Positions 1-64,000 of a stretch of DNA of 64,000 bases are shown here, piece by piece. The position numbers and the translations under genes are program-made. The stretch spans positions 424,957 to 488,956 of the forward strand of contig JAQGDQ010000152.1 of the NCBI GenBank assembly GCA_030141605.1. The letters run 5' to 3'. The notes beneath the pieces were generated by a model. That model saw only the letters and a list, made by a program, of their open reading frames with translations. It did no database searches and was not told the origin of the DNA. The stretch is from Tubiluchus corallicola. Lineage: Eukaryota > Priapulida > Priapulimorpha > Priapulimorphida > Tubiluchidae. Each line of letters starts with the position of its first letter. The first letter of the stretch is position 1.

Positions 1-76
1 ATAAATTGTCGGATTGTCTCAAAAATGTCTAGTACGGGCTGCTTGTGACATACAAGCCACACACGTGTCGTAACAT

Positions 77-127
77 GCTGCTTGGTTGCACAAAAGTAAT
101 GATGTAAACAAAGTGATGGCCCGCCAA
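77..127. repeat. Dispersed repeat, copy 1
   Basis: About 50 bp containing GCTGCTTGGTT and ATGATGTAAACAAAGTGA. An inverted, diverged copy occurs at 12033-12084. Probably a transposon fragment inside the first PLBD2 intron; no ends were resolved. Confidence 0.5.
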
Positions 128-239
128 CATTAGTGGTCAGCTCGCGAAACAACGCACCGTGTCCAAGATATGAGTGTGCTTATTTAAATAAGCATCGTAG
201 ATAGCATCATTACGAAAAATATTGTTTTTGTTTATGTAG

Positions 240-3200
240 GCAGTCACAGAGACTACTACAGGCAATAATAATCCGGCTCTTTGGCCAAAAGTGAAAGCTC
301 GTGGTCAAGTTTTTACGTGGTTGCGTACATTAACTGCTACTAGACTGGCCAAAACTGGACTTGACTGGACAGATATATTTCGCAAATTCAACAGCGGAAC
401 GTATGTATGAAAACAATGCATGGAAATGCTCACACATTAAATAGGTTTATGCAGATATGTAATTATTTAATTAGTTTTTTATTCAGTTTTGAAAAAGATG
501 GCTGTGTTTTGCAAACAAACCATTTCTTCTTTTCATTTTCAGGTACAACAATCAGTGGATGGTATTAGATTACAAGGTGTTTGAACCGGGCAAAGCCTTA
601 CCCAAGAAAGACTTGCTGCACATATTGGAGCAACTACCGTGAGAAATTTTTTAAAAGTTTTATTATTACCAATGTAAATGATTTTCATTAAAAGGTTTTA
701 GCACCTGGGAACAGTTGTACAAGTATAGAATTTGTATTTGTGTGCTTGCATAACAAAATCGTCCATAAGTCGGCAGTTAAGCTTTTCCAGTAATGCACAT
801 TCCTCGGAATCTTCATTTCATGAGGATCATTTTGATACCAAGTTCATCGCTCTATGTTATTTCTAAGCTGAGATAATCCACGTTGAAGTTGAGGTTTCTA
901 AACTGAGATAATCCATGTTGCACGGTACACACTGGAAAACCTTGAGAAAATCGCTGTTAAAGTTAACCATTGTTTTTCGTCACGTTTCTACAATTGTACA
1001 AATGCCAATTGCTGCGGGCTTTGCGAGAACATGTTGAAGTTATGTTTAGATCCAGTAGATGACTCTTCCTGATGAAGATCTGGGCTTGGCAACAGAAAAC
1101 CCGGAAGCGATTTTTTTACAATTGCAGTACTAGTTTCTAGACAGAAAAGTAGATATGGAGTTATAAAATTAAATTTTTATATTTTTAAACATTTTCTTGA
1201 TAATTTGATGCTAGAATGTAAAACTCCATTAATTTAGTTTGTTTGACATTTGACCAAATTTTTGGTGCATTCTACTTTGACATGTCATAGTGCAGTTTAT
1301 GGACGATTTTGGTTTGCAAGCACACATTTTTTTACTTTTCAAGTTATAGTTCTGATTTTTGTGATAACTAACTCTTGCAGGGGAATGATAATAGCAAGAG
1401 ACATGACGTCACTTCTACTGAAGCAATCTTATTGGCCGAGTTACAATGCGCCGTAAGTAGAATACACCTGTCACACAACACCTGATCCACTGGGAGAAGT
1501 CAATTGGATTCAGTCTAATAGCAATGCTCCAAATTTTATGAAATGTATATTAGACTGTAGCAAACAAAACCAGAAAATTGTTAGATTATAAGTGTGTAGC
1601 AATGATAATCAATAACGAACTATTTTTGGATCTGTGACAAAGAATGTATCAGTGCATACAGTAAGTGCTCGGTTAACGACGCAAATGCGTTCCAGCAAAA
1701 TGCTCCATTAAGGCGCAACATTGTTATATGAAACAATGCCTTCCATAGAAAACAATGCAATTTATCTCGCATATAAGGGACACCTCTGGACCCGAAAAAA
1801 TCGCCCCTTATATCTGATGTCCCTTATAGCCGAAGTTGAGACCGAGGGTGTATCTAAACCTGTGCGCTCTATATACTTTATCTGGTAGCCTATTGCCCAA
1901 TGTACCATTTGTCGCAATGTATGTAATGTATTGTACAGCCACAAGACTCGACTGTAGTCCAAGGGAATACAATCGGACCCGCGTGGGAGTCTCGGCATAG
2001 ACTTTTTAGGATGTAAAAAATATTTGATTTTAGGGTCCCTTATATGCGAGGTAAAATTTACCTGGGTTTCTATTATGCAGGACCTGAAGATATCGTTCCT
2101 TATAACTGAAAGTTCTTTATATCCGAGTACCTTACATACAACCAAAGATTTTTATAAGGAAAAACGTTACGAAAAATTGGGACTGGTCCCTTATAAGCAA
2201 GTACCTTAAACCTGAGGTTGACTGTACTAAGCGGATATGAAAAGGTCAGCGGATGTTTTATATCAAAATACAAATATTTTATCACCCATTACGTGAGCCC
2301 CATCAGTGTAATTAATGAAAACCGTTTTCCCGTATTCCATATTTGAATAGAAAACCATCCATTGACCCGTTCATATCTGCATAGTGGTTTATACAAAGTA
2401 TTTCAAAGTAGCAAGATGGGAAAATAAGTTCTTGTATCTACGTTTTTAGTTTGAGATGCAATTTTTTGCAGCTATTTTAAGGAAATTTTCAATGCTAGTG
2501 GTTTACCAGCAATGGTCAAAAAGTACGGAGACTGGTTCAGCTATGATAGAACACCCCGGGCTTTAATCTTCAAGCGTGATCATAAGAAAGTAGTAGATAT
2601 GCCCTCTATGATGAAATTGATGAGGTACTTTTATTCTTTACATTTACTTGATAGATTATATGTTGTTTGAGTGACTAGTGGTTCAAGAATTTAAAAAAAT
2701 TAACTCCTTGCTTCATAAGGACCATGCATTCTGGCAAAATACTACGTTAAAAGAAAACCGGATAATTGTGTAAACATTAGTTCAGAATAAAGAATGCTCT
2801 AAAATATTGAAAACTACAACGGCTTTTTTTGAATCAAAGCTTAGGTTAACTAATAATTATTCCAAATACTCAAATTTCGTGAAACTTTCAAAGCTACATG
2901 CGGCTCAGTGAATCTACTAAGATTGGCAGCGGTGCCTTTTTGTCACATTCCGTGGCTGACAATTAGAAGACGGTACGGTGATAAGCGTGATCATGAACTG
3001 CAGTGTTAGTTTCTGACGTCATATGATGTAAAGCCCATTTTTTGTGACATCATACATTTAAGCAGTAACGCTTATGCAAATGTACTTGACGTGTAAGGGA
3101 AGATGCCTGTCATTGCATAAACTGTGGCTAGTTTCTGACGTAAGAAATACTGTGTTCGGTTGCCGTTAATTAACTTTCTAAGCTAATTATTCAAATATAA

Positions 3201-5974
3201 GAAACAATTGCTAACTTTATAGGCAAGAAAACGTACATTTTGGACAGTAAATTAAAATGAGATTGAGTATAAACAATCATCCGGTTTTCCTTTAAGGGAT
3301 CCAATGTTAAATAAAGCCATAGTCCTATAATACAGACAGCCAGTCCTTAAAGTCATGAACGGCAACTGACAGTTATCTGCTGTACTCAGAACTGTGCCTT
3401 TCTAGAGCACAGATTACGCCTACAAGTTTTACAGTGAATAAATCTAATATTCTTAGTCACCCTAAGATTTTATGCTGTGAAAGCTTATATTACAATAAGG
3501 TTTAGTTTGACTTTAAGAAGAGATCCATTCTCAAATAATCCTATACGTACATGTAAATGTTTGGGGACTGGTTTCAGCAACATAAAATGGGTGAAAAATT
3601 GATAATACTTGGCTCCTAATCTTAGCAGACAAATTAATCATTAAAACATTAGTTGAGTTTTATTGCTTGTATTAATATGTTTGTTGTTAAACAAAAGAAC
3701 GGCCTTTCATGTAGTAGTTATAGAATCGCTATGCAGTTTGCTTAAGACTAGGAATTTTTGGAGCTACGTATTATAGTACAGTATAGTAAGAAACACGGTA
3801 AGGCAAATCATTAAGGCTCGGTGAGTGTAGGGCAAATAATATAGGCTATTACAGAATTCAGTTAGTGAAAGCAGCTGATGATAGTTCACGTCAAAACGGA
3901 GACTATATTATTTTTAACACAGTTATCTTTTGCATACTGAAATGACACATTTTAATTTTGATATGATAAGATATTTGACCTATAATGCTGCAACCTTGTC
4001 ATCAGAATTAGTGTTCTGTAATCAGGGCCAGGTAATCCTATAGGCTAGTATAGGCTGCAGCCTAGTGTCCCTATAGGCTAGTATAGGCTGTGGCCTAGGG
4101 CCCTATAGGCTAGTATAAGCGGTGGCCTAGGGCCCCTATAGGCTAGTATAGGCTGCAGCCTAGGGCCCTATAGGCTAATATAGGCTGCGGCCTAGGGCCC
4201 TATAGGCTGCAGCCTAGTGTCCCTATAGGCTAGTATAGGCTGTGGCCTAGGGCCCTATAGGCTAGTATAGGCTGCAGCCTAGTGTCCCTATAGGCTAGTA
4301 TAGGCTGCAGCCTAGTGTCCCTATAGGCTAGTATAGGCTGCAGCCTAGTGTCCCTATAGGCTAGTATAGGCTGCAGCCTAGTGTCCCTCAAGCTTGGGGG
4401 GCCTCAAGCTTTGGTAACATTTGGGAAAAATCTGTTTTTTCGTTACGGTTGTGTTGAAATATGTGCTAATTTGGTTTGCAATAAATAATGTAGTGTTATT
4501 TCTTAAAGAATATTTTTATTGACATACAAAAGATTGTTATTCTAGTTTATTTAAAGAATTTGCAATAAATTTACTTCAAACTGTGTAAATGTTGCTAAAA
4601 TATATCATGAGTAAGAAACTATTCCAGATGGGTGAGGACAAGTTAGAGGGTGGCTTTGTCTGAAGGGAGCCCATAAGCTCACTAACCTGGGGGCCCCAAA
4701 AGGTCATAATCCGGCCCTGCTTGTAATGTAACAAAGCACACTTTTTTCTTAGATACAATGACTTCAAACATGATCCGCTGTCCCGATGTAACTGCACCCC
4801 ACCGTATAGCGGAGAAAATGCCATCTCTGCCCGCTGTGATCTGAATCCTGCTGATGGGACTTATCCGATTGCTGCGCTTGGTCATAGATCACATGGTGGT
4901 GTTGATATGAAGGTAACCATGACAACGCGACTATTGTCGCACGTGTACAAAAAAAGTATTGTTATTTTTGATAAATGTGTATGAGAAATGAATTAAGGAA
5001 GTAGAGCACTGTAATTTACCAAGGTGCCTGCAAGCACTATGTTTGCAAATACATATTTAATATATACGTATGTTTATTTCCTGGCAGAGGAAAAAAGATG
5101 GCCTGGGAAACCTGGAAGTATATATATATATATATACATATTTGCAATTACATGTACATACAGTCAAACCTCGTTATAACGCCCGCCTTATAATGCATCC
5201 TTCTCTTAATGCCCAGCAAAACACAATGTCTATCTTTGGATAAGCATGTATGTTTTAATGCACTTCGGTTATTATGCCAACTTTTTTGTAGTCCTTGAGT
5301 AGGCAGTATAAAGAAGTTTGATTGTACATAGATATATACATACATACATACATATGTAGGTATATAGCATTATATAGAAAAATAGCAAAGGATGGGTTCT
5401 TCTGTTTAATTTTAAGATGAATTTGCTTATTAATACTCAAAGTAGTTTGTTCGTGGGTATTCCACACCTCAGAGAAGTGAGGCTGCAACTTCGCAGAGTA
5501 TGCAAGGTGTCAATGTCGTGAGTGACAGTTTTATAAAATTCACTCCTCCCTATCTGTTTTGCTTGTTTTATCCATGGGCTGTAGCACAGCTTAAAACTGC
5601 AGGTATTGCCAATCGTATGTGCAACTTTTTCTAGCACATAATGGGTGCAGTCAACGCATTAAATCACTGTGCGAAGCTTAAAAATCCGCGTAATTTTTGT
5701 TTTATTCGTATGCTAGACAGTGGACATACTGTACTTGCTTCTGTTTTACTTTTTGGTTTATCTGCAGGTGACTACGCACAGATTATTTCAAAAATATGAA
5801 ATGGTTGCTATCGGCGGACCAACGTTTGATCCATTGCCTCCCTTTCAGTGGTCCAAGTCAGATTTCCGTCGAACGACTCCTCACTTGGGCCACCCGGATT
5901 TGTGGAAGTTTGACCCGGTACATGTACAATGGAATACTCCACGTGCCTTTGCTAAATGTGAAAACTGCCTCTAG
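240..5974 (+). CDS. PLBD2: Phospholipase B-like 2 (lysosomal), 3' part, six exons
   Basis: Exons 240-400, 543-638, 1381-1452, 2472-2624, 4753-4912 and 5768-5974 (stop TAG 5972-5974) join with GT/AG boundaries into 282 open codons. The first acceptor could be at 239 or 243. The product matches the C-terminal half of PLBD2/p76 (the lamina-ancestor family). Landmarks are a TTTGNNNPALWP segment, FNSGTYNNQWM, an ILEQLPGM turn, KKYGDWFSYD, the RYNDFKHDPLS block, ENAISAR, LNPADGTYP, SHGGVDMKVT and the terminal PPFQWS / HPDLWKF block. The family are N-terminal-nucleophile hydrolase-like lysosomal glycoproteins made as a precursor and cleaved; substrate in vivo is debated. The nucleophile cysteine and signal peptide lie in exons left of the window. 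Intron 2625-4752 holds a palindromic minisatellite; other introns hold MITEs. Confidence 0.93.
739..1326. mobile_element. MITE family A, copy 1 (PLBD2 intron)
   Basis: The ends form an imperfect inverted repeat: TGTGTGCTTGCA...AAAATCGTCCATAA at the left, and its reverse complement ending GGTTTGCAAGCACACA at the right. A second copy in the opposite orientation lies at 23616-24277. It shares the internal stretch matching GACCAAATTTTTGGTGCATT and the segment around GAAGATCTGGGCTTG. No transposase is encoded, so it is non-autonomous. A target-site duplication was not clear. Confidence 0.72.
1659..2224. mobile_element. Mosaic pogo/Tigger-like MITE
   Basis: The left end, TA|CAGTAAGTGCTCGGTTAACG, is akin to the ends of the 7709-8411 element, including GCGTTCCAGCAAAA. 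The right end, read backwards, starts TA|CAGTCAACCTCAGGTTTAAG and carries repeated CTTATAAGGGAC motifs. The ends differ, so this is probably two related elements joined or nested. TA flanks and CAGT ends are typical of the Tc1/mariner-pogo superfamily. No transposase seen. Confidence 0.5.
4033..4389. repeat. 33-bp minisatellite in PLBD2 intron
   Basis: About eleven tandem copies of a 32-33 bp unit, CCCTATAGGCTAGTATAGG plus CTGCAGCCTAGTGT. Each unit contains palindromes (CCTATAGG and, in most units, AGGCTGCAGCCT). Variants replace GCAGCC with GTGGCC or GCGGCC, and one unit is shortened. It lies deep in the 2625-4752 intron. Confidence 0.9.
5118..5140. repeat. (TA)n microsatellite
   Basis: A short alternating TA tract in the last PLBD2 intron. 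A TACA-rich stretch follows near 5335-5355. Confidence 0.7.
5161..5324. mobile_element. Short pogo/Tigger-like MITE
   Basis: A 164-bp element with CAGTCAAACCTCGTTATA at the left and, on the opposite strand at the right, CAATCAAACTTCTTTATA. It is flanked by TA on both sides (5159-5160 and 5325-5326), the TA target duplication of Tc1/mariner-type transposons. No coding capacity. It sits in the last PLBD2 intron. Confidence 0.7.
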
Positions 5975-6637
5975 TATTTTGTGTTAGAGTGGTGCATATC
6001 CTTCATGATTTAAATCTCCAACAAACAATGTCTGCCACTGGTTCTAATTTTGTTTTTTCATTTAATGGCGATATAAATTATCGTATTTGTTTGTACATCC
6101 AAACTGTCAATTAGGCACGAAATTTTCACCAAAACAGTCAAAGTCGTTTTTTTCACGTTTCATTGTTTGAAAAAATCGTCAAAAAGTATATAACCATGAT
6201 AATGGTTATGACTCTTCTCGGTTGATGAAAAAAAGTAACATATAATTTGCTTGCATGTATATAGTGCATAGTTGCTTTGGTGTCAATTATGTCCCTGGAC
6301 AGTACTATTTATCAATAGCATTTATCAAAAATAATAATTAGTACGAATCGAATTGCAAATATTTAAACATATTATTGCCAAATAACTTTGTCAATGTCAA
6401 ACTTGTAACATTGATGTATTTTTTGTATCTTAACTTCGTAATCTTTTTAATTCAGTTTTTTTTATAAAAATTTCAAAGCTTGTGTCTAAAAATGAGTGGT
6501 GATATTTTTGAGCTTTCATAACACTGTAACTTTCATCTAATAACTGTAAAAAGCCCTACTGTATTTTATAAATGTGTTGATCTCAGTATTAATATTGAGC
6601 TACTTAACAATTGAGTTAGGTGTTGAGTTTTTGTCAT

Positions 6638-6661
6638 AATAAATAGGAAATTATGAATAAA
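6638..6661 (+). terminator. Poly(A) signals of PLBD2
   Basis: Two AATAAA hexamers (6638-6643 and 6656-6661) lie about 665-690 bp after the PLBD2 stop codon. They are the likely cleavage/polyadenylation signals. No other gene starts here, so 5975-6680 reads as PLBD2 3' UTR. Confidence 0.55.
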
Positions 6662-7708
6662 CTTCGGCACGATGCATTATTTTTAATGTGTTCTTTGCTG
6701 AATTACCTGACTAGCCATGTTTGAGAATAATAGTACAAGATTATTTCCCAAAAGTCGTGTCAGAACTTTACTGAGTAACGTATAAGCAGTGGCTCCATCT
6801 ATGTTTCTTGCATCACTTTTTATTTGGACATTTTGAAGGAATATTCAAGCAGATATATAAACATTTTGTGCTTATAATCAATATTGAGCCAAACATCTCA
6901 AACTTAAAACTATATACATATTTCAGCCAAACTTCAATTCAACTAAAATATGTATGGGTTAAGGTTATGCAGTAAACAAAACTGAAAATGCCTCAAGTGC
7001 AATAAGAGTAATAAGTAAAAAAATATAAGTAATCAGTAAACTCACAATACCAACCCGGATCGGTTTTAAGTCAATTTGACAGATTTCTTCAAATTGGCTC
7101 TGCGCCAAGAAGGGCCTCGCTTTTACACGCTTGAGTCAAGAACACTATGAACAGTTAATAGCGTCCAGAGTGCACGAAGTTTCTTGATACAGTGAAACCA
7201 TGCAGTCTGATATCGTATATGTATGTTTCTATGTTTTTTACTGATATGTTTGTTCTTTTGTTTTGTAATTTCAGTTTATCGTCTGTTTTTACAAGGTACA
7301 TGCACAAACACTATGTCAGTAATTATCTTGACTTGTAACAAAACATTAAATATTTCATGCACATTTTCTATTGTTCTTACATATCATTGCGGCTAATGGT
7401 GGAGCCACAAACCCTCAACGCTTTTCCGGTTGCAAGTACTACAGGAAGCATAAAACATCAATTTTCAACTTTTGCAAGATAGAGAACACCACTAACAATT
7501 TTCTAATTGGGCCCCTCACTTCCTAGTACTGGCCCAGATACCAACCCATATTGTAAGAATTATGTGCAAAAATAATTCTGTTTAACAGAAATGACAGTTA
7601 CAGCCATACTAACATTAAATTGTGATTATAACTAAACACAATTTCAACAGGTAATGTTAGAATGAATAGCTTCTGAATTTATATAACAAACTATATCATA
7701 AGGTAGTA

Positions 7709-8411
7709 CAGTAAGTCCTCGCTTAACGCGTCCCCATTTAGCGACGTTTCGTTTTAACGACGCCGAACATTTCACACCGTTTTTTTCACTTAACGACACT
7801 GTTTCATTTTAATGATGTTTTTTTTTTACTTTGGTCTAAGCCAATTTTTATTTTATGAACAAGTTTTTTACCCAATTTGATGAATTAAAGCAGTACATAT
7901 TGCATTATTCTGTTCTAAAAACGCACAAGTATAAACAGTGCAATTATTACACAAGTAAATGTTTTTGCTTCCCGACTGACCACTAAATGCTAGCCATTTG
8001 GCGTTTGTATCATGCATGATCTAGGAGCAAACTTTATGCAAGGAATTTTGCCTGCAAACTGTTGCTATAGCAACCAGACCAGATAAAATTACAAAGGTCA
8101 GCCAGGGCTTGGCTTTGACTATGCTGCAGGGTTACCGCTACCTACACTTAAAGTTTAATGAAAGAGGAACCGCTAGCTATGTAAATATAGGTGGTTTCAA
8201 GCAAGCAGAAAGAAATTAATCAGTAGAAACACGAGTAAAGCTGATAAAACTTTTAATTTATATGATTTAAGCAGCATTGAGTCTTGCCTCTGGAACGTAT
8301 CTCAGCTCTTTTACATTACTTTCTATGGAAGTCAAGGCTTCATTTAACGACTTTTCGCTTAACGTCGCGTTTTGCTGGAACGCATTAGCATCGCTAAGCG
8401 AGGACTTATTG
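7709..8411. mobile_element. Pogo/Tigger-like MITE with TA duplication
   Basis: 703 bp bounded by CAGTAAGTCCTCGCTTAACG at the left and its near-complement GCTAAGCGAGGACTTATTG at the right, flanked by TA at 7707-7708 and 8412-8413. Internal sub-terminal motifs AACGACG and CGCTTAACG recur near both ends. No transposase frame. The right end is closely related to 1659-1755, so the family is multicopy. Confidence 0.78.
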
Positions 8412-9019
8412 TAATTTATTAAATCTATAGTGCACAGTTCATATAGAGCAAGGTAATAATTACTGCAGCAAGTGATATGATGGAAATTTAACTGATGTGC
8501 CTGATAAAATTTTGCTGAAAGCTTAACACACAGTGAGAGCCCATGACGTGTCCTAAAGCAAAAAAAAATGCGTAACGGGTGCAGTGAACTTTGGAACTGC
8601 TGCAGGAATATTGTGATTCATATATGCCTTCCCATGTATGTTTACATATAAACTTGTAGTAAATGACAGTACCACATTCACAGTTTCTTAGTGATACTGA
8701 CATCCAGCATCATTGTTGAGGCATTAAAGGTGAAATACAGCATACTTTTACAAAAGAGCAGAAAGAAAATGCTCGAAGATTTTGTGATACTTTCAACTTG
8801 TTCTTGGTGTTTCATCTGAGAAGAAATCGGGTGTGAAGATGTCATTTGATGAATTGAAGAAAGTCTGGAGCATGTTTTACTCGTTACATGATGCTAGCAA
8901 AATTCATGTATAATTACGCCAGTGTTTGCGTTTAGTTATCACGGGTCATATTTCACCGTGTTCACAAATTCAGCATCACAGAAACGATGCGGATATCCAA
9001 GGAAGCCATTGCTAGGACA

Positions 9020-9025
9020 TTTATT
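9020..9025 (-). terminator. Poly(A) signal of HPF1
   Basis: TTTATT on the + strand (AATAAA on the - strand), about 105 nt downstream of the HPF1 stop codon. Confidence 0.55.
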
Positions 9026-9128
9026 TAACCCGCGATTTTCTGGAGTTTCATGAGCAAAACGACCAAAATGTTTGGGGAACTGTTTTAAAAGAAAAATATG
9101 ACACGTAGAGTAGCAAACTTTAGCACAT

Positions 9129-10205
9129 TCACAAGCAACTCAAGTTATTACCCTTTCTTCGATTTGACAAATGAGCTTTGATGATCTCACTGTACAAGTT
9201 TCTACCAATCAGCTCATAACCCAGTGGCAGCAATCTCAACACGGTCTTTGTAAGATAATTCGAACCGTAACAAAACAGATCGAGGCCCAACTCTAGCCCC
9301 ATTCCATAGTCACATTCATCGTTTGCAAACTGAACAAAGCTAAGCAGTTCTTGCAGAGGATCAAAAGATTTTATTCTATCATCATCGTTCTCGGCTTCGT
9401 CGATGGCCTTCAGCATTTTCTTCAAATCGGCATGACTTTCGGTCACCTCTCTATAGCCGACATCGTTTGCATCAACGGGGACGACCAGACCCGCTCTGTG
9501 AAAAGTCTTACACACGACATCATCTTTCCAGCGCGCCTTCATTTCTTTCGTTTTCTTCTCCATGTTATAGCCTTTTCTTTTAGCCCAATCAGTGACTGCT
9601 TTATAGATCCTTTCAACGGACATCCTTTTCGAAGGTTCTAATCTCCCGCCTATCAGAGATGTCAGGTGCAATTTTACAGCTGCAAAGAGATTCTGGCCTT
9701 CCGGTTCTATTCTACAACCTTTGTCCGGATCATTTGAGGCCACAAACGCCGGCATCGCAGATGGGTCGTCTCTGAAGTAACCAAAATGAAGTCCGGAGTC
9801 GCTTAGAGACCTAAGAACTGTCTGAAACTCTGGCGGGTCATAGAAGAATCTCCAATGAAGAAAACTGTCTTCCTTTTGGAAACTTTTTCCTTCAGATTTG
9901 CCTGCTAAAATATCAAAAGGACCAACAAGCTGCAGAAAAGCAGATTCTAAAGCGTCTTCTGGTTTATCATTCTTCAGTGACTTACAAAAGTCCCAAAAGT
10001 CGTAAAAGTCGGCCGGCATGTCCATACCGTAAATATCCTTGATTTTTTCTTTCGGTTCTTCACTTCCGGGTTTGAATCGCTTTTTTGCAGGCTCTTCAAT
10101 TTCAGTTCTTGCCTCCTGTTCCTTGACGCTGTGATTGTACATGCTTCTATGCAGGGAATTCTTCTGGTAACACTTGGCACCATATTTGCACTCGGGTTTA
10201 CTCAT
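9129..10205 (-). CDS. HPF1: Histone PARylation factor 1 with N-terminal PBZ finger
   Basis: A single coding exon, ATG at 10205, 358 aa. HPF1 joins PARP1/2 at DNA breaks and completes their active site so that serine residues are ADP-ribosylated. The match to HPF1 runs from about residue 55 to the end: DFYDFWDFC, LQLVGPFDILAGK, HWRFFYDPPEFQTV, FGYFRDDP, KTFHRAGLVVPVDANDVGYRE and FVQFANDECDYGMGLELG. Tyr251-Arg252 align with human Tyr238-Arg239 and Asp296-Glu297 with Asp283-Glu284; Glu284 is the catalytic residue. Residues 6-25 form a C-x5-C-x6-H-x5-H PBZ poly(ADP-ribose)-binding finger (Cys6, Cys12, His19, His25) absent from the human protein; a basic linker with KKRFKP follows. It lies 68 bp downstream of MZT2 on the same strand, so co-transcription is likely. 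Confidence 0.95.
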   Translation of the reverse strand: MSKPECKYGAKCYQKNSLHRSMYNHSVKEQEARTEIEEPAKKRFKPGSEEPKEKIKDIYGMDMPADFYDFWDFCKSLKNDKPEDALESAFLQLVGPFDILAGKSEGKSFQKEDSFLHWRFFYDPPEFQTVLRSLSDSGLHFGYFRDDPSAMPAFVASNDPDKGCRIEPEGQNLFAAVKLHLTSLIGGRLEPSKRMSVERIYKAVTDWAKRKGYNMEKKTKEMKARWKDDVVCKTFHRAGLVVPVDANDVGYREVTESHADLKKMLKAIDEAENDDDRIKSFDPLQELLSFVQFANDECDYGMGLELGLDLFCYGSNYLTKTVLRLLPLGYELIGRNLYSEIIKAHLSNRRKGNNLSCL

Positions 10206-10273
10206 TGTTATTGGTAATTAAGACTTATGCACAGGTAAACAGCTTAAAGGTGAAATGCGGTAACTACAAGCAC
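10206..10273 (-). promoter_or_regulatory. MZT2-HPF1 intercistronic spacer
   Basis: Only 68 bp separate the MZT2 stop from the HPF1 ATG. On the minus strand the spacer reads as a pyrimidine-bearing stretch with two AG acceptor candidates (TTTCACCTTTAAG, then TTTACCTGTGCATAAG about 18 nt before the ATG). There is little room for a promoter. This resembles spacers of trans-spliced operons; that function is inferred. Confidence 0.45.
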
Positions 10274-11625
10274 TTATTTTTGTGACGATCTTGCCGTGCT
10301 TACGGCAGCCATACTATGAACCATCTGAGCCACAGCCGAGGGTGCCACACTCATTCGTAACAGGTCCACCAAAGATCTAAAACATGACAAGTACACAATA
10401 AAATATGCAATAAAATATATTTTAATATATACCGTATATACGTGTGTAAAAGTCAATGAGTATTTTAAGACCAAAAACTGCATCATTTTATATATTACCT
10501 GTGTACAAACCGACCATAAAATATTAAGATCTTCCAGAGTAAATGATGTGTTAGTGTGTAAGATACCTGCAAGTGCCTGGGCCGAGTATATATATATATA
10601 CACATGTATATATAGGGCCCTCAATGCAATCCATGATAATACAGCCTGACCTTTCATGGCGCATAATGGTTTGTAATGCCTTTAACTCTAGGATATCGTG
10701 GTCAGTTGCCGATTTCTCACATAAAACTAAAAACCCATAGCAGAAACGTCACAGTTTTATTCAGTAACATCATTGGCGATTTCCATGTTCTGATCGAGTG
10801 CTCCGTCGCTAGTTTATTTACCGATAATATATAAATTTTAACTTAATTTCACATACATTAAAATCAATTACAGTAATATTTCTTAATTTTGTGCAGTAAT
10901 GTCAAGATGCGAACAATCTCTGATGTGAAGTATCACAGTATGAGTGTTCATTCAGTCCAGCGTATAATGAAGGATTATTTCTTTACATATTTGTATTGTA
11001 GACGACTCTTTAGCGACATCTCCCAAAAACATCTCGTTAAGTATAAATCGACCCCAAAAATTTCATCTTAAAATCGCCTCCCAAAAATTCGACTTGTACA
11101 TAAGTATATACGGTAACTCATTTTTATTCTTCAAATGAAAGATACGTGTATAAAACATAAGACCCCAAGGTCAGATCCATTATATAGGTATATGTAATTA
11201 GAAATTAGGATCAATGGCAGGGATCACTAGTCACGACAGATATATTGAGCGTGAAAGAGTATATTGAGAGTGAGACACTAAAAAAGTAAGAAAATGCTAC
11301 ATTACATAAAACAGACAAAAATAAAATATGCAGTAAAATTCATTACTAAATTTAGGCTTTAATAATGTAACTTTCAGATAAAAGTATAGAGATTATTATT
11401 GCAGCAAAACGTTAAAACAGGTGGCTGCTATCACGACAGATTATCTTTTACCAACCAAGAAAGCTACACTAAAACTTACTTGAAAACTTCCGGATCAATA
11501 GTAACACCAGCAAGATTGCAAAGCTCATACAGTTCCGCTTCTTCAGCTGTTAATACCAATCTGTTACGTTTTGTCAGTGTAATTTTACTACTAGCTTGTT
11601 CTTTCTGCTCTTTAAGATGGTCCAT
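10274..11625 (-). CDS. MZT2: Mitotic-spindle organizing protein 2 (MOZART2)
   Basis: Two coding exons on the minus strand: 11480-11625 (ATG at 11625, donor GTAAGT) and 10274-10376 (acceptor TTTTAG, stop TAA). The protein is 82 aa. The core LTAEEAELYELCNLAGVTID, then PEVFK-SLVDLLRMSVAP and a QMVHSMAA helix, matches MOZART2, a small subunit of the gamma-tubulin ring complex at centrosomes. It lacks the long low-complexity tail of vertebrate MZT2. A strong acceptor (TTCTTATTTTTAG) ends 10 nt upstream of the ATG, implying a 5' UTR intron or spliced-leader addition. HPF1 follows 68 bp downstream. Confidence 0.9.
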
Positions 11626-12032
11626 TAAACATGAACTAAAAATAAGAATGGAAAGGAATAGATAAAGCCGTAAAAACAGCATTAAATTCTGAATAAAGAA
11701 CACTTATTTTAATATATGATGTTGCCACTATGATGAATCTCTGAAAATGAGCCAGAGGTAAAAGGAGCAATTGCCTTGGGCCCACTGGGCACTGACAATT
11801 AGTTTGAGAGGCCTTTTAGCAAACTGGCAGGGGCGCCCAGGGAATTGCCCCTTTTGTAACATATAGCGCAATTTAAAAAATTATAACTTATTTTTATTCT
11901 TCAAATGAAAGATATATGTATAAAACAAAAATGACACCAGGTCAGGCCCATTATAGGTACACGTACACTAATATCTCGCGGACCTCGCTTTTACAGACAT
12001 CGGAAGAATCAGACAAAATCTAGACAGCTAGT

Positions 12033-12084
12033 TGGCAGGCCGTCACTTTGTTTACATCATTACATCAGTGTAACCAAGCAGCGT
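12033..12084. repeat. Dispersed repeat, copy 2
   Basis: Inverted, diverged copy of 77-127; shares the block TCACTTTGTTTACATCATTA and CCAAGCAGC. Confidence 0.5.
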
Positions 12085-15000
12085 AATGAGAAGAAAAATA
12101 TAGAGTCAATTATGCGGAGTTATTTGAGTCAATTGCCAGCAACTTTTATATAATTTTGCATTAGTAATATAGACTTTTGTGTAAATTGGCTTCTAAGTAT
12201 GTACTTGTTTGTGTGGGTGTGCGTGCATGCATGAGGGCATATATGTGTGCGCATATGTATAAATAAAACTAATACTCAATATCAGTGTTTAATAAGAAAT
12301 GGCTATTTCTTTAATTACAAGACTAATTACTATTGGTTTTAGTAACACACCACAAAATTATAGTCAAATGTGCAAAAGCCAATGCAGCCCTGTTAAAAAG
12401 CAACTATGTACTGAAAGGGTTAACTTAGTATTGGTAAATACGAACAAACGGCAAATTTGGACCAACGTGTCCCTGCTTTTGTTTGGTAAACCCGGATATA
12501 AGTGTAATTACAAGTATGCAATGTACACACGCACGCACATATATGTAAAATAAAATTACAAAATTAGTTAAGTTGTGAATATTTTAAGCTGTTAACTGAA
12601 AGAGATGAAAGTAGAGATTGCAATAACCATAGATATGATGCAAAATCCATTTTTTAATCACTACATATAAGTAGGTCTGTATCACAGGACTTAAATTTAC
12701 CAATATCCACATATGAAGCCTATGAATACGAAATCATAATACCATACATTATATTAATACCAGATAATAAGAAGATTATGCTTCTCAGATTTAGTTTGCA
12801 CTTAAGGCTTCCATAATAGGTTCAATGTGAGGACTGCCCTTGCCTGACTTAAGTTAATTTAACTACCTGTTGCTGTAATACTGACTCTATTTGATGTATC
12901 AGCTCAACAATCCACAGCTGAAATAATACTAGTACTAGTAGTAACAGGTTAGTTTACACAATTCAATATTAATATTATATTGGCTTGTCAAACCACTACG
13001 TCTACTAATATAGTGAAATAGTGAAAAAGTACAACTGCAAGTACAGCCTACAGCCACAGGACGTAAAAAAACTAAAAAATTTAAACTTTACGACAAAATT
13101 AATATCGAGACTGAAGGTATTATAGTTTACCAGGAAACAACTGAAAGTCACAAGAAAGTTTAAGAAACTGAAATGTCACAGATACGATGAAGTTCCGCTA
13201 CAATATAAATGACATAATAGTTAAGCTACAAAGCTTGGAGAGATTGCGGGAAATCCAAAAAAATTTGTCAATAGCAGAAATCTTTTCAGTTATCTAAACC
13301 ATTAAGCGATTCCTCTTATGCCGCACACTCCCTTGCTGGCTTTCTTCCCCTCTCTCCACACCAATCACCAACCAGGATGGAGCTGTTGCAAACTGGAGAG
13401 TCTGCTAACAACTTGACAAGTGGCTGACATGAACTATTAAATTTATTTCACGCAATAAAATACACTAACCGTCTAACAGACACCCCAAAAAATTTGAAAT
13501 AAAACAAAAATTAATAAGTAGACAGTGTGTATGACATGGTGCTCAGTGTCTAATGCGCTGCTGAGTTAACTGTGTATAGTTGAGGTAGGAATTCGTATTT
13601 TACCCGAAGTCTGTAAAAGGTAAATTGTCAAATCCATAAACAAATTCAGTTACTTGAGTTTGCGCCTTTGCTTAAACTTATAAATAGTAAAAACTGCATT
13701 TCATAAACTTTTTTTCAGTTCTTCCAAATTGACAGTTGTAAACATTTAATTAATTCAGCACTTCGTTAATTAATTGCAATTGTGTTTCATTGTATCATAC
13801 AATGTCAATACTAATTTTGGCTGCTTTCTCAGTAATGCTGATTCCCTAAAATGAAATTGTGACTTCATGTACAAGTGTCTTAGTCATGTTTAGGATAATT
13901 TCATTGTGCTAACAGTTGTGCATTCATAATCATAATTAGCTTTAAGTAATGCCTGCTTCTCAGAAACACATCGCCGTTACTTTTCACTGCGCAAAAAGCA
14001 CTATGCTAGGACAGCAAAAGTATGTGTAACATGCATGGAACCCAGTCATAGTGTCCCAAAATTACACTTACTTTTGTGGTGTGTCTGTAGCTCAAACAAG
14101 ATACAGATGAAAATTTCTTGGCATATGACATCATCACAGGCCACACTCACAGGCTGTCGATTGCACTAATGTTTCATTACAGGAAATATTATTATTGTCA
14201 CATTAAATTATTATGGGTAATCGCATTATAGACCACAATCTAAGGGAGATGTAAGTATGGCACTTGTTTAACATCACTAACAGGCTGTGTAATGTTACAG
14301 AGCAATTTATTAGATCAAAGTTTCGCAGAATCAGTGAAGAATCTGTCTTGTTTCAGTATTAGTGTGGAAGTTCTAAAATGGATTTAGCAGCTTACAGTCT
14401 CTCTTGAGAGGTATCATTGGAACAGATTGAAATTAATGTCCTGGCTGCCCTGAAAGCAATATGTCTCTGATTCAAATCCAGATTGTATTCTATCTTTTTC
14501 ATATTTCCTGCATATTAAAATTCAATTAATTGTGAGGTTGTACCATGTTAGTGATATTCTAGACATGGTTAGTCTGAAAAATGTTTTGTTGTAGTAGTTC
14601 AGAAAATTGTGTTTTAAAAACATTTACTGCTGTTTGTGAAGATGCTTATAATTTATAGCAGAGTTAATTAAGACATTTGTATCACACTGTACGATCTTAA
14701 CTTGCTGCCTGTCAGGGATAGCAAAACCCGCGTTATAAAAGTCACAATTACTGTATGCTTCAATGTGGCACCCAGAACTGTTTTTACATTGATTTGGTGA
14801 TTTTAATGAACTCAGACATAGGGAAAATATTTCAATTACATTATATATGTAATTATTATTTTTCATCATTCTTTCGTTAGCTTTCCTGCATAGTGATGCC
14901 AATATATACTTGCAGACACTTTGTTAAAATATAATAAACTTTGCATTTTTAGTGCTTGAAATCAAAACAGGTTCTAAAATGTGTATGCATATTCTCTGAC

Positions 15001-16565
15001 TTGCTTTCACATGTCAACTAGATTCACTTGTAAATTCCTGCATTTTGGCAAGATACACAACTGATAACACAGAGAGATATATTTCTCATACAGTTGGCTG
15101 GAGCCTGCTTGCCCCCTGCTACAATAGTAGATTTGTCATTGCGACACTTACAAGTTGCATATTGTGCAAGATGAAGTGTGAAACCATCGAGATTGGTATT
15201 GAGAAAGCATATAGATGATTACATTACATGATATCAACCAGAAATCAATTACACCTGGGACGTGCTCATTCAAGGGGTACTTTAGCAATAAGCATAGATC
15301 GTCAGAGTATAAAACGTTATTGGTCGAAATGACTTCGTAATTATATTATCATTCAGAGTTGTATATTCTTGTTATGGCTAATACTGTTGAAGCAACAAGC
15401 ATTGATAACTTAAAAGACCATTTCCAGAACTTGTGTACGATTCTCAATTTTCCATTGAATATACCTCAACCATTATCCATACTAATATTTTGTTTCTCGA
15501 GTGGCTCATTCTTGGACCTCACTCTCAACTGATACTATAAGTGAACCATCTATAGTATTGATTAATTAAAAGTAAACAGGAGAAGAGACTACACATACAG
15601 GAGTTATAAACTGTTAGGACTCTTCATTATAAAGAAGATTGTAAAGATATTTTAAGCGAAAGTGCCTTATTTTCGGGTAACTTCATATCTTATCAGGTTT
15701 TCAAAATTTAATTAGTCCTGGTGAATTTGTTTGTAGCATGTACCAATACATTACGAAAGGAACGGCACGATATGGATTCCTCTAAATCTGAAATCAATTT
15801 TTAGCTCGCGATCGGTAGTCATAAGAAAGATTTCTTGAATTTATTTCGTGGACTTACTCATGCAGAGGAGGGAAAATTATACTAATTTAATTTAAAAAAA
15901 GGTTTTTAAATTGTATACAGAGTTCTCCTCATTTTTTTCTGAATTTTAGTCTTAATTTTCATTTAGTACAATAAGTAGCTATACATGCGTTGATGCTTCG
16001 CTATTTTTATTAAATTAGTTTAAGTACATTTGGATTATTCTCCGGTATGACTAGTAGTAGTACTAATAGTAGTACTGGATTACTCGGGCTCGGTGTCTTG
16101 TAACGTTTAATTTATTATTTCGTTGAGCCCTGCTTTTTGATTGCCCACAACACATTTACATTCGTGTATAAGTAAATAGTGCTTGAGGCTTTTCTGTGCA
16201 GTATTTTTTATTTGTGTTTTATCCATTGTAGGCCCTTTCACTGATATTGTATATGTAACCTGTAAATGTGTATGGTGAAATAAATGACTATGATGATGAC
16301 TATGATATCATGCTTAGCGATATTTAAATTTAGTCATTAGGCGTGACTATAAAGTGTATGCTTTGCCTGAATAAAATCAGATATTGAAATAATTTAGAAA
16401 TCAATTTAATTGACATGCATTAATTTATCAGGTACAGTAGTAAGCTAGATACTAACAGAAAGCATGCGGTAAGATGACTTTAGTTCACACGCTGTTCCAG
16501 TGTCCACTTTCTTGTAACCTTTGCCCATTCTACTGGGTTGTGCATATTAGGCATTGACACAAACT

Positions 16566-17302
16566 GGACGCTATTACACTTTCGCACCGCCTAGTTTTTC
16601 CTGGCCTATTGGTTGTTTTCACGCCTGCAGGCCAGAAAGCAGACCAACAGGCGTAATATACACCATATTCCCATAATATTATTGGTTTTTAGGCTTTATA
16701 ATTCCAGATAAAATCATACATTACTTACCGACGCCATTACGCAAAAAGCTCCACGTGAATAAACGTGTTTACACCACTAATGCGCAATCGCTCTCGCGCA
16801 GTGACGATGTCGCCCTTAACATGTATTTTTAGTTTCTTCGCATAATTTATGATTATTAGGGTTGCAGCCACGGGACCCAAGCTGGCATACGAGGAAATTA
16901 TTTTAGATGACTACAGTTATTTATCATTAATTTTATTTATGACTGTAGTATTATTACTATTAGATTATAAAAAAAAGTAAAGGTTTTTTCTTTATTTCGT
17001 AAATGCGGTGAAGATGAAAGTGTGTCACATGCTTTTAAGCTAGGCCCTGATAATGCATAAACTAGTACGAAATTCGTCACGTGACTACACACACAAACAA
17101 GATGGCGATATGAACTGTATAGGTGTAGAACTGTGAATACAGCGTAATTATTGGTAATTATACCTAAATATATGATTAAATTACAATTAGATTAGCGGAA
17201 ACATTCACTGATGACGTAAGAATAATAGAATAATGACGTACGAGCCTAGAAACAAGTAATAACCTACAAAAAACTAGGCGGTGCGAAAGTGTAATAGCGC
17301 CC
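16566..17302. mobile_element. TIR transposon with 7-8 bp target duplication
   Basis: About 737 bp. The left end is GGACGCTATTACACTTTCGC followed by ACCGCCTAGTTTTT. The right end is its inverted copy (GGGCGCTATTACACTTTCGC read on the minus strand), giving near-perfect TIRs of about 34 bp. The flanks are ACAAACT on both sides (16559-16565 and 17303-17309), extendable to 8 bp (CACAAACT) with a one-base end shift. No transposase is encoded, so it is non-autonomous; I do not assign the superfamily. High TIR identity suggests fairly recent mobility. Confidence 0.85.
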
Positions 17303-18338
17303 ACAAACTGTCTGTAACTTGTCTTTAGTTTTTACCGTTTAACTTACCACCTCTGCTATGGAGCTCGTTCCTAGGACATGCAGTTTTCAGCATTAATTAG
17401 TTGCTCAGTAAATATTATTTCGTGTTGAATCTGACATCAAACTTGTGTTGTATGACTTGGATTGTAGCTTAGCACAGTTAAAGAACAAGAAAACAGAACT
17501 GAAGTTCATAAAGCTTAGAAAATTTGATTTGAAGTTTTCTATTACATGAGTTCTGATTTACTGCACACGTAACACAGCATAAAACTTGTAAATTAAGATC
17601 TTGCACTGACATTTTAACAGTCAGACGTTGAGTAAGAAGTTGAAGCAAGTTCAGCTGGCAGAATATTTTTAGTGTAGCTGTTACTAACTGGGTAAAAGTG
17701 TAAATTACTTTATCTTGTTAGTAAGATAGTAAAATTATTTTGGTGAGCCTGTGGCATTTTTGTTTGCACTGGAATGGTGACTAGTAGAGTTTTTACCAGT
17801 TGGTGCAAACATTTTAACTAGCCTGCTAAGAATTTTCTCTTTCAGTTATAACGTATAAGTCTCTCTACCATTACCGTTACCGTCGAAGGATAGAGGTTAA
17901 GCATAAATAGCTTATGGACCTCTCCACTCTTCCTTGTTTACTTTATCAATATCAAAAAAGCAGGTTTGCAAGCATAACGCTAAATGACGTAACTTTGCGT
18001 GGAAAGTTTCATGGGACATACTTTAAGATTCCTCTTTCTTCCTCTTGAAATAAATGTTGCATAAAAATTGTTTGACCTAATATTGCTGTTCAAAATATTG
18101 GTATTCGGAATATTTTCAGATACCAATAGGATAGTTATTGTTCAGTTCAAGTTAGTAATTAGTAAGCTTACTTACACATCACCTATGACGGCGCATAATT
18201 TTCTAGTTTTTTGGATTGTGTATCTGTAGAGAAATAATCAAATTTATATTTTTGCAATTTTATTCTTGATCTTTGTACAAAAATTACATTTTAAATATTA
18301 TAGGTTAAGTATTGGATGGTATTACGTGCAGACAAGAA

Positions 18339-21300
18339 ATGTTTGATTTAGAAGCTCCAAGTATTTCTCTTGCTGCTCCAGCCCTCTACCCTGCACCTCT
18401 TATTTTAGAGAAACTTTACCCAAGAGCTACTCTTGCTAGATGGAATACGCCTCTAGGTCAGGAGCTCAATGTTCCAGTCAACATATGGAATCCGTCAGTT
18501 CCTGCTTCTTTTGAAGGTATTTCATTTAAAGCCAAGTCTCTTGACAGATTGAGCTCATTCTAATATTTGAGAAAAAATGTTAGACAGTTTCAGCAATGAA
18601 ATTGTGATAAGCGCCTCGTGTAATTAATAATTTCAATTTAAAATTGCAATAACTTCACATTTGGGCGCGCTCATTTTGGTGAAAAATGGCGTCATCTGGT
18701 TACGTTGCAAAATAGACAGTTATTCTGCCAAGTGTTTCAGCAATCTTTTTTGGACTTATAGGGCGAACTCTATAAGCTAAGTAACCCACCCGATACCTTC
18801 TGTATGCTCTCAAGTTTACATGTGTGTCTGAAAGTGAACAAAAGTCTATAAATTAATTACATTTACATGATTAATGTATACTACTTACACATTTTACGGT
18901 ATAATCCTGTGGGTTAAAGCTATGTAACAACTTTAATCTTTGTCATAATTGATCAAATGACTAATTTTTACATAAACACAGTTAAATACAAAGCTAGAAT
19001 AACTGAACTTTTGAGCGAACTGTAGAAATTGCTCAATACGTACCTTCATCAACCTTGGCTTTGCAGCATTCATGGTGCCCAGCAGTCACCAGCTTGCGTC
19101 ATTTTTTCAAAAATGCCGGCAGCGATGTTCGTTTGGCGGGAGATAAAAAGTATTTAAATTTCTTTTACATTTTTAAGCAAAGCATTCTATGCACATATCT
19201 TGTATTGTGCTTTCAATATGTTTAATTGTACATTAAAACACAATAAATCTTGTTTGAGGGTTGGTTCTTCCTTCACAACATTGCGGCATCAGTTCAGGCG
19301 GAAGACTGTACATTTTTATGAGATCCTCTTTTTACCTTGGTGCATTATGCACAAGGCGGTCTTCAGATGCCACGAGTCTTCAGATATTGCCATGGTGATG
19401 TTTTGGTTATGCTTCAGGTTTACCATACATCTGATACTACAAATAATACTATCACAAGAAAAGTGATCTTTTTAAGTGATGCATTTTTCTCTGGTGTAAT
19501 GTTTGGGAGCTGATTTCACCCAGTCGGACACAAAAGTTTGATCCAGCTTTATGCCAGGCTGAGTGAAACCAGTTGTGTATTTCTAACTTCCAGAACGAAT
19601 GGACACTGCCATGTTTTACGCTAGGAGAGCCACAAAAAAGAAGAAATTAGCAGAAAAAGTTCGGGAATCGTTAGAGCGAGATGATCAGTCAAATCAAATT
19701 CATTCCGTTCAAGGTTTGATAAATGTTTTTATTGATTTTTTTTTGTTTTTTATATCACACTCTGTTATGTACATGAATTTACGACTGTTATACAGCACCT
19801 TTGCAAATAGTCAGCTTCGTTACAGTTTAAAGTTTATTTTGTACAAGAACTGAATACAACATATTAAAATAATATCAGTGGTGCTGAACAAAAATAAAGG
19901 AAAGGCACCTAAAGTCTAAAAAATACTTTAAATTATCATCAAGAGCACAAAATCACAGGAAAAAATTTATCAGAAAGAAATTGCATGATCACACCAGTAA
20001 AACATTTTTGCATATAATGATAGACAATTAAATTACAAAAATGCTTGCTGAAACTGGTGAGTCTTAAGTAGTTTCTTAACTTCATTAACATTTTTAGCCA
20101 GTTTTAGGTTCATAAGCAACTGGTTCCGTAAACGCGCTCCACAAACACCGAAAACTCTATCCCCAGATGTTACGCACTTAGTTTGTGGTATCTTAAGATG
20201 TAGATTGGCAACAAATCTTAAAGTGATAAATCGAACATCTCAGTCAAATATGATGGTGCTTCCCTTTTTCATGATTTAAAAGTAAGAACAAGAACTTTAA
20301 ACTGTATGCAATAGCTAATTGGTAACCACTGCAGCAAGTCAGCTTAGTGACTGAAACAAATGAACAAACAATTGCAAAAATGACTGTATTTTCTGAACTC
20401 ATCAACACTTCACAGTTGATCTGCATTGGCTTAGTGTGTGTTTAAATGATCGCATTTAGACTTATAATGTTTGCCTAATTACTGATAACATTGATAAATG
20501 GCTTGACACATATGCACTTGTTCTAACACAGTTAGCTGATCACTTAAATTACTCCAAGTTTTGATATTAATGTCACCAAAGTTTTTTCATAAAACTGCAT
20601 TCGGTGTCAACACCAAAGTTTCTACCACAATTTTTGTTTTGAAATAAAAAATTTTTACCTTCTACTAAGTCAACAATGTACATGCTTTTTTATAGTTGTA
20701 AATGTAAGTGAATGTGTTTAACATAATTTTTCATTCTCTATAGATTCTAGCAGAATTTTAGCATCAACATCAGCTGCACATGTACCTAGCAAATCCGCAA
20801 GCAAACAGCAACTCGGAAAAGCTGCTGTACCAAAGAGAGATGTCAGGCCTTCCACTAATGTAAAGAAGCCACAGTTTCCAAAGAGTTCCCCAAGTGAGCA
20901 GTTTTGCAAGTTCTTTGCCTTACAGCTTATGAGAATTTAAAAACTTACTTTATTTTTCTGCTGTAATTTATTTCATGACTATAACTTGTCTGCTGCATTA
21001 TTCTGCGAAAGAGAAGGAATGTGAAACAAATTGAGACAGAGCTGGATTTGAACCAAGTACCTTTGGATTATATGGTAATCAATTGATTACGGAGGTAATC
21101 AACCATTTTGCTACAAATAGATTATTACGTGTGTTGCTGTCAAATGCTTTTTTCTTCCTGTAATTGCTTATAGCCTGTTTTAAGGTTGTTGCTGCTTTGT
21201 AGGAAAATACGTTGGCCGTTCTTCAATTATGGATGCAAACAAGGTGTTGAAATTGCAGGAGCGATTTGATGAATATGTACAGCGGATCAGAGATTTGGGT

Positions 21301-22149
21301 AAATCTATAGCCAGTTGTAATTTTCTTGCTAAGTATTAAGATTCATGAATTTTCGACAGATCAAAAAGTTGTTTTGAAATCATGTTTTGTTTACGCCATG
21401 TAATATTCTTAATGCTAACCTCTCTTACCACCAATTTTTCTGGAGTCCAAAGTGAGCTGTTTAAAGAGATTTAGAACTGGTATTTTAGAACTGCTGTCTC
21501 TCCCATTTGACTTGGCAAAATGTCCCGTAATAACAATAACAACACGTAATGTCGAAATTACTGTTTTGTGCTAAGCATGCTAATCCGTTTAATAATTTTT
21601 ATTTATGTTTTGCAACTGTAATAAACTGGTGATGATTTATTATTTACAGACTACAAAAGTGATGAAATAGTTGAGGAAGAAGATGTGATTAGGAGGAGGA
21701 AGCTGAGGCAAGCGGCAGAGCAAACGACTGCCTCTGTGCGCTGCCTGTATAACCTTCAGCAACAAGCTCATAAAATCCATGCAGACATAAACAGAACAAA
21801 TCGAACACAAGATCAAGTGTGTATATTAGAATATTGATTGTGATTTATGATTAATGATATTGAATATCGATTAATGAGTTGTTATTAATTCTTGTTTACT
21901 TGTTAGCATTGTTTACTTGTCTCCTTTTTTCATTAAAGCCATTCAATTTAATCCTGCACATATAGTAGAATATTCAGTTTTGACAAAATTAATGAGTCAA
22001 GATGTAGCAATGCTTCTGTTTTTGATTAATTAGTATTTACGTATTATACTCAAGTGATTACGTGCTTAATGGTGCTTGTTTATGCAAATTAGATTTAATT
22101 TTTGCAGCATTACAAATTACGTAAACTCTTTTAAGTACTTAACAACAAC

Positions 22150-22196
<47 letters not shown>

Positions 22197-24605
22197 CAAT
22201 AATAATAATAGTAATAACTATTAAAAAGTTATTACCAGTAAAAAGGTGCAAGGTACAAAACACTATTTAAAGCTACACGATTAAAATGAATAATTATTAC
22301 ATAATTTTAAATAAGACTGTGTGCTATAGAATTTTTCCCCTCTCAGATTTGTTAAATGAACATGATTATTAAAAATCATTCCTATAATATGATGTCAGGG
22401 ATGGCTGACTCGATGACCTTCTGGTCTTTCGCCACCCCATCTTTACACACTTTATATAATTTGTTGTAATTGTCTTATGAATATAGTATTGGAGATAAAT
22501 GGACTTTTGAATTGAAAAAAAAATGAATAATATCCTCTGGTTATAAAAAGGTTATTAAAAATATGCTTAAAATAAATGCACATTTTAAAGATTTTTAAAA
22601 CGTACATAAAATTACAGCAATGATCTATATTTCTCTAAAAAAAATTTGACCCTTTTTAAAAACATGCACACTAAAACAATTTTTTAGATCTTCATCCATA
22701 TTGTTTTATAATTTGTTACCAAAAGACTTATCAATATCAATGCTTTACTAGAAAGTGCAAATGTTCTTGAACGTAATAATGGTCTGAACTCATTCAAATT
22801 TACTTAATTTTCGAGTGTGAAATACTTGGATAAGTGATAAATTAATTTATTTGTCAGTTTGAGTGATAACTCATGCTCACTTTTTGGTCATTTAAACGAA
22901 GACAGGATGATTTTTCATACACTACCTCATTTTCAAGTCCGATAAAAAGTATACATTTTAACACAATTAATACTGTAACAGCTTTTTTGATAATTAAATG
23001 ATAGATTACTAACTTAACTAACGGCGGGCGAGCTAATATAAAACTAATATAATTTTCAACAGCAAAAATATTCCAAAATATTACCTGAGAGGTACAGCAC
23101 CTGTTTTTATGCAATGCGTTTCTGAAATGCAGGCGCGGCGCTTATACCCATCTAACTAGCGAATGGCGAAATGCACTTAACAGCGAAGAACTAGTGGCAC
23201 GAATGCGAAATTGTATTTCTGTGGTAATAATTCTCTCAAGTAAGTCATTTTAGAAAAAAATAGTATGTTCCCTTTTAATATTTTAAAGAGTAGATTGTTT
23301 AGACCTACACTTTAAGATTGGGTCTGGTTCTGCTTTACTCACTTTTGAACAAATCTTGCTTTTACAGGAACATTTTGTGAACAGGTTATTCTTTGTCTAC
23401 CAAGCAGCAGCAAGAACATTGGAGATTTTTGTAAAGCACGCCGGCTACCACAAGATTGCAGACAGGGAACGCGTGTTTCGTGAACTCGGTCATTTACTAC
23501 AGCTGTTGTCCACTTGTTGTGACCAGCTGGATGTCTGTGACGACCAGTTGCCATCATCAAACAACTTACAGGTTTCCTTATGATATTACTTAATGATGTT
23601 GTTTCAATTAATATACGTGTGTTTGCAAACCAAAACCGTCCGTATGTCGGCATAGTTAGAACTACGTTATGATGCTTCAAAGTAGAATGCACCAAAAATT
23701 TGGTCAAATGTCAATGTTTTGTTTTTATAAAAACAAACAATGCTAAATATATGGACCTATATATTGTAGCATGAAATTATCAAGAAATTTTTCAAAAAAT
23801 ACTAAAAATTTAATTTTATAGCTCCACACTCACTTCTCTGGTTAGAAATTAGTACTAAAATTGTAAAGACTTTGTTTTTTCAAACTCCGATAGTAGCTCG
23901 TGGAAGCAGTCATTTGGCTTGGGTTTTTTTCTGCTATCAAGCCCAGATCTTCATCTGGAAGACCCATCTACTGGATTTAAACATAATTTCAGTGTGTCTT
24001 TGTAAAGTCCGTAGCAACCAGCATTTGTATGGTTGCTAAGTGTTTTGAGAAAACGAGACAAAAAACAATGGCTAACTTTAACAACGATTTTCTCAAGGTT
24101 ATGTTTTTCACTGCATAGCCTGCACTTCAACTTCAACGTGGTTTATCTCAGCTTAGAAATAACATAGAGCGATGAGCTTGGTATCAGAATGATCCTCATG
24201 AAATGGAGATTCAGGATACGTAAATAACTAGAAAATATTAATTGCCGACTTATGGACGATTTTACTATGCAAGCACGGATATAACAAGTTAAATTAATGT
24301 AGCTCAGTATTCAAAATCTGTGACCGGCAGTGAATGAATGGACATTAGCATTGAAAGCTGCTTTACTCTTTATTAATTTGTTGCATTTAAATCTACAAAT
24401 TTGTTTGCTGTTTGAGTGCTCACTTATAGACATGTCAATTTTTTGTTGAATTTTGAGAATTTATTTACCTGTTTAACCCTTTTACTACGTTGTTACTTTT
24501 TAGCTGGGCCACATTGACTTTTGCACATTTGACAATAACTTCTTCTGGTGTGGTACTAAAACAAAATCTTGTAATAGTCTTATTTACACACATGCATGCA
24601 CTCAG

Positions 24606-24670
<65 letters not shown>

Positions 24671-27667
24671 AGCGTTTATTTATATTAAGAAACCACTCTA
24701 ATCCATAATATGCAATCATTTTCATTTTATAAGAATGCAGAACAATGAACTAAACATACGTTTCATCAACGATCTACAAGTGATTTTGTTGTGGGAACAT
24801 ATCTTACAGTACAGTATTGTGGAATACATCTAGCTTCAGATGCTGATTGGCTTGTTAGCATTAGTTTTTGCGAAGCAACACCAAGTCTACAGCTGTTAAA
24901 ATTTTTTACAATGTACTGCATGGCCATAGCAATGAAATAAACAGACTTGGGTGACTGCACTTAGTGCTGAGCTTGGGCGGCAGTCTAATGCCTTCCGTCC
25001 CTTGCATGAAAATATAGGCAGCTGTGTGCCGCCTTAAGTGGTGAAAGGGTTAAGCGTTGTTGGCATTATATTTAATATATTTGGAAAGGAAAAGGCCATT
25101 TTCAAATCAGGGCATTTTTGTCCGAAAATTAGAAAGATTGTAATATTTTCTTGATTTTTCTATAAATTTATGCAAACTTTTATTTCAATAATTTTTTTAT
25201 TAGGCCCCATCTATTTGAGTTTGCAGAAAAAAGTTTGTAAATCATTTTCCTTACACCTGTGTGAAGCTTCATGATCAAATTCAGAACATCGTTCCAAATG
25301 ATTTTGGCAATGAAACTTTTGAGCATAATAGCTGGAAAAAGTAATGCAGCTATTATGAGATCAGTTTCAGGGCTTTTTTTGTCCAGCAAACAATGTGATC
25401 AGTCTGAGTTAGATGGTTAGTGTTGCATTAGGATCCGACTGGGACTCTATAGCCAATAGTCTCAATTAAAATTAATCTGCAAAATACACTTGGTCGTGAA
25501 TTTTGCTTTGTTTTAATGTGAAAACCTGACAGTAATTTCATCTAGCACTAAAACTTTTCTTTTGCTTAGTTGAGATTTTACATAATTTTCTGCAGATTTT
25601 AAAAACAGCACTAGCAAGCGATAGCTTTGATACAAGGCTGCAAAGTGAAAGTGAACCCGTCATGAGGCGTACGTCAAAATTAGATGGTAAGTACTATGCA
25701 AAGTTGTTACAATTACGAAAATAATTACTTAACCTTTGAAAATATAGTGGGTTCTGGGAAATGGTTTGGTTTTATTAGTGGTTTGTGCTGTTCCAAAAAC
25801 TTTGTGTTGTTAATTATATTATATTTCTTATTCTTATTCTTCTTCTAATAATAATAATAATAATTTATTGAATATTTAGAATGCATTTTAACCTTTAAAT
25901 CTTCATTGTAACACAAATTAGTTTTAATTTACCAGCTATCTGTCATTTATAAAGGGCAGTAAATCGTTTTTGGTCCAAGGAGGTTGTACAAGAGCAAGCT
26001 ACCCTACAAAAGCTCTTCAAATACTTAAAGGAAAAACATCGTAACAGCTTCATCTTTTGTACAAATTACAGGAGCACCTTCATCTTTCATCCAATGTAGT
26101 GGCTTAGCCAACAAGTTCTTTTTGTTAAAGTGAACAGCTCATTTCTGCCACTGAACTGAACACAGACCATCGGTATTTGAAATTAAAGAATGTAGCTTAT
26201 ATATTCATACATCTCATAAAGTTATTTGATTGTTTTTTTTTTGTTTAGCGAAACCACCGAGTCAGAACATGGTGAGGTTTGATATTTCACCTACAAGAAA
26301 ACCAAAAATGGTAAAATCTTCCGGAAATCTAGAAGCAGCTAAGGTAAACCAAATGTTCTATGTTGATGTTAAATGAATAATTTCTTTTAAGGAGGGGCGA
26401 ATAAAAATGTTGAGCTGCAATTCTACTAAAGTGGAAATAGACATGATTTGCACACATTTTTTGTGCACTTTTAAGATGATTTCCAGAACTTATTTTGTTC
26501 TTGTGATGTTCTTTTAAAATAAAGCAGTTTTCTTTTTCAAGTGCAACAAAAATTTGAGATCCTTTCACTTAAGATTTCTATGCGGCAACTTTACCAGCTA
26601 GGTTTCTTCATTCGTGTCTATGTAGTTCAAGTAAAACCAGATCCAATCTTAAACTGTAGGTCAAAATAATCTACTCTTTAAAATATTGAAAGGAAACATA
26701 CTATTTTTTCAAAAAGGATTTATGTGAAAGAATTATTACCACACAAACACAATTTCATGTTCGCGTCACTAGTTCATCGCTGTTACATGCATTTCGCCAT
26801 TCGCTAAATGGGCACTAGCGCCTGCATTTCGGAAATGCATTGCACGAAACAGGTGATGTACCTCTCAGTTCACATGTGTTAGCTTGTGACTAACTACACA
26901 CATCCGACAGCTCATGCGTGAGCACAGCGGTAAATTTAAAATTTGAATTTTCATCTTAAAACTCGCCTAGTTTTAGTACAACAAACTGGATATCTTACAG
27001 TAGCACTGTTCTTCAATTTTCGCTTTCACAAATACGTGCAACAAGCTCGTGGAATATTTTTGCTGTTCAAAATTGTGTTAGTTTCCGATGTCATCAATAG
27101 TTGGGCTCGTCCGCTGTTAATTAAGTTTTTAATCTTATATTTAATTATCAGAAACAGTTTGGTAGTATTAATTGTGTTAAAATGTATACTTTATATCGGA
27201 TTTGAAAATGGGGTAGTATATGAAAAATTGTCCTGTCTTCCTTTAAGTTGCTAATCTGCTGATTTAGTATTTTGCTGGCATGCGTTCCTATGGTTGATTT
27301 TATTTTGTCTTCATGTAACGTTTCCGCTTTCAAAGAGCCCTCTTGTAGCAGATAGTGTAACGTTTAACGTAGCTTCTGGAAAAGCAGAAGGCACCAGGTT
27401 CGATTCTCAGTGGAAGTGCCAATCTTTTTGCTTTCTAATTTGGTATTGCTTTCATGCACTTATGTGGTTTCATATATCTGGCACAGATAAAACGTGATAG
27501 AATTCGATCAAATGCTGGACATCCTGGTGGCTTGCTGAAATCGCAGCCTGCAACTCATTTCCGCTCTTCCTCTATGCCGTCAGCGGGGAGGAGAAGTACC
27601 CCACTCATGTCCACACCTGTGCCGAGATTTAGAAAACCAAAGAAAGAGCAGTTCGACGACTGGGCCG
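18339..27667 (+). CDS. KIAA0753: Moonraker (KIAA0753/OFIP) homologue, N-terminal and middle part
   Basis: Nine exons: 18339-18516, 19594-19713, 20744-20893, 21203-21298, 21650-21816, 23368-23571, 25596-25686, 26249-26343 and 27487-27667. All have GT/AG ends and matching phases, giving 427 codons plus one base. Moonraker is a centriolar-satellite protein that recruits CEP63 and works with OFD1/FOR20 in centriole duplication and ciliogenesis. Matches to the human protein as I recall it: DTAMFYARRATKKKK; a helix LKLQERFDEYVQRIRDL; VIRRRKLRQAAEQTTASVR leading to CLYNLQQQAHKIHADI; and ARTLEIFVKHAG with ELGHLLQLLSTCCDQLDV. The rest is basic and low complexity. The start is the first ATG after an in-frame TAA at 18306. 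The frame continues in phase into 57295-59403. Confidence 0.82.
21035..21120 (-). repeat. tRNA-derived SINE-like unit
   Basis: On the minus strand it has an A-box-like TAGCAAAATGGTTGA and, about 50 nt on, a perfect B box GGTTCAAATCC (21044-21054), the internal RNA polymerase III promoter of tRNA-derived SINEs. The ends do not form a tRNA acceptor stem, so it is not called a tRNA gene. It lies in a Moonraker intron. Confidence 0.5.
22142..22220. repeat. (AAT)n microsatellite
   Basis: Nearly uninterrupted AAT/AAC trinucleotide repeat in a Moonraker intron. Confidence 0.95.
22885..23330 (-). repeat. Dispersed repeat family B, copy 1
   Basis: Shares long stretches with 26636-27245 in the opposite orientation: the block around AATATTTTAAAGAGTAGATT, the CGCCATTCGC segment, TACCTCTCAG, GGAATATTTTTGCTGTT and TTAATTGTGTTAAAATGTAT. 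This copy lacks about 195 bp present in the other. Both copies keep an overlapping open frame reading VLIVLKCIL. Probably a transposon of unidentified class; no terminal repeats resolved. Confidence 0.65.
23616..24277. mobile_element. MITE family A, copy 2 (Moonraker intron)
   Basis: Reverse-oriented relative of 739-1326. The TIR is about 35 bp: the left end reads CGTGTGTTTGCAAACCAAAA then CCGTCCGTATGTCGGCA; the right end complements it. It starts about 45 bp after the Moonraker exon ending at 23571. Non-autonomous. Confidence 0.72.
24606..24667. repeat. (CA)n microsatellite
   Basis: About 30 CA dinucleotides without interruption in a Moonraker intron. Confidence 0.97.
26636..27245 (+). repeat. 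Dispersed repeat family B, copy 2
   Basis: Inverted relative of 22885-23330, with about 195 bp more in its middle. The open frame on the plus strand (VLIVLKCILYIGFENGVVYE) parallels the minus-strand frame of copy 1 (VLIVLKCILFIGLENEVVYE). The pair brackets Moonraker exons 23368-26343. Confidence 0.65.
27341..27425 (+). repeat. tRNA-derived SINE-like unit
   Basis: An A-box-like TAGCAGATAGTGTAACG and a B box GGTTCGATTC (27397-27406), separated by about 45 nt, suggest a pol III-type tRNA-related SINE. It sits just before the Moonraker exon at 27487. No acceptor stem. Confidence 0.4.
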
Positions 27668-28120
27668 GTAAGTACTTATTCGTTTTTAAACTATTGCACG
27701 TCATCGTCGCTTTGTTTCATGTCTTTTGCAACACTAAATGCATCGAGAAAGGGGGTGCTTTAACGTTTGGTTGGCAGCTCACTTGAAAAACTGTGTGCCA
27801 GATTTCAAAATTCAGTAGCTGAACTAATAAATCACTGGTTTTTTAATTTTATTCTTCGCTGTGGCCGCCTTATTTCAAGAATTGAATGTAAAACTGCACT
27901 TTGTTAAAACGCAAACCTGTTATTAACACCTAACGTAACCATTGTGACAGCTGGGCCGAAGATACATAAAAAATGAGCACTTTAAAAACACAAATTTGGT
28001 TATATTACGTCTGTTCCAGAATCAGTTAGTTCATGACAAGCAATTTAGGTCATAGAAATCTGACTAATGATCTAAATAAACTTTCAATTTTTCCGCAAAA
28101 TCCATAAGAATAGCGTAGAG

Positions 28121-28534
28121 CAGGGGTGTGCAAATTATCTGACTACCCGGGCCACATTAAACATTCCCGCAATTCCTGTGGGCCACATGCAGTTTGGTCA
28201 AGGAGCCAAGTACAGTAGGACCTAATAACGATTTTTTTGCATCCGATTTGCGCACATCATCACTACTGCACTACTACACTCAAGAAACAATTTTAGAAGT
28301 TATTAAAATTTATATTAAAAACCATATATTTCGTCATGTCCGACAGTGACATTAAGTGACATAGGTCTTGTAAGGGTTAATGCCATCCGATCTAGAGGAA
28401 AAACTACCCGCACTATCTTTGCGATATTGGCGCAGACTTCAGCTGGATCGCGTGGGCCGCACTTTCATTACGTTGACAAACCTCTTCGCGGGCCGCACAA
28501 GATCTCTCGGCGGGCCGCAGTTTGCACACCCCTG
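28121..28534. mobile_element. hAT-type MITE with 8-bp target duplication
   Basis: 414 bp with ends CAGGGGTGTGCAAA and TTTGCACACCCCTG. It is flanked by an exact 8-bp direct repeat GCGTAGAG (28113-28120 and 28535-28542). CAGGG-type ends and 8-bp duplications are hallmarks of hAT transposons. GGGCCGC motifs recur inside the right half. No transposase, so non-autonomous. Confidence 0.9.
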
Positions 28535-30413
28535 GCGTAGAGCAAAAACCGCCAATTTCAACATTTTACTAACGGTCTCATAGCCCTTTACGTACGATCG
28601 TCATGTATCTTAAAGGTGCACAATTGTCCTCGCAAACTATGTTACAGTTTTAGGAAGGAACAGGAACTCCATGTTGGTCTAAAGAATAAATAACCTTTGC
28701 TACGTGTTAATTCAATATGTTCTCTAGGCATTCTTAGTGTTGGTTTGCAAGATGGCAATTAATGTCTCTTTAAACATGGAATACCGCGCAAGCTCGTTTT
28801 AGACCGGTTCACTTAGACAATTCTTTTCGTATCGTAATCTGAACAGTTTTCTTGGTTATGGATTAAAATAAGTTTGTAATAGCATTGGTCATATAATTAA
28901 GAGCAAATAGTAATAGAGCTGTCACAGCTGCACTAACTTGTATAATTTTTTTCACTGACGGCCATCTTGTTTCAGAACACTTCGTTTACTGATTTTTTTT
29001 AGCTTTAGTCGTCATTAGGAAAGATCAACAGGTTGATCTTATTTGTTAATAGTAAGTATAAATTAAAACATTGTGTTCTAAAAATCTGATGTTAAAATGT
29101 TTTCTGAAAGTTTTTAAAAAAGTTGAACAAACAAGAGCATGTTGTGTTTTAGCAGGGCAGCAGCTCTGTCCCGCACTCACTAACACTGTGTAGCATGATT
29201 GGCTAAAATCTTAACCACACTGAATTAATCACTGTGTACCATAGAGTTACGTTCAATGTGGGCTGATTATTGTATTAGTTATTAATAATATTACTTAGGG
29301 GGTTTATTTACCATTAGGCTAACTAGGCTATAGCATAGTGTGCCATATTTTGAGAATTTCCAGATTTTAGAGACCCAGTCAGTGGCAGCTTGTATATATA
29401 AATATTGTATTGCAGCACCCCTATTTTCACTCATTATTACCAATAATGTTCAATATAAAGTCTTTTTTCTTTAGTTAGTTCTTTATATTTGTACGGAACC
29501 GCATCACGTGAGGGTAGTACTGTTTGCTTTGCAGCCCAGCACAGTGCACTCCAGCAGTGCGATATTTGGGTGTCGTGCGCATGTACACGTTTGAGATACG
29601 ACAGTGCACTTTAGGTGGAGAGTACTGTCGCTCACACAGTTTGTTGTCAGTTGTCACGTGCTTACCGTGAATGGATTTAACTGTGACAATTTAGGCTATT
29701 AATAAGCAAAAAACATTTCTTTTTGTTTAGGATTTTTTCTAGTTTCTTTATAAACTTTCATGTCCGTTTGTTTGTTTAAAATTACAATTCATATAAAGCG
29801 CATATTTTATAACACACCACAAGCAGTTACCGAGTCCGCTTTTACCACATGCACATATATGTAAATAACAATCAAATAGGTGCTACTAATAATAATCGAA
29901 CACATAAATAATGAGTGCTGGCCTCAGAAATTCAGGAACTGTCAGCCTAGGGTGTCTTAATGTCTTGAAATTTAAGTTGACTTTGTCATTTGTACGAAAC
30001 TTGAGCAGAAGCAAATGATTATTATTAAAGTAAAATTTGAGTTTAATTGAGCTCTCGCAAAATGAAAGTTCAAGCCGGTGAACAACACGTGAACTCTAAA
30101 TGTAGATTGCATAATAGCCTTTGCACTAATCCTTTAAAATTCAGATAAATTTCCAAATGGAAAATATTCAGATTACTCAATTCGTTAGAAAAGAACAGAT
30201 TCCCACCTCCAGTTTTCAGTACGAGAAATAGTTTTTTGTGTCATTAGTGCTTTTACCCTGACAACAATATAACGTTTTTCAAGTTTTTTGTGTTCTGAAT
30301 ACTGTTTACAAAGCTATCTTATGATTGTGTACTATATATAAACATGGTAAGACTCAGCTGCAAAGAATACAAAGCAGAGAATATCTTATACATAAATTAA
30401 AATTAATTTAAAG

Positions 30414-30419
30414 TTTATT
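30414..30419 (-). terminator. Poly(A) signal of PSME4
   Basis: TTTATT on the plus strand (AATAAA on the minus strand), about 500 nt beyond the PSME4 stop codon. Confidence 0.5.
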
Positions 30420-30921
30420 ATTTATCACACTAGTAATACAATAGCACATCAAACATACAAATGGCTGGAACGCTTCTATAAAAATTTACATGTTGCGAAT
30501 GTTGTAGCACGAATCACATATAAGCTATACAACAAGGCTAGAAACACTCAACGTTTTAAAATCCAATATACATGATTGTAACATTCTAGTGTAAAATCCT
30601 GCAATAAAATCGATAAATAAGAATAAAAGGAAATGCTTGCTGCATCAGGACTTTCATCCTTTTCAAACAGTTATAATAATCAAGCAAGATGCCATCTGAG
30701 GTAAACTAAAAGAAAAGCAATCACTTCCAACTCTCTGTAGTCTGGCGACAGTTCTGGCATATTTCAACAATGCTAGTGAAATGATAAATGCTACCTAATG
30801 CACATTCATGATACTACATAGCACAATCACAAATGTGTCTATAAAACTAGTGCTTAAAAATGAAGCAGCGCACTTTCGACGTGATGCATCTACAAATAGT
30901 GATAGACTAGCTAGCTGTTTC

Positions 30922-33900
30922 CTATGCATAATAGCTTGGTGAGACTAGCAAGTCAGTCAACACGGCCACCTGATCATCGGTGAACTTCAACTTATGATCT
31001 TGCCAGTTGTCGTGATGGGTTCGTCGGAAGTTGCTGAGGGTCTTCTTCACCGTCATCTGTATAGGTTGAGGATCGTGGATGTGGTCACTCAGTGCCATCA
31101 GGACATCCGGTATGAGTTCAGGAACGTCGTACGGATGTGCACCGACGTACGAACACAGACCCAGAATGCCAGCGTGCCTCTTTATCAATGCAGTTTGGTC
31201 AATCGGATCTCGTTTATTGTTCTACAGTTAAAAAACAAATCAACCTTTAATACTTTAAGAAATGAGCAGTAGAGTAAAATCCAATTTAGTAATATGAATG
31301 TTTTAAGATTGGCATATTAAATTTTTTGCCCACTTTTGAGCTTCGGCAGTGCAAGCTTATGTAACACGGAATTTAGCAGAAATACAAAATTAAATAGCAG
31401 AAATTAAATGTGTGGTGATCACTCATACTTACAATAAGAGGAAAAGTTATTTGATTGCTAAAAGTGATTCAAGTCAACAACTGTGACAAGCATCTGTCTC
31501 ATGCACCATCACCCCATTTAAATCACAACTCTTTTTACCTCGATTAACGAAATATGTTGGCCAATGTGATACTACTACGGCAAGAATTTCTATGTTTTGT
31601 ACGTACAGGTTTTCGAATTTGCATTAATTTTACAGCGGTCTGCTCACTTGGCGTCATTGCCTAATGCGGTTTTTCCTTGTGAAATAAGAGATTAGCTACA
31701 ATGACATTTCAGGCTACCAACATTGTTACACAGCTGCCATTTTGTAAAAACAGCACAACCTTTAATTACTTTTGTTTGACTGAGACTCAGTGCGACTACA
31801 TTGATTGAACATATTGGCACAGTTTGCCTTCGCCTCAATTAGCATTTTCGTTAAACGTGAACTACTAGTAATTATATCAGTACCATAAACGAAGTTACCT
31901 TTAGTTTAGTTTTAGACCACTTTTTAAACATATCCAGCAGCTTAGCGTCCATGGGGAATAGATCACAGTGAATGAGTCCGGTAAATGTAACAGCTGCCAT
32001 GTCTCTCACCTAAGAGCAGTAAACAGTTTTTCAAGATACAGATCTTGCAAAGACAAATACTTAATATGAGTTGTCAAGCAAACATGCATGCAATAAATTT
32101 ACATGGAAAATACCTCTAAAATATGGTAACAGTTTAGCCATTCATAATCGAAGTCAACCGAGAAAGGTTACTGCTTGATTATACTTTTCCTATCATTGTT
32201 CAAATAACCATGACTGGTAAGAAAGAATACTGCAGAGGAACTGCCGGCCAGCCATTATATTGGACGTGCAATCGGCAACTTTTATGTGAAGAAGCCTCAA
32301 ATGTGGTAGCAGTTTTTCGAGTGGCTCGTGAAAAATCACATTTATATGTGGTGTGTGAAAATGGAATTCTAATGAATAAAAGCATTGCTTGATTACACAT
32401 GTTATTTGCCTCTTAAAAATTCTTACCTCCAATTGTTCGTTTCTCATCATTTTGAGGACCACATCTCTGATGAATTCGACCCACTTCTCATTTTGCATGA
32501 TATTGAAAAGATTGCAAAATACCATAACCTACATGACAGATAACATAGACTTTTTATAATATTCTGGTAAAGAAGAAGAATGAAATATTAATCACCATAA
32601 ATCTAAGAAGTAATGATCATAAAGGTAGGAGAGTAATCCATAAATATGAAAGGTAAATCAATTTATGCTCTTAAAGTTAATTACGGTTGTATTTTCATAT
32701 TCAGTGACAGAAGCAGAAGTCAGTTAAGTTGCACATTTTAAATGAATTACCCTCACAAGCAGTTTTCCAAACATTTAAAGTTAACAACTAAGTGTCACCT
32801 TACCTGTAGATAAGCTAGAACAGAAGATTTACTTCGCCACGACGTTCCATCTGTAATTTTCTTCACTTCGTCTAATGCTACGGTGATGACTTCTGGCTTA
32901 AGGTATGCCTGAGCAAGGCAAGCAAGGGTCAACGCACATTCCTTTTTTAATTCCTCATCTGTCGATTCATGTTCTAGTTGAGAGATCAATGGAAGGAGAC
33001 GGAAAACTTCAGGTGGTGCACTATAGTGCATTCTGGCTAGTGAAGCTTGGAGCCACTTTAGTGTCGTTTCAAATAGACGTTTGGCTTCTGTCTTTTCGGG
33101 TTTTTCATCTGATATTTCCTGTGCTCCATTCAAACCATTTTCTAACAATATCATCAACTTTGGAACAATTTCGGCAATAAATTCCTTCCGTGAAGGGCAA
33201 AAGACATTACTAATGTGCTTTAGTTCAATTTCAAATAGAAATGTATTAGCTAGAATGCTGCCTAAACGATCACGTACATTCTTAAACGAGTTGCTTAGCT
33301 TTGGTTTAATCACATCATATAACGTTTGTAAGAGTTTTGAAGCACGCCATTCTTGCTGAGATACTGCACCTTGGAGCAGATACAAGCGTCCTGCAACATG
33401 AAATGAACCTTCAGAGTTATCTTGAAATGGGTTTTCCAACAAAACTTTGAACAGCCAATGCAGTTTTCTAATATCCATGCTTTCCGAAGCAGTTGCTACA
33501 CATGTTCCCCAGTCTTGAACTGTCTCCAGTGTCATACTTTTTAGCACCTGACGTAGAAGAGGATCCAGCCATTCCCAAAGATCTTGGAGTTTTTCAAATT
33601 TCCAATGTTTACTGCCTTTGACCAATGCAGCAATCATTTCTGATGCGCAGCGCTGGCTACTTTCATGACTGTCCAAAGCGAGCCTTTCTATATGTGGGCG
33701 CATAAGTGGTACAAAAGTGTCACCAAAATTGCGAAACAGTGCCCTCAGAAAATTGTACTTTCTTGCATCAAATTTGTCCTTTCCTTTTGTCTCTTCCAGA
33801 GAGAAAAAGTTTAGGAGTTTTTCCAGGAATGCTTCACTAGTGAAAGCATCATAAATTGGGAGCTCCTCTTCCATTAGTTCTTCTCTAGTTCTGTCTAGTG

Positions 33901-36900
33901 ATGGTTGCTCACTATCTGGTGCACAGGACTTTAAAGGAGATGGCCATGCATAATACCCAACATGGGTTTTTTCAATGAAAATACAACTGTTCCATTTCTC
34001 AGCTGTATCAGGAACATCATGTGGATCATACAATAACCAATTGTTGTCTGGTTGAGTCAGCAAATCTACTCCAGTGCTATCATGTTCACCAACAGCATTA
34101 TTATCATCTCCATCTTTATGTTTGGTAATTACATGATTGGGCATATTCTCGAAAGACTTTTTCCTGGTCATTGTTTTTAAATCCACTTCAACTTTTTTCC
34201 ACTTTTGTTTTTGTTGTTTTAAAATAGCTCCTAATGCAGCAACCCCCAATTTTCTGACTAAAACTGCTTCTCCAATCGTGCTCTGTACGAAGACTGAAAC
34301 CCCATTAGCTGACATTTTCTTGTCTTTTCTAATCAACAGTGTGAGGCATCCTAATGCTATCTGGTAATGTCTCCATCGTAATGTGCCTCCATTCAATAAG
34401 TCAACAACTTTCTGAAGTAGACTGCTGTATAGTTCACCATTTTCTCGGTTGTCCTGTTCCACCAGCTCGTGTTGTTTGGCTATTTCGCTATCTGTTGGTA
34501 TGGACTGCTCAGGTTTTGGTTCAGATGACCATAACTCTCTTGCCGAATCTGTAACTGTTTCAGGTATTTTCAGATCAATTGCAAATGTGTCAAAATTCTT
34601 ATGAATTTTATCTATAACCTCTTCGGTGACCCTAGTTATGGATGGTTTTTCGGAATGCTGTGCCTGTATGAGTACTGGCCAAACCTCTGACACCACTTTC
34701 CAATCCCGTTTTGTGGCAAAACACTGTGTTTTTCCATTTCCCTTTAATACATACAAAGCACCCTTAAACTGTTCGTGGGAAATTTTATCGTCTTCTTTCA
34801 GTAATTCCAATGTTTTTGGTAGTATATATCTGTAGGTGTGTGGGAATAGCTGCAGGACAGCCGAAAGCACTGCTTGTGATTTACTTCGAACTTGACTATA
34901 ATGGCTAGTCGCAAGCTGAAAAAGATCATCTAGTACAAGCTTGTGTAACTCTGTGAAGATGTACTTCGACTTGTCTAGTATGCGGCGCTCGTGTTGTAGC
35001 AGCACTCTGTCAATTAAAAGTGCTCTTATGTGCCTCTTTTCTTGAATTAGTTTGTTCTCCATGGCTTTTTTGACAACCTGAAAACTTTTAAAACGTGTGT
35101 CAAAGTCATCACTCTGAACACCTTGAAACTTAACAATTGCAGAATAGATTCGAATCATCGTGAAAACTGATTTGATATCATCATCACTCGTCACATTAAT
35201 ATGCTGCAGGAGTCGATGCATAGTATGAAGTATAACCTCTCTGATATTTTTGCCTGCCAGTGTTAATACGTCTTTGTGGGAATACCCGTATGTAATAGCA
35301 ACTTTATCCAATCCTACTTTACTTTCTACTAGCTGTACTGGATTTTCTTCTAAAAGAGGTAGCATTGTACCCGTACCCAAGATGCATTCTAAAACTGTGT
35401 TCAAGCTCTGTTGCAATTCAATACGAGACAGACGTTTCTCTTCTGTCACAGAATCTAACTTTTTCAGTTCTGCTTCGAGAAATATATCTAAAAGCTCTTG
35501 CGCAAACTCCCTTTCTTTGTCACAAGGAATATGCCATTGAACATTGAGACTATTAATATCACCTGGTTTGGCCCAGTCATTCAGGGGTAGGTAATCGTCG
35601 GGTGGACACTTAAAATTTGTTGCTACACTGCGAAATTCAACTGGATATATTAGTGTTAGTGATTTCAGTGTATTTCTCAACATTAGGCCAGCCAACTCGA
35701 AACCATTTCTTGCTTTTAGGCAAAGAGTTCGTTCCAGTACTTCTGTTATCAAAGTCTTGTATGGCAAAAGACATTCCCCACTGCATCGTACAACTTCACA
35801 CAGTAACTGCAAGCAGTACAGAAGTTCATGGTCCGTTTCTTCTTCTCTGTACGCATCCTCACTTTCTGATAACAGCATGATCTGCTTGTGAAGATGCGGC
35901 ATAAACAATTTTAATGCTTCGGGTGGGTTAGCCTTTGATGCTGCCCTGCACATATTAGCTACAAACTTTCCAGCAACAGATATATTAAAAACACTGCTTC
36001 TTACAAATGAGAACAACATATCAAGTGCAGAACGATAGATGCTATCAGAGCTTTGGGTTAAAACAGAAGTAATCGTAGAACTTATTCCTACTTCTAGCAT
36101 ACCTTCTTCCAAGTTCAATTTTTCAAGGCTGTATGGCCCAGCATTATGGTATGCACCACCATGATCACCACAGTTTCTCACCAATTCAAAACATTTGTCC
36201 ATAAACTGTAGCACAAATTCTTCAAACCCAGCTGTTGTCATACAAACTTCTTTGTCTACCTCACTTAAGTCATCCCTGTTTGAAGCTTCAGAACACTCTA
36301 CCAGTGGCACTAGCGTTGAAAATGTTGAAATTAACTGAAACGTAACCATAGATTTTTTGATATCGTTAGAGTCAATACCGGGCAATGACGACATCAACAG
36401 TGGTAAAAAATGCAAACGTCCTTCTTTGTAATCGTCACTCCCGAGCATATGCCTAGACACTGCTACAATGCAGTTCATAGTAGAGACTAGCCGATGTGGT
36501 TCTGTTAGAGTTTCCAGTGCAGGATACAATCGCTCTAATATTTGTGGAATAACTATCTTGGGCCTGACTGTGGCTAAATTCTGAAAAGCGCCGGCAGAGT
36601 CACCACTTCCGGCTTTGCTAAACATAGCTAATAAAACAATCGGCGTCATGGCTTCCACAAAACGTGTGATTTCATTTTCACTTAATTTGTGACTTTCTGG
36701 AATAGGAGGTATCCAACTTGGTTTACTAAACCTTTCATCATGTAGTCGCCGGACAAATGATCCAGACAACTTGCTTAATAACCTCTGAAGCTTCAATATC
36801 CACCTAAAACACAAATTGGGAATCTGTTATTTTGAGTAGTTATTCGTCCTTTGGAATACTTCTGTAAATTTAATATCAATTTATGTGGTACATAATACAG

Positions 36901-38079
36901 TGTGGCATAGCTAATAGGAGAGCAACTGCTCTCCAAGCACATTTTTGAATAGTGGCACTTTTTCAACAGATACTTATTACTCTTTGACCAACCTGCCTCC
37001 TTTGTTTTTGAAATGAGCGAGACATCAATGTATATATCAAGAGTTATTGGCATCAATCAACTATGAATTACATAAATTTAACAAATGTCTCACCTTCCAG
37101 CATTGGATGGATGAAAGTAAGACTCTAAAGCTTTAAAAAGCTTTTCAATATGATCTATTGTACCATGGTTGCCACCCATCATATAGACAATCCAAAGAGC
37201 TGTATTTCCTATGTCGAAACTGCAGTTTGATCGTCCTACTTGTATTTCTCTTGACCCAACAGGCAAGTTGAAACTGCGCATGAGTCGCGTAAAAATTTGA
37301 GAAACATACGTAGTCCAGTTGATGTAGCCAGCATTATCTTTTGCCAGTCGTGCAAACAAATTTACCAAATGTACTTCCCACGAAGGCACATTATGACAGG
37401 CCATCCAGATGTCAATAAGTTCGTTCAGCCACAATTTGAAGCCTTTGTCGTGGTGTGCTGGAGGAATCACTGTGGGGAAAAACAATTCAAACAGTTGCAT
37501 CGCTTTTCCCATTGATGTATCAAATGGACACAACAATGGCCGCCACTCCTTTAACATCTCTTGTGTCGCACTGAGTGGAAAATAAGATCTCGCTGCCCTA
37601 ATCAAATTTTTGATCACAGCTTCTGCAACATTGGGATAGAGCACCAAGCCCATCTGTTCACCACCACTGTACACAATGTCGTCATATATTTTGTACAATG
37701 GACGCCATGGTATTTGGATGTCATTGTACGAAAGCAAAGTTTTCTTTTTCAATAATAGTGTAAGATGCGAAGCAAACTTTACAACAAGTGACATTTCCAT
37801 ATCTTCAGCTATAACAATATTACAAAATAAGTTTATGAAAGCTATATGGTCTTCTTTGCTAAAGTTGAATCCATACAAGGAAATGTATTTCGTTAGCCTA
37901 GAAGCCCAATACGTTGCTCCCGGCCGCATCTCCTTATACAAAGTGGCTGTTCCTAGCTTTTCCTTAATTTTTGAAATATGCATTTCTGCTTGTTCTTGTA
38001 AAGTGTCACTGTATGGCAGCAACCGATTATATGGTAGCAGCTTCTGGGGACGAAACTTTGATTCCACTGCCTCCATCAT
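30922..38079 (-). CDS. PSME4: Proteasome activator PA200 / Blm10 family
   Basis: Five coding exons on the minus strand: 37094-38079, 32804-36803, 32427-32528, 31899-32009 and 30922-31221. Together they give 5,499 nt or 1,832 aa, close to human PA200 (about 1,840). PA200 caps the 20S proteasome in the nucleus and promotes ubiquitin-independent turnover, including acetylated histones in repair and spermatogenesis. Matches include an N-terminal [36 protein letters not shown]-like and HPSNAGRW segments, [28 protein letters not shown], and the C-terminal [20 protein letters not shown] then [23 protein letters not shown]. The final Tyr-Tyr-Ala corresponds to the tail that docks in the 20S alpha-ring pocket. 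One 4.0-kb exon encodes most of the HEAT-like solenoid. A strong acceptor (GCTTTTTCAG) ends 9 nt before the ATG. Confidence 0.96.
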
Positions 38080-40819
38080 GTTGTCAGACTGAAAAAGCAG
38101 ACAAACAGTTAAAAAAAAACAAATTGCCATTAAATTTAAAATTATTAAACTCTTTGCTAGCACACTACACAAAGACAATGCGTGGGCTAATAGTGACAAA
38201 AGCCCTAACTGGATTTTTTTGTTTCCATTTTACTGTATGGATGTAATTAGACTAAGTTGGAACCGTGTTACAGAAAAATATGTTTAATTTTAAGCAGTGA
38301 AAGTGCAAAATTACGCATGTACTATTATGGTAGAATGCCAGTAATTTTTTTTTCAGATTTCTGAGGATTAAAAATTCTGGTGTTGTCATTATACCTAAAT
38401 ATTTTACCTTACGAATTATTTGGATTAAGGGTTAAGCTTAGCTCCGCATTAATTTTAATGTAAAAAGAAAGGTTAAGGATGCATTTTCCAAACAAGCATC
38501 AGCAATAATAATGCTTCATTGTTTTCATATTTTAATTACTAACAAAAATTATTATTTGTCACACTAACACCACACTGCTGTAAGGTTTTATATTTACGAG
38601 TACAAAACTACTCAACTTTTATTAATAAAAGAGTAAGCAACTGTGTGCATAAATGTTTCCTCTTTTTTATCCTAATTACTAACGAAAATTATTATTTATC
38701 ATACACCATACTGCTGTGTTAATTTCTATACGAGTGAATATAAAATAGCTTGAAACTTAGTAAGTAATAACTGCAAAATTAACTGTTGTCTGATAAAGAT
38801 GTGGTATAATATGCATTGTTTATAGCTATGTATGTGATGCTGGCTATTCATGAGCTTTCTTTCCTGTAGCACAGAAAATGTTGACAATCCATCTAACTAA
38901 CCAGCATAACCAGCATATGTCACGCAATGGAGTCGTGTATTGATGCACTGAGCTTTTAATTGAACACATTAAATATAAGGATGATTGCAGAATTTCGTGT
39001 TCTGGTTAGCAACAGTCAATTTATAATTAGAAAAGGAAGTGAGCCAAGCTCAATGATCTGGGATCTATGCCACTAACCTTACTCTCACTTGTACGCATGT
39101 GCAGTTAAGCTGGCCCTCGGTGATGAAATCACGCACATTCTTTCTTCATTAGAAATGTTCCAGTACTAGCAGCAGGAGGTCAGCATAAGCGTATCAACAT
39201 ATCACATTATTTATTTAAATTATTCAAGAAAAAATTATTTAAGTAGACTGACACACTAGATTTCATCACAGGTTGCAGTACGTTCACAGCACCGTCTTGC
39301 CTGTTTATACTTCACGGAGGCCTAGACATTAAATATAACGTTTTAGTATAAACGTGCTGAAATTTCTTTCTGCTTTAACACTTTTATATAATACTATTTA
39401 TTTAGTACTTTAATATCTTTATATAACCATTATATGCCGTTCATAGACTTTGACTTCAATAATGCTACTGATTTCGTTCGATACACATGTATTTAAAACA
39501 TCAACGGTTCTAAAATTATTGGCACAGATAAAAATTACGTGATTAATCAGTGCAGTACATTAGCATGCTGACGTCGTGTTTAATAGGAGGCAAGAAAACC
39601 ACAGTAACTGTATTTATAAGTGAAAATTCATGACAGTGTGCACACAGTGGTTAATTTAGTTCGGAAAATATTGATCATTTTGAACATGTTACTAGTTTTT
39701 TCATCTTGTTTAGAAGACGACTGCACTAAGTTTTCCTTATTTATAAAACTCGAAGCAGTGAAGATTATAGATTCTCTAAGAAAGAGTTAAGACAAATAAA
39801 CAGCAAGAACTGTGGAACAAAGACAATACAGTATGCACAGATGTATATTGCATAGCAGTAAAATAGAAGAGATTCCTGGATGAAAACAATAAACCGGAAC
39901 TGCTGTGGCAAGTTGTTTCAACACAAACTTTTAGTGAACTGGTAGGCAGCTTCAAGACAATTTCTCGACCAACCAGCTTCAGGGGAACAAATTTTTTGAT
40001 CACGTTTTCAAAATGTCTGGAAGGGAAAACTTCGTAGATTTGTCAGTATTCCAGAGCATTTAAGTTTTCTTTGAAAACTGATTATATCTACGATGACTGA
40101 GCAGTTTACTGAAAGGCCAGTAAGGAATCAGTCTATTTAGTGTTTACATGGATGACACACAAGCCTTGCGAACAGTAGCCACAAGAAATAATATTAGCAG
40201 AGATAAAAAACTTTGAAACGACGCAACGAAAGTTTAATATCTAATTAATGGATTACGATGATTTACGATTAGTCTGGCCTTGAACCGATGAATTTCGAAT
40301 TTGCGCGTAGTTTTTGTACAAAGCGATGAGTTGACCTCTGCAACACTTTTTGACGTGCAGCATGTGCGCAGCTGCTCATAATTAAGGAAATGCCGACGCA
40401 AATGAAAGCGTTTTTTTTCAGAATTGTAGCCGTTCTTTGCTAGCGTATTAAACGCGGATTTGTTTATTAGAACACATGCCGCAAATAGTCAGACGCATCT
40501 AAAGACGCCCTGTACCATCATGTACATGAGCATGATAGCCTTCGCATCTTTCCACCAAATCAAATCGAACTGTATTTAAAGTCGGGTTTTACATAAACGT
40601 AAAAGACACTAGCTCATGAGAGCTATTAAGCCGACTCATTTAACAAAACAAATCTACTGAAATAAAATAGCGAATTTGGGAAAATGGTGACTCCACGGAT
40701 TAGAAAGTTATAATGTTGGACTTTTGTTGCTCAGTAAACTGTAACTATTGAATCAAAAATGTGTTTATTTCTGGAAAGCAGATACATGAGACGTTACGGA
40801 AAGACTATCGGTTTTTTTA

Positions 40820-41577
40820 ATCATAGTGTATCAGTACATAAGTCTATATCATAGTGTATCAGTACATAAGTCTATATCATAGTGTATCAGTACATAAGTC
40901 TATATCATAGTGTATCAGTACATAAGTCTATATCATAGTGTATTAGTACATAAGTCTATATCATAGTGTATCGGTACATAAGTCTATATCATAGTGTATC
41001 AGTACATAAGTCTGTATCATAGTGTATCAGTACATAAGTCTGTATCATAGTGTATCAGTACATAAGTCTATATCATAGTGTATCAGTACATAAGTCTATA
41101 TCATAGTGTATCAGTACATAAGTCTATATCATAGTGTATCAGTACATAAGTCTATATCATAGTGTATCAGTACATAAGTCTATATCATAGTGTATCAGTA
41201 CATAAGTCTATATCATAGTGTATCAGTACATAAGTCTATATCATAGTGTATCAGTACATAAGTCTATATCATAGTGTATCAGTACATAAGTCTATATCAT
41301 AGTGTATCAGTACATAAGTCTATATCATAGTGTATCAGTACATAAGTCTATATCATAGTGTATCAGTACATAAGTCTATATCATAGTGTATCAGTACATA
41401 AGTCTATATCATAGTGTATCAGTACATAAATCTATATCATAGTGTATCAGTACATAAGTCTATATCATAGTGTATTAGTACATAAGTCTATATCATAGTG
41501 TATCAGTACATAAGTCTATATCATAGTGTATTAGTACATAAGTCTATATCATAGTGTATCAGTACATAAGTCTATAT
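40820..41577. repeat. 28-bp minisatellite, ~27 copies
   Basis: The unit is ATCATAGTGTATCAGTACAT plus AAGTCTAT. About 27 head-to-tail copies, very uniform, with scattered single-base variants (TATTAG for TATCAG, CGGTAC, TCTGTATC, CATAAATC). It ends in a truncated copy reading TATATAAATC. Near-identity implies recent expansion or homogenisation. There are no spacers, so it is not a CRISPR array. Confidence 0.97.
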
Positions 41578-42094
41578 AAATCGTACAAATTGCGCAAACT
41601 GAGAAAACTGAAGTACAGTATTAAGAAACATTTGGAGCACTATCTCAATGCAATATCTGTGTAAATGGCATCATATTATTCTGATTAGAGTACAGGATTT
41701 AGAATTTTTATTTACTTATATTAACACTCGCCAACATAAGTAAGGTGTCTAGTCACATCTGTCTGTCTGCCGGTTCATCCACATGATAAAATGAAACAGC
41801 TGAACCGCCAATCTTCAAATTTGAAGCTACAATCTTTAACTTGTCACATTGACACATAAATTTTCATGCCTGGGAACCCACTGATTTTTGTGTCAAGAGG
41901 CCTAAGAAGTCAAGGTCAAGGCAAAAAACGTAAAAAAAATCAAAACGTTGATCGTCAAACTGCCACAGGGATAGGACAAGATGGTCTTAGAATGTCAAAA
42001 TGATACATTTTTGTTCGTAGCAAGAGATTAGCGACTACACATCGAAGTGTGGTCAGTGCCCTCCATCTAGTTTCTTCTGAACTTTAATGCTGGG

Positions 42095-42135
42095 CGACTC
42101 AACAAACTATGAAAAATTATAGGTTCGAGCCCTGC
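42095..42135 (+). repeat. Possible SINE-like pol III boxes
   Basis: An A-box-like TGGGCGACTCAAC followed by a B box GGTTCGAGCCC (42122-42132) at near tRNA spacing. No cloverleaf could be drawn. Weak call. Confidence 0.3.
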
Positions 42136-43156
42136 TGAATACTACAGATATAAAAATCGTGATTTTAAAATGATGATAGCGCACGTTTGGATTCCTACTA
42201 AAATAAGACCACTATGAAATAAACGAGCTCTGCAGCAGTTTTTTGCTTGTCTTTCTCAGTCAAACTGCAATTTAAATTTTTGAAGACTGATAAAAATATA
42301 CTTGCTCTGGCTTGTCATCAGCTTCCAAATAATATCTCGCTGCAACGTATAGAAAACTTTGCAAAATCCCTCTGACTCAACCACCCTATGACATACTGAA
42401 GGTCTTCATAAATAGACATTTTTATCCCATTAAAGGGATCTAACTAAGTTCATCTGTTTGCAGTTAAGTGGCTTCAATCAACTTCTGCTGCACCACTTAA
42501 CACATTATTCAAGAAACCTTGATCAATGTACAAAGTTCATAAGTTGTGAAAGCAAACAAGTGTTTTGATGATCTTTAAAAAGGGGAGAACTGAGTTTTGG
42601 AGAGCAAGTCTCCCCTCTTTCTTTGTTGGTTTGGGGCTTTAACAGGTAATCCAGTTGGCTCTTTTGCAGTTTATTTCGGTATGTAATTCCATTTAATTAC
42701 AAAGTACACTGGCATTCAGCCTAAGCATACACAGCAAATTTAGAATCAAATTGCGCATACCACATCATTGTAATTCAACCAGGTGCTTCAGAAGGCACAT
42801 CTGCTACTCACGGAGTCACCGAAGATATCGCTGTGACCACCAAACAAATCAGCTTGGCTCAATAATGATATGGGCCTCTTTTGTTATGTATAAAAAATTC
42901 AACAGATGTACTTTTGTCGGTTCCTTTAACGAGGCTTAAAACTACATTTACAGCTAGACTTGAGGAATAAAACCAGAATTTACCAAATCCGTGAAACTAA
43001 TTATTACATGTGTAATCGCCTGCGTGTTGTAGATCTAACACACTGCAAGCAGTAGCAGGATTGCAATGCTGAAATGCTTAAGGCACACGAGTGCCTTAGA
43101 GAAAAATTGTATACCAGATAAAAACTCTTGGAAAAATGTATTGATCGGGTATCGAA

Positions 43157-43654
43157 CAGTGTTGCCTCGGATACACTTTTTTGCCGGATAGCAAATACCG
43201 GATATCATCGAATGACTTCCGGATTCGGATTATAACCGGATACGTTAGCTAAATTCGGATCGAATATGGATCGGTTTGGATAATGAAAGATTAGTAAATG
43301 TTTGCAAACTTTAGCACGTTCATTTAGTCTGTCAGAAAAAGATTATCATCTTAAAGGACCTTGCCCGAAGATACACCATATTGCCACACACAAATGAAAA
43401 AAGATGTGTGTAAAATTTTCGTCTTGAAAACACTAACATGGGCTAAAACAATCGCTAAGTTTTTTGGTAATATTTTATTTAGTTATTTTTAGATTGTTAA
43501 ATTATTCGAAAACCGTTTTCAATTGTACATTGCAAAAACCAGATAACGAATATTTTCGAATATCAAATTTTTATAACTATCAGATATGAACACTTGTAGA
43601 GTCTTGGGAATATCACCATTTTCGGATACGAATCGGATATCTGAAGCAACACTA
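43157..43654. mobile_element. hAT-type MITE (GGATA-rich)
   Basis: 498 bp; left end CAGTGTTGCCTCGGATA, right end complementary (TAGTGTTGCTTCAGATA read on the minus strand). Flanks GTATCGAA (43149-43156) and GTATTGAA (43655-43662) form an 8-bp duplication with one mismatch. The interior is rich in CGGATA/CCGGATAT sub-terminal motifs. Non-autonomous. Confidence 0.8.
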
Positions 43655-45998
43655 GTATTGAACAAATGGGAGGAGGTGGTCCTTGGTCCTAGAGCAAATG
43701 GAAGCAGTAAGCACAAATGATGGGATGTTAGCTAAAATCTACCATATATAATGCTTGATATGTCACCTGTCAGCATGTCTGTTTACCAAAATTACGATTA
43801 CGCCCTTAACTGGGAAAATTCTACCCTTTTAAAGTGGTATAATGCTATTGAGTAACAATTAACAATTTGCCAGTCATTCTAGAGTCTGTGTAAAAAGGTA
43901 CAGTCCTGGTCTGTTTTTCCTAACTTTAGATGTTATATGATTTGTCAGCATGTGTCTTTATCTCATACTCTTCTCTTTTAACTTTACCCTGAGATGTTTC
44001 CACGTGGAACTTTATATATCGGCATCATTTGGGTGAATTAAACTAGTAATAAATGTAAAATGGTTTAGAACTTTTAGCACCAACACTGAAGATTTGCACA
44101 TTGCAAGTCCAGGGACTTAAAAATCATTTCAAAAATTTCATGGTTTTATTACTTAGGTGTGACTTACTGGATCTTAATGGAAGCACCCTGGGACAATGTC
44201 TGAAAACCTTTCTTCCTTGCCTGCCATAAGTAAATTGATATTTGTAGGGCATTCGTACACATTAAGCAGAAAATCTATCCTTGCTTTCTGCTTAATGCCA
44301 AAATAACTTGCTTTCTTTCAAAACGAGGTAACGAAAATAATAATGTATCAATGTACAGCAGACTGATAGATGGGTCAGTTTACACATATTTAAGATTTAT
44401 AACACCCTGCAGCTACTGCTAATTGTCTTAAATCAAACAAAATGTTCAAAAACACAAATTATGTAGAATGGTGAATTAAACAATGACAAACTTAAATTAC
44501 AAGCACATATCTTAATTAAATGCCTCTATTAAGTTTTTTGCAAATTTGGATAGGCCGACTGTAAATTTCGTTATACAAAACCTTTGAAAACCATGGGTTT
44601 TGAAAGTAAAATCACTAAACTGTCAAGGCAGTGAAAGCAGCATGCACTAATAGCCAGCATCTAACAGCCAACAAAAAAGATGAAACAAATATTCATTTCT
44701 CTCTATGCGGGAGCATCATACTATATACGTTTGAAAAGCTAAGCAGATGATCAAAACATGTCAAATTCTTACTTGGCATATAGGCAAAACTATAAACATA
44801 AAGAACAAGTTTTAAACTCTTGCTAAGTACAGACTGACAAAGTACTTTTAAGACAGTTGAATGTTGTCCACTGAAACAAAGCAAGTAAACCATATTTTTA
44901 GACATACCCCTGTTTTAGGAACACTGCATTTTATTTGAATATGTTTTCTATGATTACACCACTTACCAGAAGAGTAAATTTTCAAAAAAGAGATATCGCA
45001 GTGTACTCTGAATCATAAATCAGCATAGGTAGGTATAGTTCATCCAGGCAAGCAGTATCATTACGTATTAAATGAGGCCTTTTGAAGATTTTTGTTAGTA
45101 TATTTGCCAGCTTTGTCAGAATTTTCCTCAATTATATAGGTATGACACTTCACCAGCATTAGTACTACACGACGAATTGTCTGGCAGGTCCAATCACTCA
45201 GTATTGCCAGTCCAACACAGGGCAGGTAACAGACTTGTATTGTAGTCAATCGATGCGGATAAATGATTTAATAACAGATATTCATAACACGTGTAATAAA
45301 ATACTTCGTAAATTTTACTTTTACAGTAGTTAATCAAAGGAATTACAAATTTGTCAAAGCAACACACATCATTCATACCGTACAGTTTTACTATAAATAA
45401 AGAACAACCTATGCTATATAACAATTTTATGCCCTTGGGCCGTGATGGCTTACCTGATCACTTTCTGCCATTTAATAAAGACGTAAACTATACAAAAATG
45501 GTACTACATCTGCTGCGAAATCGCTGCGTCATACTAATGCAAAATCACTCAAAATCTGACAGTCATCGTGGAACAGCAATGATTGAAAAATACAGTGAGT
45601 CTTAAAAGTTCATCGTAAATAAATAGAATCAACGTTCTTGTGTTACGTGTTTCATGTCACTTCCGGTGGGAGCGCTGTAGTGCTGTAGCCTCGCGGGAAA
45701 TAGGAAAATAATAGTAAAATCTTTACTACGGAAATTATTGTAGTTTTGAAGGCTAAAATCAATTTGAGTACTTTTTCCTTGGTTTGTTTAAAAGTGCTTC
45801 ATTGTGTGTAGCCAAAAATGAATAAAACGCGATGTATACTTCCAGATGGTGAAATCCTAACGTTATAGCCTGTTATAGTAAAATAACTGGAATATTCGAA
45901 CTACCCCATTACATTGAATAGGAATTGCAATACGTTTTTTTGGGTAAGTGAACCATGTTAGTACATTGACTTCACCGTTTCAAAGCAAGTGTGCAGAA

Positions 45999-47480
45999 AT
46001 GGCAAGTCAGATAGGACATGAGGTAGAAGAGTTTGTAGAAGGTTGGGATTTTGTGCAAACACTTGGGGAAGGTGCTTATGGAGATGTAAAACTTGTTATC
46101 AATCGAATGACACAAGAAGCTGTAGCAGTAAAGGTTATCGATCTGTCAAGATTTCCACAAGCTGTGATGGATGTCAAGAAGGAAATAGCCGTGCATCGTA
46201 TGTTAAAACACAAAAATGTAATCCAGTTTTTTGGAAATCGAATAGAAGATAAACTGTATTACATGTTTATTGAGTACGCTGCTGGTGGAGAACTTTTTGA
46301 CAGGATTGAACCTGATGCTGGCATGCCACAGCCTGACGCACAACATTACTTTAGACAACTGCTAGATGGTGTTTCCTATCTGCATGAACTTGGAATAGCA
46401 CACAGAGATATTAAACCTGAAAACCTACTTTTAGATGCAGATAATAATTTGAAAATTACAGACTTTGGTTTGGCAACACTTTTCAGACACCAGGGAAAGG
46501 AACGAAAATTGACAAAGCGCTGTGGAACCTTGCCGTATGTAGCACCAGAGGTTATGAATAACAAAGAATACAGTGCAGAGCCTGCTGATATCTGGAGCTG
46601 TGGAATCGTACTTGTAGCCTTGCTGGCTGGTGAGTTACCATGGGATTACGCTTGTTCTGATAACAAAGAATATCGTGACTGGAGTGACTGTAAAATAATG
46701 TCTACTCCGTGGAATAAAATCAACAATCTGGCGCTATCAATATTGCGTAAGATTTTAATGCCCATTGTGAGTAAACGTGCAACGATTCGGCAAATTCAGA
46801 ATCACGTTTGGTACACGAAAAATTTTCATAAAAATTTACAACACTCGCAGCACTCGTTATCGTCGCCCGAGAATTCAATGAAAAAGTTGTGTTCTGAGAT
46901 GGATGTATCACCATCCGCAAGTCGTTGCCCTAGCAGCCCTACTGAAAGAATGTCCGCATCACAACCAATGTTCCATTCCTCTGATACTACTGATAATGCG
47001 GAAGAGAAACCGCTTATGGACAACCTCCTCCATGGGGCATGCTTTTCACAACCAGTAAGTAAAGCTGAAGACATGTTGCTTAACTCTCAGCTGACTCCGA
47101 CACAGAGTTCACAAACACCACTGCAGAGACTCGTTAAAAGAATGACAAGATTTATCGTCACCACATCGGCAGAGGAAACTGTCGAAAAACTAAAATGCGC
47201 AATCAAACGTCTTGGCTATCATTACAAACAGAATTCTCTAGGCGAAGTTACCATAGAGATGCAAGACAAGAGAAGTGTCAGACTTGTTTTCAAGGCTTGC
47301 CTGCTCGAGATGAACTCACAAATTCTGGTTGATTTTCGCTTGTCGAAGGGAGATGGCATAGAGTTCAAACGGCAGTTTCTTCGTGTGAGGGAGCAAGTGA
47401 AAGACATCATCAACAATAAGGTGCAGTTGCCACTACAAACAGTAACGAACACCGTTTGGTCAGAGGAAGTGAAATGCTGA
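45999..47480 (+). CDS. CHEK1: Checkpoint kinase 1
   Basis: An intronless coding region of 493 aa. The ATG at 45999 starts MASQIGHEVEEFVEGWDF; an in-frame GTG at 45948 is not a credible start. CHK1 is the ATR-activated serine/threonine kinase of the DNA-replication and G2/M checkpoint. From that Met: glycine loop LGEGAYG (22-28), Lys45 in VAVK, HRD Asp137, KPEN, DFG Asp155 and CGTLPYVAPE. The C-terminal regulatory part includes SQ sites Ser321 and Ser350 (CFSQP, equivalent to the ATR-target Ser345), then RLVKRMTRF and a KA1-like domain with LVDFRLSKGDGIEFKRQFL. All catalytic residues are present. The human gene has many introns, so the single exon means intron loss or a retrocopy. AATAAA is at 47892. 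Confidence 0.97.
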   Translation: MASQIGHEVEEFVEGWDFVQTLGEGAYGDVKLVINRMTQEAVAVKVIDLSRFPQAVMDVKKEIAVHRMLKHKNVIQFFGNRIEDKLYYMFIEYAAGGELFDRIEPDAGMPQPDAQHYFRQLLDGVSYLHELGIAHRDIKPENLLLDADNNLKITDFGLATLFRHQGKERKLTKRCGTLPYVAPEVMNNKEYSAEPADIWSCGIVLVALLAGELPWDYACSDNKEYRDWSDCKIMSTPWNKINNLALSILRKILMPIVSKRATIRQIQNHVWYTKNFHKNLQHSQHSLSSPENSMKKLCSEMDVSPSASRCPSSPTERMSASQPMFHSSDTTDNAEEKPLMDNLLHGACFSQPVSKAEDMLLNSQLTPTQSSQTPLQRLVKRMTRFIVTTSAEETVEKLKCAIKRLGYHYKQNSLGEVTIEMQDKRSVRLVFKACLLEMNSQILVDFRLSKGDGIEFKRQFLRVREQVKDIINNKVQLPLQTVTNTVWSEEVKC

Positions 47481-50271
47481 GCATTTGGAACTTTGCAGAT
47501 TTCCACGTGTTCTTGAATCATACCGATTCTCTGGTATTTAATTCATACAGCCTACATTAGGTACAGTAAATTGTTACTGATTTGTTATTGTTTTTGTGAG
47601 AAATGATGTTACTGTACAGTATAAAGTTTTCATTATTACCAGGGAAAGTTATCTACAGTTTTTCTGAATGTGATACCATTTCAGATGTCCTGTAGTTACA
47701 GTATTTAATACAGGTTGTGTTCTTAATTGCTTTGCAATGCTCCTGTTCCATACTATGACAAATAGTGGTCAAACGTGGTTAGCTAATTTTTAATATATTT
47801 AAATACACGCGAATAACCTGTATATGTTAACAAAATGCTTCATTATGGTAGGTTTCTCATGTTCTTAAATATGGACTTAGAAACTCACCGTAATAAATAA
47901 CTAAATTAGTGAATAGAAATTTATTATTTGTGTTTGTAAAGATCTTTACGTGTTTATAAAACTGAACTTAGTTGTACTGGGGAGAAAAATCTTAAACTGC
48001 TGGAGTTGTAGTTAGCAAATGTATTGGCATAAAGTGCATTGTTACGTGCAAATATACACTACGGAACTATTTCAGCTGTTGATGTTGCAAAGAGTACATG
48101 TAGAAATGGGCTGCAGCCTGTCACTAAGCAAAATAGAGTAAATATTCTATGTCAAGTACAAGTGCATTGTGCAATACTTTATGTATATAAAATAACAGTG
48201 CGTTTTGGAATTCTGCAATATCAAAGGCATCGTTTGATTATATACACATGCTGATATATTTTACATGCATAATGTATATACATACATTATACAATGGCTG
48301 CAGAAAGTCAAGATGCAAAGCCACATTTATTATAAAAAGATTATAATACTTCTCTTTTTGGCACCACATACTTTATATGATATTGTATAGCTTATGCTGC
48401 TTTCTCTTTTTACTGGCACTGCATGTTTTGTATAGTGTTTACATTTATAATGCTTAGTTGCCTCAACGAGCTAGGAATCGTTGTGTAGCTTTGAACAGAT
48501 ACAAGCAAAAATCTTTGCAGCATTTTACAAACATAGATGCTTTATTAAATGATTATAATTTGATAAATAACACAATATTATGCCTGGGGAATACCCGTCG
48601 TAGTTTCTAATTTACATTTAAAAAAGCTGACAATCACAACAAATATTTTGGCCTCTAAGACTTATTTTTGTAGAATGGTGTAAAACAGTAAAAGTGTACT
48701 AATAAAATATTTCTATCAATTTTTTGATTATAATATTTCTTTCTTGCTGTATAATATTATATAATACATGCATTATGGTAAACACGAAGTAGAAATGGTT
48801 TAACAGAAGTTAGATGTCTACATAAATGCAATTGATGTAAATACGCTCGCAAAAAAAAAAACACAATCTTAATAAACTACATTCAGATCACATGTAAATA
48901 ATGAAAATTTAATACCATCAAAACATGATTTTCACAGCAGTTGTCTACACATACATACTTGGCATTATAGCTGACTGTGAATTAATGACCATGTCTGAAA
49001 TTGCTAATAACCTGATCCTCAAAATACTTCATTTTATAATTCAAAAATGTAAAAAATCATTTGCAAATGAACTGAAGCCTGTATAAAATGATGACAGTTC
49101 TGTTTACTAGTCGGAACATTTCAGCTTCGTAAGAGATATAATAACATCCACATCATGATTTGCAGCTTATCAATAGGCTCATGTTATTAATATGTTAGCA
49201 TGTAGAAATAAATACCTTCTAAAAGAACAAAAGGCTGCTAGATAGAATAATGTATGCCCACCTACAATGCAGTTCATGGTCATAACGACTAATGTAATGT
49301 ATAGTGGAAGTTGAAAAACCAAGGTTTTCTGCTTGGACTGAGTTTTTCCTGCATAATGCAAAGATGCAACAAGCTTTGTACCTATCTACATTCCCAGAAA
49401 AAGCATTGGATGCAATTCAGTCAAACAATAGATACATACATGGTTAACTAAGTGTCCATACTGCAAGTCACACGAACTACATGTAGTATTGTTGTTCCGC
49501 TGATACTTTCCTGCACTGTTTGGCATGTCACTAAATAAATTTGACATCCGCCGAGCCATTATATTATGTATTTTAGCCGCTAATGAAGCAAAGCAGATGG
49601 ACAGACTTGGGCAAATGTTAGATGACAATAATAATCAATGAACATAATAATAGGAGACAGCGACATTGCATGAATAGAAGTAAGAGTATGTTGCTGAATA
49701 ATAGTGAAGCCTAAAGAAAATCCTAAGTGGCTGACAATGTCGAACAAATTCTAAAATTGAACTGAATGTCTGTGAATGAAGCTGATGACTTTTTCTCTTT
49801 TATTCAAGATGTGAGAGTGAAAGCTCCCCACGGGCTGCACCTTACGAAATTGCCACAACCTTTCCCACAGGCTTTCTTTGCTGCTCATTTATTAACACAA
49901 TTTTTCTCAAACTCTTGGTTTGTCATAGATGCTAAATCAGTGATAAAGGAGCTACCACATTTACATTTTAGAAAAGATCATGATTCATAAAATACTAGAA
50001 ACATCGTGAATTGCTGTACTACGAATGTAACTAAACCTGGTCCAATACTGCAATTACCTCATTTGCCAATGCGCACAAGAGTGATAGAGTATGTGGATTT
50101 TGCTTCTAACATAAACAAACGGTAATGGTGCACTTGCAATTAAATATACCATGCAGTCTGATAGTGCAATGTTTCTTTACTCTAATATGAGTATAAATGA
50201 AATATGCATATATATATAGTTTACATGCTTTGTTCAAAAAAGTCATGAGTATTCATTTAATCTATTCAATC
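47481..50271. other. Convergent 3' region, CHEK1-SLC7A
   Basis: Holds the 3' UTRs of CHEK1 (+) and the SLC7A gene (-). A candidate AATAAA for the latter lies on the minus strand at 49888-49893. Otherwise A+T-rich; the small open frames (e.g. 49386-49628, 49766-49990) are not supported as genes. Confidence 0.55.
47892..47897 (+). terminator. Poly(A) signal of CHEK1
   Basis: AATAAA about 410 nt after the stop. A second AATAAA at 48701-48706 may serve a longer 3' UTR. Confidence 0.5.
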
Positions 50272-52008
50272 TTATCTGACTGCTACTTGTGGCATACTCC
50301 TCACACTTGTCTCGCTATTCTCATTGCTATCTGAAGCATGACTACAGCTTCCAGAGTTGTTGTCTTGATGTTTTTTTATTCTTTTTGCAACATTTGTGTT
50401 TAGGGCTTTTTCTTGAAAAGAAGTTGCTGGATCGTGGTTTACCAATTCTTCGATCTTTTCGTGTAACTTCTGTTCGGCTTTGCCAAACTTTTTTAAGCGT
50501 CCTGGTATCTTACACTCAGGAATCGAAACAAGAAGCAGTTTTTGTAGCGCTACAGTTCCGCGGTCCATCATCTTAGAAAGGAATTCGGGGTTTGGCCTGG
50601 CAACCACCAAAAAGTATATAGGAACGGAAAGCGACTGAATCACAAAGTTAATTATGAGACCTTCTACGTATTCAGGATAAATAAGTGGTACAATGATGAG
50701 ACATACACTCATCAGCAAAAACACTACAGGTATGAATGTGGGGAATGTCACAGGTCGAGGCAAATCGGGTCTCTTCCAGCGTAAATATAGTTGTGTCACT
50801 ACTCCCATACCCACCATACTCCATCTCAAGCAACCGTAAGAGTTGTGTAAAGCTTCAAGGTTGTTGTCCGATACTATGACATATAAGCTGGCCATCACAC
50901 CATTAAGAATCAGTGCCGGTATGGGTGTAAGATGAATGACGCTGATCATCGCAAATAGTTGGGGTAGATGCTGCCCGTCACGTGCACCCACGTAGTAAAT
51001 CCTGCCACCCATAAAAACGCGACCATTTAGGACGCCTGCTAACGACAATGTTATCAGAGCTGGCATTATCACCACCCACGATCCCATCGTTCTAGCTGCA
51101 AAATCAAGAGCTATAATACGACTTTCGAGAATCTCTTCTTTTGGTATCACAACCATATAGGCGAGGTTGGTCAAAACATAAACGACTGTCACAATGAACA
51201 TAGATATTAAAATTGCCCGTGGCAAAGTTTTGATTGGATTCTTAATTTCTTCCACTGCATAGTTCAGGGTCTCCCACCCCGCATACGAGTACACGCCCCA
51301 ATACATGGCTCTCGCTATTGATCCACCCTCCAAGTTCGTTCCTTCAAATACTGATTTTTGAAATTTAACTGGATATGTTGCTAACGCTACGATACCCATA
51401 ATGCTGATTATGATTAGAGCCAACATTTTGCTGTGAAACGTTAATATCTCGAAATTCACTGCCCATTTCACATTGAAGCAATTAATTACAATAACCAGCC
51501 ATATGACGGCAAGAGCAAAGCAACGTTCGGCTGGTATGTTAGACTCTAGCTCACATCCTGGCAACACATAACTGAATGCAGTGTTATGCCGAGCAAGCGT
51601 TAGAGCAGCGATTGCTTGTGCAACTGGTCTTCTAAGCCACAGTTCCGACCAAAGAAAGAAAAAAGCGGCAAATGGACCAAACGCTTCTTTAAGATACGTG
51701 TATTGGCCACCTGACTTGGGAATAGTCAGACCTAATTCAGCATAGCACAATGCACCAAATAAAGAAAAAATTCCAGACATTAACCACACTATCAACGATG
51801 CGCCGGATGATCCGGCGTGTAGGATCACATTCTTGGGCGTGGTGAATATACCTCCACTGATTACTGAACCAGACAAAAGGGCGATACAGGCGACCAATCC
51901 CAATCTACGATGCAATTCGTGAGGTTCCTCAGCTGACATAAGAACATCTGCTTGTTTTGTAGACGACTTTTCTGTTGAGGCGCCAGATTTATCATCTCCC
52001 TCGGCCAT
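50272..52008 (-). CDS. LAT-type amino-acid transporter (SLC7 family)
   Basis: A single coding exon, 578 aa, ATG at 52008. The fold is that of SLC7 light chains (heteromeric amino-acid exchangers of the APC superfamily), with about twelve membrane segments. TM1 (37-56) carries SGSVISGGIF, the position of the GSGIF substrate-binding loop in human LATs. IPKSGGQYTYLKEAFGP (96-112) and YAGWETLNYAVEEIKNPIK (242-260) are family signatures; GRVFMGGRIYYVGARDGQ (329-346) follows. Cys152 (VLPGCE) in the TM3-TM4 loop may be the residue that disulfide-bonds to the SLC3A2 heavy chain. N- and C-terminal tails are cytosolic and hydrophilic. A strong acceptor (TTTTCTTTTTAG) ends 62 nt before the ATG, so the 5' UTR is spliced or trans-spliced. 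Which LAT subtype this is cannot be decided here. Confidence 0.93.
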   Translation of the reverse strand: MAEGDDKSGASTEKSSTKQADVLMSAEEPHELHRRLGLVACIALLSGSVISGGIFTTPKNVILHAGSSGASLIVWLMSGIFSLFGALCYAELGLTIPKSGGQYTYLKEAFGPFAAFFFLWSELWLRRPVAQAIAALTLARHNTAFSYVLPGCELESNIPAERCFALAVIWLVIVINCFNVKWAVNFEILTFHSKMLALIIISIMGIVALATYPVKFQKSVFEGTNLEGGSIARAMYWGVYSYAGWETLNYAVEEIKNPIKTLPRAILISMFIVTVVYVLTNLAYMVVIPKEEILESRIIALDFAARTMGSWVVIMPALITLSLAGVLNGRVFMGGRIYYVGARDGQHLPQLFAMISVIHLTPIPALILNGVMASLYVIVSDNNLEALHNSYGCLRWSMVGMGVVTQLYLRWKRPDLPRPVTFPTFIPVVFLLMSVCLIIVPLIYPEYVEGLIINFVIQSLSVPIYFLVVARPNPEFLSKMMDRGTVALQKLLLVSIPECKIPGRLKKFGKAEQKLHEKIEELVNHDPATSFQEKALNTNVAKRIKKHQDNNSGSCSHASDSNENSETSVRSMPQVAVR

Positions 52009-52925
52009 TTTTCACTCGGAAAAAACTGCAATTCCCAACATTTCTAATGATATCTAGACTTCAGCTTCTCCTAAAAAGAAAATTTTACAATTAGAATTTT
52101 AGTTAAATCTTTAATTTTAATTTAAAAACTTTGAGGCTGTGCTGTGGATAATATAATGCAAGAAGAAATTAACTGAATTCATTTGAGACCAATGATCACT
52201 AACAGTCACTTTGCTGTATAAATCTGCATATATCTGCAGTGTATTGCTTAAAGAACTATGACAGATTGGCACTACGTATAGATAACACAAAAACACACAT
52301 TGCTGCACGAAAGTTAACTGTAACTATTAATGAAATTTAAGATATTTGTAACATAGGAAGTGTCACATACAACTAACACACTTCTAAACTCCATAGGTTT
52401 TGCATTACCGTACGCATTGTGTGAGCACTCATCACTGTCACATCACACGCCACAAATTTATCAATATTTTTACAGTTTCTATCAACTAGAAACGCTGACG
52501 AAACTCGACAAACCTGATTTCAGCGTACAGTCAGGCAAACTATAGGTCTACGTTGTTTACTACCTAGCATTGATATGTGTTGCTGCTAAATGTTGAAATA
52601 ATAACCACCTTTCCTCATTAGTCGCCTAAAAATGTCAATAATTTTTCCTTCATTTATTTTGTTGAACTGCCTGGCTTGTGTTCCATCAGATTGTTCTAAA
52701 TTCAATAACACGGCTTCCTATTCAATGTGCGGAAGCATTATGGGATGCGCAAGACAAAGAATACTTCACACTTGCATGAGCGCTTCTTGCTTATCCATCA
52801 GCTTATTACTTTGTATTGAGTCTCACACCTCTTAGCTGAGCAAATGCAGGTGCTAGCAGTACTTATTGACTCAGTAATATGGTGATTGTTTGCACTGTAC
52901 TTGAAGTTGCGTTTCTGCATCATAA

Positions 52926-53220
52926 CTGAGGAATTAGGAATGTAGAGTAGCTACATTTATTTTAAAGATGTGTTAATCGTTATGTTAAGATTAGATGAAA
53001 AAACTTTAAATTAGTAAAGAACTGTAATAGTTTAACTTTTAAAACACATAAAATGTCAAATTAAAAAGGTTATTTTAGTTTACTGAGGAATTAGGAATGT
53101 AGAGTAGCTAATAGTTATGTTAAGATTAGATGAAAAAACTTTAAATTAGTAAGGAACTGTAATAGTTTTAACTTTTAACAAACATATAAAACGTCAAATT
53201 GAAAATGTTAATTTAGTTTA
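52926..53220. repeat. Two-copy tandem duplication
   Basis: CTGAGGAATTAGGAATGTAG starts at 52926 and again at 53083. The copies are about 157 and 138 bp, differing by a short deletion and scattered substitutions. Confidence 0.85.
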
Positions 53221-55093
53221 CTGACGAATGTAACAAAACATTTCAATTATTCTGCAGTAATTTTTTCCTTACGGGCCCTAATGCATTCTAGCAAAATGGG
53301 TGTTAAACATCAGTAAAAACGTTATACCTTCAATAATGAATACGTTTCTGTGGTGAAAGTTTTACAGATAATGAAAAACCTGTAATGCTTGGCTCAAAGG
53401 CCTACGGTAAACTTTACGTAATTTGGATAGGTAGGTAGGGGCAAAAGAATTTATTAGAATTTGCAGAAGTGGCGTATTTGTACATTCAATTTGCGGTGTA
53501 TGCAATATATGTTTACATGTTGCGATTTTTTAAGCAAGCAAAGCATTTATTTTGTATTATTAATTTGCTTTAAAATGACTGATAAAATTTTAACGGTTAC
53601 CTTTGCTTGTTTTGAATGATTTATTTAGAAATGCTCAGGAATGATAGCATTTACCATTCATTATACCACAGCTCAGGATGGAACCACTCTGTTATTTGTA
53701 AAACTCAATCAGTGAAATTTCGTATGCAATGCTACATATCAGTCTCAGCTCAAGTGCGAAACTGCTTCATGAAACACTGTCACATATTCTGTATTCTATA
53801 ATTAGATTAACATGCATATCTATGTGTTTATTAAATGCCTGTTAATGTAAAGAGATTGTTATAAGATGACAACTGATTGCAGCTGTAAATCTGTTTTAAC
53901 AGATGTTGAAACATCTAGCATGTGCTAGCACTGTTATTGATTTGCCAGCAGCTAACAGCGACACTAACTTTAATTACTTCCTAGACACAATAAATGTAGT
54001 AGCGAGGCTCACATTGAAAAACATATTACTGTTAGCACTGATAAAAAAGGTTACTTTGTTGATTAGTTTTTAGACTATTTTACCTCTCTGCTGGCAGAAC
54101 AGTTGGGAAAGTATGCAATGCATTGAGAATGTTTCTGCGTGTAAGACATGAGTAGAAGAAATAAAATAGTTTGACACAAATTATTTCACAGAACCGAATT
54201 ATGCAGAGTCTACAGTAATTATACGTTGCTATTTTTGCACTCGAAAGATTTACCATTCAATGCTGCCGCAGCACAATGTAATATTTTTTGATAAATATTT
54301 GGATGTAAGGTCTATAGTTTTACTATAGTTTGGCATTTTATTGCCTGGTTTTGCATTTTGACAAATTATTGTCCAGAGTTTTTAATACTGTGCACTTCTT
54401 TCCAGTTTTATGTTTTATGTTAGCCGCATACATTGTTTTATGCTTCCAATCAGCTTTGATCAATATGAAATGATATGGGTTAGCAATGGGTTAGCTGCCT
54501 CTATGACATTGCAAGCGAGTCCCAGCTCAGTGCTCTTTACCAGACCTGTTTTTTCGTGTAGAGACTGGTTGCTGTGTACCCAGTGTGGCTGAGATATCTA
54601 TGTTTGTGCAGTGAGTCATCCTAGCACTGATGGTGATCTGGATAATGATAGTCTGGTCTCACAATGACCATCCTGTCAGAGTAGGATCTGCCATGCTCTA
54701 GTTTGCAGGATTCCAGGATAAAATTAAAACTTTCTTTTTAGAATTCAGTATCATTTTTTACAAAATACTGTACCTTCAGTAATGGAGTAAAAATTGCATG
54801 GATATCATTCAGGTTGATTAGTCACAGAATCATCATTGCATGAAATGATTACTTTTAATGTTAGCATGGTTAATAAAAAGTAGTGTACCTATAGGCCTAC
54901 AAGCACAACCGTAGGCCATAATGTTTGATTTATATGACTCACTCTAAGCCAGTTATTAATATTATCGACTTCTAGTGAGACGTCTTTGGAATCCATGCCC
55001 TAACACAAATCCAAGCGTCAGAGGCTTCAACTTGAAACACATTACCACAATTTCACAAAGGAGAATATTTATTCCAATAGAAATATTTCTGTA

Positions 55094-55836
55094 GGCCGCC
55101 GAGTAACCCACTAGCCGAAGTAGGACACTTCCGGTAAAACACGTGCTAAATTTGAGGAAAAGCAGTGTCGTACATGGGCAGCCCAAGTCGGGCACTGGCG
55201 ATTTCTGTCAAGAATCGAGATCTATGACGTAATAAAACGTAAAACTAAATTTGTTTTAAAAAAAAGTAACATCATAATAATGATGGATAGTCCTTGACTA
55301 TTTACTTTTTACGACAATATCATCATTATTATTAGTTCCATTAATAATTATCATCATAACATTAAACTAAGTATCTAATGCTTTAAAGAGAGAAACTACG
55401 TAGGGTACATAACTCGCTAACCCGTTTACTTAGTAGAAAACAATTATTTGTCCAAGAGGGAGTGAAGAGAATCACCTGTCTGTGAAGCAAGACAATAAAA
55501 AATGATATACCTTATACTTTAAGCAAATGTTGGAATCACCTAAAAAGTGCACTTATTTTACTTCAAAGAAGATTAATATTGACAAATATTAATTATACTA
55601 ACTCAGAGTAAAATTTGTTTATTTTATCAGATGTATAATAAATTATTCAACATGTATTGACGTGTTTAATTATTATTACATAAACAAGGACAACGGACGG
55701 TGCCAGTACACTTAATGACTCAATTTGCGACCTGTCCCTTGTGTCCTACTTGGGCAGCCCATGTACGACGCGTCCTACTTGGGCTAGCCCATGTATGCCA
55801 ATTGTCCTACTTCGCTTAGTGGGTTGCTCGGCGCCC
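55094..55836. mobile_element. TIR element with long inverted ends
   Basis: The left end GGCCGCCGAGTAACCCACTA then GCCGAAGTAGGAC is matched at the right by an inverted copy (minus strand GGGCGCCGAGCAACCCACTA then AGCGAAGTAGGAC), about 33 bp with few mismatches. Sub-terminal inverted motifs (TACATGGGCAGCCCAAGT / ACTTGGGCAGCCCATGTA) strengthen it. A target duplication was not evident. No transposase. Confidence 0.8.
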
Positions 55837-55917
55837 AACACTGCTTCATTTTATGGTGATTCCACGTTTAACTGCAATACAGCCTCGACTTGATGCATAG
55901 CAAGAACTTACTGTAAG

Positions 55918-56822
55918 TAATATGCTAGCATACCATACTTCGGTGATGACCAAGTGACCACTATCAATGGCGATTACGCTACTTTTACTACCGTGAGTAG
56001 GTGATTATTTTCAGTAATATGAGATCGCTTGCGAGAGCACTGCAATATTTTTGCAAATTACCGTAATCACAGTATTTTTTGCTGAGCTTTTTTGAGGCTT
56101 CATATTGACTAGATTACTTGACTGAAATAAAATTATTTTATAATTTTTTTATTAACGCTTGTGTACAGACTACATACATGCTTATGCGGGCTGTAGAAGT
56201 CTTTGTTGGCCGTTATCGCGTGCGTGGCTTCTTTTTTGTGATTTTACTACTTCGGGCTTTTCTCAAGGTATAAGTATAGCTCCATAGATTGTGCCTGAAA
56301 AGCACGAAAAAAACAGAGACTCATATTAGATCAGATTTAGACTATTTAGTAATGTCCTAGCATATCCTACTTCGTGACGACCGTGAGTGACCACTATCGC
56401 TGGCGGTTACGCTACTTTTAGCATTAGTGCCGTAAGTAGGTAATTATTGTCAATAATATGAGATCATTTGCAAGAATACTACGATATTTTTGCAGATTGC
56501 TGTAGTCGCAGTCTTATCTACAGAGCTTTTTCGAGGCTTTAGATTGATTAGATTACTATCGCTTGACTGAAATAAAATTATTTTATAAAAATTTCTTTAT
56601 TAACGCTTTTGTACACATACATACATGCTTATGCTGACAATAGGAGAACTCTTTGTTGGCCGTTATCGCGTTCCGTGGCTTCTTTTCGGTGATTTGACCT
56701 CTTTGGGCTTTTCTCAATCTACAAGGGATACTTCGTAGATTGTGCCTGAAAAATATGAAAAAAAAAACAGAAAAGAAGTTAATGTGACTTGACTCATACT
56801 AGATCAGATTTGGATTATTTAG
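55918..56822. repeat. Diverged tandem duplication (~430-470 bp)
   Basis: Two adjacent copies (about 55918-56347 and 56351-56822) share ordered blocks such as GTGACCACTATC, GCTACTTTTA, ACTGAAATAAAATTATTTTA, TTTGTTGGCCGTTATCGCGT, GATTGTGCCTGAAAA and AGATCAGATTT. No open frame is conserved between them. It follows directly on the TIR element. Confidence 0.8.
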
Positions 56823-57294
56823 ATTATTTTATTTACACTGACTTGCAGCCTAAACACTCTGATGAAGTAGAAATACTATATTCAGGTAAATTGGCCATAA
56901 TACATTGATATAAATACCTGTACCACGTAGGGGTAAAGAATTATCATGTATGTCTGTTATTAATGTTTACAAACGGCTGATTCCATGGCTCTACCCCTAG
57001 CCTTAACATTGGATATGGAATGCACAATCAAGGCATGACATATATAATATGGTATTGTTCCTTGGTTTATATAACTGAGGGTCAGATATGCAAAATCTAT
57101 TTTTAGTAGAAAAATTAGGTCTTTCGCATTTGCAGAAGCTTGCAGAAGTAGATGTGCAGATGTGAACGTCATCATTGCTTTGTTTATGACGAACACTTCC
57201 TTAACTTTTAAAATTCTTTAAATATACCCAGCAGTGACTATGTGTCCTTATCTTATCGTCTTATTAAACTTACTGGTAGTTGCTTTAGTTTCAG

Positions 57295-59403
57295 ATGTCG
57301 ATAAAATAGATGAGAAGCCTGCAATTGATGTTAACAGAATCATTCAAGAAATAGAACACAGACTTCGAGATGTTCTTAATCCACTGCTGGCCGATGCTAA
57401 GAACATTGCAGAGCAACACGCTGCTATCTACAGAAATACTGCACAGTCACTTCGGCACAACTTGTCAGAAAGAGTGACTCAAACTGTAAGAAAACTTGGT
57501 TAAATAAATGCTTCATTACAGAATTGCATAGTGGAGATCATCAATATAATATTATTTAACTATCAGTATATTCTTAGCTAACTATGTGGAATTTGTACCA
57601 TGAGTTTATTAAATTCATTTCATATGAAATTTGATCATTGGACTGTGTGAAGGTAAACTCTAACGTAAATTAATCAAACATCTTCATGTACTAAGTTTAC
57701 AGCAGAATAGGACTATGTATGCCTGGCTTTTGGTATTTTACAAAAAGGTAAAGTGAAGCTGGTGGTGTACATAATGAGATTGAGATAAAGGCGATCAAGC
57801 AGTTTATATCTATATTAAAAAATGAAGAGAATTCGTTTGTTGTTTTAGTTTTAGGCTCCTTGTCATTTTGGCATCATTAAAAGAGATGACAAAAATACTA
57901 GCAGTCAGAGTCAGATTAAGGTTTGTTGGTGCCCTAAGCACAACCCAGCATCTGGTGCCACTGTTCTCTTCATGGCTGAAAGCATACGTTTTGTGTGATA
58001 CGAATTATGTGCCATTATATATAAAACAAACTCCATTGCCCTATATATAAGATTTATACCACTTAAATTCTTAATTGGCTTCAAAATGGAATTTCAGTTA
58101 AATAAATAAGCTATAAAAAAGAAGATATGATGCCTATCAACGGCAAAAAAAACCCAGAATTTTGTTAAACATAACATTAAAGTGATCCCACAGTGTGAGG
58201 TGTTGATCAGGAAACTTTCTGCTCAAGGGCCTTAGCTAATGGTCGCTGCAGGCATTGTGGTTGGCAACTTGCCATGACAGTAGGTGAAAACATGGTGATA
58301 AAAAGTGAAGACTGTACTAGGATGCTATGTAATGATATGAAAAACAATCCTTCCAAAGTGCCTCATTCTTCTATAGCTCTTTTTCACATTTTGTGGTCCT
58401 TAACATACTTTACTAAAATTTTATCTGTTTTCGATTAATTTTTTGCCAGCTTTGTGCCCGCTGAGCCTTGGTGCCTTCAACACATGCTTAGTCCGCTTAT
58501 GTGTTAATCTCTTACCTGCTCATAGTAGGTTTTTATTATGTCTGCAGCACTTTCCTGATTGTTTTCTCAGACATTAGCCTCAGAACTAGCTATTATAGTT
58601 GAGATTAGCATGGATTACCACTAAACTGAAGATCGTCTCTGTCTGCCAAGTATGGATGGTGTGTTAAGCCAACGCTACTTTTGGCTACGTCCAGCTTTCC
58701 TAATATTTGTTGCGTATAAGTTAGCACCTGAGAAATTTATTTTAAGTTGTTTGTTTTTTTTAATTAAACACTGATGAAAGGTAATTGTGTTAATTGCATA
58801 ACTGTTCATTAAGGTTGAGCATAGCTCAGATGTCCTGACTGGTGCGATACTGAACGACTTGCTCACCGACACCGCGCAGGAATTGCTTCGTCTTAGTGCT
58901 CTGAAAGAGGCAGATAAGCATGCGAACGTTCTTGCCATGCAGCCAGACTTGGAGACCATTCTTCAAACTTTGGACAAAATGGAGGTAGCGTTTCAAAACT
59001 GTGTATCAACAATGATTTCTTCATTTGTGTGACTGTAAAAACTCAGAACAACTGTCATCACCTGATATTTCTGGTTTCCTTCATCTGATGAACTTGTCAC
59101 AATATAAACCAGTAAAACAATAAAATTTATTAATGTAATTATTATTATTGTTGTTTTGCTGCTGCTGTTATTGTTGTTATGCATTTTATAAAACTAATGC
59201 TTGTATATAGCTTCTTTTGTACAACTAACTTTGAGAAGGCATTCGTTTCATACTTTGATGTGGAAAAATAGTAGATTTTATTTTCAAGCAAATTGCAGTT
59301 TGTTTACTTTTTTAGAAAGAGAGGGATGAAATGAGAAATAAGTGGACTTCATTGGTTTATGATGACCCTAATTTCAATGCTTCTAGGCAAGCGGACACTC
59401 TCG
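57295..59403 (+). CDS. KIAA0753: Moonraker (KIAA0753/OFIP) homologue, C-terminal part
   Basis: Exons 57295-57485, 58814-58984 and 59316-59403. The first needs one base from its upstream exon, exactly what the exon ending at 27667 supplies, so all twelve exons read as one open frame of 577 codons plus one base. Matches to human Moonraker: IIQEIEHRLRDVLNPLLADA (human ..VEEAVLDRLKPLLVKA), ILNDLLTDTAQELLRL, and DLETILQTLDKMEK leading to WTSLVYDDPNF. Helical, probably coiled-coil. The human protein continues about 140 residues further, so later exons should lie downstream; I could not find them before 64000. The last exon ends in the first unit of a 100-bp tandem array. An ATG at 57240 would add a hydrophobic leader, but the acceptor TTTAGTTTCAG at 57294 explains the sequence better. 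Confidence 0.8.
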
Positions 59404-60167
59404 GTATGTAATTTCAATGTTGTTCATTTAGTGTGTTGTGTATGTGCGTCAATGGTTTATGATGAACCTAATCTCAATGCTTCTAGGCAAGCGGACACTC
59501 TCGGTATGTAATTTCACATGTTGTTCATTTAGTGTGTTGTGTATGTGCGTCAATGGTTTATGATGAACCTAATCTCAATGCTTCTAGGCAAGCGGACACT
59601 CGGGCTATGTAATTTCACATGTTGTTCATTTAGTGTGTTGCGTATGTGTGTCAATTGTTTCCGATGAACCTAATCTCAATGCTTCTAGGCAAGCGGACAC
59701 TCGGGGTATGTAATTTCAATGTTGTTCATTTAGTGTGTTGCATATGTGTGTCAATTGTTTCCGATGAACCTAATCTCAATGCTTCTAGGCAAGCGGACAC
59801 CCGCGGTATGTAATTTCACATGTTGTTCATTTAGTGTGTTGCATATGTGTGTCAATTGTTTCCGATGAACCTAATCTCAATGCTTCTAGGCAAGCGGACA
59901 CCCGCGGTATGTAATTTCACATGTTGTTCATTTAGTGTGTTGCATATGTGTGTCAATTGTTTCCGATGAACCTAATCTCAATGCTTCTAGGCAAGCGGAC
60001 ACCCGCGGTATGTAATTTCACATGTTGTTCATTTAGTGTGTTGCATATGTGTGTCAATTGTTTCCGATGAACCTAATTTCAATGCTTCTAGGCAAGCGGA
60101 CACTCTCGGTATGTAATTTCACATGTTGTTCATTTAGTGTGTCGCGTATGTGTGTCAATTGTTTCTG
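59354..60167. repeat. 100-bp tandem array of a Moonraker exon-intron junction
   Basis: Eight units of 100-101 bp, anchored by TTCTAGGCAAGCGGACAC at about 59381, 59481, 59582, 59683, 59783, 59884, 59985 and 60086. Each unit holds the last ~50 bp of the exon ending at 59403 and ~50 bp of the following intron. The donor GGTATGT is kept in seven units and broken in unit 3 (GGCTATGT). Units 5-7 are nearly identical. Confidence 0.95.
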
Positions 60168-60941
60168 AGGTAAAAAATGAAATATTTCAAACTTTTTTTC
60201 TATTATAATATGATTATAAGTGAATGTAATCTTAAACATAAAATAAATTGGCTGGATTTAATTAATAAATCATTTTCTAAAACATTAAACTTTTGTCGTA
60301 GACCATATCTATACGTTTGCCGGCTATTTTCGATATTCTAAATTTCCAAGAAAACTAAATTCCACGCGCAAAGAGTAAAATTCAACTTAGAGAAAAAAAA
60401 TCCACGGGCAATGATTCATTTGTTTTGAATAAAACCTCTGAATGTTGTTCTACAAGGTTTCGTAATGGACGCGCAAACACGTCAAATTAGGCGGCAAATG
60501 TAATTCTCGTGTCCCGTAGTTTTCGTGATTTCCCTAAAAACCGTGTCACGCTAGAAGCTTCTAAAGTTGTACATCAATATGGAACACTGGCAGCAGAAAT
60601 ATTGTCAATACACCAACCACTCACTAAGGAGGGGTCAAGTTTTCTGTCAAGTTGTTAACAGAATAAGAAAAAAATCCATAAGTGAATCGACTAGTCCGAT
60701 GGTTATTCAATTATGTGAAAGCGAATTATATTGCCAATGCTAACAACAGCAAGAGTTGCTATAGAGATTAATCACTATTCACTTGTGTTACAGTGCTGTA
60801 TATACATGTATTTACATCAAACATGTCACAGTAAAAAGTGCTTAATTTATGCCCACTTAAAAATAACTTAATGTGCTGCTTGTTTGAACTTCCACATCAA
60901 AGCTTCTTTACGAAATCCATAAAATCGGATTTCCTATAATC

Positions 60942-61073
60942 TTACAGATTATAGGAAAGTTTAAGAAGTGCGAAATGGCTTTGCTGAGCAACGGGCCTCT
61001 CCTTAAATCTGGCTTCCCGAGTTGTGAGGCCAGTAGGTTCTGCTATGCTGGTCATATAGACGCTTTTATACCA
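60942..61073 (-). CDS. Candidate 3'-terminal exon, unidentified gene
   Basis: An acceptor CGTTTTTTTGAG precedes 44 codons on the minus strand ending in TAA: WYKSVYMTSIAEPTGL, then TTREARFKERPVAQQSHF and ALLKLSYNL. Charged, not low complexity, no family recognised. A 13-bp perfect hairpin (TTTCCTATAATCT / AGATTATAGGAAA) overlaps the stop codon. It could be the last exon of the gene represented by 61449-61598; phase 0 is compatible with that. Unproven. Confidence 0.3.
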   Translation of the reverse strand, partial: WYKSVYMTSIAEPTGLTTREARFKERPVAQQSHFALLKLSYNL

Positions 61074-61448
61074 CTCAAAAAAACGAGGATTATTTGGAAT
61101 GCATAATGTCGCAGGAAGTCAATTTTCTAGAGACTTAAGACAGGAAATTGGAGTAGGAAATCGAGTACTCTTCAAGTTTATGCACACAACGAAGTGACCC
61201 TCAAATTCCGACCTTTAATCTCGATTGTGATAGATCCAACATGGTAGATTTAGTAACGCATTTGCTTGAACGATCTTTTAAAGCCAATAGCAATAACTTG
61301 GACAAAAAATGCTGCAAAGGGAGAGGATGGGTAAATGTTTTAGGCAATATCAATATTTTGCAATAAATACAAATTTACCAGTGAATCTGAATCATATACC
61401 AATTCTTTGTTCTCAAACTTTATCATCGCTGTAGTTAAAAAAACTTAC

Positions 61449-61598
61449 CGAAGCATGATGGCCATCCAGTAAAGAATACTCGTCCTCTATAATATAGGCC
61501 AAATGTCTTCTATTGCTCAGATCTCTGTACTGGACAAGCACTCTCAAACAACACCACTGCTTAGAATCCCGCGTTGTACATCCTGCGGTCTGACAGTT
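61449..61598 (-). CDS. Candidate internal exon, unidentified gene
   Basis: 150 bp open on the minus strand between acceptor CTACAAAACAG and donor TCG|GTAAGT: exactly 50 codons, phase 0 at both ends. It reads NCQTAGCTTRDSKQWCCLRV, then LVQYRDLSNRRHLAYIIEDE and YSLLDGHHAS. The composition, cysteine pattern and good donor look like a real exon. I do not recognise the family. Confidence 0.4.
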
Positions 61599-62930
61599 CT
61601 GTTTTGTAGCATCTTACATTAGCGCCTTGTATTATAGTAACAGCAGTATAGATCTGCTGATCTGTTGATATGATATTAATTAGTTGAAATGTGCTTAAAT
61701 AAACAATGAAACATTTTACTGTGTTTGTAAGTACGTATTGTGCTTTCCAAGATATTCATGATTCCAAAAAATTATTTGATTTTCTTAATTTTCTGAAATT
61801 AGAACCTTGTATTGTAACAATAATATTGTTACCTAATTGTAAATAATTTTAAATAATAAAATTTTACCTAATTTTAAATAACTATTTGGAACTTGTTAAA
61901 TGTATTTTTTAAAAACGTATTACCTTAACCAAATTGTGCCTTACAAAAAATTGTACGATTTTCTTAAATTAGCTTCTTGCGTTTCACATTATGTATTATA
62001 ACCAACAATACTGTAAATCTATTGATTATATAATATTGACATAATAATTGTCTAAATGTGTGTTCAGAAACTATTAAGGGCTTTTTGTTGTACTTTTTGA
62101 ATACTTTTTATACTCATGTTCTCGTTCCTCCTCTCCTTTTTCCTTTCCCCTCTCCTCTCTTCTCCGCTGTTCTCCACTCATCAATGAAAACAATTAGTGA
62201 TATTATCTCCTAAGCAACTGTGTACTTTAGTAAATTATACTCCACACTGTGCAGGCTTTGGCAGCGGTGTGTATTCTACTAAGTGTCATTATTGTGTAAA
62301 TAACTTACTCATCTTTTGTTAAATGCATAAAATTTCATGCTTAGATAAGCTGTTGTTTCTATTTTTTACTCATTTTATTAGCGCTGCACCTCATTGAATA
62401 TTTTTGGCCACCTTGAAAACATGATGTAATTGTCACTCAATGTGTTCAGAAGTGTTTATATCTACATTTTTGTCTACTTTTATCTATCGGCACTTTTTTC
62501 GGTTATTATTAGATACATGCACTTTTAGCTGCCACTTATTACAAACTAATGTTTTATCTATGTTATTTTCTTTTGTAAATGTTATTACCAAGTGTGTAGA
62601 AGTTATTATCATTGAATAAGTAGCCTGTGTATGTGTCCTGGGCAACTGTTAAGCTGCAGTTTCTTCTACCACACACATCTTTTAGCAAACTTTTGTCCCA
62701 TGGAATTTAGGAGACAAATGACGGAGATTTCAACTTCTCAAACTCCTCGACCACAAGGGTTGCATAGGAGCTAGACTCCGACAATTGAGTTTATATAAGC
62801 TGTGTCATTGCATTTTGGACACAGCAGATGTTTGTGTTCGTAGTGTTCAGCCAACATTCCTTCCACTCACTAGTGTTACATCACCCACATATGGGTCATT
62901 CTTGTAGAGTGGGGGTGACTAGTTAAACAC

Positions 62931-63116
62931 CTGTAGACGGTACAAGATCATCTTCCATTATGATACCATAGTCTCTTGGTTTTTCTGAAGGCCCAAGAAC
63001 AAGTAAACGATTATAATGAATTCCTCTATTGCGGACTTTAACAAGCACTTCTTTTTTGTGATAAGGCAACTCCAATGAAATAGCAATCGAAAGAGTCCTT
63101 GGAAATGCGCGGATTT
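62931..63116 (-). CDS. Candidate exon with glycosyltransferase-like EDD motif
   Basis: 186 bp open on the minus strand between a weak acceptor (GCATACACAG) and a donor (CTACAG|GTGTTT). It encodes IRAFPRTLSIAISLELPYHK, then KEVLVKVRNRGIHYNRLLVL and GPSEKPRDYGIIMEDDLVPS. The YGIIMEDDLVPS segment after an N-R-G turn resembles the acidic nucleotide-sugar/metal motif (EDD) of GT-A glycosyltransferases. Just upstream (63143-63257) another open stretch (VDTVQFPYGGANKRQVLNIH) follows a TTGGTGTTACAG acceptor but is in a different frame, so exons are missing or this is a decayed copy. Confidence 0.4.
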
Positions 63117-63257
63117 CTGTGTATGCAAACCTTTAATCGTACGTCATCACCGACATGGTTTTGCAGCGGCAGAGAATCTAGCAACTTCGTCAAAATGTAT
63201 ATTTAAAACTTGTCTCTTGTTAGCACCTCCATAAGGAAATTGTACAGTATCTACTCT

Positions 63258-64000
63258 GTGACTGTAACACCAAGACAATTTTCTAATTAGTGATCTCAGT
63301 AGAGCTGCCAAAGGTATGACTTCACAACAATGCAATTGACGTCAAACATATTGGTTTATCGCTCCATCTCGGCTGTGACGCTCAGCAGCATTCGGGACAA
63401 CAGCTCACGCTGGACAGCAACTGTCTAAATTAAACTAAACTAAACAGCATGACAGTCACAACAAATGTCTGATCAGCAGATAAAAACCCGCCAGAAAAGA
63501 AAACATTTTGAAGAAAACATTTTGTTTTGTCCATATTTAAAGTTAATCAAATAGTTGTTTTTATCTAACTTGCAAAGCCATAAACTAAACTAAACTGTCT
63601 TGATTACAAAATGGTTTAATCAGCAACTCATAGACGTAAGCCTTGTGCATTTTTTCCTATAAACGAAACTAGACTATAGATTTCCGCTGACTCCCTTGCA
63701 ATTTCAATTGAAATAACAAAATCTAGAACCAGGCCAATATTTCACCCGCTAACTAATGAAAATTGAGCATTTTCCACAACAGTATTAGACGCAGCTGTAG
63801 CTAAATGTCACGAACATACCTGCTACTGGGGTGTGTGAAATAACTTTCACGATGATTGGGCTGTCAACGAAAATGATTGACATTATGTTAGACGTCAGTT
63901 AGTAGTATGGGTAGCGCTGTAACCATTTCCTTTGTAGATTCAGGAAGCCAATTAAGGCATTAGGACAATTATTAACTTATTTTCTGATTTAGCAGTGTTT
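63258..64000. other. Right edge, nothing assigned
   Basis: Short A+T-rich DNA with small repeats of AAACTAAACT. Open frames around 63350-63430 on both strands are short and unrecognised. Confidence 0.4.

Follow-up and report, generated by a model that had tools for sequence, protein, structure and literature searches.

The locus described here raises the question of whether the gene for Moonraker (MNR) in Tubiluchus corallicola is one gene or two. The window, a stretch of 64,000 bases, carries exons for an N-terminal and a C-terminal part of MNR, with three other genes between them. A preliminary description left three explanations open: a giant intron with nested genes, a gene split in two, or a misassembly. 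The sequence favours the first, and we infer that MNR is probably one gene whose intron 9 hosts PSME4, CHEK1 and a y+LAT-like SLC7A gene (Table 1).

Table 1. Features of the MNR locus, in window coordinates.
Feature	Position	Strand	Details
HPF1 (PBZ zinc finger)	9129-10205	-	single exon, outside MNR; one place in genome
MNR exon 1	18339-18516	+	GT/AG end, phase match
MNR exon 2	19594-19713	+	GT/AG ends, phase match
MNR exon 3	20744-20893	+	GT/AG ends, phase match
MNR exon 4	21203-21298	+	GT/AG ends, phase match
MNR exon 5	21650-21816	+	GT/AG ends, phase match
MNR exon 6	23368-23571	+	GT/AG ends, phase match
MNR exon 7	25596-25686	+	GT/AG ends, phase match
MNR exon 8	26249-26343	+	GT/AG ends, phase match
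MNR exon 9	27487-27667	+	GT/AG ends, phase match
MNR intron 9 (putative)	27668-57294	+	29,627 nt, phase 1; donor gtaagt, acceptor tttcag
Interspersed repeat, left end of intron 9	28108-28548		dozens of 93-98% copies elsewhere (best 40 candidates)
PSME4	30922-38079	-	five coding exons, 1,832 aa
PSME4 coding exons	38079-37094, 36803-32804, 32528-32427, 32009-31899, 31221-30922	-	
Minisatellite, between PSME4 and CHEK1	40820-41577		28-bp unit, 27 copies, 98% matches
CHEK1	45999-47480	+	single coding exon, 493 aa; same sense as MNR
y+LAT-like SLC7A gene	50272-52008	-	single coding exon, 578 aa
Interspersed repeat, right end of intron 9	55087-55854		dozens of 85-90% copies elsewhere (best 40 candidates)
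MNR exon 10	57295-57485	+	GT/AG ends, phase match
MNR exon 11	58814-58984	+	GT/AG ends, phase match
MNR exon 12	59316-59403	+	GT/AG ends, phase match

The MNR model comprises 12 exons, bounded by GT/AG and consistent in phase, which together encode a 577-aa protein fragment. The start is an ATG at 18339, with an in-frame stop 5' of it at 18306. The joined protein matches Pfam family PF15718 (protein moonraker; MNR/KIAA0753/OFIP; curated cut-off of 27 bits) with 85.6 bits (E 3.1e-24). Each of the collinear halves also exceeds the cut-off on its own: exons 1-9 score 48.5 bits (E 5.1e-13) over profile positions 134-415, and exons 10-12 score 47.9 bits (E 7.8e-13) over positions 666-810. A search of the whole assembly (343.5 Mb in 2,344 contigs) with the joined protein, at E values up to 10, returned 12 matches, which are these 12 exons and none other. 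This search replaced a genome-wide search with the Pfam MNR profile, which was uninformative, since it gave no match even at this locus and recovered none of 14 controls. A PDB search with the MNR protein gave no match. Judged from the sequence, it is no chance result that the two parts of a gene with a single locus share a strand, keep their order and match in phase. The same strand, the right order and the G/AT join of the halves, as first described, are borne out by the splice sites, the phases and the separate PF15718 matches.

Exon 9 ends in GCCG at 27667 and is followed by gtaagt, and exon 10 starts with ATGTCG at 57295 after tttcag. The length of the intron thus defined agrees with the interruption of about 29.6 kb noted earlier and is approximately 15 times that of the next longest MNR intron found; the ten other introns span 309-2,024 nt. 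With a scoring matrix built from the remaining MNR sites, the donor itself left out, the donor (CCG/gtaagt) is among the best two of the 3,790 GT sites of this strand; in leave-one-out scoring it comes first among the 12 MNR donors. The acceptor ranks 189th of 3,624 AG sites (about the top 5%) and is fourth of the 11 MNR acceptors in leave-one-out scoring.

The length of the interval might instead reflect gene fission, with an N-terminal gene that ends after exon 9, a C-terminal gene that starts near 57.2 kb, and products that are possibly rejoined in trans. The exon 9-exon 10 distance far exceeds the other MNR introns, and an end shortly after exon 9 can be read from the sequence: read-through past the donor adds 39 codons up to a stop ending at 27786, followed by an AATAAA at 27826, a motif present at about 1.1 per kb of the MNR strand. 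Translation from an ATG at 57240 would run in frame into exon 10 and resembles a signal peptide; however, this ATG lies within the acceptor's pyrimidine tract, whose translation would look hydrophobic in any case. Moreover, donor and acceptor are kept and their phases match, whereas decay would be expected after an old fission. An old fission is also difficult to reconcile with a C-terminal part (exons 10-12) whose in-frame ATG codons begin no earlier than residue 106 of 150, past its first two thirds, and with the lack of a stop before the exon 9 donor in the N-terminal part. The spliced leader of Ciona had no exact match, which says little for this species. The strong donor, the fair acceptor, the matching phase, the absence of an early start in the C-terminal part and the absence of a stop in the N-terminal part favour a giant intron over an old split; a recent fission is possible, but fission as a whole appears quite unlikely. 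Given the read-through stop and the AATAAA that follows it, an N-only MNR transcript, either an isoform or a gene ending after exon 9, is possible.

A misassembly would have placed the PSME4-CHEK1-SLC7A block wrongly in an MNR intron of ordinary length. Multicopy repeats do lie close to both ends of intron 9, and a weak 45-nt pair with 71% identity links the flanks of the block (30478-30522 and 53505-53549). However, the two end repeats belong to different families, no other repeat of at least 40 nt was found between the block flanks (searched across 26000-60500), and the window contains no N. Neither flank of the intron had a second copy beyond its repeats among the candidates scored (the best 40 of 4,027 for the left flank and the best 40 of 882 for the right). 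No other place was found for the PSME4 exon or for CHEK1, and two false joins would have had to restore strand, order and phase. The uninterrupted sequence, the lack of a second flank copy and the different families of the end repeats favour the giant intron, and a misplaced block is very unlikely indeed.

It is less straightforward to say that intron 9 is a single intron. PF15718 positions 416-665 (250 positions) are unmatched and about 70 aa of MNR bridge the gap; therefore, MNR exons may be missing from the model. The nest could be real while MNR has further exons inside it, which would break intron 9 into at least two introns; this reading is a form of the giant-intron explanation and overlaps with it. 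When the interval was scanned against Pfam one frame at a time, MNR was not among the matches listed. Such scans respond poorly to single exons, which leaves room for them: over exons 10-12 the same scan listed exon 11 alone (E 0.19), with exons 10 and 12 absent. A first scan for cassette exons was swamped by CHEK1 and was repeated with the nested coding sequence masked and with looser splice cut-offs. The candidate phase-1 cassettes in intron 9 are 43584-43706 (score 20.0), 53368-53430 (17.9) and 39714-39785 (17.9), all above the best minus-strand control cassette in the same stretch (15.9). However, all three fall below the weakest of the 11 real internal MNR exons, which score 23.2-35.9, a range favoured by splice matrices trained on those exons, and exons 9 and 10 agree in phase when joined directly. 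Further exons within the nest are possible but rather unlikely.

The position 59403, initially taken as the limit of the gene, is the end of exon 12 but not of MNR. The PF15718 match stops at profile position 810 of 964, and the last base of the window, 64000, is also the last of the contig, so that the last exons of MNR are missing from the sequence. A scan of the three plus-strand frames between exon 12 and the contig end, of low sensitivity to single exons, found no match to profile positions 811-964, and none of the candidates for a terminal MNR exon 3' of 59403 was convincing (best score 7.5). At 59361-60165 there are eight copies of a 101-bp unit, which consists of the 3' end of exon 12, its donor and the start of the next intron.

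The similarity matches of PSME4 (antisense), CHEK1 (sense) and the SLC7A gene (antisense) place all three between the MNR halves, as originally proposed. The coding parts of all three lie wholly within intron 9. They sum to approximately 8.7 kb, or 29% of the intron, with limits set 12 bases too wide for CHEK1 and 2 too wide for SLC7A. PSME4 is similar to PDB PSME4 chains over chain residues 25-349, 342-1668 and 1749-1843, and exons 3 and 4 were placed between the PDB-matched parts by their splice sites and open frame. Exon 2 of PSME4 is 4,000 nt long, and the 1343-aa exon has a single place in the genome. CHEK1 was found at one locus; among the 86 of 226 candidates scored, the 84 other matches listed are at most 39% identical, and none extends beyond residue 308 of the 497-residue query. 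The nearest PDB chains to the SLC7A gene are y+LAT1 and y+LAT2. Among the 75 of 104 candidates scored, its relatives elsewhere in the genome are at most 52% identical in pieces of at least 100 aa, with a few short pieces up to 59%. Searches of the window with Rfam at gathering scores and with a tRNA scan gave no match. Among searches for clues to kinship, one for COX1, aimed at the mitochondrial code, had no match and recovered 8 of 14 controls; one for GH6, a clue to tunicates, also had no match but recovered 0 of 14 controls; and a comparison of HPF1 with the PDB did not decide the matter.

Two of the nested genes, CHEK1 and SLC7A, have a single coding exon, in accord with the preliminary description. 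Its hint that this structure is special to the nested genes did not hold, and single-exon structure was rejected as their distinguishing mark: HPF1, outside MNR, is also a single-exon, single-locus gene. In addition, 31 of the 84 other kinase matches in the CHEK1 search lie in open frames of at least 400 aa, on contigs that may include contaminants. Long single exons are thus not confined to the nest. No intron-bearing copy of CHEK1 or SLC7A was found elsewhere among the candidates scored. From the missing introns and the lack of an intron-bearing copy, and from nothing else, it is most likely that both genes derive from, or lost their introns through, reverse-transcribed mRNA. PSME4, with four introns retained between its coding exons, need not be a retrocopy. 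The retrogene replacement of amphioxus SYCP1, as described in PMC5803294, is similar in that a single-exon gene is the sole genomic copy. According to the same paper, SYCP1 adjoins the ParaHox cluster and is not intronic, whereas CHEK1 and SLC7A are intronic. The two cases also differ in that retroposition of CHEK1 and SLC7A is deduced solely from missing introns and copy number. Retrogene replacement is relatively common in Ciona according to PMC5803294, which cites Kim et al. 2014.

The MNR nest appears, from its sequence, to be a crowded case of a familiar layout in which genes lie within introns. In PMC8467205, internal genes are typically short, intronless and mostly on the opposite strand, with opposite-strand shares of 74.3% in human and 77.8% in mouse for hosts with one internal gene. 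The likeness to the metazoan nested genes in that paper is the presence of intron-poor genes in an intron of a longer, unrelated host, and the two antisense genes of the three are consistent with its opposite-strand shares. At MNR, by contrast, three genes probably share one intron, PSME4 has five coding exons and encodes 1,832 aa, and CHEK1 is in the same sense as its host. A literature search returned no title that describes such an arrangement of these genes, which is no claim that it is absent from print. The residents include the apparently sole copies of CHEK1 and PSME4, although the principle is already known. Gene finders would likely split such a locus into two host fragments, and MNR would then be reported as truncated or split.

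MNR is a centriole and cilium gene, and CHEK1 is a cell-cycle checkpoint kinase. If MNR is one gene, RNA polymerase would transcribe it through the whole nest, and the spliceosome would join 27667 to 57295 and remove the 29.6-kb intron. The nested genes would each have a promoter and an end of their own. CHEK1 reads in the same direction as its host, so the MNR pre-mRNA would contain the 3' signals of CHEK1, of which the first AATAAA is at 47892, and these would need to be bypassed to make full-length MNR. CHEK1 transcription may thus favour short, intronically polyadenylated MNR RNAs, for which the first AATAAA is that at 27826. It is conceivable, but very unlikely, that the nest is regulatory and that sense CHEK1 determines whether MNR is made at full length or as an N-terminal isoform polyadenylated within the intron near 27.8 kb. 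If so, the layout of the genes would by itself be enough for cell-cycle state to decide which isoform of a centriole protein is made.

Nested-gene transcription promotes intronic polyadenylation of the host at H13/Mcts2, according to PMC13309782. Intronic L1s and nested genes reportedly induce intron retention, exonization and cryptic polyadenylation (PMC3192792). By analogy, MNR may show the same effects as H13/Mcts2 and these hosts. The likeness to H13/Mcts2, as described in PMC13309782, is a nested gene in a host intron; H13/Mcts2 is imprinted, has one nested gene and was tested experimentally, whereas the MNR nest is known from sequence signals alone. With a nested gene on the host's strand that has 3' signals of its own, the 29.6-kb intron offers a natural setting in which to test how host transcripts withstand transcriptional interference.

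Other repeats in the window include a 91-nt direct repeat at 56223-56764, upstream of MNR exon 10, with copies 79% alike and 451 nt apart, and a tandem array of 11 copies of a 33-bp unit at 4037-4388.
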